From a virus, in the IMG/VR virus record IMGVR_UViG_3300013104_000009, positions 1 to 47,521 of that record: a stretch of DNA of 47,521 bases; one strand, given 5' to 3'. This document shows, piece after piece, positions 1 to 47,521 of the stretch. Both the position numbers and the translations under genes were made by a program. The notes under the pieces are model-generated. The model was not told the origin of the DNA and did no database searches. It saw only the letters and a program-made list of their open reading frames with translations. Each line of letters begins with the position of its first letter. Positions within the stretch are counted from its first letter, which is position 1.

Positions 1-123
1 AATACGCGCTCGCATGTGCGGCGGGCGATGCGCCGGTCAACAAGATCATGGGGACCGCTGCCGGGGGATTGTCCAACGAGGGTGCATACGACGAGTCGAA
101 TTATCACGAGACGCTCGAATCGA
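1..123. repeat. Terminal direct repeat, left copy
   Basis: Bases 1-123 are identical to 47399-47521. The repeat lies inside the portal coding sequence and keeps its reading frame across the join, so the window is a circular assembly with a short overlap. A circularly permuted or circular genome assembled from short reads gives exactly this picture. A true packaged direct terminal repeat would more often lie at a gene boundary. Confidence 0.97.
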
Positions 124-605
124 TGCAGACACACGACCTGACGCCGTTTGTCGAGCGTCACCATTTGCTCGTCAAGCTGTCCTACATCATCCCGAAGTTT
201 GGCAAGCGTGGCGTCGCCAACACGACGGTTTCGTGGATGCCGCTCGATTCGCCGACCGCGAAGGAATATGCGGAAATCAACGAACTGAACGCGCGCGCAG
301 ACCTGTCGCTTATCCAGACCGGCGCCGTTAGTGATGCCGACGTCAACGAACGTCTGCGCAACGACAAGAACAGTGGCTACAGCACGATTCGCCCAATCGA
401 AGAAGGCGAGCGCGAGCCGGTCGGCGGTTCGACGCTGCCGGAGGACAACGCGCCGCAACTTGGCACGCCGGGCAAGGTGACGATTTCGGAAACGGAAGGT
501 GCACCGACAGGTGACGCATTGGAGACGCTGCTCGATCAGATGGTCGCAGAATCGATGCGCCGCCATGTTCCAAACGCGTTGAAGGCATTCAGCGATGGCG
601 CATAA
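1..605 (+). CDS. Portal protein (DUF1073), 3' part
   Basis: This is the C-terminal part of the portal gene that starts at 46306; joined across the circle it makes about 565 residues. The portal dodecamer sits at one vertex of the capsid, is the channel for DNA packaging by the terminase, and is where the neck attaches. The fragment reads from codon TAC at position 3 and stops at 603-605, overlapping the start of the next head gene by 11 bases. The conserved stretch NKIMGTAAGGLSNEGAYDE is typical of DUF1073 portals. The C-terminal tail is charged. Confidence 0.93.
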   Translation, partial: YALACAAGDAPVNKIMGTAAGGLSNEGAYDESNYHETLESMQTHDLTPFVERHHLLVKLSYIIPKFGKRGVANTTVSWMPLDSPTAKEYAEINELNARADLSLIQTGAVSDADVNERLRNDKNSGYSTIRPIEEGEREPVGGSTLPEDNAPQLGTPGKVTISETEGAPTGDALETLLDQMVAESMRRHVPNALKAFSDGA

Positions 606-1476
606 ACAAGTTCGCGTTGTTGGCAAACGCGCAGCATGGGCCGACCAGTTCAAGGTGGACGTGCTGCGCGGCTCGCCGCTGATCGTTGCCGGCGCGATCG
701 CGCAGCAGTACAACGACACGTTGCAAAAGCACATTGACGCGATGGTGCGTGAAGTGATGCGTGACGTTGATTCGCTGTTCGTCACATTCTCAGGCGATGG
801 AATGTCGTGGGCGATGGACGCGAGCCTTGCGAGTCAGGCGCGCATCCTGTCCAACGCAATGCGCGACAAGTTCACCAAGCTATTCGCGTCGATCGCGACA
901 CCAACGGTCGAGCGTATGGTGTCGCGAACGGAGAAAGATAGCGGCTTAAAACTCGGCGCGTCACTGCGCGAAATGTCCGGCGAGTTGACGTTAAAAGCCA
1001 ACGTTTTTAGCGAAGGACTGCGCGACATTCTGACGGCAACGGTTGCTGAGAATGTCGCACTGATTAAGCGCATCCCCGAAAAGTATCTCGACGACGTGCA
1101 AGGCGCAGTGATGCGGTCAATTCAGACTGGTAACGGTTTGGCCGATCTGAAACCGCAACTTGAAACGTACGGCGTCAAGACTAAGAATTGGGCCAAAAAC
1201 GTTAGTCTCGATCAGACGCGTAAGGCATACAACGGCATTAACGCATCGCGCATGCAGTCGTTGGGCGTCAAGTCGTTTGAGTGGGTGCATAGCGGCGGCA
1301 GCAACCACCCGCGCGAATATCATCGCGACACGCTGAACGGTAAAATATTCTCTTTCGACAACTTGCCGCATCTTGACGGCCCGAATCAGGGTGAGCGCGG
1401 CATTCCCGGACAGGCGCCGTATTGTCGCTGCACGATGCGGCCGATCTTCAAATTTGATGACGAGGATGACGATTAA
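595..1476 (+). CDS. MuF-like minor head protein
   Basis: Phage Mu F-type head morphogenesis protein, 293 residues. Proteins of this family are minor capsid components that sit with the portal and in some phages are injected. The diagnostic C-terminal motif is present: HRDTLNGKIFSFDN followed by PGQAPYCRCTMRPIF, with paired cysteines in YCRC. The N-terminal 180 residues are mostly helical and of unknown role. It overlaps the portal stop by 11 bases, the usual portal-MuF order. It ends in a run of acidic residues (DDEDDD). Confidence 0.92.
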   Translation: MAHKQVRVVGKRAAWADQFKVDVLRGSPLIVAGAIAQQYNDTLQKHIDAMVREVMRDVDSLFVTFSGDGMSWAMDASLASQARILSNAMRDKFTKLFASIATPTVERMVSRTEKDSGLKLGASLREMSGELTLKANVFSEGLRDILTATVAENVALIKRIPEKYLDDVQGAVMRSIQTGNGLADLKPQLETYGVKTKNWAKNVSLDQTRKAYNGINASRMQSLGVKSFEWVHSGGSNHPREYHRDTLNGKIFSFDNLPHLDGPNQGERGIPGQAPYCRCTMRPIFKFDDEDDD

Positions 1477-1478
1477 CC

Positions 1479-3224
1479 ATGCCACTCGATAAAAGCGGTA
1501 CAAAGGCGGCGTTCGGCAAGAACGTCAAAACGGAAGAAGCTGCCGGTAAGTCGCAAAAGCAAGCCGTCGCGATCGCATACGCGGTTGCGAACGACGCGGC
1601 GACTGCAGCCGGCGTCGTGTTCCATTCGAATGGCTCGATTCTTCTGCTGCAACGCCCTGATGGTACGTGGGGATTGCCGGCCGGCCGGATCGAAGATGGC
1701 GAAACGGCCGAAGTTGCCGCGCGCCGCGAAACGATGGAGGAAACGACCTACCTGCACAATGAGCCGCTACAGTCGGTCGGCGTGTTTGATGGTTTCTTTC
1801 ATGCATTCTTCGCTGATGTCGATTCGTTCGATGTCGTGCTGAACGACGAGCACACGGGCTCAGGTTGGTTCCGGCTCGACGAGTTACCGACGCCGCTGCA
1901 CGGTTGCACGCCGACTGTGCTGGCGTGTGTGTTCAATGCGTTCGCCGCTGACGAGTCGGACTCGGCGAAGCGCTACGACATCAACGGATTCTTCGAAGTG
2001 CTCGACAATCCGGTGTCGAAAGTGGGCGTATTCAACTATCTCGGAAAGAACATTCCGCAAGAAGTTGAAAAGGGCAATGCAACCAAGTTCTTTGCAGTGT
2101 ATCGACCGGCTGAGGAATTGTCCGACCCGGCATGTATTGCGTCACTGCGGTTGAAGCCGTGGATTATCGATCACACGATGATTGGTAACGGCAAGGGTGG
2201 CACGCAGCAAATCGAAGAGAAGCAGGCACGTGGTGTTACTGGTGAGCGCGGTTGGTTTGATCCGAATGACGGTTATGGCACGCTCAAAACCAACATCATG
2301 TGTTGGTCGGCATTTCTCGCCGAAGCCATTGCAGAAGGGAAGGACCCGTTGTCACTCGGCTACCGCTGTGTGTACGAGTACGCGCCGGGGGTGTTTGAAG
2401 GTGTGCCTTATACTTACGTGCAACGGCGCATTCGTTTTAACCATCTTGCAACTGTTGACGATGGGCGCATGGGGCCGGAAGTTGCGGTAATGGATGGATT
2501 TTCAATTACGGAGAAACAACTCATGTCGAAGAAAGCGAAAGAAGCATTGATTCGCGCCAAGTCGAAGTCGCTTGCCGGTACGGTTCGTAACCGTTTCATG
2601 GCGTTTGCGATGGACGCCGAAGAAGCGATCAAGGACGGTAAGGACGAAACCGGCGAACTCGCCGCAGCCGTCGAAACGATCAAGAAGGTTACACCGCTGC
2701 TCGAAGCGCTCGAAGATGTGAAGGCGGTCGGCGAATCGGAAGAGCTTGGCCTCGACGACGACGGCGCCCCGGCGACACCGGTCGGCGACACCGCACAAAT
2801 GCCGGGCGACGAGCGCAAGACCGACGCGAACGGTCAGGACGAAGGCAAGGGCATGGACGCCGCAGAAGTGAAAAAGCTGGTTGACGCTGCGGTCGATCGC
2901 GCGCTGTCGCGTCAAGCCCGTGGTCTGGACAGCAAGGACGTCGTGCGCGTCATCGCCGATCGCGAGGCGCTCGTGAAGCAAGTCGGTCAGCACATCGCCG
3001 ACTTCGGCGCGGTCGCGGTCGCGATGGACGCTCAGGAAGTGGCCGAATACGCGGTCAAGAAGCTGGAAATTCCGGCCGCGAAGGGTCAGGAAATCGTCGC
3101 AGTGCAGGCATGGTTGCACGGGCGCGTTCCGGCGCACAAACAACCGATTGCGCATGTCGGTGACGCGTCGGACGCGAAGCGCAAGCCGTCGTTCCTTGCG
3201 GACCAACTGAAAGCGCGCGCGTAA
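1479..3224 (+). CDS. Nudix domain fused to DUF2213 head protease/scaffold
   Basis: A 581-residue protein with three parts. Residues 1-40 carry the short basic KSQKQAVAIAYAV leader seen on many phage head proteins. Residues about 44-150 form a Nudix hydrolase domain with the box G69-x5-E75-x7-R83-E84-x2-E87-E88, so the metal-binding glutamates are intact. Residues about 160-370 match DUF2213, a proposed prohead protease. The acidic, Ala/Lys/Glu-rich tail (about 380-581) looks like a scaffold. It lies between MuF and the cement/capsid genes, the usual protease-scaffold slot. The Nudix substrate cannot be told from sequence. A GAGGA ribosome site precedes the ATG. Confidence 0.85.
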   Translation: MPLDKSGTKAAFGKNVKTEEAAGKSQKQAVAIAYAVANDAATAAGVVFHSNGSILLLQRPDGTWGLPAGRIEDGETAEVAARRETMEETTYLHNEPLQSVGVFDGFFHAFFADVDSFDVVLNDEHTGSGWFRLDELPTPLHGCTPTVLACVFNAFAADESDSAKRYDINGFFEVLDNPVSKVGVFNYLGKNIPQEVEKGNATKFFAVYRPAEELSDPACIASLRLKPWIIDHTMIGNGKGGTQQIEEKQARGVTGERGWFDPNDGYGTLKTNIMCWSAFLAEAIAEGKDPLSLGYRCVYEYAPGVFEGVPYTYVQRRIRFNHLATVDDGRMGPEVAVMDGFSITEKQLMSKKAKEALIRAKSKSLAGTVRNRFMAFAMDAEEAIKDGKDETGELAAAVETIKKVTPLLEALEDVKAVGESEELGLDDDGAPATPVGDTAQMPGDERKTDANGQDEGKGMDAAEVKKLVDAAVDRALSRQARGLDSKDVVRVIADREALVKQVGQHIADFGAVAVAMDAQEVAEYAVKKLEIPAAKGQEIVAVQAWLHGRVPAHKQPIAHVGDASDAKRKPSFLADQLKARA

Positions 3225-3261
3225 GCGAAGCGTCGTCAAAACTTCAACGGAGTAACGAAAA

Positions 3262-3771
3262 ATGGCAGGCACCTTTCAACAAAGCATCAACTACGATTTC
3301 GGCTTCGGCATTCCCGGCGAAATCAGCCGCGACGGCCCGCTGCGTGCGCACTTCGGCTATCTGAACAGCGCGAGCGCGGCGAACAACGCATTCGGGTCGG
3401 TGTTCACGATGAATGGCGACGGCAAGACGGTCGGCGCTGGCGGCACGGGCACCGTGTACGGCATTCTGGCGAATCCGAAGCAACACGTGACGGGTGGTAA
3501 CACCAACGGCCCGTTGTCGCCGACGTTCACGCTGCCGAACAACATCACCGCCGACTTCGTGCAGTTCGGCAAGATCGTCGCGCCGCTGTATGGCACGAAA
3601 GCCGCGACGGCCGGGGTGCAAGTGCAGTTCGACCAAACGACGGGTCATCTCTCGATCCCGGCAACGGCGGGCACCGCCGACAGCGGCAATACGCTGCTGA
3701 GTGCATGGGTCGAAGATTACGGCCAGACGTCGGAAGGTGGCGCGCTGATCCTGTTGCGCATCAATCTGTAA
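3262..3771 (+). CDS. Structural cement (head decoration) protein
   Basis: 169 residues, rich in glycine and threonine, with the opening SINYDFGFGIPGEISRDGPLR that is characteristic of the Gp24-like structural cement family. Such proteins stabilise the expanded capsid. It lies between the protease-scaffold and the major capsid gene, as in related phages. A strong ribosome site (ACGGAG) precedes the ATG. The ending ALILLRINL is a typical beta-strand end. Confidence 0.85.
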   Translation: MAGTFQQSINYDFGFGIPGEISRDGPLRAHFGYLNSASAANNAFGSVFTMNGDGKTVGAGGTGTVYGILANPKQHVTGGNTNGPLSPTFTLPNNITADFVQFGKIVAPLYGTKAATAGVQVQFDQTTGHLSIPATAGTADSGNTLLSAWVEDYGQTSEGGALILLRINL

Positions 3772-3814
3772 TCGACGCGACCCGACCAACACCACATCAA
3801 CGGAGTAAGGAAAC

Positions 3815-4978
3815 ATGCTGAAATTCACCAAGAAAGACGAGTCGCCGATTCACTCGTCGTTGAGCGGTCGCAACTGGAAACCGATCGAAGTAACCGAAGC
3901 CGATGTCGTCGAGTACAACGCGCTGAAACAAATCGGTATCGGCTTCGATCAGTCGTACATCGCCGAACTCGTGCAGGCCGTGCAAATGGCCGCCGCGATG
4001 GACAGCAACGACGTCGGCGTGCTGCCGGTGCCGGGCCAAATCCAGACGACGGCCGCCATTCCGGCGCTCGTGCAGTTCCTGCAAGCGTGGATGCCGGGCT
4101 TCGTCAACTTCATCACGGCCGCCCGCAAGATCGACGAACTGATCGGCATGACCACGATCGGCTCGTGGGAAGACGAACAGATCGTGCAGGGCATGCTGGA
4201 ACCGACCGGCAACGCCGTGCCGTACGGCGACTACACCAATATCCCGCTGTCGTCGTGGAACGTCAACTTCGAATGGCGCACCGTCGTGCGCTTCGAAATG
4301 GGCATTCTGGTCGGCCTGCTCGAAGAAGCGCGCGCCGCTCGTATGCGCGTGTCGTCGTCGGGCGTCAAGCGCGGTCAAGCTGGCCGGGCGCTGGACATCC
4401 AGCGTAACCGCGTCGGCTTCTACGGCTTCAACGACGGTGCTGGCCGTACCTACGGCTTCCTGAACGATCCGTCGCTTCCGGCCTACGTCACGCTTCCGAA
4501 CGGCGCGACGTCCGGCACGACGACGTGGAACACCAAGACGTTCAACGACATCACGGCTGACATCCGGCTTGGCATGTACACGCTGGAAGTGCAGAGCATG
4601 GGCAACATCGACGTCGAAAAGACGGCGATCACCATGGCGATTCCGGTCGGCAAAAACCAGTTCCTGACCATCACGCAGTCGGTCGGCGGCATCAGCGTGC
4701 GGGAGTGGATCCGCGAGAACTACCCGAACCTGCGCATCGTGACGGCGCCGGAACTCGCCGATGCCAACGGCGGGCAAACGTCGATGTACTTCTACGCGGA
4801 AAGCGTCGACGACGGTTCGAGCGACGACAGCAAGGTATTCATCCAAGTCGTGCCGTCGAAGTTTCAGGCGCTCGGCGTGGAAAAGCGCGCGAAAGCATAC
4901 GTCGAGGATTACGCGAACGCCACGGCCGGCGTGATGTGCAAGCGTCCGTATCTGGTCGCGCGTTTCACCGGCCTGTAA
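3815..4978 (+). CDS. Major capsid protein (DUF2184, HK97-type fold expected)
   Basis: 387 residues, matching the DUF2184 major capsid family. Conserved parts seen are the N-terminal stretch that reaches VGVLPVPGQIQT, the middle SWEDEQIVQGMLEPTG and YGDYTNIPLSSWN, and the C-terminal domain ending in a Cys-Lys-Arg-Pro-Tyr motif. It would assemble the icosahedral shell around the portal. Codon use is strongly biased to GC-ending codons compared with the small genes, fitting high expression. An ACGGAG ribosome site precedes the start, and an intrinsic terminator follows at 5007-5033. Confidence 0.93.
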   Translation: MLKFTKKDESPIHSSLSGRNWKPIEVTEADVVEYNALKQIGIGFDQSYIAELVQAVQMAAAMDSNDVGVLPVPGQIQTTAAIPALVQFLQAWMPGFVNFITAARKIDELIGMTTIGSWEDEQIVQGMLEPTGNAVPYGDYTNIPLSSWNVNFEWRTVVRFEMGILVGLLEEARAARMRVSSSGVKRGQAGRALDIQRNRVGFYGFNDGAGRTYGFLNDPSLPAYVTLPNGATSGTTTWNTKTFNDITADIRLGMYTLEVQSMGNIDVEKTAITMAIPVGKNQFLTITQSVGGISVREWIRENYPNLRIVTAPELADANGGQTSMYFYAESVDDGSSDDSKVFIQVVPSKFQALGVEKRAKAYVEDYANATAGVMCKRPYLVARFTGL

Positions 4979-4998
4979 TTCGCCGCTGACGGTTGCTG

Positions 4999-5033
4999 TA
5001 GAATTTGGGGTGTCCTTCGGGGCACCCCTTTTT
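4999..5033 (+). terminator. Intrinsic terminator after capsid gene, with a -10-like box at its edge
   Basis: A 9-bp GC-rich stem (5007-5015 with 5020-5028) closes on a UUCG tetraloop and is followed by TTTTTA. TAGAAT at 4999-5004 sits just before the stem. Any transcript starting from it would begin inside the left arm and escape the hairpin. No good -35 box is seen. Confidence 0.85.
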
Positions 5034-5054
5034 ATTTGCATAGGAAAATCCATC

Positions 5055-5510
5055 ATGGCAGGCAAACAAATCGCAGCAAAATCGACCGGCAGTGTCCATG
5101 TCTACAGCACGTTGTCGACGCCGCAAAAGTTCACCGTGTGGGAACCGCCGCGAATGGACGGCATGCTTCCGACGCTTATTTGCGAAGTGCTCATTAAAGG
5201 CGGCGCCGGCATTGCATCCAAGAATCTGATCACCCCGCAAGGCGTGCACACGGCAATCACGCAGGAAGAATTCGACGCAATCAGCACGTTGGCCAGCTTC
5301 CAAAAGTTCGTGGACGACGGCTATATCCGTGTCGAGGGCAAGAAGTACGACATCGACCGCATGGTGGGTGACATGAACCCGCGCGATCCGGGCGGGCCGC
5401 TGACGCCGGCCGATTTCGAGCGCGAAGCAAAGGACGGCTCGACGCCGGTTCCGGTCGAACTCGAAAAGGCCGGTAGCGGTTGGGTTGCTAACCAACTGGC
5501 AAACCGTTAA
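5055..5510 (+). CDS. Hypothetical structural-region protein
   Basis: 151 residues, no family recognised. It lies between the major capsid and the DUF4054 neck gene, a slot often used by head-completion or decoration proteins. The ATG at 5055 is chosen because it follows the terminator and an AGGA site at 5042. The N-terminus is polar with a beta-rich middle (KFTVWEPPR, LICEVLIKGGAG). The C-terminus is acidic and ends SGWVANQLANR. The first half resembles small sequence-variable head fibres, but this is only an impression. Confidence 0.75.
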   Translation: MAGKQIAAKSTGSVHVYSTLSTPQKFTVWEPPRMDGMLPTLICEVLIKGGAGIASKNLITPQGVHTAITQEEFDAISTLASFQKFVDDGYIRVEGKKYDIDRMVGDMNPRDPGGPLTPADFEREAKDGSTPVPVELEKAGSGWVANQLANR

Positions 5511-5527
5511 TAACGGAGTGATGAAGG

Positions 5528-5971
5528 ATGGCGACGCATACCTTTAACTACGCACTGTTTCAAGAACAGTGCCCGGAATTTGCAATGTCGCCATCCGAGT
5601 CGACATTGCAAACGTATTTCAACATGTCATTGCCGCTGGCAAACAACGGCAATGACAATTTCTGCGGCGGGTTCAACGGTGACGCGTTGGATTTGATCCT
5701 GAACCTGTTGACGGCGCATATCGCCAAGCAACAGGCGATGATTGCTGACGGTCAAGACACCGTGATTGTGACGGGCAGCACGATCGACAAGGTTTCGGTT
5801 TCACTGCTCGCACCGCCCGTAAAGAACATGATGCAATACTGGCTCGCAACGACGCCCTACGGTAAACAGGTGCTCGCACTGGCGCGTGCGCAGTTCGCTG
5901 GCGGGTTCTATGCAGCGCCGGGCCTGTTGGAGCGTCGAGGGTTCCGCAAGGTAGGCGGAACGTTCCGATAA
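5528..5971 (+). CDS. Head-tail connector / adaptor (DUF4054)
   Basis: 147 residues with the pattern of the DUF4054 family. These are gp6-like adaptors that bind beneath the portal and start the neck. Signatures are the N-terminal FQEQCPEFA, the helix LNLLTAHIAK, and the C-terminal YWLATTPYGKQVLALA. GGAGTGATGAAGG upstream gives the ribosome site. The stop overlaps the next start by one base (TAATG), so the neck genes are translationally coupled. Confidence 0.87.
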   Translation: MATHTFNYALFQEQCPEFAMSPSESTLQTYFNMSLPLANNGNDNFCGGFNGDALDLILNLLTAHIAKQQAMIADGQDTVIVTGSTIDKVSVSLLAPPVKNMMQYWLATTPYGKQVLALARAQFAGGFYAAPGLLERRGFRKVGGTFR

Positions 5972-6552
5972 TGGCGAAGATGAGTAGAACGCCCGGCAAC
6001 GCGTCGGGCGCCTTCAAGAAAGCGTTGAAGGATATGCAGAACGCTAACGTACGCGTCGGGTGGTTTGAGTCGTCAAAGTATCCGGACGACAACCAAACGC
6101 CCGTCGCATACGTCGCAGCGATCAACGAGATAGGGCCGCACAAGCGGCCCTTTATGCAACCAACGGCAGATGCTCGCGAACGCGAATGGGCAGAACTGAT
6201 GTTCAATCTGTCAAAGCGCGTCGTCAAAGGCAAGATGACGGTTGAAGATGCGTTGACTGCGATGGGGCTACAAGTCGGCGGTGACATTCAGCACACCATC
6301 GCGCACGTGACATCGCCGCCGCTATCGCTCATCACGTTGTTGGCCCGTGTCGCGCGCCGCGACGGAAAGAAGGTGACGGGCAAGACGATCGGTGAGTTTG
6401 CGGCGGAAATCAAGGAAAAGGGCGAAGCTGCGATTCGTCAAGAAGTTGCCGGTATCAGTGAAAAGCCCTTGAACGAAACCGGCTACATGCTCGCGACGAC
6501 ATCATTTAGCGTCAACATGCAAGCTCCGAACAAAGTGGATGACGAAACATGA
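5971..6552 (+). CDS. Neck / tail-completion protein (HK97 gp10-like)
   Basis: 193 residues. The N-terminal block VRVGWFESSKYPDDN, VAYVAAINEIG and RPFMQPT is the hallmark of the gp10-like neck family that joins the connector to the tail. The rest is basic and helical. It is coupled to its upstream neighbour by TAATG and overlaps the next gene by ATGA at 6549-6552. Confidence 0.82.
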   Translation: MAKMSRTPGNASGAFKKALKDMQNANVRVGWFESSKYPDDNQTPVAYVAAINEIGPHKRPFMQPTADAREREWAELMFNLSKRVVKGKMTVEDALTAMGLQVGGDIQHTIAHVTSPPLSLITLLARVARRDGKKVTGKTIGEFAAEIKEKGEAAIRQEVAGISEKPLNETGYMLATTSFSVNMQAPNKVDDET

Positions 6553-6983
6553 TTCCGGGTTCAAACACTCTGAAAACCGCGCTGACGGTCATCGGCTCGC
6601 AGACTGTCAATTGGCTGCAGTATCAGTCTCAGACAATTGGCACAACTGGATTGAGCACCGCGACATACAGCGCGCCGCAAACCATCAAACTGGGCAGCGT
6701 GCAACCAGTGCCGCGTTCACGATACGAGGCGTACGGGCTCGATTGGCAAAAATCGTACATCACATGGTTCGTACCCGACAACGCGCCGACATCGGTAAAG
6801 CGCAATCCGGACGGTTCGGGCGACGTCATCGAATGGCCCGTGAACAAGGACGGTTCGCTGATTGCCGGCAAGTCGCGCCGCTATCAATTGGTAGGCGATA
6901 CGCCATGGACGAACGTCGACAATTGGACATACGTACTAGGGCTTGATATCGGCCCGGCAACCGGGGCAACGACCAATGCTTGA
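6549..6983 (+). CDS. Neck/collar protein
   Basis: 144 residues, overlapping both neighbours. The sequence is beta-rich with no signal peptide. It sits where related DUF3383-type myoviruses carry a phage collar or head-closure protein. Conserved-looking parts are VNWLQYQS, YGLDWQKSYITWFVPD and the WTYVLGLD ending. The function is inferred mostly from position. Confidence 0.7.
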   Translation: MIPGSNTLKTALTVIGSQTVNWLQYQSQTIGTTGLSTATYSAPQTIKLGSVQPVPRSRYEAYGLDWQKSYITWFVPDNAPTSVKRNPDGSGDVIEWPVNKDGSLIAGKSRRYQLVGDTPWTNVDNWTYVLGLDIGPATGATTNA

Positions 6984-7518
6984 TTCCGCGATTCAAACCG
7001 TCATTCAATCGACGCTCATTGCCGGACTGGCTGCGCGCAGCATCGTGGCGAACGTTGCGCAGAACAATCAGCCCCGGCAGTTTGTAGCACCGTCGACGCC
7101 TACGATTTTTCACACGTTGGGGCCGCGCAAGCCGTACGGATGGCCGGCGTACAAGGACGTGCAGAATGTGCCGCCTGCTGCCGGCTTTACGACGGTGAAA
7201 ACACAAGTGCTGCATACGCGGTTTCAAATCGCAGGGTGCGCGCTGAATCCGAGCCCCGCAACACCCAACGCACTGACGTCCGGCGATCTTGCGACCGTCG
7301 CGAATAGCATCATGACCGACGAAGCGAATATTGCAGCATTTGTCGCTGCCGGCTTCAACATTTTCCGCATTCAAGACGTTCCGCTGGTGTGGTTTCAAGA
7401 CTCGAACGGTCAGAATGTTGCATGGGCCGCGTTTGATATCATAGTCACGCACAAAGACGTATTTAACACGTCAACTGGTGGCATCACCGTGTTCAATCCG
7501 AACATCAACGTTATTTGA
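6976..7518 (+). CDS. Tail terminator (neck gp12-like / LIC_12616 family)
   Basis: 180 residues from the ATG at 6976, which overlaps the previous stop by 8 bases. The motifs HTLGPRKPYGWP and, later, IRIQ-like IFRIQDVPLVWFQDSNGQ fit the phage neck terminator family that caps the tail tube and sheath before head joining. It lies directly upstream of the sheath gene, as expected for a tail terminator. Confidence 0.75.
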   Translation: MLDSAIQTVIQSTLIAGLAARSIVANVAQNNQPRQFVAPSTPTIFHTLGPRKPYGWPAYKDVQNVPPAAGFTTVKTQVLHTRFQIAGCALNPSPATPNALTSGDLATVANSIMTDEANIAAFVAAGFNIFRIQDVPLVWFQDSNGQNVAWAAFDIIVTHKDVFNTSTGGITVFNPNINVI

Positions 7519-7533
7519 TTGGAGCGTTACGCT

Positions 7534-9123
7534 ATGTCGATTCGATTTTCCAAATACATCAACATCACTTCGGTTGTTGGTGCTGCCGCGCAGGTTCCGC
7601 AACGGCAATGGTGCGCGCGCGTCATCACGACGAATGCGCTCGTTGGTCCGAATGCTGTTCTGCAATTCAACAATTCGGCCGACGTCGGCAACTTCTTCGG
7701 TACGACGTCCGAAGAATATCAGCGCGCCGTGAACTACTTCGACTATGAGTCGCCGCTTGGCGTTGCGCCGCTCGCGATTCAGTTTGCGCGCTTCGTTGCT
7801 GCGAATCAGCCGGCAACGATTATCGGCGAAGCGCAAGTCGCAACGCTGGCAGCACTGACCGCAATCACGGCGGGGCTGCTGTCGCTGAAATTCGGCGCGA
7901 CGACTGTCAACCTGACCGGCCTGAACTTCTCCGGTGACGCCACGCTTGCGGCTGTCGCCACGACGTTGCAGACGGCGCTTGTTGCAGCCGCTGCACAAGC
8001 GCCCAATGGCGAACTCACGGCATCCACTGTGACGTGGAACGCGACGGCGCAGGCGTTCGATTTCAGCGCCAATCCGACCGTCACGGCATCCGAAACGTTC
8101 AGCGTTGTTGCACCGGCTGGCGTGACGCCCGCAACCGACGTTGCCGCCGCGCTCGGCTGGTATCAATCGCAAGGCGCGCTGAACAATGACGCATCGCTGC
8201 TTGAAACGCGCGTCGCCGGCTACAACCGTGTGTACAACCTGAACAACAACTTCGGCGAATTCTGCTACACCGACGCAAGCTCGCTGACGATGAGTGATGC
8301 CGTCGCGGTGGCGCAGGCAAACGCTGCGTTGAACGTCATGGCGATTTTCCGCGTGTACGTCACGCCGCTGACCTATTCGACGTGGAGCGCGGCGCTCATC
8401 GGTATCGCTGGCGTCGGGCTGGAATACGAAAACACGAACATTTCGGGCGCGCGCCAGTACATCGAAATGTTGCCGATGGCGATTCACGCTGCCATCAACT
8501 TCAACGCTGTCAATGGCGCTGTCGGCTTCATGTACAAGCAAAACAGTGTGTACAACGTCAGCGTGAACGACAACCCCGGTACGGTGACTTCCGACACGCT
8601 CGATGCGGTGCGCGTGAACTACTACGGGCAGACGCAATCGGCCGGCAACAAGATCAGCTTCTATCAGCGCGGCGTGTTGTGCGGCGGTGCTACTGCGCCG
8701 GTCGATAGCACCGTGTTTGCGAACGAAATGTGGTTCAAAGACATGTGCGGCGCGAACCTCATGAATCTGCAACTGTCGGTTGGGCAGATCCCGGCAAACA
8801 GTCGCGGTCAGGTGATGTGCGATAACGTGCTGCAAGGTCAGAAGGCGACGCGCAACACGCCGGCAAGCGGCATTGAACTTGCGGTGTTGAACGGCACCAT
8901 CAGCGCGAATTCGTCGCTGACGCTGACGCAGCAGATTTACATCACGCAGCAGACCAACGATCCGACCGCGTGGCAACAGGTGCAGACGCTCGGCTACTGG
9001 AAGGGCTCGACGATCACGAGCGCTGTCAACAACGGCGTGACGACGTACACCTACAACTACACGATCATCTACCGCAAGGACGATGTCATCAAGGCGATCG
9101 TGGGTTCCCACCAACTGATCTAA
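7534..9123 (+). CDS. Tail sheath protein (DUF3383)
   Basis: 529 residues, DUF3383 family, the contractile sheath of this type of myovirus. The start MSIRFSKYINITSVVG, the segment GYNRVYNLNNNFGEF and the ending IIYRKDDVIKAIVGSHQLI are typical. ATG 7534 has GGAG nine bases upstream, which decides it over an in-frame TTG at 7519. Residues about 105-200 look like an inserted beta domain (many Thr/Ala) exposed on the sheath surface. Confidence 0.9.
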   Translation: MSIRFSKYINITSVVGAAAQVPQRQWCARVITTNALVGPNAVLQFNNSADVGNFFGTTSEEYQRAVNYFDYESPLGVAPLAIQFARFVAANQPATIIGEAQVATLAALTAITAGLLSLKFGATTVNLTGLNFSGDATLAAVATTLQTALVAAAAQAPNGELTASTVTWNATAQAFDFSANPTVTASETFSVVAPAGVTPATDVAAALGWYQSQGALNNDASLLETRVAGYNRVYNLNNNFGEFCYTDASSLTMSDAVAVAQANAALNVMAIFRVYVTPLTYSTWSAALIGIAGVGLEYENTNISGARQYIEMLPMAIHAAINFNAVNGAVGFMYKQNSVYNVSVNDNPGTVTSDTLDAVRVNYYGQTQSAGNKISFYQRGVLCGGATAPVDSTVFANEMWFKDMCGANLMNLQLSVGQIPANSRGQVMCDNVLQGQKATRNTPASGIELAVLNGTISANSSLTLTQQIYITQQTNDPTAWQQVQTLGYWKGSTITSAVNNGVTTYTYNYTIIYRKDDVIKAIVGSHQLI

Positions 9124-9129
9124 CAACAC

Positions 9130-9152
9130 ATGCGCGGTTCGCCGCGCATTTT
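9130..9152 (+). terminator. Stem-loop after sheath gene (weak terminator or mRNA processing hairpin)
   Basis: ATGCGCGG pairs with CCGCGCAT around a UUCG loop, followed only by TTTG. The short U tract suggests partial termination or 3'-end protection, which could tune sheath and tube expression. Confidence 0.55.
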
Positions 9153-9183
9153 GAAACCGTTACAAACTTTGGAGTAATAAACC

Positions 9184-9642
9184 ATGAATGGTGAAATTGG
9201 TGGTTTTGGCGCAATCGTATCGTTGGTTGGCAGCACCACGTACCCGGCCGGCATCATCATCGAGCAATTCGCGGACGACGCCGACCCGCTCGATTTTCCG
9301 GATGTGCAAATCGCTGAGGTTGCAATGGGTCTGAATGGCGATCTGCTCACGTGGTCGAAGGCGGTCCCGCTGCCGCTTACGCTGTCTGTCGTTCCGGAAT
9401 CGAACGACGACAACAATCTTGCCGTCGCGCTCGCAGCCAATCGCGTCGGCAAGAACAAGCAATCGGCACAAGACGTGTGGACGCTTACGGCAAAGTATCC
9501 GTCCGGCATCGTCGTCACGATGACCGGCGGCAAGATGACCAACGGCAGCGTCAGCAACAGCATTTCCAGCGCGGGCCGCATGAAGTCGAAGCAGTACAAA
9601 TTCGCATTCGAAAACATCATCGTCGCGCGCATCGGGCAGTAA
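9184..9642 (+). CDS. Tail tube protein (DUF3277)
   Basis: 152 residues matching DUF3277, the tail tube subunit inside the sheath. Seen are the opening INGEIGGFGAIV-like strand, the motif FPDVQIAEVAMGLNGDL and the C-terminal SSAGRMKSKQYKFAFEN. A clear TTTGGAG ribosome site precedes the start. It directly follows the sheath gene, the universal sheath-tube order, and is followed by a terminator. Confidence 0.9.
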   Translation: MNGEIGGFGAIVSLVGSTTYPAGIIIEQFADDADPLDFPDVQIAEVAMGLNGDLLTWSKAVPLPLTLSVVPESNDDNNLAVALAANRVGKNKQSAQDVWTLTAKYPSGIVVTMTGGKMTNGSVSNSISSAGRMKSKQYKFAFENIIVARIGQ

Positions 9643-9657
9643 GCGCAAAGCGTCAAA

Positions 9658-9693
9658 TGCGATAATAGAAGGGCCGCACTACGCGGCCCTTTT
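9658..9693 (+). terminator. Intrinsic terminator after tube gene, with extended -10 box at its edge
   Basis: GGGCCGC (9671-9677) pairs with GCGGCCC (9683-9689), followed by TTTTC. TGCGATAAT at 9658-9666 is an extended -10 box immediately before the stem. A transcript starting about seven bases downstream would begin inside the left arm, so only read-through RNA would form the hairpin. Confidence 0.8.
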
Positions 9694-9715
9694 CATTAGC
9701 GGAGAAAAACCCATC

Positions 9716-10156
9716 ATGTTGGAACCCAAAGACTTCGACGACGGCCCCAAAGCGCGCGGCGGTGGCGTGTTCGTACTGTCGAAATTTCCGGCGACGGTCG
9801 GCCGGGAAATCATCTTGCAATACCCGACAAGCGCGCTGCCGAAAATTGGCGACTACAGCACCAATGAAGCGCTCATGCTCAAAATCATGTCGTATGTAGG
9901 CGTGCGACTGGAGGGACGTGACGAGCCGCAAATGCTGACCGTAATGGCGCTTGTCGATAACCACGTGGCATCGACGGAAGATCTGTTGCGACTGGAATGG
10001 GCGATGATGAATTACAACTTCGCTTTTTTCGGCAACGGCAAGATGTCCGGTTTCCTCGAACTCGCGACGCGACAACTCGTCAACTTGTTGCAAAAAACGT
10101 TGACGGACTTGTCGCCTGTATTACAGACGAGCAAGGACGGGGCGGCGCAACCCTAA
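9716..10156 (+). CDS. Tail assembly chaperone (gpG-like)
   Basis: 146 residues in the slot between tube and tape measure that is always used by tail assembly chaperones. It is acidic and helical, starting MLEPKDFDDGPKARGGG. It reads over a slippery A run (CAA AAA ACG at 10091-10099) and then stops at 10156. A second product probably arises by -1 frameshift at that run. Family matches are weak, so the call rests mostly on position and on the frameshift partner. Confidence 0.8.
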   Translation: MLEPKDFDDGPKARGGGVFVLSKFPATVGREIILQYPTSALPKIGDYSTNEALMLKIMSYVGVRLEGRDEPQMLTVMALVDNHVASTEDLLRLEWAMMNYNFAFFGNGKMSGFLELATRQLVNLLQKTLTDLSPVLQTSKDGAAQP

Positions 10157-10284
10157 ATGAACTGCGCACCATATACACGCTTGAAGATGCGTTGAACATG
10201 TTCGAGGTGATCATGGTGCGTAGGTCTAACGAATATCTTGCCAATCAGGAAGCTGAACGCAAATCGCAGCGTCAGCAACGATAA
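10096..10284 (+). CDS. Frameshift extension of tail chaperone (gpT-like)
   Basis: The -1 frame stays open from before the A run at 10092-10097 to a stop at 10284. A ribosome slipping back one base after AAA at 10094-10096 would make a fusion of about 189 residues that adds ATLNELRTIYTLEDALN and then MFEVIMVRRSNEYLANQEAE. That second block is the type of ending seen in tail-chaperone T domains, which bind the tape measure. Its own start (ATG 10197) would have no good ribosome site. The 0-frame codons do not form a classical X XXY YYZ heptamer, so slippage would be single-tRNA. Confidence 0.65.
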   Translation, partial: NVDGLVACITDEQGRGGATLNELRTIYTLEDALNMFEVIMVRRSNEYLANQEAERKSQRQQR

Positions 10285-10299
10285 CGGAGTACCCGAACC

Positions 10300-12429
10300 G
10301 TGAACATTCTCGACACGTTCTTTTTCATGTTTGAAGCCGATACCAGCGGCGTCAAGAAAGGCACCGACGAAGGCGAAGCATCGGCCAAGAAGCTGAAAAA
10401 AGCAATTGACGATGTCGATCTGTCTGCCGACAAGCTGGCTGCGAACTTCGTGAACATGGCGAAAAACGCGGCTGGCGCATTGGCCGGCGTGCTGGCACTT
10501 GGTGCAATCAAAGTGCTGGTCAACGATACGGCTGCGCACACGGCTGCTGTTGCGATGCAGGCGCGTGCAATCGATATGTCGGCAACGCAACTGTCAGCGT
10601 ATCAATCAATCATCATTTCGATGGGCGGCACGGCAGATCAGGCCGTTACTACGCTTGGCAAATTGCGCGATGGCTTTGTCGAAGTGGCACGGTTCGGGAC
10701 TGTTGGGGTCAGCCCCATGACGATGGCGTTTCAGTCGTTGGGTGCATCTGCGCAGACGATGCGCGATGCTATCAAAGACCCGACGATTGCGCTGTCTGCA
10801 ATCGCGGACAATTTCAGCAAACTGAACCACACGCAGCAGATTTTCCTTGGTCAGAAGCTTGGACTCGATCAAGGCACGATTATGCTGTTGGCGCAGGGGC
10901 GCCGATCGTTTGACGAACTCATCGCGAAGCAACGCGAATTGCACGCGGTGACACAGGAGCAAGCCGACGCATCGATGCGTTACACCCTTGCGCAAAAGGA
11001 ACTCGGCCTGACGTTCGAGGCGGTCAAGCGCAGCATCGCGCAAGAACTGTTGCCCGCCTTCACGTGGGTTGTGCAGGGGCTCGACAAAATGATCACGTGG
11101 CTGCGCGAGCATAAAGCCGTTGCGATCGCAACGTTCGCCGCTATTGGTGCTGTTGTTGCTACCCTGCTCGTGCCGCCGCTCATCACTGCCGCCGGTGCGC
11201 TTTGGGCGATCATCGCACCGGCACTTCTTGCCGCAGCACCGTTCATCGCGCTCGGGCTTGCTATCGGGCTTGTTGCTGACGACATCGAGAAATTCGTACA
11301 CGGTCAAAAGTCAGTAATCGGCGTGATTGTCGAAACCGTTAATACGTTTCTTGACAAGCATCCGCTGATTGGTCAGACGGCACGCGCGGTATCTGAAATC
11401 GTGCAAATGTCAGTAAAACTGATCGTCGACGCATTCCGATGGTTGGGTAGCGTCATTGCCGGAGAGCTTATCCGCGAATGGGATCAGTTTAAGAATTTCG
11501 TCATCAAAGCTATCGACGCAATCTTAGAAAAGTTTCCGGGAATCCCGAAAGCGTTCAAGATCGCGTCGGACGGTTGGAAAGTTGGCGTCGATGCGATGAC
11601 GCAAGCATTTGAATTTCTTTCGCGCGTCATCCAAAAAGTATGGGACTTGATTGCAAAGGCGCCTACCAAGGTGCTGAACTGGATCGGAAACGGGCTCGCG
11701 CGATTGACGGGTGGGCATTACGACAACATCGATCCGGACGCAAAGCCGCGTGACCCGCAACAGCAACAACAGCAAGCCGCTGCTGTTGTGCGCGCCGGCA
11801 AGTCGTCGGCAACCGGGCGCGAAATCGCAAGTAAGCTGATGGCAATGGGTTGGTCGCCCGAGCAAGCGGCGGGCATCGCCGGGAATGCGATGCGTGAATC
11901 TGGTGGCAACCCGAACGCTGAGAACTCAATCGGGATGTACGGTCTGTTCCAATGGGATACGAAGCGTCGGGCCAACTTCGCGAAATGGGCAGGGCATGAC
12001 ATTCGCGGCTCGACGCTCGACGAGCAATTGGCATTCTTCAACTACGAAGTGACGAAGGGCACCGAACAAGCGGCCGGAGCACGCATTCGCGCAACGCAGA
12101 CGCCCGAAGCGGCAGCGCTTGCCACTGCGAAGCATTACGAGCGGTACGGGGATCATCCGGCCGAAGATGCAAAGCGAGTCGCGGCCGCGCAGGCGATCGC
12201 AATCGGCCAAAAGCAAATCGTCGCTGCGGATAGTGCGCCGCTCGCGCAGCCGGGTAGCGTGAGCACCACAACGAACGTCGGCGGTTCGCGCTCGTCTCAA
12301 ATTAGCGTAGGGGATATTCACGTCCACGACGCTGGTAGTCCGAAAGCAACGGCGCAGGCGGTCAAGGATGCGCTGATGCACCACATCAACAACGCTATCG
12401 ATCAGCACGACGACGGCATCGCGGGGTAA
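10300..12429 (+). CDS. Tape measure protein with C-terminal tail lysozyme domain
   Basis: 709 residues from a GTG start with ACGGAG upstream. It sets tail length and passes through the tube. Residues about 20-240 are helical. Residues about 262-330 contain long hydrophobic helices (IATFAAIGAVVATLLVP, LWAIIAPALLAAAPFIALG) that could insert into the inner membrane. Residues about 505-625 form a tail-lysozyme domain, with GWSPEQAAGIAGNAMRESGG and IGMYGLFQWDTKRRANF. The Glu in MRESGG is the likely catalytic acid. This is short for a myovirus tape measure, so the tail should be short. A Gln-rich linker precedes the lysozyme. Confidence 0.92.
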   Translation: MNILDTFFFMFEADTSGVKKGTDEGEASAKKLKKAIDDVDLSADKLAANFVNMAKNAAGALAGVLALGAIKVLVNDTAAHTAAVAMQARAIDMSATQLSAYQSIIISMGGTADQAVTTLGKLRDGFVEVARFGTVGVSPMTMAFQSLGASAQTMRDAIKDPTIALSAIADNFSKLNHTQQIFLGQKLGLDQGTIMLLAQGRRSFDELIAKQRELHAVTQEQADASMRYTLAQKELGLTFEAVKRSIAQELLPAFTWVVQGLDKMITWLREHKAVAIATFAAIGAVVATLLVPPLITAAGALWAIIAPALLAAAPFIALGLAIGLVADDIEKFVHGQKSVIGVIVETVNTFLDKHPLIGQTARAVSEIVQMSVKLIVDAFRWLGSVIAGELIREWDQFKNFVIKAIDAILEKFPGIPKAFKIASDGWKVGVDAMTQAFEFLSRVIQKVWDLIAKAPTKVLNWIGNGLARLTGGHYDNIDPDAKPRDPQQQQQQAAAVVRAGKSSATGREIASKLMAMGWSPEQAAGIAGNAMRESGGNPNAENSIGMYGLFQWDTKRRANFAKWAGHDIRGSTLDEQLAFFNYEVTKGTEQAAGARIRATQTPEAAALATAKHYERYGDHPAEDAKRVAAAQAIAIGQKQIVAADSAPLAQPGSVSTTTNVGGSRSSQISVGDIHVHDAGSPKATAQAVKDALMHHINNAIDQHDDGIAG

Positions 12430-12431
12430 TC

Positions 12432-13037
12432 ATGGGCGGTTTTACTGACATTGCGCGAACGGTAGGAAACGTACAAGGCATTATCGGCACGGCAACGAAC
12501 TTCGTACAAAGCGTGCTGTCTCTGTTCGGCGTCGACGTGGTTGGCGTCTATGACAACGACACGTTCGAGCAACTGTTTAGCACGGCGCGACCGATCAAAG
12601 CGAACATCAATCGATCGGCGAAGATCATGGAGCATCCGATCGAAACAGGCTCGATCGTGCAAGACTTCATGATTCTGCTGCCGGTTGAAATCGAGCTGTC
12701 TATGGTGCTGGCAAGCGATGGTGAGTATCAAGCGGTGTATCAGCAACTGTACAGTTACTTTGCGACTGGCACGCCGGTATCGATTCAGACTAAGGCAGAC
12801 GTGTTTTCAAACATGCTGATCCAAGCGATGCCGCATGAAGAATCGGCCGACATGTTTGATGCAATTCCGCTCGCGTTGAAACTGCGGCAGATTCAACAGG
12901 TGTTGGTGCAGTATCAGTCGCTGACGCAGCCCGATGTAACGAACACCGAAGATCAAAGCACCGTCAACACCGGTTCGCAACAGCCGAAAGAATCGGCGCT
13001 TTACCAGATCGGTAGCTTTCTTAGGGGGATTTTCTAA
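12432..13037 (+). CDS. Dit-like baseplate hub-adaptor protein
   Basis: 201 residues. The central stretch FSTARPIKANINRSAKIMEHPIETG followed by a beta-rich segment resembles the N-terminal domain of Dit-like tail proteins, which join the tube to the baseplate hub (long motif positions: residues 49-73). It lies right after the tape measure, where a hub-adaptor is expected. The tail (residues 165-201) is polar and ends in the amphipathic SFLRGIF. Its stop shares one base with the next start. Confidence 0.72.
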   Translation: MGGFTDIARTVGNVQGIIGTATNFVQSVLSLFGVDVVGVYDNDTFEQLFSTARPIKANINRSAKIMEHPIETGSIVQDFMILLPVEIELSMVLASDGEYQAVYQQLYSYFATGTPVSIQTKADVFSNMLIQAMPHEESADMFDAIPLALKLRQIQQVLVQYQSLTQPDVTNTEDQSTVNTGSQQPKESALYQIGSFLRGIF

Positions 13038-13405
13038 TGATGCCGATTACCTTGCAGGCGATCCCGAATCAGCGAACGCAATTCGTCGCCGATGGTCAGC
13101 AATACGACATTCGCATCCGGTTCGACGGCAACGACATGATGTTCATGGACGTAACTGTCAATGGCGATGTCGTTGCCGTGTCGTGTCCGTGCATTGCCGG
13201 CCAGATGACTATTCCATATCAGTACCTCGAAGGCGACGGCGGGAACTTCATCTGGCAAACCGCAAGCGGCGGCAATCCGAACTATCAAAATTTCGGCGGC
13301 AGTGATGTGTTGCTGTACGCGAGCGCGGCAGAAATGGCGCAGGCCCGCGCGCAGAATAAAGCGAACGCCACTTCGATCACGTTGGCACCGACGCAGGCGG
13401 CATGA
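13037..13405 (+). CDS. Baseplate plug protein (Pam3 gp18-like)
   Basis: 122 residues, all-beta in character. The pattern IPNQRTQFVADGQQYDIRI at the start, followed by a stretch on DVTVNGDVVA, matches the small plug/hub proteins named after cyanophage Pam3 gp18. These sit with the hub and spike. Start and stop both overlap neighbours, so it belongs to the hub-spike translational unit. Confidence 0.7.
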   Translation: MMPITLQAIPNQRTQFVADGQQYDIRIRFDGNDMMFMDVTVNGDVVAVSCPCIAGQMTIPYQYLEGDGGNFIWQTASGGNPNYQNFGGSDVLLYASAAEMAQARAQNKANATSITLAPTQAA

Positions 13406-14274
13406 TGTTTGACGACCGTATCGTAAAGTTGATCTTCACTTACGGCGACGAGATTGTGACGATCGATACGTCGCTGGATCCGAAAAATCCACCGTTCATC
13501 GTCGCGAACGGCAGCAAGTTCGTCGATGTGACGCAGAACGAATGCAGCGTGCAAATCGGCAACTTGTCGCGCACGCTGCGCAATTCGCTGGCAACGAACT
13601 TAACGCCGTTCGACTACAACCAAGCGCGCAAGTCCATGCAAGTTTGGGCCGGCCGCGTCAGTACCGGCATGTTCTTGCGGTATCAAGGCGATATCGTCAG
13701 CGCTACGCCGACGCAACCACCCGACATCATCATGAACATCCGATCGCGCACGATGCAGTTTTACAAGAACGATCTTGTTGCGCAATCGTATTCGGTGACG
13801 GCGCCCCTGTCGCAGATCAGCAAGGACATTGCGCAACGGTTGGGGCTTAATCTGCAATTCGAAGCGACCGACCGCAATATCGGCAACTACGCGTTCACCG
13901 GCAGCGCGACTGGTCAGGTTCAGCGATTGCAGACGCTTGGCGCGATCGATGCGTATGTCGACGACAACACGCTTGTATGCAAGAACAAAGGCGAGCCGCT
14001 CGGCAACAGCGTATTCAATATATCGCCTGAAAGCGGTCTGATTGGTCAGGTTGAACTGACTGAATACGGTATTCGCGTCAAGTGCTTGCTTTCGCCGGGC
14101 GTTAAGCTTGGCGGCACGCTTCGACTCGACAGCGTACAGAATCCGTCATTGAACGGTGATTACACGATCTACCGCACTGGCTTTGAAATCGCGACGCGCG
14201 ACGCGGCGTTCTACGACGTCATTGAAGCCACGCGGTATCCGCAAATGTTCTGGTCACAGAGTCTCCCGCAATGA
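13402..14274 (+). CDS. Baseplate hub protein (gp27-like)
   Basis: 290 residues. The start FDDRIVKLIFTYGDEIVTID and the beta-barrel pattern through MFLRYQGDIVSATPTQPPDI fit the gp27-type hub that holds the spike and contacts the tube. It lies between the plug and the spike. Assignment is by position and general pattern; no catalytic residues are expected. The two adjacent ATG codons at 13402 and 13405 are equally possible starts. Confidence 0.75.
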   Translation: MMFDDRIVKLIFTYGDEIVTIDTSLDPKNPPFIVANGSKFVDVTQNECSVQIGNLSRTLRNSLATNLTPFDYNQARKSMQVWAGRVSTGMFLRYQGDIVSATPTQPPDIIMNIRSRTMQFYKNDLVAQSYSVTAPLSQISKDIAQRLGLNLQFEATDRNIGNYAFTGSATGQVQRLQTLGAIDAYVDDNTLVCKNKGEPLGNSVFNISPESGLIGQVELTEYGIRVKCLLSPGVKLGGTLRLDSVQNPSLNGDYTIYRTGFEIATRDAAFYDVIEATRYPQMFWSQSLPQ

Positions 14275-14999
14275 GCGAACAAAACCTACCATCGATTCCG
14301 TCAAAGCCCCCATCAATAGACGGCAATTTGGGCGCGGCCATCGCCTTCATCATTCAGAAGTCGTTACAGCGCGTCGACGGGCAATTACCGGCGCGCGTCA
14401 TCAGCTACAACCGCGCGTCGAACCGCGCGACGGTACAGCCGCTGATCAGTATCATCGGCACGAATGGTCAGCGTCTCGGGCGCGCGCCGATTGCGGCCGC
14501 TCCGGTGCTTGCGCTTGGCGGCGGTAACTTCTTCATCAACTTCCCATTGGGTCCGGGTGATTTGGGATGGATCGAAGCGAGCGACCGCGATATTTCGCTG
14601 TTCCTGCAAAACGCGCAAGAGTCGTCGCCAAACGACGGTCGGCTGCATTCGTTTGAATCCGGTCGTTTCGTGCCTGACGCATTCGACAATTTCACGTACA
14701 CGCTTGACGCTGGCGCGATGGTAATCAGCAGCCTTGACGGCGCGACTCGCATCGTCATGTCGCCGGGTAAAATTAACCTCATCGCGGCTGATGTGCAGAT
14801 AAACAGCACGACTGCGGAAATCAACGCGCAGTCGTCCGTGACGATCAACACCGGCTCGTTCAACATCAACGCTACTGGGTTCGGAACGCAAGTTACCGGC
14901 GCGGTGACGCTGCCGCTCAATACATCGATCAACGGCCGCATGTTCATGGGCCATCAACATACCGACCCACAAGGCGGTAACACTGGTGGGGTTATCTAA
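14271..14999 (+). CDS. Baseplate spike protein (Gp138 N-terminal domain)
   Basis: 242 residues. Residues about 25-125 form the OB-fold Gp138-type domain (VISYNRASNRATVQPLI, NFPLGPGDLGWIEASDRDI). The rest is a beta-helix with INLIAADVQINSTTAEINA-like repeats. It ends in MGHQHTDPQGGNTGGVI, the metal-binding HxH tip seen on membrane-piercing spikes. It would pierce the outer membrane at sheath contraction. The start overlaps the hub stop. Confidence 0.88.
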   Translation: MSEQNLPSIPSKPPSIDGNLGAAIAFIIQKSLQRVDGQLPARVISYNRASNRATVQPLISIIGTNGQRLGRAPIAAAPVLALGGGNFFINFPLGPGDLGWIEASDRDISLFLQNAQESSPNDGRLHSFESGRFVPDAFDNFTYTLDAGAMVISSLDGATRIVMSPGKINLIAADVQINSTTAEINAQSSVTINTGSFNINATGFGTQVTGAVTLPLNTSINGRMFMGHQHTDPQGGNTGGVI

Positions 15000-15000
15000 C

Positions 15001-15360
15001 ATGACGCTTGTTTTTGCAGAGAATACGAACCGCGACACGTACATTGATCCGACGACGGGCGATCAGGCTATCGTGACTGGTGCGGCGGCGGTTGGCCTGT
15101 TGTGCAAATCGCGGATCGAAGCGCAGCGCGGCGAAATGAAATACGCCGCGACAAAGGGATTGCCCGCAAAGGCAACTGCGTTCGATACGTTCAACCCGCA
15201 ACAGTTTGAGGCAGCGGCACGGACCATCATTTCCGGAACGCCGGGCGTCACTGCGATTCAATCATTCAGCATGTACAAGGATGGGAACACGCTGAACTAC
15301 TCGGCAACCATCATCACGATTCACGGGCTCATCACTATCACCGGGACGGCTGCGCAATGA
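15001..15360 (+). CDS. Baseplate wedge protein (gp25/W-like position)
   Basis: 119 residues. It sits between the spike and baseplate J genes, where the gp25/W-type wedge subunit belongs. Features are the basic segment CKSRIEAQRGEMKYA, the FEAAARTIISGTPGV block and a beta-rich ending. ATG 15001 follows the previous stop by one base; an in-frame start further upstream would overlap the spike. Its stop overlaps the J-protein start by four bases. Confidence 0.72.
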   Translation: MTLVFAENTNRDTYIDPTTGDQAIVTGAAAVGLLCKSRIEAQRGEMKYAATKGLPAKATAFDTFNPQQFEAAARTIISGTPGVTAIQSFSMYKDGNTLNYSATIITIHGLITITGTAAQ

Positions 15361-16610
15361 ATTACGCCTATGACTACATCATCGAAACCGGCGTCATCGT
15401 GCCGGATACATCCGACGTGCTCGACGACGTTCAATCGGAATGGTCGGCCGCGTTCGGTCAGGAAGTGAGTGCCGATCCGAGCACATACACCGGCACGCAG
15501 ATTGTCGGCGAAGTGACGGCGCGCACGTCCGTTGTGAATGCGAATGCGAAGGTTGCGAACCAGATCAACCCGAATCAAGCCGGCGGGTTGTTTCTCGACG
15601 CACTTTGTGCGCTGTTGGGTCTGACGCGCTCGCCCGCAACGCCCACGCAAGTGACGAATGTGAAGATGACCGGCATAATCAACACCAATATTCCGGCCGG
15701 CACGCGCGCATCGTTAGGACAAGGTGGTGCGGTGTTCACGTTGTTGACCGGCGTCACGCTCGCAAACGATGGCTCGGGCGGCGGCGTTGCATACGGAACG
15801 TTTGTCAGCGTTGTGGCCGGCCCGATCGCAGCGTCGAGTGGCGCACTCAATTGGCCCGTTGATTCGGTGTTGGGTTGGGAAACCGTTACGAACAATCAAT
15901 CCGGTACCCCGGCGAGCGTGACAACGTTGGGCACCGATCAGCAATCTGATGCGTCGCTGCGCGCATTGCGCAACAACACGTTGGCGCTGCAGGGCATTAG
16001 CACGCGTCAGGCTCAGATTTCGAATCTGTACAACATTCGCGATGCGAACAATAACTTGCTCGTGACGTCGGTCGCGTTTCTCGAAAACGTATCGAATACG
16101 ACGCAGGTTATCAATGGTGTCACGCTCGTGGCACATAGCATTTGGGCATGCGTCGATGGTGAAGCGAGCGCGCAGCAGATCGGCCTTGTGCTGCTGAAAA
16201 ACAAGACGGATGGCGCCGGCTGGAACGGTGCGACGTCCGTCAACGTCGTTGACCCCGCAAGCGGTCAGACGTACGCAGTGCTGTATGACGTGCCGACGTA
16301 CGTTTTTATCTACGGCGCGATGACCATCAAGCAGGGCACATACACCGGCAACTTGCAAGCCGATGCTGCGCAAGCCGTTGCCGACTACTTCGTCGGAAAG
16401 ATTGACGGATTCGCGGCTGTCGGCATCGGTCAAAACGTCAGCCCGTTTGAAATCGCCGCTGCGGTCGTTGCGAAGTGCCCGGGCTGTATCGTGATGGGGT
16501 GCAACATCGGAACTGCGCCCGGCTCGCTTAATCCGGCCGATGTGGTCATCGGTCAGAAGCAACGCGCGCAGACCAACAATACGGCTTTCACAATCACGGT
16601 GACAACCTAA
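15357..16610 (+). CDS. Baseplate J-like protein
   Basis: 417 residues, baseplate J family, the main wedge protein that ties the baseplate ring together. Seen are GTQIVGEVTARTSVVNANAK near the N-terminus, the beta-rich middle with GWETVTNNQSGTPASVTTLG, the conserved LGTDQQSDASLRALRNN-type segment and a C-terminal region ending in FTITVTT. Its stop overlaps the next start by one base (TAATG), so these two baseplate proteins are coupled. Confidence 0.92.
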   Translation: MNYAYDYIIETGVIVPDTSDVLDDVQSEWSAAFGQEVSADPSTYTGTQIVGEVTARTSVVNANAKVANQINPNQAGGLFLDALCALLGLTRSPATPTQVTNVKMTGIINTNIPAGTRASLGQGGAVFTLLTGVTLANDGSGGGVAYGTFVSVVAGPIAASSGALNWPVDSVLGWETVTNNQSGTPASVTTLGTDQQSDASLRALRNNTLALQGISTRQAQISNLYNIRDANNNLLVTSVAFLENVSNTTQVINGVTLVAHSIWACVDGEASAQQIGLVLLKNKTDGAGWNGATSVNVVDPASGQTYAVLYDVPTYVFIYGAMTIKQGTYTGNLQADAAQAVADYFVGKIDGFAAVGIGQNVSPFEIAAAVVAKCPGCIVMGCNIGTAPGSLNPADVVIGQKQRAQTNNTAFTITVTT

Positions 16611-17686
16611 TGAGCACGAGCATCGAAGATTTCGATTTCAGCGTCGACGTGTTGTCGGCGCTGTTGTGGCGTCAAAACGAAGCCACAACCCTGCAATCGA
16701 TTTTGCAGGGTAAGCAGGATTGGTATCAGCGGAATCACGAGCAATTTTGGACGGACTGGTGTACTAACGTTTTCAATCTGAACACCGCAAACGAATTCGG
16801 TCTGTCCGTGTGGGCGCAAATTCTCGGCGTGCCGTTGCAACTGATCGTGCCGCCGAATACCGGGCCGCAATTTGGCTTTGACTTTCCGGAGTTGCTGACA
16901 GACCGTGCCGATACCGGTCATACGTGGGTTGCGACCGGCTCGACGTTGACGACGGGTCAAATCGATCCGAACGGCGGCACCAAGGCCGTAAAGATCGCGT
17001 TGGGTGGCAGTTCCAGCAAAGTGACGATGGCGCCGATTGCGTCAGGCATTCCGGCCGGCCCGGTCACGCTGTCGTTTCAGGCTAAGTTGATTTCCGGCAC
17101 GCAGGGCACGATTGCGAGCGACGTCAACGGAACAACGCTTGGCAACTGGCCGGCACTGAGCACGTCGGCATGGACTACTGTCACGCTCAACGGCACGCTG
17201 GCATCGTTGCAACATGCGTTCAATCTGGTCAGCACGACGGCGAGCGGCGCAACCGTTACTGTGTTCAATCCGAGACTTGTCGCCAACACCGCGATTAGTA
17301 ACGGTCGGATGAATTTCAATAACGGCAATTTCGGCGTGTCGCAAGCCGGCGTAGGTCTGACACTGGATCAGAAGCGAATCCTGCTTAAGTTGCAGTATTA
17401 CAAATTGATCAGTCGTTGCACCGTACCTGAAATCAACGAGCGCATTAAGGCGATTCTAGGTCAGTACGGCAATGTGTACGTGCTCGATGGCAACAACATG
17501 GAGTACATCACCTACGTATTCGGGTTCACGCCGAACAGTGCCTTACAATTCATTCTGGAAAACTTTGACGTATTGCCACGTCCGGCGGGCGTGGGGGTTC
17601 GATATGTCGTTTCTACGCGTCCGGCGTTTGGGTTCGGTGGTTTCAATCAGAACTTCAACAACGGCACTTTTTGGGCGGAAAACTAA
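16610..17686 (+). CDS. DUF2612 baseplate/tail protein with inserted beta-rich domain
   Basis: 358 residues, longer than a usual DUF2612 protein of roughly 200. Residues 1-85 carry the family start, with NLNTANEFGLSVWAQILGVP. Residues about 100-225 are an insert rich in Thr, Ser, Gly and Trp (HTWVATGSTLTTGQIDPNGG, VTLSFQAKLISGTQGT) that looks like a jelly-roll carbohydrate-binding module. The DUF2612 sequence then resumes with LDQKRILLKLQYYKLISRCT and YVFGFTPNSALQFILENFD. A glycan-binding domain here would put receptor binding on the baseplate itself. The insert fold is inferred only. Confidence 0.82.
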   Translation: MSTSIEDFDFSVDVLSALLWRQNEATTLQSILQGKQDWYQRNHEQFWTDWCTNVFNLNTANEFGLSVWAQILGVPLQLIVPPNTGPQFGFDFPELLTDRADTGHTWVATGSTLTTGQIDPNGGTKAVKIALGGSSSKVTMAPIASGIPAGPVTLSFQAKLISGTQGTIASDVNGTTLGNWPALSTSAWTTVTLNGTLASLQHAFNLVSTTASGATVTVFNPRLVANTAISNGRMNFNNGNFGVSQAGVGLTLDQKRILLKLQYYKLISRCTVPEINERIKAILGQYGNVYVLDGNNMEYITYVFGFTPNSALQFILENFDVLPRPAGVGVRYVVSTRPAFGFGGFNQNFNNGTFWAEN

Positions 17687-18948
17687 TGAACCAACACTAC
17701 TTCGATGTGCCGTTTGCATTCGGCGGGGACGTTACCGCGATTCCCGATCCGTTGCAAACGGGCGGCACGGTGTCATTCACCGAAGGCTGGAACTACAACT
17801 ATCAGCGAAATCTGGCGACCGACCCGGCGGCGCTGCCGATCGATCGATCGACGATGAACTGGCTGTTGCTGCAAGTGACGCAGGCAATTCAAGCCCTGCA
17901 ACAACAAGGCACGCCGGAATTCATCCTTGCGTCGCAAAACGGCGGCGTCGCGTACTCGTATGGCAAGGGTGCAGTCGTGTTGTGGTCGTCAAGCGGTACC
18001 GCGCCGTTCACTAAGTACGTTTCGTTGACGGCAAGCAACGCGAATACGCCGTCCGCATCGGATCCGCTCGGCACGACGACCGGTTGGCAAGTCGTCTGCG
18101 ATCCGATCGCGACCAGTGCGCAAGCAGCGGCCGGCACCGATAACGCAAGCATCATGACGCCGCTGCTCGTCGCGCAACAGACCGCGTTGCGTGCCCTGCT
18201 TGCTGGCAATGGTTCTCAGGTGTTCAACGTCGGCCCGGCAACGGCTGCAACGCACGCGCCCGAAGCGTCGCAAGTGCAAGCCGCTGCGTTCAACTACGCA
18301 GGCGCGGCGGGCGGCACTGCAAACGCACTCACCGCGACGCTGACGCCGGCCCCTGCGTCCCTGACGGATGATCTCGTCGTGTGCGTGCGCGTGGCTGCAA
18401 ACAACACGGGCGCGACGACTCTGAACCTGAACGGGCTTGGCGTCAAAACCGTAGTCGGTGCGGCACACAGCGCACTGCAAGGCGGCGAACTCATTGCCGG
18501 TGGCTTCGCGACATTCGCGTATTCAACGAACCTTGGTAACTTCGTGTTGCTTTATACGACGGGCGGCGCCGAACAAGTCGCCAACGCGACGCAATCGCAA
18601 CATGCCGTTGCGATGGGTCAATTGTTTGCCGGTGCCGGCGCCGCGTCGCTGAAAGGCATTTCGCGCAATACGACGTCCGGTTCGCTCGTCGTGCCCAACG
18701 GCGTAACAACGATGTACGTTTCTGGTGTTGCGCCGGGCGGCGGCGGGTGCCGGTGCGGGTGGTGGTTCAACCAACTTTGCAGGTTCGGGCGGCGGTTCGG
18801 GCGGCGCCGGACAAAGTGTCATTCGTCAAGCATTTACGGTTGTTCCGGGCCAAACGATCACATGGACAATCGGATCAGCGGGAACGGGCGGTACTGGAAA
18901 CGCTGGCGGCGGCACGGCAGGGACGAGCGGCGGCAACATCGTAATTAG
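17686..18948 (+). CDS. Tail fibre, N-terminal part (reading frame broken)
   Basis: The start MNQHYFDVPFAFGGDVTAIP is a baseplate-attachment domain. Residues about 135-175 hold the AQAAAGTDNASIMTPLLVAQQ motif common to phage tail fibres, followed by beta-structured repeats up to about residue 350. After VSGVAPGGGG the frame runs into an arginine/cysteine-rich string that has no protein-like character until the stop at 18948. The true continuation lies in the next frame from about 18746. One extra G in the GGG at 18745-18747 explains it. Joined, the fibre would be about 541 residues. Confidence 0.85.
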   Translation: MNQHYFDVPFAFGGDVTAIPDPLQTGGTVSFTEGWNYNYQRNLATDPAALPIDRSTMNWLLLQVTQAIQALQQQGTPEFILASQNGGVAYSYGKGAVVLWSSSGTAPFTKYVSLTASNANTPSASDPLGTTTGWQVVCDPIATSAQAAAGTDNASIMTPLLVAQQTALRALLAGNGSQVFNVGPATAATHAPEASQVQAAAFNYAGAAGGTANALTATLTPAPASLTDDLVVCVRVAANNTGATTLNLNGLGVKTVVGAAHSALQGGELIAGGFATFAYSTNLGNFVLLYTTGGAEQVANATQSQHAVAMGQLFAGAGAASLKGISRNTTSGSLVVPNGVTTMYVSGVAPGGGGCRCGWWFNQLCRFGRRFGRRRTKCHSSSIYGCSGPNDHMDNRISGNGRYWKRWRRHGRDERRQHRN

Positions 18949-19312
18949 TGGCGGCATTACTTTGACGCTCACGGGTGGTTCGGTTGGCACGAACGGTATT
19001 AACGGCAACCTTTCCGGCGGTGGCAATCTTGCCGGCGGTGGCTATGGTGCAGGTTTCCCGAACGGCTCTTTCGGCAGCGACGTGACGTTGAACAACGCTA
19101 GCGGTAACGGCGGAGTCGGTGCAAGTAGCCCGTTTGGCGGCGGTGGCGGCAGCGGTCGTGCGGCGCAAGGTGCTAACGGCACCCCCGGTCAGAACGCATA
19201 TGGATTCGGCGGCGGTGGCGGTGGCGGTGGCGGCATCTACGGGGGCACGGGCTCTTACGTTGGTGGCAATGGCGGCAATGCCGGGGCGGGCCTGCTGATA
19301 TTCGAGTGGTAA
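18725..19312 (+). CDS. Tail fibre, glycine-rich C-terminal part
   Basis: The real coding sequence of the fibre tip enters this frame around 18746. It is a glycine-rich sandwich with many GGG and GGGG runs (GAGAGGGSTNFAGSGGG and later GFGGGGGGGGG), ending AGLLIFEW. Glycine-rich tips of this kind bind the host receptor, and their ends vary between close phages. There is no convincing start of its own: the GTG at 18725 lacks a ribosome site. It is therefore read as the tail of the fibre gene that starts at 17686. Confidence 0.8.
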   Translation: MLRRAAAGAGAGGGSTNFAGSGGGSGGAGQSVIRQAFTVVPGQTITWTIGSAGTGGTGNAGGGTAGTSGGNIVISGGITLTLTGGSVGTNGINGNLSGGGNLAGGGYGAGFPNGSFGSDVTLNNASGNGGVGASSPFGGGGGSGRAAQGANGTPGQNAYGFGGGGGGGGGIYGGTGSYVGGNGGNAGAGLLIFEW

Positions 19313-19329
19313 TAACAAGGATAACTATC

Positions 19330-19593
19330 ATGACCAACGAAACATTCGCAGCAAGTGCCGTCAAAGTAACGGCAGTTAATACGGGGGCAGCAATCAGCAT
19401 GATTCACGATTCGGGGAGTATCAGCACGGTTGCCGGCGTACTTGCTGCAACCTATTCTGTTATCCAGATCGTCAAGGCGTTGCCGTGGATGACCGACTAC
19501 GCAATAGCGGTCTGGTCCGGCATCCGTGGCGATTGGTCGCACTGGCGCAGCATTGCCAGAAAGGAAGAAAAGGGTAATGTCGACACTCAGTAA
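19330..19593 (+). CDS. Holin
   Basis: 87 residues from ATG 19330 (AAGGA upstream). It has one clear hydrophobic helix (about residues 31-50, STVAGVLAATYSVIQIVKAL), a possible second short one (YAIAVWSGI) and a charged C-terminus (SIARKEEKGN). It lies immediately before the endolysin and overlaps its start by 17 bases, the standard lysis-cassette place. With a SAR endolysin next door it may act as a pinholin that depolarises the membrane. Family matches were not checked. Confidence 0.78.
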   Translation: MTNETFAASAVKVTAVNTGAAISMIHDSGSISTVAGVLAATYSVIQIVKALPWMTDYAIAVWSGIRGDWSHWRSIARKEEKGNVDTQ

Positions 19594-20077
19594 AAAGGTG
19601 CTCGCGTTGGTTGCGGCCGGCGCGTCAGCACTCACAATTGCATCGCAGTTCCTGCACGAAAAGGAAGGTGACGATAGGCTCGTTGCGTATCAAGACGGGT
19701 CCGGCATTTGGACTGCATGCGAGGGCGTCACAAAGGGGGTGAAGAAGGGCGACCGATTCACCCCCGAGCAATGCACGAGGATGAATGCTGACGCGCTGAA
19801 CGAAGCGTCCGCAGAAGTCGACAAAATCGTGAAAGTGCCGCTCAGTGAACCGGAACGCGCAGCCGTGATTTCATTCTGCGCGTACAACATCGGGCCGGGA
19901 AAGTGCGCAAAAAGCACTTTCCTTTCGCAACTTAACGCAGGCAATCGCGCCGCAGCGTGCGAGCAAATCAAACGTTGGATTTTCGACGGTGGGCGCGATT
20001 GCCGCATTCGGGGGAATAACTGCTATGGGCAGGTAATCCGCCGTCAACAGGAATCCGAACTATGCCGACTGAATTAG
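19577..20077 (+). CDS. SAR endolysin, GH24 lysozyme
   Basis: 166 residues. Residues about 6-26 (KKVLALVAAGASALTIASQFL) are a weakly hydrophobic, Ala/Gly/Ser-rich signal-anchor-release segment, so the enzyme is exported by Sec and stays tethered until the holin triggers. The lysozyme (muramidase) core follows: E30, D40 and T46 in EGDDRLVAYQDGSGIWTACEGVT. The E-to-D gap is one residue longer than in T4 lysozyme. Cysteines at 48, 109, 116 and others may regulate folding. The C-terminus ends CRLN. ATG 19577 follows an AAGGG site. Confidence 0.9.
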   Translation: MSTLSKKVLALVAAGASALTIASQFLHEKEGDDRLVAYQDGSGIWTACEGVTKGVKKGDRFTPEQCTRMNADALNEASAEVDKIVKVPLSEPERAAVISFCAYNIGPGKCAKSTFLSQLNAGNRAAACEQIKRWIFDGGRDCRIRGNNCYGQVIRRQQESELCRLN

Positions 20078-20589
20078 AAACATGCACGATTGCCGCGCTC
20101 GTCGGCATGCTGTTGGGCGGTAGCGTGACATACGCTATCACTCACAAAATCGACGGTGCGGCACTCGCTCAGGAACAGAAAGCGCATTCCGACGATATCA
20201 GTCGAATCAATGCGACGGCGGCGCAACAACTGGCAGACGCAATTGCCAAGCGTCAAGTCGCAGAAGGCAAGGTTGTCACCATTCAACAGCAGTACGAACA
20301 GGAGATTGCAAATCATGCGAAGGACGCATTGGATTTTCGCGCTCGCTTGCTTGCTGGCACTCAGCGCGTGCGGGTCCGCACCGTCGCGGGTAGTTGTGCC
20401 GGCGCCGCAAGTCAAAGCACCAGCACCGCCCCCGGAACTGATGACACCGCCAGCTACGCAGACATTGCACCAGCAGTTGCAGCAGGCGTTTACGCTGTAG
20501 CGGATCAGGGCGACGCTGAAATCATCAAGTTGCGTCGGTTGCAGGAATACATAAAAGGCTTGCAAGACGATGGATACATCAACAAATAG
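20062..20589 (+). CDS. Rz: Rz inner-membrane spanin
   Basis: 175 residues. A transmembrane helix near the start (CTIAALVGMLLGGSVTYAIT) is followed by an Ala/Gln-rich coiled coil (about 35-95), the layout of i-spanins. It would span the periplasm and, together with Rz1, fuse inner and outer membranes at the last step of lysis. It starts inside the endolysin end, and Rz1 is encoded inside it in the +1 frame. The C-terminal 80 residues extend beyond the usual spanin core. Confidence 0.88.
   Translation: MPTELETCTIAALVGMLLGGSVTYAITHKIDGAALAQEQKAHSDDISRINATAAQQLADAIAKRQVAEGKVVTIQQQYEQEIANHAKDALDFRARLLAGTQRVRVRTVAGSCAGAASQSTSTAPGTDDTASYADIAPAVAAGVYAVADQGDAEIIKLRRLQEYIKGLQDDGYINK
20315..20500 (+). 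CDS. Rz1: Rz1 outer-membrane lipoprotein spanin, embedded in Rz
   Basis: 61 residues encoded wholly inside Rz in the +1 frame. It starts MRRTHWIFALACLLALSACG: a signal peptide with the lipobox LSAC, so the mature protein begins with a lipidated cysteine. The mature part is proline-rich (VVVPAPQVKAPAPPPELMTPP), as in other Rz1 proteins. It binds the Rz C-terminus. The nested arrangement matches lambda-type spanin pairs. Confidence 0.85.
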   Translation: MRRTHWIFALACLLALSACGSAPSRVVVPAPQVKAPAPPPELMTPPATQTLHQQLQQAFTL

Positions 20590-20815
20590 TTTCGTCACAC
20601 TTTCGGATGCGCTCGCCGCCGTGTATGCGCATCCGTTGTGTCAGTCGTTTCAAGAGACTCCGACGCAATACGTTGTGTTCTACCCGTCGACGTACAAGAT
20701 TCCGGGCGGTGTGACGGTGCAACGCGGGCTCGACGATCTGGCAGCTATGACGCTGCTGTATCAGCGGCTTGATGACTTTTGGAACGCGCAGCGACTACAG
20801 GTCGCGAAGCAATAG
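20570..20815 (+). CDS. Hypothetical protein at the end of the lysis operon
   Basis: 81 residues, no family recognised. The start overlaps the Rz end by 20 bases. It has aromatic residues in TQYVVFYPSTYKIPGG and a helical C-terminus, with no signal peptide or membrane segment. It is the last gene before a terminator shared with the leftward replication operon. It is not needed for a standard lysis cassette, so its function is open. Confidence 0.7.
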   Translation: MDTSTNSFVTLSDALAAVYAHPLCQSFQETPTQYVVFYPSTYKIPGGVTVQRGLDDLAAMTLLYQRLDDFWNAQRLQVAKQ

Positions 20816-20845
20816 AAAAAGGCCCGCTCGATGCGGGCCTTTCTG
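20816..20845. terminator. Bidirectional terminator between converging operons
   Basis: AAAAAGGCCCGC pairs with GCGGGCCTTTCT (stem 20821-20827 with 20833-20839). The A tract on one side and T tract on the other let it end both the rightward lysis operon and the leftward polymerase operon. Confidence 0.88.
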
Positions 20846-20846
20846 T

Positions 20847-21020
20847 TTAATGCAGGTAGGTAACGCAAACAATTGCAGCGTGCATGTCGTCGTGCCTGTC
20901 CGGCATGTCGTTGAATACGGCAACCGTCGCGCCGGTCGGGTTGCCGTTGGTTGCACATTTCTGACTTGTCCAACGCGCCTCATCGTTCGTCTGTTGAAAA
21001 ACCACCGTATAGAGCGTCAT
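20847..21020 (-). CDS. Hypothetical small protein downstream of DNA polymerase
   Basis: 57 residues. ATG 21020 overlaps the polymerase stop by ATGA, so translation is coupled. It starts MTLYTVVFQQTNDEARWTSQ and has two cysteines. No family recognised. It is the last gene of the leftward operon. Confidence 0.7.
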   Translation of the reverse strand: MTLYTVVFQQTNDEARWTSQKCATNGNPTGATVAVFNDMPDRHDDMHAAIVCVTYLH

Positions 21021-22912
21021 CGTTCGATCCTCATCGTTGCTAACAGCTTGCGGGCGTGCTCGACGTAGTATTCGTAATCGATCCAATCGGGAAACTCGTC
21101 AGGCATGCGCATCAACGGCCATGCGCCGGTACTGTCTGCCACCATGTTGCCATTGGTCTTGTAGTGGATTGCGCCGCGATAGTCACGCCGGTACGCCCAA
21201 CGTACCACCTTGCCAAGCAGTTCATATGATCCGGGTGTGTCCTGCTCGAATTGCTCGTGCTCAGTGCCCTCATAGAGTCGGCGAATCGCACCACCCTTCA
21301 CGGTGCGAACCGACACGAACTTGCGGATGTCGCGGCATCTGTAGATCGTTTCGTCGATCGGCGTACCATCCTTAATGAGTGCAATTACCGCATCGGCGCA
21401 AATCTCGCGATGTGGCGCTTTTGACGATGAAGGGCCGCTACCAACGTCCGGCGCCGTGAAAATTCCTTTGCGCTTCACTTCGCCGTCATCAGTGATTGCG
21501 AAATAGTTATTCACGTCACGGAAATAGATGCCGCGATACACGGCATGCTCTAATTCCATTTCGGTCAGCGCTTCCCATTCCCTCATGATGCGGTCGCGAA
21601 TTGGCATTAACGGAACCGGGCACCGCGTCACGATACCGTCAGTGTTGGCAGATACGACGCTGACGCCAGCTAGTTCAAGCGATTCAATCAACATCAGCAA
21701 ATACAACTGTCCAGTGATGGTGATTTGCATAAGCAGTTCAGGCGCATATGCCATGCTGTACTTGCTGCCGAGTTTGCCGAACCAACCGTTAAGCACAATC
21801 TTTTTGCTGTTGCCTTCACGCTTGCGTTTCGCGCGCTTGGCTGCCATCCGCTCGTCATATATTCGACGGTAAATGACAAGCTGTTCGGGGCCGCATTGTT
21901 CGGGGAACAAACCAAGTGTGATGTAGATTTTCGGATAGTATGAACCCACGTCACTGTCACAAATAACATCCGTCGCGCTCGTCTCGTACCAAACGCCGGA
22001 TTCCTGAGAGTGCAAACCACCGGCCCCGAACTTATAGACGCTCGTGCCGATCTTGACGCGGATAGCTTTAACGGCAGCGTGCATCTGGATACCGGTTTTC
22101 ACCTTAACTTCGTTGCCATCGTCGTCATAGTCCGTCGTTGTACCGTCGCGGATCGTGAACGGTGAGGAGGCAACAATTCGTAGCACTTCCTGCAATTGTT
22201 CGGTTTTGAAACTGATATTTCGCGGAACCTGATACGTGAACTGATAACCATCCGGGCGTTGCATCGGTTGCGGCCGGAAACCAAGCCGCGAGCGCGTGAT
22301 GGCTTCGGCAATCTGCGCATCCGATTTGCTACGGACGTCGATACCGATTTCATCACTGATGTGTTCACGCAGCGGTATCCATTCTTTATCGCATGCGATT
22401 TCGTACAGACGCTTCGTCACGGCAAGATCGTTACCGCAATACGTCGACAGCTTAATGCGCTCGATCATGCTGATATCTTGCGACGGATCGATCGGCAAAT
22501 CTTGGATAGTCGGGCAATGCGCGATACCCGCATATGCCTTCAAGCTGATGCGAACGCCCGGCAACACTTCCATGATGTCGATATGATCCGTGTATTCGGG
22601 CATACCAACATTGAACGCGCGATAGAAATCCCACGGTTTCAAACCGCGCGTGATGATCAAATCGTTTGCATCCTTCAATGCTTGGTTGTCGACGCCAGTC
22701 AAAGCGAGTGCAAGTATCGGACAGTCATAGTTGCCGCTGTTGAAACCAACAATTGTGTATTGCGCAAGAATTGACAGAATTCCCACGCGATTTAACGGCT
22801 GACCCGGAAACATGGCGAATTCAACATGCGAGCCATCCGGCAACAAAAATTTGCACAAGAAGTAGTTGCGGTACGTTTCCAGATCGAAAAACGCTATCGG
22901 GCGTTTTGTCAT
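21017..22912 (-). CDS. Family B DNA polymerase with 3'-5' exonuclease
   Basis: 631 residues. Exonuclease motifs: ExoI FDLET (D10, E12), ExoII GFNSGNYDCPIL (N58, D63), ExoIII YCGND (Y158, D162). Polymerase motifs: A with D321-VGSYYP, B with KIVLNGWFGK (K371, N375, G379) and C with ANTDG (D425). All catalytic acidic residues are present, so proofreading and synthesis should both work. ATG 22912 is chosen for the GGAG site seven bases upstream rather than in-frame ATGs at 22924 and 22939. It is the replicative polymerase of the phage, expressed leftward with the ssDNA-binding protein. Confidence 0.92.
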   Translation of the reverse strand: MTKRPIAFFDLETYRNYFLCKFLLPDGSHVEFAMFPGQPLNRVGILSILAQYTIVGFNSGNYDCPILALALTGVDNQALKDANDLIITRGLKPWDFYRAFNVGMPEYTDHIDIMEVLPGVRISLKAYAGIAHCPTIQDLPIDPSQDISMIERIKLSTYCGNDLAVTKRLYEIACDKEWIPLREHISDEIGIDVRSKSDAQIAEAITRSRLGFRPQPMQRPDGYQFTYQVPRNISFKTEQLQEVLRIVASSPFTIRDGTTTDYDDDGNEVKVKTGIQMHAAVKAIRVKIGTSVYKFGAGGLHSQESGVWYETSATDVICDSDVGSYYPKIYITLGLFPEQCGPEQLVIYRRIYDERMAAKRAKRKREGNSKKIVLNGWFGKLGSKYSMAYAPELLMQITITGQLYLLMLIESLELAGVSVVSANTDGIVTRCPVPLMPIRDRIMREWEALTEMELEHAVYRGIYFRDVNNYFAITDDGEVKRKGIFTAPDVGSGPSSSKAPHREICADAVIALIKDGTPIDETIYRCRDIRKFVSVRTVKGGAIRRLYEGTEHEQFEQDTPGSYELLGKVVRWAYRRDYRGAIHYKTNGNMVADSTGAWPLMRMPDEFPDWIDYEYYVEHARKLLATMRIER

Positions 22913-22925
22913 TTGCGACTCCATG

Positions 22926-22950
22926 AAAAACGCCCGCATGGAGCGGGCGT
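22926..22950 (-). terminator. Intrinsic terminator between ssDNA-binding protein and polymerase
   Basis: On the minus strand CGCCCGC pairs with GCGGGCG (plus positions 22943-22949 and 22931-22937), followed by TTTTTC. It would lower polymerase transcription relative to the upstream, more abundant ssDNA-binding protein. Confidence 0.85.
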
Positions 22951-22951
22951 C

Positions 22952-22974
22952 ATATTACTAACGGTCAGACGTTA
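22952..22974 (-). promoter_or_regulatory. Possible promoter with operator half-site before the polymerase
   Basis: The minus strand reads CTGGCA, then 17 bases containing ACCGTTAG, then TAATAT. The half palindrome ACCGTTAGTAA matches the repeated operator of this genome. A start site would lie inside the left arm of the terminator hairpin, letting the polymerase transcript escape it. Both promoter boxes are only 4 of 6 matches. Confidence 0.4.
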
Positions 22975-24051
22975 TGCCAGATAGCCGTGCTGGCGCAGCA
23001 TCGCGTCGTTCCAGCCGTTGCCGATCGCTTGCGCGTAGCTCGCGAATCCCGCAGCGAGCGCGGCCGGCGTGAGTTGCGGACCTGCGACGGGCGGCGTCGG
23101 AGCGACGGGCGGCGTCGGCACTGCCGGTGCTGCTGCTGCTGCTGCCAACAGATAGCCGTGCTGTTGCAGCGCTGCATCGGTCCAACCGCCCGCAATAGCG
23201 GCGGCGTACGTCGTGAATCCCGCAGCGAGCGCGGCCGGCGTGAGTTGCGGACCTGCGACGGGCGGCGTCGGAGCGACGGGCGGCGTCGGAGCGACGGGCG
23301 GCGTCGGAGCGACGGGCGGCGTCGGAGCGACGGGCGGCGTCGGCACTGCCGGTGCAGTGTTGGCCGGATTCGCACCGGGCACGCAACCAGCCGGCAGCGT
23401 GCCCGCCATGACGTTCGCGAACGCATCTGCTGCTTTCGGGCCGCTCACGATGCGCGGGCCGCCGCCGACGAAGCACACCATGTTGCCGTTGACGTACACG
23501 CCCGGTGTTTGCGACGGGTTGTTATCCTGCACGGTGCCGTTGATCGCAACGTAATCGCCCGGTAATACGCGCGACTTGTCTTGCAACTGCTGCGCCGGAT
23601 CCAGACCGACGTTGATATCGAATACTCGCGGCGAAAACGTGCTGGAAAACACAACGATCCAGTGACCGGCCCAACCTTCTTTCTGATTGTTCGGCTTGCC
23701 CTGATTGTCGAACCCGTCGCCGTCCTTGATCTTCGTCGCGAACGTCACGCCCGGCGAGAGGCTGGCCTTACCCGTGACCGGATCGACCGGCCCTTGGTAG
23801 TACTGCGGGTAGCCCGCACGGCCGGCGTCGTGAATCGTCCGATAGAAGTTGTTGAATTCTTCGTTCGGTTGGCCGTTCGCAAGCACCTTCGGGAACGCCA
23901 CGCCGAACGACCATTGCGTAGCCGGCTTGCCTGCGTTCGGACCGGTCTTGATGACGCGCGGTTGGCCCTTGCTATCCGTCGTGGAACCTTCCCACACCGA
24001 ACCGAAAACCATACGACCAACCGGGGACGTGAAGTTGATGGGTTGACCCAT
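22972..24051 (-). CDS. ssDNA-binding protein (gp2.5/DUF2815-type) with duplicated C-terminal module
   Basis: 359 residues. Residues 1-205 are an OB-fold ssDNA-binding domain of the T7 gp2.5/DUF2815 type, starting MGQPINFTSPVGRMVFGSVW. Then comes a low-complexity linker of PTPPVA hexapeptides (five in a row), a module GPQLTPAALAAGF...GWTDAALQQHGYL, two more hexapeptides and a second copy of the module ending GWNDAMLRQHGYLA. The module is the likely partner-binding tail, in place of the acidic tail of gp2.5. It would coat ssDNA and recruit polymerase or helicase. AAGGA precedes the ATG. Confidence 0.88.
   Translation of the reverse strand: MGQPINFTSPVGRMVFGSVWEGSTTDSKGQPRVIKTGPNAGKPATQWSFGVAFPKVLANGQPNEEFNNFYRTIHDAGRAGYPQYYQGPVDPVTGKASLSPGVTFATKIKDGDGFDNQGKPNNQKEGWAGHWIVVFSSTFSPRVFDINVGLDPAQQLQDKSRVLPGDYVAINGTVQDNNPSQTPGVYVNGNMVCFVGGGPRIVSGPKAADAFANVMAGTLPAGCVPGANPANTAPAVPTPPVAPTPPVAPTPPVAPTPPVAPTPPVAGPQLTPAALAAGFTTYAAAIAGGWTDAALQQHGYLLAAAAAAPAVPTPPVAPTPPVAGPQLTPAALAAGFASYAQAIGNGWNDAMLRQHGYLA
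23044..23289 (-). repeat. 75-bp direct repeat and 18-bp tandem repeats in the ssDNA-binding gene
   Basis: Bases 23044-23118 and 23215-23289 are identical over 75 bp, 171 bp (57 codons) apart, so a 57-residue module was duplicated recently. Next to it an 18-bp unit coding PTPPVA is repeated five times in tandem to about 23345. Slippage there would change linker length in whole hexapeptides without breaking the frame. Confidence 0.92.
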
Positions 24052-24055
24052 TTTG

Positions 24056-25210
24056 CTAATCCTTTTTCAAGTGTGAAAATGCTTTGACTGCACGATTGCC
24101 GTCAAATCGTACTAACTTCAATTCGCCGCGCCGCTGTTGCGTGTACGACTCGACGAATTCCTTTGGTAACACATTTGCTGCCTGTAACGGGGTTACTGCT
24201 TTCGCCGGCTTTCGAAGATTCGCGCCGAGCAAATCGCCCATTGCAATCGCTGCCTGCTCGGCTTGCTCATCAATCCAAACCTTGCGACCCTTGCCCGCTT
24301 CCATCGCGTAATGCGGAAACTGCTCACCCTTGCGAATCAGATACGCCGCCTGCGCCTGCAAGCCCGTCAACCGCGCTTCGATCATTCGTGCCGCATCTTC
24401 CAACCGCAGCATTTCGTAATCGATCGCAGCGACTGGCAGATCGTGCATATCCGGCTCGCCTGACACTTCCAACGCGCGCATGCCGGCTGCATGGCAAACG
24501 CTGCATCCAACACGCGCAGCACAATCATCGCACTGCGGGCCGGCGATTGCCGGTGCGTGCTCCCCCATCGCAATTGATGCTGCCATGCGCAACGCGTCTA
24601 TGTATGGCAATAGATCGCGAAACGCCACCATTTGCTTACGGACGGGCCCGTCTCGGTGATATGCGCGGGGTTGCACGATTACGAACTCGATCATCAATCC
24701 TACGTCGTCGCGCCATTCAGGGTAGTTATCAAGAATGGCCGAAGCATAACCAATCAACTGCCAATTCGGAAACACTTCAATGGGTCGATAACCGCCTTTC
24801 AGATCAGCGACGATCAAAACGTTGTAGTACTGCGTAGCACCGCAGCAAAACGCATCGGGCGTACCGCCGCAATTCGGATGTATCGACGGTGCCGAAAGCT
24901 GCTCTTCGATGTGCCATTTTGCGCCGTACTCTGCCAACGTTTCAACGTAGAATTCAGCACTATCGAACAACTCGTCAGTAATGGTCACACCGTTAGGTGC
25001 AACATCGCCGACTTGCGGACGTCTGCCGAACGGATCGTCTAATCGTTCTGCAACCCAATGTATTGCCGTCCCTTCTTCGCGTATCGTGTTGTCGCCAAGC
25101 GACTCGACGACGGCCGCTTGTGGTGTGCGCTGCATCGGGACGGATGCAGCGCAGCGAACCCATGACGCAGCCTGCGACAACCGCAATGCGTAGGGGCTCG
25201 CTTCGGCCAT
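24056..25210 (-). CDS. DUF2800 nuclease, RecB/Cas4-like with Fe-S cysteines
   Basis: 384 residues. The start RLSQAASWVRCAASV is the DUF2800 signature with cysteine C20. The nuclease core shows GGTPDAF and VADLKGGYRPIEV, giving the D and D-x-K of the PD-(D/E)XK fold, followed by the Q of QLIGYA. The later cluster CDDCAARVGCSVC, with C20, resembles the four-cysteine iron-sulphur site of Cas4/AddB nucleases. It is probably a recombination exonuclease working with the ssDNA-binding protein next to it (5-base gap). Its start overlaps the upstream stop (TAATG). Confidence 0.85.
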   Translation of the reverse strand: MAEASPYALRLSQAASWVRCAASVPMQRTPQAAVVESLGDNTIREEGTAIHWVAERLDDPFGRRPQVGDVAPNGVTITDELFDSAEFYVETLAEYGAKWHIEEQLSAPSIHPNCGGTPDAFCCGATQYYNVLIVADLKGGYRPIEVFPNWQLIGYASAILDNYPEWRDDVGLMIEFVIVQPRAYHRDGPVRKQMVAFRDLLPYIDALRMAASIAMGEHAPAIAGPQCDDCAARVGCSVCHAAGMRALEVSGEPDMHDLPVAAIDYEMLRLEDAARMIEARLTGLQAQAAYLIRKGEQFPHYAMEAGKGRKVWIDEQAEQAAIAMGDLLGANLRKPAKAVTPLQAANVLPKEFVESYTQQRRGELKLVRFDGNRAVKAFSHLKKD

Positions 25211-26595
25211 TACATCGCCCCTTGTGCAACGAGCATGTCGACGACATACGGGAACGCCGCCGTATGCTCGCGCATCAGCACGAGTTGACCGTTGCCGCTA
25301 GCATCGGCAAAGCCAATCATCTTGGCAGCGTCCGGCCCGGCTTGCGGCGTGATGCGGCCCGCTTGCTGGTTCGCAACGATCCACTGCATCAACTTCGTGA
25401 AGTCTGCCTTTGCCTCATCGATCGTCACGAGCACGGGGGCAGCGGGCGGCGTCGGTGCAACAGGTGCGCCACCAACCGCGCCAGCCGGGGAACCAGACGG
25501 CGCTGCCGCAGCGTTTCCCGCGAGCGCGGCGCGCAGTTCAGCCATCACCGCAAGCTTGGTTTCGCCCGACACGTCGAAACGTTGCAGCCACACGCCTGCG
25601 TTGTCTTTCAGCTTGGCCGGAACGTGGATGCGCACGTCCCACGGCAGGCCCGTCGCATCCAGATCAGCAACGACAACTGACGGTTGGGTTGCCGCAGCCG
25701 TAACAGGTGCGGCCGGCTGCTCGGTACCGTTTCCCGCCGGAACTTCCGGACGCGACATGAACTCCATATAGGCAGCGCTGCGCTTCGCGACGTAGATTCG
25801 GAACCATTCGGCCTGAGTATGGGACAGCGTAGCCGGCTTGTTGTTCAGCAGACCGGCAAGCGTGTTGTCGTCGATCTGCTGCGGGCCGGCGACGCGCAAC
25901 GCTTCGGTGTGCGCGTAGGCCAGTGCTGCGGCTTTCTTGGCGATCGGATCAGCGGAAACAGCAACGCTGGTATTGCTTGCGATCGCTGCGGGATTCACGG
26001 CGTATGCTACGACAGTTGCGCCGACGTTTTCCGGATACTTCGCCCGCAGTTCCAGTTCGATCGCCTTAACCATGTTCTTGTCGGCGCCCTTCTTGGTGCG
26101 CCATTCGCCGGACGGCGATTTTGTCTTGTTGCCGCTGTGGATGCGCTCGTCCCACGGCAGGCCGGTCGAATCAAACTCGGCGACGGCAGGGCTCGTCGCG
26201 GGGACATTCGCCGTATGGGCAGCCGCGCCATGGTCGGGCGCTACAGGGGCCGACGTGGCGGGCGGCAACGTTGCTGAAATATCCGTCGGCACCACGGGGG
26301 CAATCGTTGACGTTGCGACATCCGCAGAAGGCGCTGCATGTGCCGATGTCGCCGGGACGTTTCCCGCTGCACCGTTCAGCAGCGCGCCGAACGCGATTGC
26401 CGGATTCGTTTCGACGCCTGTCGACGGATCGTAGAGGGCGGATGCGGTATTCTCGACGGCTTGCTTAATGTGCGCCGGAACTTCCGGAGCGGCGCCGTTG
26501 ATGCTGACGGATGCGCCGAAATGTGCAGCAACGGTCGTGATGGCGTCGTGGGCGCTGATGGAGAAGGGGAACGAAAAGGTAAGGGTCGGTTGCAT
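25210..26595 (-). CDS. Ala/Pro-rich protein with two LPWD-RIH domains
   Basis: 461 residues. Two copies of one short domain are visible: TGLPWDERIHSGNKTKSPSG (about residues 147-190) and TGLPWDVRIHVPAKLKDNAG (about 316-360). Both run on to an ELRA helix. They are joined by Ala/Thr/Pro-rich linkers. Single copies of such LPWD-RIH sequences occur in many phage early proteins, to my recollection, without an assigned function. It is first in the leftward operon after the operator at 26645, so it is probably the earliest product of the replication set. AAGGA precedes the ATG. Confidence 0.8.
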   Translation of the reverse strand: MQPTLTFSFPFSISAHDAITTVAAHFGASVSINGAAPEVPAHIKQAVENTASALYDPSTGVETNPAIAFGALLNGAAGNVPATSAHAAPSADVATSTIAPVVPTDISATLPPATSAPVAPDHGAAAHTANVPATSPAVAEFDSTGLPWDERIHSGNKTKSPSGEWRTKKGADKNMVKAIELELRAKYPENVGATVVAYAVNPAAIASNTSVAVSADPIAKKAAALAYAHTEALRVAGPQQIDDNTLAGLLNNKPATLSHTQAEWFRIYVAKRSAAYMEFMSRPEVPAGNGTEQPAAPVTAAATQPSVVVADLDATGLPWDVRIHVPAKLKDNAGVWLQRFDVSGETKLAVMAELRAALAGNAAAAPSGSPAGAVGGAPVAPTPPAAPVLVTIDEAKADFTKLMQWIVANQQAGRITPQAGPDAAKMIGFADASGNGQLVLMREHTAAFPYVVDMLVAQGAM

Positions 26596-26612
26596 CGTGT
26601 TTCCTTTGGTTG

Positions 26613-26664
26613 TTGATGGGGTGCCACTGAATCGGTATCATACACCGATAGTAACGGTTTGCAA
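26613..26664. promoter_or_regulatory. Divergent promoters sharing one operator
   Basis: The palindrome ACCGATAGTAACGGT lies at 26644-26658. Leftward: TTGCAA (26664-26659), 16-base spacer holding the palindrome, TATGAT (26642-26637), driving the 26595 operon. Rightward: TTGATG (26613-26618), 17 bases, TATCAT (26636-26641), starting about 26648, inside the palindrome. One regulator could therefore control both early operons. Confidence 0.7.
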
Positions 26665-26678
26665 CTACGGAGTGAAAA

Positions 26679-28439
26679 TTGTCCAACCTTCGCGGATTTC
26701 AACAAAAACTTGATAGCGACGTTGACGGTGCATATCTAGGCGGTGCGCGCGCAGTGATGATGCAACTATCGACCGGTGGCGGTAAGACCGTCATCATGGG
26801 GCATCAGGCGAAGAAGCATATCAACAATCCTTGGAACCATCAGTTCCCGGCCGGTTGCAGCATTGCGCACCGGGGCGAACTGATCGGCCAAATGTCGCAA
26901 CAGCTTGCTCGTGAGAACGTACCGCACGGGCTGATCGCATCGGAAAAAGTCATCCGCACGATTGTTGCCGCACACGTCGAAGAATTCGGACGCACATTCT
27001 ACAACGCGCGCTCACCGTGGCGCGTGGCGTCAGTCGACACCATCACCAAGCGTCAACTAGGCGATTGGCCGGCAACGGTGGGCATGGTGCATATCGATGA
27101 AGCGCACCACGTGTTGCGCGAAAACAAGTGGGGAAAGGCAGCGGCGCTATTTGAGAATGCGCGCTTCTTGCTGCCAACCGCAACACCCGTTCGTGCCGAT
27201 AAGAAGGGGTTAGGCAGTCATGCGCACGGCATCGCCGATGTGCTCGTAGAAGGTCCGCCGATGCGTTGGCTGATCGACAATGCGTATCTGACCGACTACA
27301 AGGTGTACTGTATCAAGCCGGACGATTTGCAAACGGATGGGATCGGCGTTAATGCAAACGGCGAATTCAATCAGGACCAAGCGCGCGAAGCGGTGCACCG
27401 CTCCAAGAAGCTAGTTGGCAGCGTAGTCGATACTTACATCAAATACGCGTACGGCAAGCTTGGCGTTACGTTCGCGCAGGACATCGAAGAAGCCCGCAAG
27501 ATCACCGAAGAATTCAACCGCAAGGGTGTGCCGGCCGCGATGCTGACCGGCGAAGACACCGAAGAACACCGACGCGCGACGATCCGCAAATTCCGCAACC
27601 GTGAGTTGTGGCAGCTAGTCAACGTCGATCTGTTCGGCGAAGGTTTCGATTTGCCGGCAATCGAATGCGTCAGCTTCGCGCGAATGACTGCATCGTTTTC
27701 CTTGTACGCGCAGATGTGGGGCCGCGCGCTTCGCTTGATGATTTCGCAAATACTTGCTGGCGCGTGGGATACCTATAGCGTTGCGCAACGATTCGAATTC
27801 ATCAGGGCGAGCGGTAAGCCGTTTGCCTATATCTTCGATCATGTCGGCAACTTCTACTTTCATAAGGGGCCGCCCGACAAGTCGCGCCTGTGGACGCTTG
27901 ACGCAGGCACCAAACGCAAGTCGGCAACAGATGACGGCATCCCCATGCGCGTCTGTCTTAACGTTGATTGCGCGCTGCCATATGAGCGTGTGTATTCGTG
28001 CTGCCCGTACTGCGGCACCGACGCACCGCCGCCGGCTGAACGCGGCGGACCCGCGCAAGTGGACGGCGACTTGACGCTGATCGACCCGGCATTGCTCGCG
28101 CAATATCGCGGCGAAATCAACAAGATCGATGGTCCCGCACCGACAGTGCTGGGCGTCGCATATCTTGCCGTCATCAAGACGCACAACATCAGGCAAGCGG
28201 CGCAGTTCCGCTTGCGCAGTGCGATGTCGTATTGGTACGCGCAAGTGTGCCGTGAAGATGATGCACGCGTGCATCATCGGCGCTTCTGGTTCACGTTTGG
28301 TATCGACAGCATGCATGCAATGACGCTCGGACAACCCGAAGCGGAAACACTACACGCGCGCATCATTGTGGACCTAACGAATCGCGGTATCATAGTGCCG
28401 TCTGACCTGAATGTTACTAACGAAATGGAGCAAGTATGA
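26679..28439 (+). CDS. SF2 DEAH-box DNA helicase
   Basis: 586 residues from a TTG start with ACGGAG upstream. Helicase motifs in order: Walker A STGGGKT (31-37), DEAH (140-143), motif III TATP (167-170), and in the second lobe MTASFSLYAQMWGRALR (motif VI). The C-terminal third carries CLNVDCALPYERVYSCCPYCG, a zinc-binding knuckle. It resembles RAD25/Ssl2-type phage helicases and would unwind DNA at replication forks. It is first in the rightward early operon. Confidence 0.9.
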   Translation: MSNLRGFQQKLDSDVDGAYLGGARAVMMQLSTGGGKTVIMGHQAKKHINNPWNHQFPAGCSIAHRGELIGQMSQQLARENVPHGLIASEKVIRTIVAAHVEEFGRTFYNARSPWRVASVDTITKRQLGDWPATVGMVHIDEAHHVLRENKWGKAAALFENARFLLPTATPVRADKKGLGSHAHGIADVLVEGPPMRWLIDNAYLTDYKVYCIKPDDLQTDGIGVNANGEFNQDQAREAVHRSKKLVGSVVDTYIKYAYGKLGVTFAQDIEEARKITEEFNRKGVPAAMLTGEDTEEHRRATIRKFRNRELWQLVNVDLFGEGFDLPAIECVSFARMTASFSLYAQMWGRALRLMISQILAGAWDTYSVAQRFEFIRASGKPFAYIFDHVGNFYFHKGPPDKSRLWTLDAGTKRKSATDDGIPMRVCLNVDCALPYERVYSCCPYCGTDAPPPAERGGPAQVDGDLTLIDPALLAQYRGEINKIDGPAPTVLGVAYLAVIKTHNIRQAAQFRLRSAMSYWYAQVCREDDARVHHRRFWFTFGIDSMHAMTLGQPEAETLHARIIVDLTNRGIIVPSDLNVTNEMEQV

Positions 28440-28762
28440 ACACTGTCGGCAAAGATGATGTCATCCGCCACTTGAAGCAGATACGCGCGACGCTCACACA
28501 CGCGCTGACGCAGCCGGACATCAGCGTTACGCGCTTCAATGCGATCCGCGAACAACTGCTGCCGCTCGACGAGGAACTGCGCAAGCTTGGCATTGATCCG
28601 GAGCCGACGCCGCAGATGGGCCACGCGTACGTAAAGCTGACGCGGTATCAACAACGTCGGCGCGCTCGGGCCAGCAAATTTCCATCGTACGAACAACGCC
28701 TGCGCGAGAAGCGCGCGCAGAAATGGCTTGACGCGCAAGGCGCCGACGATGAAAACAATTGA
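28436..28762 (+). CDS. Hypothetical early protein
   Basis: 108 residues, helical and very basic in its second half (QQRRRARASKFPSYEQRLREKR). The start overlaps the helicase stop by four bases (ATGA), and its end overlaps the nuclease start. No family recognised. The position between a helicase and a nuclease and the charge suggest a DNA-associated accessory role, an inference only. Confidence 0.75.
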   Translation: MNTVGKDDVIRHLKQIRATLTHALTQPDISVTRFNAIREQLLPLDEELRKLGIDPEPTPQMGHAYVKLTRYQQRRRARASKFPSYEQRLREKRAQKWLDAQGADDENN

Positions 28763-29243
28763 CGAATGGGCGCATCGGTGGGGCATCCCGGCGCAGGCAA
28801 TGGACGAACTTAAGGCGGTCATGGGCGTTGCGGCACTTAGCGTCATGAGCGTGCCAGATAGCGGTACGGCGCCCGGCAGTGAAGGGCGTCAACAGTCGCT
28901 CGTACGACTCGAAGCCGCGAAGCTCGGCATTCACTTGTTCCGCAACAACAGCGGCGCATTTAAAGACGAGTCCGGGCGCCTGATCCGCTACGGACTCGCG
29001 AATGAATCAAAGCAGGTCAACGAGGTTTTGAAGTCGCCCGACCTGATCGGATGGCGTAAGCGGCTCATCACGCCCGACATGGTGGGGACGATCATCGGCC
29101 AATGCACCATGCGCGAAATGAAGTACGAGGGTTGGACGTTCAATCCGAACGACCCGCACGAGCAGGCGCAGTTCAATTTTTTGAAGTTGGGGATTGCTGA
29201 CGGTTGCGATGCAGCCTTTGCAACCGGCCCCGGAACGTTGTAA
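28749..29243 (+). CDS. VRR-NUC nuclease
   Basis: 164 residues from ATG 28749. The pattern GRQQSLVRLEAAKLGIHLFRNNSGAF, then SPDLIGW, then MREMKYEGW shows the VRR-NUC fold of the PD-(D/E)XK superfamily: a helix Glu, the Asp of SPDL and the E-x-K of EMK. Such proteins cut branched or structured DNA and often sit beside phage helicases, as here. It overlaps the preceding gene by 14 bases. The stop is followed by a short gap to a TetR-like gene. Confidence 0.85.
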   Translation: MKTIDEWAHRWGIPAQAMDELKAVMGVAALSVMSVPDSGTAPGSEGRQQSLVRLEAAKLGIHLFRNNSGAFKDESGRLIRYGLANESKQVNEVLKSPDLIGWRKRLITPDMVGTIIGQCTMREMKYEGWTFNPNDPHEQAQFNFLKLGIADGCDAAFATGPGTL

Positions 29244-29283
29244 CATTCACACCACCAATCGAAACTAACGGAGAATTTCCATA

Positions 29284-29604
29284 ATGGCTCAAGAACGCAT
29301 GACTGCCGAAGCGCGAACCGCGCAACTGATCGCGGCCGGCTACAAGATCGCGAAAGCGAAAGGCATCGCCAAGGTAACGCGCGCCGCCGTGGCTCGTGAG
29401 ACGAAGGTGTCGGACGGCCTGCTGAACCGCTACTTCGGCACACGCGAAGGGCTGCGAACGGCTGTGATGCAGCATGCGGCAGATCAGCGCGACGCTGCTA
29501 CATTGGCAGCCGCCGCCATGGTCTACGAACTTGACGAAATCACCATGACGAAAGCGCTACGTGTCGAAGTGGCACGGTTGCGTATCGGATGGACTCGGAA
29601 CTGA
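29284..29604 (+). CDS. Short TetR-like DNA-binding regulator
   Basis: 106 residues. Residues about 10-55 are a TetR-type helix-turn-helix: AYKIAKAKG-like helix, then VTRAAVARETKVSDGLLNRYFGTREGLR. The ligand-binding domain of full TetR proteins (usually 190 or more residues) is missing, so it would not respond to a small molecule in the usual way. It is in the rightward early operon whose promoter overlaps a palindrome of the kind TetR proteins bind, making it the first candidate for the operator regulator. ACGGAG precedes the ATG. Confidence 0.82.
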   Translation: MAQERMTAEARTAQLIAAGYKIAKAKGIAKVTRAAVARETKVSDGLLNRYFGTREGLRTAVMQHAADQRDAATLAAAAMVYELDEITMTKALRVEVARLRIGWTRN

Positions 29605-29627
29605 CCGGACGCCGCGCCGATACCGTA

Positions 29628-29652
29628 AAAGCCCGCCGCGTGCGGGCTTTTT
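29628..29652 (+). terminator. Intrinsic terminator after TetR-like gene
   Basis: AAAGCCCGC pairs with GCGGGCTTT (stem 29631-29636 with 29642-29647, loop CGCGT), followed by TTTTTC. It ends the helicase to regulator operon. Confidence 0.9.
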
Positions 29653-29662
29653 CATTTTCTGC

Positions 29663-29692
29663 TTGCATTGGAGAAAGTAACGGTTTTATACT
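29663..29692 (+). promoter_or_regulatory. Promoter with operator half-site
   Basis: TTGCAT (29663-29668), an 18-base spacer with AGTAACGGT (29676-29684), then TATACT (29687-29692). It drives the exported protein at 29724 and probably the whole small-gene run to 33095. Only half of the palindrome is conserved, so binding may be weaker than at the other sites. Confidence 0.72.
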
Positions 29693-29723
29693 TGTTTCCG
29701 TTGTCAACCTAACGGAGCGAAAA

Positions 29724-30185
29724 ATGTTACTCACATGCGTTGTATTTGCACTGGTGTCCGGTACCGCCGCCCTGTTCGCGTTTGCGTATCGGATGGACAA
29801 ATGGCACGGTGTGCTTGGCGTCGTCGCGCTTGGCCTCTGGATGTTCAATATGCAGCCGGCGCACGCTCAGGCGCGCGGCGATGAGAATTGGCCTGCGATA
29901 AACCAACTGCCGATGGAACCGATCCTTGTCGGCAACAACATTCTTGGCGATCGTATCATTCTGTTCGCGCAGTTCTGCGGCGGCGAAGGTGACGGTTCGA
30001 GGCGCGATCATATGCACGTGTACGCGGTCTACAACGCGCGCAACACGTTCTTGCAGGGCGGATGCTGGCAGTACGATCCGGCGTTCACCAAGCGCACCAA
30101 GAGCATCAAATTTTTCAGCATGAGCGGTGACGGTTGGGGTAGCTGGCCGCTCGACGCATTCCACAAGCCCCGCTACGTCAAGTGA
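29724..30185 (+). CDS. Exported or membrane-anchored hypothetical protein
   Basis: 153 residues from ATG 29724 (ACGGAG upstream). Residues 1-20 and 27-45 are hydrophobic, and MQPAHAQA at about 43-50 looks like a signal peptidase site. The mature part (about 105 residues) has two cysteines that could form a disulphide (FAQFCGG and QGGCWQYD) and aromatic-rich strands. It is first after a strong promoter. No family recognised; a periplasmic role such as superinfection exclusion is a guess. Confidence 0.78.
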   Translation: MLLTCVVFALVSGTAALFAFAYRMDKWHGVLGVVALGLWMFNMQPAHAQARGDENWPAINQLPMEPILVGNNILGDRIILFAQFCGGEGDGSRRDHMHVYAVYNARNTFLQGGCWQYDPAFTKRTKSIKFFSMSGDGWGSWPLDAFHKPRYVK

Positions 30186-30192
30186 GGAAAAC

Positions 30193-30813
30193 ATGACTCC
30201 CGCTCAAGAAGCAAAAGCATATGCCGCCGCTAACGGTTTTGTGCTCGGCACCATTCCAGCCACGCGCCGCTATACGGTACGGGTGCTGAACAAAGCGACG
30301 GGTGTTGCAATTGACGATCCGATTGCCGAAGTCGGAGGGTACCCGGCAGCGCTGAACGCAATGAAACGTCACGTTGAGGTCAATAGCAATCTGGCGCGCG
30401 CGATTCAACTGGCGACAACGCCGAAGCTGGATGCCGCGATCCTCAGTGACAACGTGCGCGCGATCCTCAGTGTCAACGTGCACGCGATTCAGTTGGCGTC
30501 AGGTGTCGAACTTGATCAACTCGCCGAAGCGTGGAATTTGCCGAAGCGCGAATGTAAGGTATCGGGCAAGCCGCACCCGCAGACCGACGCAGACTATCGC
30601 AATGTGCTGTTGCGCAACAGCGCTCGTCGTATGCCGGTCCCGAAACTCATCAAATATACTCATCGCCTCGAATTCCGTATGCGTCCGGACGGTCATACAT
30701 TCCATTGGGACTACCCGTCACATGCTCAGGCGCTGCGCGAGTTGCGTCAAACCATGTCGAACAAGCAACAGCGCCCCATCTATGTCAACCTGTTCCCGAT
30801 CCGTGAGGCGTGA
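30193..30813 (+). CDS. Hypothetical protein with an internal tandem duplication
   Basis: 206 residues from ATG 30193 (GTGAGGAAA upstream). The N-terminal 60 residues have the feel of a small alpha/beta module (GTIPATRRYTVRVLN). A 24-bp unit is repeated in tandem at 30436-30483, duplicating eight residues around ILSDNVRA. The C-terminus contains FRMRPDGHTFHWDYP. No family recognised. Confidence 0.78.
   Translation: MTPAQEAKAYAAANGFVLGTIPATRRYTVRVLNKATGVAIDDPIAEVGGYPAALNAMKRHVEVNSNLARAIQLATTPKLDAAILSDNVRAILSVNVHAIQLASGVELDQLAEAWNLPKRECKVSGKPHPQTDADYRNVLLRNSARRMPVPKLIKYTHRLEFRMRPDGHTFHWDYPSHAQALRELRQTMSNKQQRPIYVNLFPIREA
30436..30483 (+). repeat. 24-bp tandem repeat, two copies
   Basis: Two in-frame 24-bp units (30436-30459 and 30460-30483) differing at only two bases. 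They add eight residues to the gene without a frameshift and point to recent slippage. Confidence 0.88.
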
Positions 30814-30814
30814 C

Positions 30815-30991
30815 ATGCAACTGACTCAAGCCGAAGTCGACTATCTGCTGAAACAGCCCGACGTCGCGAACACGCTTGCGCGATACAACCGGGCGCAGGC
30901 ATACCAGACTACCGCAGACGATGCGCGCATCGCGCTCGTGAAACGGTCCCGCGAGTTTGAGCGCATCGAGCGCGACACCGCCAAGCGCTAG
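30815..30991 (+). CDS. Hypothetical small protein
   Basis: 58 residues from ATG 30815, two bases after the preceding stop, with GTGAGG upstream. It starts MQLTQAEVDYLLKQPDVANT and is all-helical and highly charged. No family recognised. It lies just upstream of a small gene and an XRE regulator, the kind of neighbourhood where anti-defence genes are found. Confidence 0.7.
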   Translation: MQLTQAEVDYLLKQPDVANTLARYNRAQAYQTTADDARIALVKRSREFERIERDTAKR

Positions 30992-30993
30992 TC

Positions 30994-31203
30994 ATGTCCG
31001 AGCCAATCTTCAACCTAGGCAATCCGGTGAGCAAGCAATGCGCGATGCGTGACGACGGCGTGTGGTTCATTCGTCGCAAGCGTCATAACGCGCCCGGTTG
31101 GTCAGGTTGGGAGTTGGCACCCTTCAACTCACGTCCGGAGTATGCGTGGTACTCCGGGCAGCATGCAAGGTTGCCGCAATGGAAAGTCTCGGGCAGCGAC
31201 TAA
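30994..31203 (+). CDS. Hypothetical small tryptophan-rich protein
   Basis: 69 residues with six tryptophans. The C-terminal half, WSGWELAPFNSRPEYAWYSG, suggests a compact beta fold. Two bases separate it from the preceding stop. It overlaps the XRE regulator start by 25 bases in another frame. No family recognised. Confidence 0.72.
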   Translation: MSEPIFNLGNPVSKQCAMRDDGVWFIRRKRHNAPGWSGWELAPFNSRPEYAWYSGQHARLPQWKVSGSD

Positions 31204-31466
31204 AACGGATACGTAAGCAGCGCGGTATGTCGCAGGATCAATTCGCCCGGATGTTTGGAATTACCGGGCGATCGTATGGAAACATCGAGACGGACCGCAA
31301 TCAGCCGGGCGTGTTCACTGTCGCAACGATCGCAACCCGGCTGAATCTCGATCTTCACACCCTCATATTCGGGAAACCTTATGGAAATGACAAAAGTAAC
31401 GCAAGCGTCGCAAGTGTCGGCACATCTTCAACGCGCAGCAAAGTTTGCGCTTGCTGTGGGCGCTGA
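31179..31466 (+). CDS. XRE-family transcriptional regulator
   Basis: 95 residues from ATG 31179. Residues about 4-60 are a Cro/C1-type helix-turn-helix: LGQRLKRIRKQRGMSQDQFA followed by FGITGRSYGNIETDRNQPG. The tail ends in KVCACCGR, a short cysteine knuckle. Its end overlaps the next gene by 86 bases in a different frame. It could repress this operon or, like anti-CRISPR-associated proteins, control the small genes just upstream. Confidence 0.87.
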   Translation: MESLGQRLKRIRKQRGMSQDQFARMFGITGRSYGNIETDRNQPGVFTVATIATRLNLDLHTLIFGKPYGNDKSNASVASVGTSSTRSKVCACCGR

Positions 31467-31815
31467 TATTCACATGAATGCGGAAGGTGACAGCCTGTTG
31501 GCGAAGTTCGCCGACAGTGATCGTTATCACTTCGATCCGGAGCACGTTACGTTGCACTGTCTCGAAGCGCTCGGGCAGGCGCGCACGTTCGGACTTGTCG
31601 CGTACTCGTACGTGCATGCCGACAAGCTGGTGCGCGGCTTGTCTCCGCTTGTGGTTCGTGTGGTGTTTTGCAATACCGATGTGCGCGTGCAGATCGGTGC
31701 ATCGCGTTGGTACGTCGACGACCACTCCAGCACCCCGGTTGCGATGCGTAAGGCGATCTTGACAGCATTCTGCGCTTATTACGATGAAGCAATTGCGCCC
31801 TATACCGAAGCGTGA
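31381..31815 (+). CDS. Hypothetical protein
   Basis: 144 residues with no family recognised. Alpha/beta in character (LVVRVVFCNTDVRVQIGASRWYVDDH). The start at 31381 lies inside the XRE gene end, and the stop overlaps the next start by 32 bases. The dense overlap with both neighbours and good codon use support a real gene. Confidence 0.75.
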   Translation: MEMTKVTQASQVSAHLQRAAKFALAVGADIHMNAEGDSLLAKFADSDRYHFDPEHVTLHCLEALGQARTFGLVAYSYVHADKLVRGLSPLVVRVVFCNTDVRVQIGASRWYVDDHSSTPVAMRKAILTAFCAYYDEAIAPYTEA

Positions 31816-31993
31816 CTTGCTGCCGTCGTCGCAGCCCGATCATTTCACCCGCGCGCTTGATGAGACGTATGAGCGCGGTTTCTTGCTAGGGCGTGCGGCC
31901 GGAATCGAACATGCGTTGCAATTGCTTCGTGACGCAGACATTCCCAACATTGGCGATATCGTCGCCGCTTTGACCCGGAGTAAATATGGTTAG
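31784..31993 (+). CDS. Hypothetical small protein
   Basis: 69 residues. The start is inside the previous gene and the stop overlaps the next start by eight bases. The middle RALDETYERGFLLGRAAGIEHALQ is one amphipathic helix; no family recognised. Confidence 0.68.
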   Translation: MKQLRPIPKRDLLPSSQPDHFTRALDETYERGFLLGRAAGIEHALQLLRDADIPNIGDIVAALTRSKYG

Positions 31994-32198
31994 CGTTGTG
32001 CTGCTGAATCTGACGGTTTGCAGCGAGCCCGATTACATGGTGCGTGTGACGGACGACGAATGTAACGAATGGTATTTGGCCATCGGTGCGCGTAACACGT
32101 GGAAACGCCTTAGCGCAATCAATCATGCTCGTCGGTATGCACGTCACAATCCCAAACATTCGGTTCACGTTGAACTTGTACGGAGTAAATATCGATGA
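31986..32198 (+). CDS. Hypothetical small protein
   Basis: 70 residues, beta-rich start (VSVVLLNLTVCSEPDYMVRV) and a basic end (HARRYARHNPKH). CGGAGTAAAT precedes the ATG. It overlaps both neighbours, and its stop overlaps the next start by four bases. No family recognised. Confidence 0.7.
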   Translation: MVSVVLLNLTVCSEPDYMVRVTDDECNEWYLAIGARNTWKRLSAINHARRYARHNPKHSVHVELVRSKYR

Positions 32199-32635
32199 AA
32201 AACTATAACTGCTACACCTGTCAGGAACCGATGAAGGTGTCGATTCACTTTCATACCTACATTCGTCAGCATGGTCCGCAGCAACAGCGCTGTCCGCTAT
32301 GCGGTGCGGTGCATTCGGTCGACGGCAAGAACGAAATCCGACTGTTGACGCCCGGAGCACCGCTCGCGAAGCTGTCGCAGGAATATCCGTATCCGCAGTA
32401 CGCACCATACCGCGTCGGCGGTTACCGCGTGCGCTTTGAAAACGGTAACTGGTCAAAGTCGCTCGTCACGTGGGATGCGGACAACCACGCTTGGCGCGAT
32501 GGGCCGATCCTGTATCGAGATGGCAGCATCGTCGCGTGGCAGGGGCTCGCCGGCGACATGGAGCACACGAAGCGCATGCCCTACGATTTGGGCCAACCGC
32601 TGCCGATCGCAGCAATCGAAGAGGATGAAGAATGA
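32195..32635 (+). CDS. Zinc-ribbon protein
   Basis: 146 residues. The N-terminus has two CxxC pairs, CYTCQEP (residues 6-9) and RCPLCGAVH (about 32-35), spaced as in a zinc ribbon. The remainder has aromatic-rich strands (YPYPQYAPYRVGGYRVRFENG) and an acidic tail EEDEE. Such small zinc proteins in phages often bind nucleic acids or host polymerase, but no family match is claimed here. Coupled to both neighbours. Confidence 0.75.
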   Translation: MKNYNCYTCQEPMKVSIHFHTYIRQHGPQQQRCPLCGAVHSVDGKNEIRLLTPGAPLAKLSQEYPYPQYAPYRVGGYRVRFENGNWSKSLVTWDADNHAWRDGPILYRDGSIVAWQGLAGDMEHTKRMPYDLGQPLPIAAIEEDEE

Positions 32636-32877
32636 GCAGGCATTTGAAGCACCACGTAGCAAGAGCCCTGTTTCGCATCGCCACCCACATTCAGGAACGT
32701 CACAAGTTCCCGGTCGCTTTCGCGCTCAGGATCGATGGTGACAACTTGCCCGGCGATACAGGGAATGTGCAGGCAACTGCACTCGTGCTGTCCCGCGAAG
32801 ATGCCGACGCGATTCAATCGATTCTGGTCGAACGCAAGTTGATGATTCTGCCGCTCATCATGGAGGACTTCGAGTGA
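32632..32877 (+). CDS. Hypothetical small protein
   Basis: 81 residues, overlapping both neighbours by four bases (ATGA and GTGA). The N-terminus is basic and helical; FALRIDGDNLPGDTGNVQA suggests a beta hairpin. No family recognised. Confidence 0.7.
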   Translation: MSRHLKHHVARALFRIATHIQERHKFPVAFALRIDGDNLPGDTGNVQATALVLSREDADAIQSILVERKLMILPLIMEDFE

Positions 32878-33095
32878 AGCTCGTCTACAAATGCTCGCAT
32901 TGCGGTGTGATGCGTGAAGTGAACGCGCCGACGTCGCTGTATCCGGTCGCGCCCGAAGCATACCTTTTTGCACTCGATGGTACGACTGACTGGCGTGGCA
33001 TGGTGGTACCGGAATTCCGCAAATGGATACGCCACCCGTGCGAGCCTGACATACATGGCATCGCGCCACTTGTAGCGGTGATTGACCGCGACTGA
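32874..33095 (+). CDS. Small zinc-binding hypothetical protein
   Basis: 73 residues from a GTG start overlapping the previous stop. KCSHCGVMREV gives one CxxC, and a later HPCEPDIHG could supply the other ligands. It is last in the small-gene operon, followed at once by a terminator. No family recognised. Confidence 0.7.
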   Translation: MKLVYKCSHCGVMREVNAPTSLYPVAPEAYLFALDGTTDWRGMVVPEFRKWIRHPCEPDIHGIAPLVAVIDRD

Positions 33096-33100
33096 CGAAA

Positions 33101-33124
33101 CGCCCGCACCTAGCGGGCGTTTTG
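33101..33124 (+). terminator. Intrinsic terminator of the small-gene operon
   Basis: CGCCCGC (33101-33107) pairs with GCGGGCG (33113-33119), loop ACCTA, followed by TTTTG. Just downstream, TGTTACACT at 33128-33136 is an extended -10-like box that may start the transcript for the ribbon-helix-helix and primase genes. Confidence 0.85.
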
Positions 33125-33184
33125 CTTTGTGTTACACTTGCAATGCCGCATGTCACACAACTCCCTATTGTGAGGAATCACCTA

Positions 33185-33364
33185 ATGTCGCCGATGGCTC
33201 CAAACTTCGTCTCTGTCCGGTTGACGGAAGAGGACAAGCAAAACTTCGTGAAGGTTGCCGATGCTGCTGAACGTGCGGTCGGTATCCGATTGTCAACAGC
33301 CGATGTGTACCGTCTTGGTATTAAAGCGCTCGCAGAAAAGCACAACGTGAAGGGTGTCAAGTAA
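33185..33364 (+). CDS. Ribbon-helix-helix-like small protein
   Basis: 59 residues from ATG 33185 with GAGGA upstream. The start FVSVRLTEEDKQNFVKVADA is a beta strand followed by a helix as in Arc/MetJ-type DNA-binding proteins, and the second helix LSTADVYRLGIKALAEKHN completes the fold. It lies just before the primase-helicase gene, which it overlaps if that gene starts at GTG 33354. It could regulate that operon or help at the origin; this is an inference. Confidence 0.72.
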   Translation: MSPMAPNFVSVRLTEEDKQNFVKVADAAERAVGIRLSTADVYRLGIKALAEKHNVKGVK

Positions 33365-33380
33365 CTACCGGGCAGCAAAC

Positions 33381-36008
33381 ATGCACAACTACGACGCACT
33401 ACAGAATGCGTTGAATGGCCCGTTCGCCTATTTGACGCAGTTCCCGCAATTCGTCTTGTGGCAGTTGGAACCGAACCCGCAAGGCGGCAAGCCCCGCAAG
33501 ATGCCGTACCGTGTCGACGGTGCGCGTGGCAGCAGTACGGACCCGACGAGTTGGACAGACGCAGCGACGGCAATGGCTGCCGCGCGCCGTTCCGGTATGG
33601 GGCTCGGCTTTGTGATGACCGACGCAGATCCGATGGTGTTCATTGACGTTGATGGTTGCGTCGTGAATGGTCAATGGGATGCCGACGCACTCGCGACGAT
33701 CGCGCAATTCCCCGGCGCCGCGTTCGAAGTATCCCAATCCTGTACCGGGATGCACTTGTTCGTATGTGGTCAGACGCCCGAAGGTTTCACCGGTCGCAAA
33801 CGCGGCAAGTTCGAATGCTATCGAACCGCGCGTTTCGTTGCGCTCACCGGCACCAACGCAACGGGTAGCGTATTTGACTACGGTGCAAATGTTGCGCAAT
33901 TCATCGCGGATAAGTTCCCGACCGAAGTTAACGACAAAGACGTTGGCCCGTTACGCTATACGACGTCTCCGATTCCCGAGTGGCAAGGACCGACCGACGA
34001 TGACGAGTTGCTGAAACAGTTTCTTGCCGCACCGCGCCCGGCGTCTGCATCCGAAGCGTTCGCATTCCTGAAACCTGACGCACCAGCCGTCAACGCCGTT
34101 GCCGTGAGTAATACCGATCTGTTCAACGCGAACGTTGACGTGTTGTCTGTTGCGTATCCGAGCGATAAGGGCGACGGCTTCGACAAATCGAACGCAGCGT
34201 TCGCGCTCGCATGTCGGCTTGCGTATTGGACCGGCAAGGATTGCGCGCGCATGGAACGGCTGATGAATCGCGCTGCGTTCCGCCGCAGCAAGGCCGACGA
34301 GTATCACGATAGCGCCGTCACGTACATGCAATGGGACGTGATGCGCGCGTGTGCGTTCACCACGCGGGTGATGTTCCAACGTGCTGCCGTTGCGAATGCC
34401 GAAGTTGCCGCCGATGCTCAGTCGGCGTATGACGGCTATTACAACCGCATTGCCGATGCTGGTGACGTGTCGACCATTCGCGGCATCTGTTCAGAAGTTG
34501 GCATTGATCTTCGCATCGATCCGATCAGCCGTAAGTTGCTCGCGGGCCATGTCAACAAGCGCATTACGTTGCTTGGCGAACGCCTGCCAATGAACGATTG
34601 CGAGCAGCTTGTGCGGTTGCGCTCGTCACATCCGGCGCCCGATCGTCAAGCATTGCAGCGTCAGCAGAACATCGCAATGAATCTGCCGGAGGATGCACCG
34701 ACGCTCGCGCCGATCATGACGACTGCGCAAATGCTGGAAGATTTCGTGTTCATTGCCGAAGGGTCGCAAGTTGGTAGCGTGAGCGATCGCAGCTTGTGCT
34801 ACAGCTTCGCTGATTTCCGCAATCTGATGGCAGCGTCGCGCACCATCGCGCCCGATGGCAAGACGTTCGAGCATACCGAAGATTGGCGTGTCCACCCCGG
34901 CCGGCGCAGCGTGTCGTCCCGCACATTCCGTGCGGGCGCACCCGTGCTGACCACCGATCCTAACGGCCGTTGGGCACTCAACATGTGGCGTCCGTCACCG
35001 CCTGCCGCGTACACCATGGACATTGCACCGTTTTACGAACACATCAAATATTTGTTTGGTGAATCAACCGAGCGCTTTCTCGATTGGTTGGCACACATCG
35101 AGCAACAGCCGGGCGTGCTGCCTCATCATGGTTGGCTTCACATTGCCGACAACTTCGGTACGGGGCGCAACTGGTTGTCGTCGGTGCTCGCGCGGTTGTG
35201 GCGCGGGTATGTGGCGCCTAGCGTCAATCTCGATCGGCTCATCATGGGCGATTTCAACGGCCCACTTGCCGGACGAATCCTTGCGGTTGTTGATGAGATT
35301 CGTGCGGGCGGCAGTGAGAACGCGTATCAGATCGAAGGCAAGATTCGCAACATGCTGACGGAAGAAACGCGCGCCATCAATCCGAAGTACGGACGTGAGT
35401 ACATGGAGCACAACGCGTGTCGCTGGCTGCTGTTCTCGAACCACAAGAACGCAATCCCGATGGATGACGGTGACCGCAGATGGGACGTCGTGCATCTGAC
35501 GGCGGATCCACGCCCCGAGCACGTCTATGGATACCTGTACAGCTTGCTCGATCATCCCGGATTTGTCGAAAGCATCCGCGCATGGCTTGGAATGCGTGAC
35601 CTGTCGCGCTTCAATCCGGGCGCCCGGCCGCCGATGACGAAAGCCAAGTCGATGGCGATCGAGGCGAGCAAATCGGATTTCCAGAAAGCTGCGTCGAACA
35701 TTGTGAATCACTGGCCTTCTGACTTCATCACTAGCGCTGACGTTCATTCGATCATGAATGAGGACAGCATGGCGGGAATGGGCAAGAAGCTGACCGCAGC
35801 AATGAAGCATGCGTTGCATGACCGGCAGATGTATTTCGTTGATAAGCAGGTGTACGACCAACAAGGGCAGCGACATCGCATTTGGATTGTTCGCAACGTT
35901 GAATTCTGGATGCAGGATTTGTCGGCTTGGCGCATCAACGACGAGTTGTTGAAGATGGCGGCGATTCCGGGCGGCACCGGTTGGCAAAAGCTGAATTCCA
36001 TATTGTGA
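33381..36008 (+). CDS. Primase-polymerase / helicase fusion
   Basis: 875 residues. Residues about 20-165 are an archaeo-eukaryotic-type primase-polymerase: FIDVDGCV (D89, D91), then SCTGMHLFVCG (S120, H125), then FECYRTARFVALTG. Residues about 580-720 are a DUF5906-type D5-like SF3 helicase: FGTGRNWLSSVL in the Walker A place (593-597), VVDEI as Walker B, LLFSNH as sensor and GDRRW as the arginine finger. The Walker A lysine is missing (GTGRN). It should prime and help unwind phage DNA. A GTG at 33354 gives nine more residues and is an equally possible start. Confidence 0.88.
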   Translation: MHNYDALQNALNGPFAYLTQFPQFVLWQLEPNPQGGKPRKMPYRVDGARGSSTDPTSWTDAATAMAAARRSGMGLGFVMTDADPMVFIDVDGCVVNGQWDADALATIAQFPGAAFEVSQSCTGMHLFVCGQTPEGFTGRKRGKFECYRTARFVALTGTNATGSVFDYGANVAQFIADKFPTEVNDKDVGPLRYTTSPIPEWQGPTDDDELLKQFLAAPRPASASEAFAFLKPDAPAVNAVAVSNTDLFNANVDVLSVAYPSDKGDGFDKSNAAFALACRLAYWTGKDCARMERLMNRAAFRRSKADEYHDSAVTYMQWDVMRACAFTTRVMFQRAAVANAEVAADAQSAYDGYYNRIADAGDVSTIRGICSEVGIDLRIDPISRKLLAGHVNKRITLLGERLPMNDCEQLVRLRSSHPAPDRQALQRQQNIAMNLPEDAPTLAPIMTTAQMLEDFVFIAEGSQVGSVSDRSLCYSFADFRNLMAASRTIAPDGKTFEHTEDWRVHPGRRSVSSRTFRAGAPVLTTDPNGRWALNMWRPSPPAAYTMDIAPFYEHIKYLFGESTERFLDWLAHIEQQPGVLPHHGWLHIADNFGTGRNWLSSVLARLWRGYVAPSVNLDRLIMGDFNGPLAGRILAVVDEIRAGGSENAYQIEGKIRNMLTEETRAINPKYGREYMEHNACRWLLFSNHKNAIPMDDGDRRWDVVHLTADPRPEHVYGYLYSLLDHPGFVESIRAWLGMRDLSRFNPGARPPMTKAKSMAIEASKSDFQKAASNIVNHWPSDFITSADVHSIMNEDSMAGMGKKLTAAMKHALHDRQMYFVDKQVYDQQGQRHRIWIVRNVEFWMQDLSAWRINDELLKMAAIPGGTGWQKLNSIL

Positions 36009-36013
36009 AACGC

Positions 36014-36149
36014 AACACTCAGAACTCAGGTGCACTCAGGTGCTAGAAAAAGGCGCTGTCAAAAAATGTCCCTTACAATGTAGTAAGGTATATACATATA
36101 TGGCTAGCAACTTTCCTGTAGGTCTGAGTGCACCTGAGTTCTGAGTGTT
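36014..36149. repeat. Perfect 26-bp inverted repeat with iterated hexamers (possible origin or control element)
   Basis: Arms at 36014-36039 and 36124-36149 are perfect reverse complements, 84 bp apart. Each arm has three copies of ACTCAG (or CTGAGT) at mirrored spacing. The AT-rich loop holds a smaller hairpin (CCTTAC/GTAAGG, 36071-36088) and TATATACATATATG. The right arm ends six bases before the terminase small-subunit ATG, which has no ribosome site of its own. Iterated hexamers, an AT-rich core and a primase-helicase next door suggest a replication origin; a transcript through it would hide the terminase start. Confidence 0.85.
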
Positions 36150-36154
36150 AGACC

Positions 36155-36961
36155 ATGAAATTGACCATCAAACAGGATGCGTTCGTGTTGGCGTATCTCG
36201 AAACGGGAAACGCATCTGAGGCGTATCGGCGTGCATACAACTGTTCGGGGATGAACTCCAACACGATCAACAACCGTGCGTCTGATCTGATGAAGCACGG
36301 CGGCATCAAGGCTAGGATTGAAGAATCTAGGGAACGAACGTTTGCATCGGCCGCAATTGATCGTGCGGGCGTGCTGTCCCTAATTACCGAACTCGCAACG
36401 GGCAGCGCTGCGGATTTCTCGGAAGTGCAGGTGCGTTGCTGCCGTCACTGTTGGGGCGTGGCGTTCGCGTTCCAATGGAAAAACACGGCCGAGTTTGGAT
36501 ATCGGATGGCTGAGGCACTCGACGCGACGGCGCGCGAATTGGCAGCGTGGGAAAAGGACGTCTCGCTCGGGTCGAAGCGGCCGAAGCCGGATCCGACGCC
36601 CATCCCTACCGACGAAGGGGGCTACGGGTTCGATGTGTTCGCGCAGCCGAACCCCGAGTGTCCCCGCTGTCTTGGCGAAGGGCACACGCAAGCAGTGTTC
36701 AAGGACACTCGCAAATTGAAGGGCGCCGCCAAGCGCCTGTTTGCCGGAGTGAAGCAGACGAAGGATGGATTCGAAATAAAAACGCGCGATCAGGATGCAG
36801 CGCTTAAGATTCTGGCCGCTGAGTACAAGATCGGCGTTGCGCCCGCTGCGAGCGTCAACGTCGGAGTGGGCATCAACGCGCAGGGTGCCGAGAATGTGAC
36901 GGTTGTGTCGGTCGATCCGATGGAAGCGTCGCGACAGTATCAAGAACTGATGAAGGGGTAA
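36155..36961 (+). CDS. Terminase small subunit
   Basis: 268 residues. The N-terminal LTIKQDAFVLAYLETGNASE and AYRRAYN give the terminase small-subunit (Terminase_2) helix-turn-helix that binds the packaging site. A middle part has CCRHCWG (about 90-95) and CPRCLGEGH (about 167-175), which could bind zinc. The ending TRDQDAALKILAAEYKIG and the C-terminal oligomer tail are typical. It would start headful or site-specific packaging with the large subunit at 41976. No ribosome site is seen; the start lies beside the hairpin arm at 36124-36149. Confidence 0.87.
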   Translation: MKLTIKQDAFVLAYLETGNASEAYRRAYNCSGMNSNTINNRASDLMKHGGIKARIEESRERTFASAAIDRAGVLSLITELATGSAADFSEVQVRCCRHCWGVAFAFQWKNTAEFGYRMAEALDATARELAAWEKDVSLGSKRPKPDPTPIPTDEGGYGFDVFAQPNPECPRCLGEGHTQAVFKDTRKLKGAAKRLFAGVKQTKDGFEIKTRDQDAALKILAAEYKIGVAPAASVNVGVGINAQGAENVTVVSVDPMEASRQYQELMKG

Positions 36962-36964
36962 GCG

Positions 36965-37288
36965 ATGGTCTATGTTGACGATATGTATCTAACGGAAATG
37001 GGGCGCTACGGCCGCATGCGGATGTCGCACATGATCGCGGATTCAACGGCCGAACTGATCGACGCGGCGCGATCTGTTGGCGTACAGGCTCGCTGGCTAC
37101 AGAAGAGCGGTACGCATCAAGAACACTTCGATATCTGCATGTCGAAGCGCAAAAAGTTGATCGGACGCGCCAACGTCGTCGAATGTACGGTGAAGGAACT
37201 GACGATCATGTGTATGTATCGGCGCGAACACGGCATTCTGCCCACGTCAATAGCCGTGGCGATGAACTGGTGGAGGAACAAGACATGA
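36965..37288 (+). CDS. DUF4031 protein
   Basis: 107 residues. The start VYVDDMYL and RMRMSHMIADSTAELIDAA followed by WLQKSGTHQEHFDIC are the DUF4031 signatures, a small family common in phages and with no proven activity. It begins three bases after the terminase small-subunit stop and overlaps the next start by four. Confidence 0.85.
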   Translation: MVYVDDMYLTEMGRYGRMRMSHMIADSTAELIDAARSVGVQARWLQKSGTHQEHFDICMSKRKKLIGRANVVECTVKELTIMCMYRREHGILPTSIAVAMNWWRNKT

Positions 37289-37467
37289 GCCAACGACGCG
37301 TCGAGCAGATACCGTGGTGCCGGGCGTGCTACATCATGGACGTAGAGGATTGCGCGATCGCGATATCGCGGGGTCTACTCGATGCCCATGAAGTGACGGC
37401 AGCAGTCAACGCGACGATCATCATTGAGCGCATGATACGAAGCGTGCATCGAAAGCGTCGGTTGTGA
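37285..37467 (+). CDS. Hypothetical small protein
   Basis: 60 residues, coupled to the DUF4031 gene by ATGA. It has WCRACYIMDVEDC (three cysteines) near the start and a basic end. No family recognised. It is last before a terminator. Confidence 0.7.
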   Translation: MSQRRVEQIPWCRACYIMDVEDCAIAISRGLLDAHEVTAAVNATIIIERMIRSVHRKRRL

Positions 37468-37507
37468 TGCGATAATGGTCATGGCAGGACGCCATGATGG
37501 GGAATTA

Positions 37508-37543
37508 GGGCGGTGACGCAGCGATGCGCACCGCCCATTTTTT
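37508..37543. terminator. Terminator between convergent genes
   Basis: GGGCGGTG (37508-37515) pairs with CACCGCCC (37529-37536), followed by ATTTTTT on the plus strand. It separates the rightward terminase/DUF4031 unit from the leftward gene ending at 37542. Confidence 0.85.
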
Positions 37544-37751
37544 ATGCGTAACGACCCATGAACTCGTCGTGAAGGAACTCGATTGCGTTCGCATCGGCGG
37601 ACGCGACGCGGTTGTATTCAGCGTGTTCCGGCGGGAACTCGAAGCATTCGCAGCCTACCAAGCCGATGCGGACCCGCCCGTTATCCAGATGAGCCGTGAA
37701 ATAACCGCCGCAGGTATCTTCTACGATGTATTCGGTGATGTGAGCAGCCAT
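37542..37751 (-). CDS. Hypothetical small leftward protein
   Basis: 69 residues from ATG 37751, preceded by AAGGGGA. It starts MAAHITEYIVEDTCGGYFTA. Acidic and beta-rich, with no family recognised. An operator-containing promoter drives it (37789-37817). The overlapping plus-strand frame lacks a ribosome site, so this strand is preferred. Confidence 0.7.
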   Translation of the reverse strand: MAAHITEYIVEDTCGGYFTAHLDNGRVRIGLVGCECFEFPPEHAEYNRVASADANAIEFLHDEFMGRYA

Positions 37752-37788
37752 TTCGTTCCCCTTCAAATGTTGTGTGACCATGTGTGAC

Positions 37789-37817
37789 ATCATAGACCGT
37801 TACTCACGGTCACGCAA
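37789..37817 (-). promoter_or_regulatory. Promoter with operator in its spacer, leftward
   Basis: On the minus strand TTGCGT, 17 bases, TATGAT. The spacer holds ACCGTGAGTAACGGT (37810-37796), one base off the consensus palindrome. It drives the small gene at 37751. Confidence 0.8.
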
Positions 37818-37831
37818 CAAATATTTGCACG

Positions 37832-38407
37832 TCACGCTTCGACCGTTTCGTCCAAATCGACCGTTGCCGCGTTCGGGTCGGTGCTGGCCGCCATGGTCAT
37901 CAGCTTGGTTGCCATTGCGATCAAATCTTCGCGAGTGCATGACGGTGGGATGAAAATGTGCAAATGGCCGGCGTCGACGCGCACCCCCTCGTGGTGCTCG
38001 GCCGGCTTGCGTGGCGGGCGCACCTTCTCACACGCCAACAGCACTTCGTTGACCGACTTCACCTTAAGCGCCGCTACAAGCGGGCGCAGCGCGGCAACGC
38101 TGTCGACCGGCTTCACACCATCAAGCGCTTGTGCCAAGTCGCCGGACTTTGTCAGATGGTCGTACAGCGCGACGCAGGCGGTTATGCGGCGGTTCACTGC
38201 GCGCCAGTCGAGCGCGCCGGGCTTGTCGCATTGCCAGCCTGCGCCGTTGTAGACCGTCAGCAACGTTTCGCGCCCGAGTCGCTTAGATGGTGCGCATTCG
38301 TACATAACGGCCATCCCAACTGACAGTTCGATTTCGAGTGCTGTTGCCTTGTGCATCGCTGCTTCGACGAGCGCCTTTGTGTATGCGCGGATATGGGTCT
38401 TGTTCAC
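37832..38407 (-). CDS. Hypothetical leftward protein
   Basis: 191 residues from GTG 38407, preceded by AGGGAGA. It starts VNKTHIRAYTKALVEAAMHK and is alpha-helical, with two cysteines near the middle, a basic patch RPPRKPAEHH and an acidic tail. No family recognised. Driven by the operator promoter at 38469-38497. With the next gene it forms a small leftward island inside the rightward half of the genome, so it may be regulatory. Confidence 0.75.
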   Translation of the reverse strand: MNKTHIRAYTKALVEAAMHKATALEIELSVGMAVMYECAPSKRLGRETLLTVYNGAGWQCDKPGALDWRAVNRRITACVALYDHLTKSGDLAQALDGVKPVDSVAALRPLVAALKVKSVNEVLLACEKVRPPRKPAEHHEGVRVDAGHLHIFIPPSCTREDLIAMATKLMTMAASTDPNAATVDLDETVEA

Positions 38408-38468
38408 GGTTATCTCCCTACGGTATGAGTTAAACTGTTGACTTCCAACGGCAAGTGCCGTTAGGATC

Positions 38469-38497
38469 AATCTAGACCGTTAGTAACGGTTTTTCAA
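38469..38497 (-). promoter_or_regulatory. Promoter with a perfect operator palindrome, leftward
   Basis: On the minus strand TTGAAA, 17 bases, TAGATT. The spacer holds the perfect palindrome ACCGTTACTAACGGT (plus 38476-38490). The plus gene at 38526 starts just beyond, so the site could also act on it. Confidence 0.8.
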
Positions 38498-38525
38498 TCT
38501 TTTTATTCTGTAGGGGATTTCTGAC

Positions 38526-38765
38526 ATGCCGAAGGTAAATGACATCGCAAAGAGCACGGCCCATTCGCAACACGCGGAACTGTCGGGCCTGTTGGGCGGC
38601 AAGCCGGCACGGGCGGTTGACGCAAATCCGGAACTGCTCGACGCCAACCAAGCATTGACGGAACGGGTCGCCGAACTCGAAGCCGCACTTGCTGCCGAAC
38701 AAGAAGCGCACGCAGCGACGAAGACCGCGTTGGTGGACGAAGCACAAGACGCGCACGAAGAATAA
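38526..38765 (+). CDS. Small coiled-coil protein
   Basis: 79 residues. Residues about 40-75 form an acidic, Ala/Glu-rich coiled coil (ALTERVAELEAALAAEQEAH). No family recognised. The upstream region holds the perfect operator at 38476-38490. Confidence 0.72.
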   Translation: MPKVNDIAKSTAHSQHAELSGLLGGKPARAVDANPELLDANQALTERVAELEAALAAEQEAHAATKTALVDEAQDAHEE

Positions 38766-38779
38766 AGGACGCCCCCATC

Positions 38780-39481
38780 ATGGCAATTAACGACAATAGC
38801 CGCGCTGATGCGCTGACGGAGGACCTGCGCGGGAAACTTACGCGCCACTTTGAAGATATTGCCGGCCTCGTTTCGTTCGAAGGCGGCCCGACGAAGCGTG
38901 ACCTGCAAACGATCCTTCACGTCGTGCGCGAGGCTCGCAAGCTGCTGGCGGCCCCTGTCGAGCAGCACGAAGCAGCGCCGGCCGGATACTGCGAGCGTGC
39001 TGGCGGTTGCGTGTGCGGCGGCGACCTGCCGCGCGTGCGCGAAGGCTGTTCCGAATGGGTGAGGCCCGCACGGTCCGCCCCGCTCGAAGACACGGGCAAT
39101 GGGGCGGATGAGCGGGCGGCGAATCCAATCGGATATATCCGCGATCTGATCGCAAACGACGCATACGCCATGTCGTTCCAAACGATGGGGAAATATCGCA
39201 CTGCGCTTTTGGCCGCGCTGAATGCACCGGGCACTGAGGTGGCGGGAGCGGCGCCGGCTACAGTGCGTGGGGCGCTCGTTGCTGATGCGCAGCGTTACCG
39301 CGCATTCCGTCTGCTTGCGACGGAGCCGGACGCCGCGACCCGCGAACGGATGATGAGCGCAATGGAGCGCGTGATTGAAGGGCTCATTCCTCAAGATCGT
39401 GTCGAAATGCTGCAAGCGGCCGAACTTGACGCGCTGATCGACGCTGCGATAGCGGCAGCAGGTGAGGCGCGCAATGGCTGA
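38780..39481 (+). CDS. Hypothetical protein with cysteine-rich patch
   Basis: 233 residues. The middle CERAGGCVCGGDLPRVREGC (about residues 71-90) carries five cysteines. The rest is helical, with a long helix RYRAFRLLATEPDAATRERM near the end. No family recognised. Base use is richer in GC than its neighbours. Its stop overlaps the next start by eight bases. Confidence 0.75.
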   Translation: MAINDNSRADALTEDLRGKLTRHFEDIAGLVSFEGGPTKRDLQTILHVVREARKLLAAPVEQHEAAPAGYCERAGGCVCGGDLPRVREGCSEWVRPARSAPLEDTGNGADERAANPIGYIRDLIANDAYAMSFQTMGKYRTALLAALNAPGTEVAGAAPATVRGALVADAQRYRAFRLLATEPDAATRERMMSAMERVIEGLIPQDRVEMLQAAELDALIDAAIAAAGEARNG

Positions 39482-39719
39482 CCTGACCGGCGTTCTGACG
39501 CGTCGCGAATATACGGCGCTTGTGAATGTGATCGAGCATGCGTCAAATGGTGTCGCACGAGTGACGATGCAACGAATGCTTGGCTGTATCGCAAGCTATC
39601 GGGTGATTTGTCATCACCTTGCACCGCTGCTGCACGACGCAATCGCCGCGACCGACGACGCGCAACACAAGGCGCATCTTCAATCGCTGTTGGACGATTT
39701 GAAACGAGGTGAATCGTAG
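39474..39719 (+). CDS. Hypothetical small protein
   Basis: 81 residues from ATG 39474, helical throughout (REYTALVNVIEHASNGVARV), with paired histidines in ICHHLAPLLHD. No family recognised. Confidence 0.7.
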   Translation: MADLTGVLTRREYTALVNVIEHASNGVARVTMQRMLGCIASYRVICHHLAPLLHDAIAATDDAQHKAHLQSLLDDLKRGES

Positions 39720-39747
39720 CAACCTGTGGTACAGTAGTCTCCGCCGT

Positions 39748-39762
39748 AACGTTAGTAACGTT
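39748..39762. promoter_or_regulatory. Variant operator palindrome
   Basis: AACGTTAGTAACGTT is a perfect palindrome about the central G but has A/T in the outer arms where the consensus has C/G. TGGTACAGT at 39727-39735 just upstream is an extended -10-like box. No convincing -35 box is seen. Confidence 0.55.
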
Positions 39763-39795
39763 TAGTCTCCATCAACGTCTGAAAGGATAAACACC

Positions 39796-40023
39796 ATGAG
39801 CGAAGAAACGAACGATCTGCCGACCGCTGCCCCCGTCACGCTGGAAGTGCCGGCCGAACACGCTGACATCATGCAACGCGCGCTGTCGCTGCTGAACCGT
39901 GGCGAACAGTGGGTGACGGACAACATCCACGCCGGGATCAAGCATTTCGAAGATATCTTCGGGATCAAGGCAGAAGATGCAGCCGCGCAACAGGCAACGG
40001 AACAGGCCGCCGACGAGTCGTAA
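39796..40023 (+). CDS. Small acidic hypothetical protein
   Basis: 75 residues and strongly acidic at both ends (MSEETNDLPTAAP and EQAADES). The middle helix ALSLLNRGEQWVTDNIHAGI is amphipathic. GAAAGGA precedes the ATG. No family recognised; small acidic phage proteins often mimic DNA or bind host enzymes. Confidence 0.72.
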   Translation: MSEETNDLPTAAPVTLEVPAEHADIMQRALSLLNRGEQWVTDNIHAGIKHFEDIFGIKAEDAAAQQATEQAADES

Positions 40024-40103
40024 CGTCGGCTTGCTCTTAGCGCGAATCGGTGCGTAATGGGGCATCTCTGACTTAGCGCGATCAGCAACCAAATCGCACC
40101 GTG

Positions 40104-40133
40104 ATACCCCGCCGCGAGCGGGGTATTTTATTT
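40104..40133 (+). terminator. Intrinsic terminator
   Basis: ATACCCCGC (40104-40112) pairs with GCGGGGTAT (40118-40126), followed by TTTATTT. It ends the 38526 unit. Confidence 0.88.
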
Positions 40134-40135
40134 GC

Positions 40136-40164
40136 TTGACGAACCGCTACTTGTGATCCATACT
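40136..40164 (+). promoter_or_regulatory. Strong promoter for the second small-gene run
   Basis: TTGACG, 17 bases, CATACT. This is the best -35 box in the window, and it lacks the operator palindrome. It should drive 40200 to 41939. Confidence 0.75.
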
Positions 40165-40199
40165 TGTCACACATTCACACACACAACGTAGGTGGCGAA

Positions 40200-40403
40200 A
40201 TGGCAAATAACCTGTTTGAGCAACTTTCCGAAGTAGAACGTGACGTCGTGGCGCTTCTGGTTGGCGCTGATAGTCGCGGCCCGTCGTTCAACAACTACGC
40301 TCGTGAAACGCCGGCGTTCGACGGTGCGTTCACGATGGGCGATGCGGCCCGCGCGTATCTTCGCGTTCGTCTTGCAGCACTGGAAGAAATGCGCAACGCC
40401 TAA
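40200..40403 (+). CDS. Hypothetical small protein
   Basis: 67 residues from ATG 40200 (AGGTGGCGAA upstream). It starts MANNLFEQLSEVERDVVALL and is helical and acidic. No family recognised. First gene after the strong promoter at 40136. Confidence 0.72.
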   Translation: MANNLFEQLSEVERDVVALLVGADSRGPSFNNYARETPAFDGAFTMGDAARAYLRVRLAALEEMRNA

Positions 40404-40429
40404 CAACCGCAACACGAAGGGGAACGACG

Positions 40430-40654
40430 ATGAAAGCAATTGAAAGCGCGAATGTCTATTACGCAAACACCTACCTGAGAAAAGCCGGACTGCCGACGTA
40501 CGACGAGCTTGTCGCTGCGCTGCGCGCGATGACGGAAGTCGGAAAGCCAGTGCTAGCCGATCTGCCGAACCTGAGCCCTGAACTGAAAGCGCAGAAAGCG
40601 CATGCGTCCTATCTCGGAGCGCGCGACCTGCTCGGCAAGATCGACGCCGCCTAA
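40430..40654 (+). CDS. Hypothetical small protein
   Basis: 74 residues, GGGGAACGACG upstream, starting MKAIESANVYYANTYLRKAG. Helical; no family recognised. Confidence 0.72.
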   Translation: MKAIESANVYYANTYLRKAGLPTYDELVAALRAMTEVGKPVLADLPNLSPELKAQKAHASYLGARDLLGKIDAA

Positions 40655-40681
40655 CAACCGCGCCCGCTACAGGAGAAAGAC

Positions 40682-40867
40682 ATGTACGAATATCAAATCC
40701 GTATCAAAACTGACGAAGTGGTGATTATGACGAAATGGGATGCCGATCAACTGTATGTACGCAAGTGCATTGCGGAATTGGCGAAAGCATACGGCATGGA
40801 GCGCATCACGGTTGCGCAGCGCAGTCTTGAAATGACGATTGAGCCGGCTGAACTTTTCGGGGTGTAA
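40682..40867 (+). CDS. Hypothetical small protein
   Basis: 61 residues with AGGAGA upstream. Beta-alpha-beta pattern (EYQIRIKTDEVVIM, then LYVRKCIAELAKAYG). No family recognised. Two bases separate it from the next start. Confidence 0.72.
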   Translation: MYEYQIRIKTDEVVIMTKWDADQLYVRKCIAELAKAYGMERITVAQRSLEMTIEPAELFGV

Positions 40868-40869
40868 CC

Positions 40870-41274
40870 ATGAACTTGCAAGAACTGGAACGACTGTTGA
40901 TCGAAGCGCAACGCGCACTTGATCAGAACATGACGCACGTCGCGGTGCGCGCGATCGTCGCCGCGAAACTGATGGTTCAGGCCGAAGCGGCAACAGCGCT
41001 CGATGGTGTCGAGCGCGGAACGGGCCAGACGTCGCGTCAGATGCTTGCGGCACCGATCGGCGCGACGTTCGTCGTCAAGGACGGCATGAGCGATTACGCG
41101 ATACAGCTTTCCCACATGCTCGGGCGTGGCGACCTGACGATCGTTTGGGAATCGGCTATTCTCCGGTCGACGCGTACGTGGGGTGCAGTAGTTGTCGACC
41201 ATGCGGTGACGTTGAGCGAAGCCGACGCAGTGCGGATTGCCAATATCTCGATCAACAACCGGATCGTACCGTGA
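40870..41274 (+). CDS. Hypothetical protein
   Basis: 134 residues. The first 50 are helical (LQELERLLIEAQRALDQNMT); the rest is mixed with a beta-rich TWGAVVVDHAVTLSEADAV. Its stop overlaps the next start by four bases (GTGA). No family recognised. Confidence 0.75.
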   Translation: MNLQELERLLIEAQRALDQNMTHVAVRAIVAAKLMVQAEAATALDGVERGTGQTSRQMLAAPIGATFVVKDGMSDYAIQLSHMLGRGDLTIVWESAILRSTRTWGAVVVDHAVTLSEADAVRIANISINNRIVP

Positions 41275-41459
41275 CGAAATACCGCGTCGAATATCGCGTG
41301 TTGGTCAGAGAGCCGGTGCGCGTCGGGCCACTTACAATCGACGTCGGCGTGTGGTGGTCGGAACGGTGGGAACATCGCACCGAGCATGTCAATGCCGCCG
41401 AACTCGACGCGTTGTTGGCCCGTGGCGTGCACGTACTATTTGTGAAGGAATCGCGATGA
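41271..41459 (+). CDS. Hypothetical small protein
   Basis: 62 residues from GTG 41271, coupled to both neighbours. Beta-rich (KYRVEYRVLVREPVRVGPLT) with a tryptophan pair. No family recognised. Confidence 0.7.
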   Translation: MTKYRVEYRVLVREPVRVGPLTIDVGVWWSERWEHRTEHVNAAELDALLARGVHVLFVKESR

Positions 41460-41626
41460 TCAACAAAGAAGCCGCGCCTAACATGGCAGTCATGGTCGCA
41501 ATGCAAATGAGCCAGCTAGAAGGCGTGCTATTGGCATGTGACGATTCAGTCGAACGGGCGCGAATCGAAAACGCGCTGTCTGCACTGGATTCGTTGTTTA
41601 GATTTTACGAGGCAGCAGCCAAATGA
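41456..41626 (+). CDS. Hypothetical small protein
   Basis: 56 residues from ATG 41456, coupled to both neighbours. Helical, starting MINKEAAPNMAVMVAMQMSQ. No family recognised. Confidence 0.68.
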   Translation: MINKEAAPNMAVMVAMQMSQLEGVLLACDDSVERARIENALSALDSLFRFYEAAAK

Positions 41627-41763
41627 TTAACCTGTGGGTTCGGATGGTTCAGGACATGCAGCATGCGGCGCTCGTTGCGATGTGGATGCCGTGCGTCGAT
41701 TCGACAAGCTTCATGTCGTGGCGTCCACCATCAGACGGTTTCCCCGCCATTGCAGGTTGCTGA
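41623..41763 (+). CDS. Very small hypothetical protein
   Basis: 46 residues, ATG 41623 overlapping the previous stop by ATGA. It has four tryptophans and no clear ribosome site of its own. The next gene starts three bases after its stop, so it fills the operon neatly; that is the main support. Confidence 0.5.
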   Translation: MINLWVRMVQDMQHAALVAMWMPCVDSTSFMSWRPPSDGFPAIAGC

Positions 41764-41765
41764 AA

Positions 41766-41939
41766 ATGACGACAGTAGCTCTTTGTAAATGCCCTCGATG
41801 CGGTGGTGACGCATACGTTAGTGTGGGCACCGATGAGTATCAGGACGGCACGTTGTACGATTATTTGACGATGTATTGCGAGACTGGTTGTCGGTGTGTA
41901 ATAGGCGACCACGAAGATGACTTTCCGGACCTGCCGTAA
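41766..41939 (+). CDS. Small zinc-ribbon protein
   Basis: 57 residues. CKCPRCGGDAYV near the start and CETGCRCV later give a four-cysteine zinc ribbon. Acidic tail ending DDFPDLP. No family recognised. Last in the run before the terminator at 41943. Confidence 0.72.
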   Translation: MTTVALCKCPRCGGDAYVSVGTDEYQDGTLYDYLTMYCETGCRCVIGDHEDDFPDLP

Positions 41940-41942
41940 CAT

Positions 41943-41974
41943 AACGCCCATGACTTGCACTCATGGGCGTTTTT
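41943..41974 (+). terminator. Terminator abutting the terminase large-subunit start
   Basis: AACGCCCATGA (41943-41953) pairs with TCATGGGCGTT (41961-41971), followed by TTTC. It ends two bases before the next ATG, so read-through transcripts would hide that start. No ribosome site is present between it and the ATG. Confidence 0.87.
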
Positions 41975-41975
41975 C

Positions 41976-43592
41976 ATGCCGTATCCCTATCAGCACGATT
42001 TCAAGAATCCAGACTACCCGCGCATCTTTCAATGGCGCGTCGACAAGTTGCGCGCGATCCGCGCGGATCCGCACTTGCTGGTTGCGCTCAAAACGCACTA
42101 TCGACACAACCCGATCGACTTCATCGAAGATTGGGGCTGTACGTTCGACCCGCGTAACGTTGGCACATCGCAGCCCGCAACGTTCCCGCTGATCCTGTTC
42201 CCCCGCCAGCGCGAATTCCTGCAATGGGTGCTCGACCGATGGAAAGCGCAGGAATTCGCGCTTAGTGACAAGTCGCGCGACATGGGGCTGTCATGGATGT
42301 GCGTTGCGCTTGCGTCATCACTCGCACTGTTCAACGACGGCTTCACTGCTGGCTTCGGTTCGCGCAAAGAAATCCTCGTCGACCGGGCCGGCGACCCTGA
42401 CTGTCTGTTTTTCAAAGTCCGCATGTTCCTGTCGCTCGTGCCCGTCGAGTTTCGCGGCGGGTGGGCGATGGGTGGGCGCGAATGCGACAAGTCAATGCTC
42501 ATCACGATCCCGGAAACTGGTGCCATCATCCGGGGCGAAGCCGGCGACAACATCGGCCGGGGCGGACGCGCGTCAATCTACTTCGTCGACGAGGCCGCAT
42601 TCATCGAGCGCCCGCAACTGATCGATGCGGCGCTGTCGCAGAACACCAAATGTCGTATCGATATCAGTTCTGTCAACGGACTGGACAATCCGTTCGCTGA
42701 GAAGCGGCATAGCTGGCCCGAGCACCGCGTCTTTACGTTCCGTTGGCACGACGATCCGCGCAAGGATGAGGCGTGGTACAAGCGTCAATTGGATAACCTG
42801 AATCCGTTGATCGTTGCGCAAGAAATCGACTTGGACTATTCCGCATCGAAACAGGGCGTCGTGATTCCGTCAGCATGGGTGCAATCGGCGATTGGTGCAG
42901 CGCGCAAGCTTGGCATCGTCATCACTGGCGCGAAGAAAAGTTCGCTCGACGTTGCCGACGAAGGGCTAGATCTGAACGCGTGGGCCGGCCGGCACGGCAT
43001 CGAGTTGCAGCACTTGGACTCGTGGAGCGGTCAAGGCAAAACGATCTTCTGGACGACGCAGCAAGCGTTCCTACGATGCGATCAAAACGGCTACGACAAC
43101 TGCCGGTTCGATAGTGACGGGTTGGGCGCAGGCGTACGAGGCGATGCGGCTGCGATCAACGATTCGCCCGAGCGCGCGAACAGTAAGCGCAAGTTCGAGC
43201 CGTTCCGGGGCAGCGGCGCCGTTGTGAACGCAGAGAAGCTGGTGTTCAAAGGTGACGATCGCGGCGTCGGCGCGCGAAAGAATGTTGACTTCTTCAAAAA
43301 CTACAAGGCTCAGTCATGGTGGGCACTGCGCGAGCGTTTCGAAAAGACGCATCGTGCCGTGACGGATGGCGCGGTGTTCCCGCCGGACGAACTGATTAGC
43401 ATCAGTGAGAACATCCCCACGAATCTGCGCACGAAGCTGATTGCCGAACTGTCGCAGCCTACATACGATATCGACACGACGGGCAAGCTGCTGATTGACA
43501 AACAGCCAGACGGCACGCGCTCGCCGAACCATGCCGACGCGATCATGATCCTGTACGCTCCGGAAGAAAAACGTTCGTCGCTGTTTGCATAA
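41976..43592 (+). CDS. Terminase large subunit
   Basis: 538 residues from ATG 41976. ATPase: SDKSRDMGLSWM in the Walker A place, IYFVDEAAF as Walker B, SSVNG as the coupling motif. Nuclease: SLDVADEG with its aspartate, DSDGLGAG and SPNHADAIMI give the three acidic residues of the RNase H-like domain. It would cut and translocate DNA into the head with the portal and the small subunit at 36155. A hairpin lies immediately before the ATG and no ribosome site is seen. It lies about 5 kb downstream of its small subunit, an unusual separation. Confidence 0.92.
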   Translation: MPYPYQHDFKNPDYPRIFQWRVDKLRAIRADPHLLVALKTHYRHNPIDFIEDWGCTFDPRNVGTSQPATFPLILFPRQREFLQWVLDRWKAQEFALSDKSRDMGLSWMCVALASSLALFNDGFTAGFGSRKEILVDRAGDPDCLFFKVRMFLSLVPVEFRGGWAMGGRECDKSMLITIPETGAIIRGEAGDNIGRGGRASIYFVDEAAFIERPQLIDAALSQNTKCRIDISSVNGLDNPFAEKRHSWPEHRVFTFRWHDDPRKDEAWYKRQLDNLNPLIVAQEIDLDYSASKQGVVIPSAWVQSAIGAARKLGIVITGAKKSSLDVADEGLDLNAWAGRHGIELQHLDSWSGQGKTIFWTTQQAFLRCDQNGYDNCRFDSDGLGAGVRGDAAAINDSPERANSKRKFEPFRGSGAVVNAEKLVFKGDDRGVGARKNVDFFKNYKAQSWWALRERFEKTHRAVTDGAVFPPDELISISENIPTNLRTKLIAELSQPTYDIDTTGKLLIDKQPDGTRSPNHADAIMILYAPEEKRSSLFA

Positions 43593-43645
43593 GCGTTAGT
43601 AACGGTCTATACTCCCCACGGTTACACCAACTTTGGGGAGTTTTT
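43585..43645 (+). promoter_or_regulatory. Operator promoter overlapping a terminator
   Basis: TTGCAT (43585-43590), 17-base spacer with AGCGTTAGTAACGGT (43592-43606), TATACT (43608-43613). A terminator-like hairpin, ACTCCCCA (43611-43618) with TGGGGAGT (43634-43641) and T5, overlaps the -10 box. Transcripts from this promoter start near 43620, in the loop, so only read-through RNA from the terminase gene should form it. Confidence 0.78.
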
Positions 43646-43649
43646 CATT

Positions 43650-43715
43650 ATGTGGATTGGAACGATTTTTATGTTGTGGTTCGGCATGTGGCGTGCCGCG
43701 TGGGGGATGCGATGA
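43650..43715 (+). CDS. 21-residue tryptophan-rich peptide
   Basis: A 21-residue frame from ATG 43650 with four tryptophans and one central hydrophobic stretch (GTIFMLWFGMWRAAWG). GGGGAG lies nine bases before the ATG, and the stop overlaps the next start by ATGA, so it is placed like a real gene at the head of an operon. It could insert in the membrane, or be a leader that controls the next gene. Too short for homology. Confidence 0.55.
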   Translation: MWIGTIFMLWFGMWRAAWGMR

Positions 43716-43948
43716 GCTACGATCGCGACGAGTACAACGCGCGCAAGCCGGTTGTGACGCGCAGTGCAGACCCGACATACGTTCGGCTGTCTGATGGGAT
43801 GGAGTTGCAATTGCAGCGCGAACTTGAAACCTTGCTGCACAAGGCGCACATGCTTGGCTACGTCATCACGGTTGATCTGAAATCGGTCGAGCCGCTGGCA
43901 ATGGGCAAGTATCAGATGGTCGGCCACGTTCGGGGGATGCGGCTGTGA
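43712..43948 (+). CDS. Hypothetical small protein
   Basis: 78 residues from ATG 43712. The pattern YVRLSDGMELQLQRELETLLHKAHMLGYVITVDL suggests an alpha/beta fold (positions 22-56 of the protein). Coupled to the micro-protein before it and the two-helix protein after it. No family recognised. Confidence 0.7.
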   Translation: MSYDRDEYNARKPVVTRSADPTYVRLSDGMELQLQRELETLLHKAHMLGYVITVDLKSVEPLAMGKYQMVGHVRGMRL

Positions 43949-44094
43949 TGACGTTTGTCTACTTGCTCGCGGCATGTGGCGTGTTCGCCCTGTCGGTGCA
44001 TGCCGTGCCGCGCGTTACGCGGTGGTCACAATGGGCGCTGTTTGTGCTCGCGTTGGTCGGCGCCGTTACGATCGTTAAGGGGGTGTTGCAATGA
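43948..44094 (+). CDS. 48-residue membrane protein with two hydrophobic helices
   Basis: Starts at ATG 43948 in the previous stop and ends in the next start (ATGA at 44091). Two hydrophobic segments: residues 1-19 (TFVYLLAACGVFALSVHAV) and 29-45 (WALFVLALVGAVTIVKG). A small membrane protein of holin or membrane-modifier kind is likely; no family can be named. Confidence 0.65.
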   Translation: MTFVYLLAACGVFALSVHAVPRVTRWSQWALFVLALVGAVTIVKGVLQ

Positions 44095-44447
44095 CCCTAT
44101 CCGACATTTCCCGCCTCTTGAAGTACGCCAACGTACCGCAAAGCAAAGTCGTCGAATGCATGCACCCGAGCCCGGCAATCGAAATCCACGTTCCGATGAC
44201 GCATTTTGTCGTGATGACCGAATGCGTTAGGAAGTTGCAATTGTTCGGGCAAGTGTTACGCGTGATACCGCTGACGTCCAACGACGTGCGGCGCGGCGAG
44301 CATGTGTACGTGAAGGTAACGGGCAGCGTGGCGCCTGCCATGAAAAATGTTGGCGCGTCGTCAGATGAGCAACGACGTCAACGCATGGCAACCGCACGCG
44401 TGCGCAATAGTGGCGTTGTGGTACAGTGTGCATGGGTCATCGCATAG
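44091..44447 (+). CDS. Hypothetical protein
   Basis: 118 residues with a beta-rich middle (GQVLRVIPLTSNDVRRGEHV) and a basic C-terminus (DEQRRQRMATARVRN). It overlaps the small membrane protein. No family recognised. An extended -10-like sequence, TGGTACAGT, lies near its 3' end. Confidence 0.72.
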   Translation: MTLSDISRLLKYANVPQSKVVECMHPSPAIEIHVPMTHFVVMTECVRKLQLFGQVLRVIPLTSNDVRRGEHVYVKVTGSVAPAMKNVGASSDEQRRQRMATARVRNSGVVVQCAWVIA

Positions 44448-44596
44448 CAACGCGAACGCCGCTTCAACTGCCCGCTTCGTGCTTCCTTTGGACATCGAGC
44501 GGTGCGGGCCACAACCCCGGTAACCGGTAACGAGTTGTGCTTGTAGTGAACTCCCTGTGACGACCTAACGCCCCGCGCTGCGGGGCGTTTTCTTTT
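44426..44596 (+). ncRNA. Possible structured noncoding RNA or 5' leader
   Basis: No gene is seen from 44448 to the terminator at 44567-44596. Two stems are visible: GCCCGC with GCGGGC, and CACAAC with GTTGTG enclosing GGTAACCGGTAACG. TGGTACAGT at 44411-44419 could be an extended -10 box, which would give an RNA of about 170 bases. This is a weak call from structure and layout alone. Confidence 0.3.
44567..44596 (+). terminator. Intrinsic terminator before the outer-membrane gene
   Basis: AACGCCCCGC (44567-44576) pairs with GCGGGGCGTT (44580-44589), loop GCT, followed by TTCTTTT. The operator promoter follows 11 bases later. Confidence 0.9.
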
Positions 44597-44606
44597 GTGC
44601 GACGGA

Positions 44607-44635
44607 TTGCAAAAGCGTTAGTAACGGTCTATGAT
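44607..44635 (+). promoter_or_regulatory. Operator promoter for the outer-membrane protein
   Basis: TTGCAA, 17 bases, TATGAT. The spacer is AGCGTTAGTAACGGT plus two bases (palindrome 44614-44628), the same 15 bases as at 43592. It drives the gene at 44671. Confidence 0.82.
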
Positions 44636-44670
44636 TCAATCCTGAAACATAACCATATGGGGAAAACGTC

Positions 44671-45354
44671 ATGTCTGTTCGTACCATCGCAGCAGTTGCT
44701 ATCGCAGTCGCATCGTTCGGCGCCCATGCCGAATCTTGGTTTCAATTCGAAGCAGGCGCAGGTTTCGCCAAATATGAAGATCGCGGCGATGGTACGTGGC
44801 AGCAATGGGGTGCGCCGGGCAATACCACCAACATGAAGGCGCCGATCCTGACGGCGGGCATTACCGGCCCGATCATCACGCGCGGCAAGTGGGGCGTTGA
44901 CTGGCACGCCGACTATCAATTCATCGGCACGTCGTCGGCATCGTGCATGTGCACCATCACCGATGAGAACTACGACAACCGCGCGCACAAGATCGTCGAA
45001 AACATCCCCAACATGCCGTTGGAGCAATACAACGGCCACGGGCATACGCAGGGTCTGTCGCTGATGGTTGAACCGTACTACATGGTGCGTGGGTTCCGCG
45101 TTGGCGTGCTGGCCGGCCTGTTCCTGAACGTTCCGACGTGGCACGAAACGGTAACGCAAGTGCCGGGCACGCAGTTTCAATCGGTCGCGGTTGCGTCGCG
45201 CCACACGATCAATCTCGGACAGACGGTCGGTGTCAGCGTCTCGCGCGGCAACTTTTCCGTCCGTTACCAGTACTTCAAATTGCCGTACTATGGCAATCCG
45301 TTTCCGCCCATCTTCAAGGGCGCTCACACCGTAAGTCTCATTTACAAATTTTGA
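44671..45354 (+). CDS. Phage-encoded outer-membrane beta-barrel protein
   Basis: 227 residues. Signal peptide about 1-20 ending FGAHA. The mature part alternates polar and hydrophobic residues in strands (SWFQFEAGAGFAKYE, GVDWHADYQFIG, GLSLMVEPYYMVRGFRVGVL, NFSVRYQYFKL) and ends VSLIYKF, with the terminal Phe expected for insertion by the Bam machinery. About eight strands are expected. Such phage proteins can alter the cell surface or block further infection, but this function is inferred. It has its own operator-controlled promoter and a GGGGAAAA ribosome site. Confidence 0.82.
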   Translation: MSVRTIAAVAIAVASFGAHAESWFQFEAGAGFAKYEDRGDGTWQQWGAPGNTTNMKAPILTAGITGPIITRGKWGVDWHADYQFIGTSSASCMCTITDENYDNRAHKIVENIPNMPLEQYNGHGHTQGLSLMVEPYYMVRGFRVGVLAGLFLNVPTWHETVTQVPGTQFQSVAVASRHTINLGQTVGVSVSRGNFSVRYQYFKLPYYGNPFPPIFKGAHTVSLIYKF

Positions 45355-45369
45355 TAGGACATACCAATC

Positions 45370-45963
45370 ATGGCAAAGTTGATCGATACATTGATTCAAG
45401 ACCTCATCATGGCAGCAGGCGACGCGCGCATCGCGCGACCGAACGAGGCGACCGTGGGAAAACGCCTGACTGATGCAAAGAACGCCATCAAGTCGCAGTT
45501 TCGCGAAGCCGGCGACAAGATCGCATCGCTGCGCAACAGTCTGAACGCGGCCGAAGGGAAGATTCGCGAACTGACGCTGACCGGCGGCAGGCTGGCCGCA
45601 TACAGCGCGTTCGATGCGGAAACGGTCAAGCCCGGTGACGAAATTGAAGTCCGGGATGTCGCCGGCTTTGGATCCAATGTGTGGCGCAAAGCGACATTCT
45701 TGACATTGACATCGCGCGGGCACGTGCTCAGTGAATCGAGCGATAGCGTCGCCGCAAGTCAGCACGAGCAACAAAACGTGCGCGTACCCGTCAAGACGCA
45801 AGAACTGCAACTGTTCGTTAATGTGATGCGCAATCCGGCTCCGATGAGCGCAAAGGCATACGCGTATCTGTCGGCAGACGAAGCACTGCGCGCATTCGAA
45901 ACCGGTGGCCATAACATGCTTATCGCCATCGCCCAACCGGTAACTGTTACCGTCGCGCCGTAA
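45370..45963 (+). CDS. Hypothetical protein
   Basis: 197 residues. The first 75 residues are helical and coiled-coil-like (LTDAKNAIKSQFREAGDKIA), the rest beta-rich (AETVKPGDEIEVRDVAGFG). It starts 15 bases after the outer-membrane gene with an AGGAC site, so both may be co-transcribed. No family recognised. Confidence 0.75.
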   Translation: MAKLIDTLIQDLIMAAGDARIARPNEATVGKRLTDAKNAIKSQFREAGDKIASLRNSLNAAEGKIRELTLTGGRLAAYSAFDAETVKPGDEIEVRDVAGFGSNVWRKATFLTLTSRGHVLSESSDSVAASQHEQQNVRVPVKTQELQLFVNVMRNPAPMSAKAYAYLSADEALRAFETGGHNMLIAIAQPVTVTVAP

Positions 45964-45982
45964 CAACACGTTGGGAAGTGTT

Positions 45983-45997
45983 ACCGTAAGTAACGGT
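45983..45997. promoter_or_regulatory. Operator palindrome
   Basis: ACCGTAAGTAACGGT differs from the consensus palindrome at one position. TTACCG (45981) and TTATCG (46004) are the best boxes nearby, with a 17-base spacer containing the palindrome, but both are weak. Confidence 0.55.
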
Positions 45998-46034
45998 TTT
46001 GTGTTATCGTAATACCTTCACTTTCGGGGACGAA

Positions 46035-46250
46035 ATGAAAAGTTGGGAACCTGAATCATTCATAGACGATGATGGAGTAACGAGACATGCAAGCACGAAA
46101 CAAGAAGCGCGCGCAGTAGCAATAACCAAGATGCATCTTCGTTTGCTGATGTGGCGAGCCAAGATAGCCGGACGTCTGAATGACCCCGAACGCGGGTCGT
46201 TCAGGCCGGAACACCCGATGTGTAGATGCGTTATCCGACCGATAAAGTAA
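46035..46250 (+). CDS. Small basic hypothetical protein
   Basis: 71 residues from ATG 46035 with GGGGACG upstream. Basic second half ending FRPEHPMCRCVIRPIK. The start follows the operator at 45983-45997. No family recognised. It lies upstream of the portal gene. Confidence 0.7.
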   Translation: MKSWEPESFIDDDGVTRHASTKQEARAVAITKMHLRLLMWRAKIAGRLNDPERGSFRPEHPMCRCVIRPIK

Positions 46251-46257
46251 CGCCCTG

Positions 46258-46286
46258 ACAGCCCCCGATATAATGGGGGCTGTTTT
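46258..46286 (+). terminator. Terminator with a TATAAT box in its loop
   Basis: ACAGCCCCC (46258-46266) pairs with GGGGGCTGT (46275-46283), followed by TTTC. The loop GATATAAT contains the consensus -10 box at 46269-46274. Transcripts would start around 46281, past most of the right arm, and read into the portal gene. No good -35 box is seen. Confidence 0.75.
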
Positions 46287-46305
46287 CATTTCTAGGGCAC
46301 CCATC

Positions 46306-47521
46306 ATGTTCGGTTGGTTTAAACGGCGCACGATCGTTGCGCAAAACAACGCCGGTAGTGTGGCGCGTGTACAAAGTTCGCTTTGGTCGACGCATCAGGG
46401 CGACTCGACGAATGCGCGTGACGCTCGTGAAGCATCGGAAACGATCACCGCAAACCTGATGTCCTATCTGCAAGCATGGGCGCCGAAACCGCCGACGCCG
46501 ATCGGCACGGGCGACGATGACGATAGCGGGCAAGGTTGGAACGCAATTAAGTCTGCGTACAACATGGCGCAGCCGAACATCCCCGACGCGATCTATCAGT
46601 GGTACGCCATGCAAACGTACATCGGGCCGCAAGCATGCGCGATCGTCAGTCAGCATTGGATGGTCAAAAAGATTTGTCTCGTGCCCGCGCGCGATGCGAT
46701 CCGGCAAGGCTTCGAAATCATCAACGAGGTTGGCGAGAAATCGCTCGACAGCGACGTGATTGCCGAATACGCGAAGTACGACAAAAAATTCAAATTGATG
46801 AAGCACCTGTTGAACTACGCGTACAACGGGCGCAAGTTTGGTATCCGCGTTGCCGTGCCGATCATCGAAAGCCCGGATCCGGATTTCTACGAAAAGCCGT
46901 TCAACCCGGATAGCATCCGGCCGGGTAGCTTTAAAGGCTGGTTCATGCGCGATCCGTATTGGATGGCGCCGATTCTGTCGGCCGAAGCGTCAGGTGACAC
47001 GACTGCGCCGGACTTCTACGAGCCGACATGGTGGCAAATCAACGGCAAGAAGTATCACCGCACGCACCTGTGCATCTTCCGTACTGAACAGCCTGACGAC
47101 ATTCTTAAGCCGGCGTATCTGTACGGCGGCATTCCGGTGCCGCAGGCCATCATGGAGCGCGTGTACGCGGCAGAACGCACGGCCAATGAAGCACCATTGC
47201 TCGCGATGACGAAGCGTCTGTACACGTTGAAGATTGGCGACGTCGAAGCAATGATGTTGAACAAAGACAAGTTCGATGAAACGATGAGCTTCATGAACGC
47301 TGCTCGTGATAACTACGGTGCGCGCGTCATGGGCAGCGACGACGAAATGGCGCAACTCGACACGGCGCTGACCGATCTTGCCGGCGTCATTGATAACCAA
47401 TACGCGCTCGCATGTGCGGCGGGCGATGCGCCGGTCAACAAGATCATGGGGACCGCTGCCGGGGGATTGTCCAACGAGGGTGCATACGACGAGTCGAATT
47501 ATCACGAGACGCTCGAATCGA
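46306..47521 (+). CDS. Portal protein (DUF1073), 5' part
   Basis: Starts MFGWFKRRTIVAQNN at 46306 and runs off the window end in frame, continuing at 1-605. The DUF1073 signatures are clear: QWYAMQTYIGPQACAIVSQH, KKICLVPARDAIRQGFEI, HLCIFRTEQPDDILKPAYL with YGGIPVPQAIMERVYAAE. It forms the head vertex for packaging and neck assembly. First gene of the head module, 20 bases after the hairpin with the -10 box. No classical ribosome site is seen immediately upstream. Confidence 0.93.
   Translation, partial: MFGWFKRRTIVAQNNAGSVARVQSSLWSTHQGDSTNARDAREASETITANLMSYLQAWAPKPPTPIGTGDDDDSGQGWNAIKSAYNMAQPNIPDAIYQWYAMQTYIGPQACAIVSQHWMVKKICLVPARDAIRQGFEIINEVGEKSLDSDVIAEYAKYDKKFKLMKHLLNYAYNGRKFGIRVAVPIIESPDPDFYEKPFNPDSIRPGSFKGWFMRDPYWMAPILSAEASGDTTAPDFYEPTWWQINGKKYHRTHLCIFRTEQPDDILKPAYLYGGIPVPQAIMERVYAAERTANEAPLLAMTKRLYTLKIGDVEAMMLNKDKFDETMSFMNAARDNYGARVMGSDDEMAQLDTALTDLAGVIDNQYALACAAGDAPVNKIMGTAAGGLSNEGAYDESNYHETLES
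47399..47521. repeat. Terminal direct repeat, right copy
   Basis: Identical to 1-123. Removing one copy leaves a circle of 47,398 bases with an intact portal gene. Confidence 0.97.

Follow-up and report, generated by a model that had tools for sequence, protein, structure and literature searches.

The 47,521-nucleotide stretch of DNA analysed here (the window), a single phage contig of 47,398 bases with a 123-base end repeat, carries a near-perfect palindrome that is used by promoters of both strands, is real and very probably has an operator role. The palindrome is probably the operator of a phage-wide regulon, in which the dimer of a small TetR-like protein (mini-TetR) would repress host sigma70 promoters and thereby time and limit early transcription. 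The sites, their promoter geometry, their conservation, their co-occurrence with the protein, its predicted fold and the position-for-position equivalents in other phages are directly supported; from these we infer binding, dimerisation, repression, timing and an effect on the portal promoter.

When the consensus ACCGTTA-S-TAACGGT (ACCGTTAGTAACGGT) was searched with up to three mismatches, 22 strand matches were obtained against 0.73 expected, the largest count among 100 shuffles at the same tolerance being five, and the pattern read backwards gave no match in a scan of the whole record. A symmetric matrix detected 14 sites of at least 9 bits in the window versus 0.8 in Markov-randomised sequence; this matrix was built from the clade's own sites, those of the window included, which makes its count mildly circular, and the mismatch count is independent of it. 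Eight sites score at least 18 bits in the matrix scan, namely the seven that had been listed earlier, all of which are present where they had been placed, and one at 5503-5517. Both half-sites reported earlier (22954-22965 and 29676-29684) were likewise found. Although coding sequence makes up about 93% of the window, seven of the eight strong sites are intergenic (binomial P ~8e-8, with gene calls made by a script in the present analysis), and the motif is thus not equally dense inside genes. The original prediction had described every site as intergenic, which holds for the sites that it listed but not for 5503 and a weaker conserved site at 28410, both located at gene ends. Its list was correct but lacked 5503, the conserved site at 28410 and a weak one upstream of the TetR-like gene. 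The site at 45983 had been given without its position before the portal gene, at the head of the structural operon.

Four positions are labelled: P1 is the divergent promoter preceding the helicase, P2 the helicase 3' end, P3 the region upstream of the TetR-like gene and P4 that downstream of it. The sites, with their matrix scores in bits, and the neighbouring promoters and genes are as follows.

5503-5517: strong operator-like site (22.2 bits) that overlaps gene 5055-5510 at its stop codon and precedes gene 5528 by 10 bp, with a weak promoter in the window; position shared by G001 (17.1), G002, G003, G005, G006 and G013, the equivalent in G005 having the promoter TTGGCG-N17-TATAGG.
22954-22965: half-site upstream of the DNA polymerase gene 21017-22912; G001 and G007 have weak sites 36 bp from this gene (13.9 bits each).
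26613-26641 (+): rightward promoter TTGATG-N17-TATCAT of the helicase/TetR operon, kept in relatives (hand-counted coordinates); the operator follows it at once and covers the start region.
26644-26658: operator at P1 (20.3 bits) between the divergent genes 25210-26595 (-) and 26679-28439 (+), inside the leftward promoter TTGCAA (26659-26664) / TATGAT (26637-26642); every relative covering this place has a site.
26679-28439 (+): DNA helicase (PF00271/PF04851, phrog_16), with which the operon containing the TetR-like gene opens.
28410-28424: site at P2 (14.7 bits), where the helicase gene ends, before gene 28436; the same place scores 11-21 bits in G001, G002 and G004-G009, a conservation which may partly be that of the amino acids (TVTNE).
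29258-29272: weak site at P3 (9.7 bits) immediately upstream of the TetR-like gene and in contact with its ribosome-binding site; equivalents are stronger in G002, G004, G005, G006 and G009 (12.6-12.9 bits).
29284-29604 (+): mini-TetR, 106 residues with a TetR_N DNA-binding domain, the proposed reader of the operator.
29663-29692 (+): promoter at P4, TTGCAT-N18-TATACT, with the half-operator AGTAACGGT (29676-29684), standing after a terminator-like hairpin 3' of the TetR-like gene (hand-counted coordinates); the half-site is conserved in close relatives, and G009 and G019 have a full operator there.
37796-37810: operator (20.0 bits) in the leftward promoter TTGCGT-N17-TATGAT (promoter score 14) of gene 37542-37751.
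38476-38490: perfect operator (26.9 bits) between the divergent genes 37832-38407 (-) and 38526 (+), in the leftward promoter TTGAAA-N17-TAGATT; place shared by G001, G003, G005-G008, G014 and G015.
39748-39762: operator (22.3 bits) just downstream of the -10-like TACAGT and before gene 39796, which is also preceded by sites in G001, G005, G006, G008, G012 and G014.
43592-43606: operator (23.1 bits) in the rightward promoter TTGCAT-N17-TATACT directly after the terminase gene, whose 3' end has a site 3-14 bp away in nearly every relative covering that place.
44614-44628: operator (23.1 bits) in the rightward promoter TTGCAA-N17-TATGAT of the predicted outer-membrane protein 44671-45354; place shared by G002, G005, G006, G008, G012-G014 and G016.
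45983-45997: operator (22.5 bits) after which the portal gene (46273 to 605, across the contig ends) begins at a distance of about 290 bp; sites occur at a matching distance in G001-G003 and G005-G008.

The placement of the strong sites was examined in the window and in 16 related contigs by seeking a bracketing -35/-10 pair for each, with shuffled flanks as the control. A bracketing promoter scoring at least 14 was present at 50% of the 88 distinct strong sites against 1.5% with shuffled flanks, and the offset is nearly constant, the -35 starting six to eight bases ahead of the site and the -10 one or two bases past it. The five spacer promoters proposed originally, at 26644 (-), 37796 (-), 38476 (-), 43592 (+) and 44614 (+), proved exact, the boxes clearing the site by about 1 bp. 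A second promoter at 26644, divergent from the first, faces the opposite way with the operator just downstream of its -10, and 38476 may have the same arrangement. The palindrome is repeated, symmetric and intergenic, as might also be said of a signal for replication, partition or packaging that fell between genes by chance, but a fixed offset to the two promoter boxes on either strand would be unexpected of such a signal, which renders this explanation extremely improbable. It is also conceivable that the sites serve, besides or instead of promoter operators, as stoperators or roadblocks at which the bound protein stops an elongating polymerase. Genome-spread repressor sites of this kind are known (PMC6550527, PMC9283540), and conserved sites outside promoter spacers, at 5503 (stop codon), 28410 (helicase end), and 39748 and 26644 (+) (downstream of the -10), would fit such a role; half of the strong sites nevertheless lie exactly in promoter spacers, and the site is symmetric here, unlike the stoperators of mycobacteriophages, which are asymmetric and have one main orientation, so that the roadblock role is considered unlikely.

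Relatives of the phage were found by helicase and terminase scans, most of the shared proteins being 40-90% identical to those of the window; a megablast search of half of the window against phage records gave no match. Since a scan of every viral contig for the exact motif returned 105 stretches when about 100 were expected by chance (an estimate), use was restricted to contigs in which the terminase or the helicase is present as well. The motif is not lost at the same promoters in these relatives, but recurs in eight of them at equivalent gene borders: in the gap that separates the helicase from the divergent recombination operon, at the helicase 3' end, ahead of the TetR-like gene, on either side of gene 37832-38407, before gene 39796, after the terminase, before the outer-membrane protein and upstream of the portal. 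Together with the avoidance of genes, this recurrence upholds the claim of a genome-wide operator set. The centre of the site is mostly A/T rather than G/C in G009, G015 and G016, and in G009 it is A/T at all strong sites as well as at the weak site before the TetR gene.

The reader of the operator is likely to be the TetR-like protein of 106 residues encoded at 29284-29604. A match to PF00440 (E=1.1e-7, 31.9 bits against a cut-off of 24) establishes the presence of the TetR_N helix-turn-helix, and residues 1-79 match phrog_8723, which has no assigned function (E=1.3e-15). The AlphaFold2 model (pLDDT 89) comprises six helices with matching DNA-binding helices, and its best Foldseek matches are the DNA-binding part of the TetR-family proteins LuxR/SmcR/HapR, none of which reaches E 0.001, as is usual for such a short chain, the TM-score normalised by target length being about 0.3. 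Structures of DNA-bound LuxR cover repressing as well as activating contexts. The model ends a few helices after the helix-turn-helix, leaving out the C-terminal ligand-binding/dimerisation domain; because TetR_N is present and this domain absent, mini-TetR is regarded as a TetR-type DNA-binding protein and not a full TetR regulator. Its gene, which probably belongs to the operon of the 26613 promoter, occurs in every complete relative with the motif at about 50-67% identity, the recognition-helix region VSDGLLNRYF being near invariant among relatives, and has conserved sites on both sides that are weak in the window (9.7 bits before it, a half-site after it).

Three candidate readers had been put forward at the outset, and only the TetR-like protein is present in all complete relatives. 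Matches to the XRE protein (31098/31179) are limited to three relatives, and the RHH protein (33185) is absent from G009, which carries sites; both were rejected because of this patchy presence among motif-bearing relatives. The same patchiness weighs against the view that the operators are read by another phage protein, be it XRE (31098), for all its DNA-binding fold, or RHH (33185). The other candidate is a borrowed host regulator. A host factor acting on phage promoter palindromes has been published (SrpA, Pseudomonas phage K5; PMC5945682) and would likewise give conserved sites, yet it would leave unexplained the clustering of sites around the phage TetR gene, as well as the diverged TetR genes that accompany diverged palindromes at the same places. 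A reader other than mini-TetR is thus decidedly unlikely.

With regard to lifestyle, no integrase or resolvase was detected in nine genomes (PF00589 gave no match, PF00239 none above the cut-off), no partition protein was seen among the window proteins scanned against Pfam, and a peptide-pattern scan of 84,980 bacterial genomes returned no helicase relative. Relatives such as Jedunavirus are described as virulent. Integration is unlikely given the missing integrase/resolvase and the lack of helicase relatives in bacterial genomes, which is why the circuit is read as a timing and feedback repressor acting on host-polymerase promoters during lytic growth. The sites do cover leftward, rightward and structural operons, as with immunity repressors, and mini-TetR might accordingly be imagined as a lysogeny-type master repressor by which the whole phage is silenced in a carrier or plasmid-like state; the absence of integrase, resolvase and partition protein in the proteins covered, a helicase foreign to the bacterial genomes scanned and the virulence described for relatives such as Jedunavirus make this distinctly improbable.

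In the timing circuit favoured here, a mini-TetR dimer would bind the palindrome and, where the site lies, as at most promoters, in the -35/-10 spacer or over the start point, exclude the host sigma70 RNA polymerase. On infection, the promoters would be free and early transcription would yield the helicase, the recombination genes and mini-TetR, which on accumulating would shut these promoters, including in negative feedback that of its own operon (26613-26641) and, via the weak site, its own gene. Mini-TetR would in this way time and limit early transcription, and it may also block expression from incoming relatives. Several points count against the scheme: the window site before the TetR gene has only 9.7 bits, with about 0.8 such matches per genome by chance; one protein family would have to accommodate both N1 and N4 spacing between lineages; and mini-TetR is without the usual TetR dimerisation domain. 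Simple repression also fits less readily at 45983, where the promoter has no good -35. No canonical -35 is found there and the operator lies approximately where the -35 box would be expected; activation of the portal promoter by mini-TetR may be offered as a guess compatible with the sequence.

Mini-TetR relatives in other lytic phages appear to have equivalent networks based on different palindromes. A tblastn search of phage records with the window TetR gave no match at E 0.01, the link being made via a distant homologue. Homologues are encoded by the isolated phages Psp6, MSW-3, Silvanus, B2, JD001, SppYZU01 and Scuro at the same operon position (helicase - TetR - primase). The palindrome CCGTWA-N-TWACGG occupies all four of P1-P4 in G019 (score 50, best shuffle 30), where it also tops the de novo motif list. 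Psp6 has TCATAA-N-TTATGA at all four positions, JD001 has TTGACG-N4-CGTCAA at three and MSW-3 has the JD001 palindrome at two, the score being reached by none of 25 shuffles in each case. Nine of the 11 sites of JD001 (up to one mismatch) are outside genes, and its pattern is repeated in Jedunavirus BUCT_49532, with a site before the TetR gene. The window alone is not significant in the four-position test (12 of 25 shuffles), its score being no better than shuffles because its P2-P4 are weak. No operator was found in the mini-TetR phages Silvanus, B2, SppYZU01 and PD0307, and Scuro has two overlapping candidates at P1 and P3 (TTATTG-N-CAATAA and TTGACA-N4-TGTCAA). Coding-repeat artefacts topped the de novo motifs of MSW-3, Scuro, SppYZU01 and G009, the palindromes of MSW-3 and G009 being clear only in the four-position test. 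In a random-neighbourhood control around the TetR genes only some genomes stand out, the control being noisy on account of the many palindromes in coding regions.

These comparisons, which are not uniform across mini-TetR phages, support one ancestral network whose operator sequence would have changed while its positions were kept. A bolder proposal holds that a widespread class of virulent phages shares one orthologous, genome-wide, half-size-TetR network with operators rewritten per lineage at fixed positions, and that in the group of the window the one protein combines repression of early promoters from the spacer with activation of the portal promoter, the operator replacing the missing -35; taken as a whole, this is given a low probability. 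Separately, the palindromes CTATAG-N8-CTATAG and TATACC-N8-GGTATA were observed in G021-G023, G025 and G030 and were not linked to the TetR genes of these genomes.

The TetR of Tn10 is a protein of about 207 residues with a ligand-binding, dimerising C-terminal core and serves one divergent promoter pair. Its system resembles the present one in the TetR-type helix-turn-helix, in a short palindrome with a one-base centre among promoter elements and in autoregulation (proposed here), but the phage protein of about 100 residues has no room for the core and at least eight strong sites are distributed phage-wide. Cluster A mycobacteriophages (L5, Bxb1) have many genome-wide sites for one phage repressor, the site motif and the repressor diverge together, and a site is found near the repressor gene (PMC6550527). 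Many sites over the genome are seen here too (eight strong and weaker conserved ones); however, cluster A stoperators are 13-bp and asymmetric with a main orientation, whereas the present site is symmetric and lies in sigma70 promoters of both strands, and cluster A phages are temperate with an integrase or parABS, in contrast to the TetR-type protein and the lack of any lysogeny module found here. The network would thus work in the manner of a stoperator-type repressor set spread over the genome, but departs from that system in two of its defining traits, the asymmetric site and lysogeny. SrpA and phage K5 offer a further parallel in phage promoter palindromes bound by a small regulator, which differs in being host-encoded, needed for efficient phage replication and provided with few phage sites (PMC5945682).

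The putative TetR proteins of JD001 (Klebsiella, gp45), SppYZU01 (Shewanella) and Scuro (Acinetobacter) belong to the same small family and share its operon position; such Jedunavirus-type regulators are annotated by name only, and the 16-bp palindrome of JD001 lies over the -35 box, compared with the 15-bp site of the window. A description of the targets of phage mini-TetR proteins or of phage TetR operators was not found in the open-access papers searched, which is weak evidence of absence. Virulent phages with "putative TetR" genes are common, many of them isolated on Klebsiella pneumoniae, and the finding predicts DNA targets for these proteins, such that mini-TetR would control most of the phage and not one gene. 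Orthologous networks in which operators changed and positions were kept would render the co-evolution of a repressor with its many sites testable, and may have a bearing on cross-immunity between related phages used together.

Among the related viral contigs compared with the window, four distant relatives by terminase (G021, G022, G023, and G025) carry a promoter palindrome other than that of the window, CTATAG-N8-CTATAG, which covers the spacer and the -10 box of TTGAC promoters. A homologue of mini-TetR, the TetR-like protein proposed to read the window's operator, is likewise encoded in all four. Another contig, G030, holds five exact copies of TATACC-N8-GGTATA at 16454-18914 (0.00 expected), placed in near-identical promoters that mostly precede small genes. 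In Klebsiella phage JD001, TTGACG-N4-CGTCAA overlaps the -35 box at many intergenic promoters genome-wide. Edwardsiella phage MSW-3 has this palindrome too, as does Jedunavirus BUCT_49532.

Within the window itself, one predicted protein of the structural operon (1479-3224) fuses a NUDIX domain to DUF2213, and a primase-like gene (33381-36008) bears NrS-1 polymerase-like and DUF5906 domains. A small ORF (31784-31993), for which a Pfam search returned no match, has counterparts of 47-81% identity in nine relatives, four of them at 70-81%.

In the 45983-46060 region, which precedes the portal gene at the head of the structural operon, the operator (ACCGTTA-S-TAACGGT) occupies the place expected for the -35 box. 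Several relatives have a -10-like sequence approximately 8-10 bases downstream of their portal-upstream operator. Judged from sequence, this portal-upstream copy in the window is possibly a site of activation.
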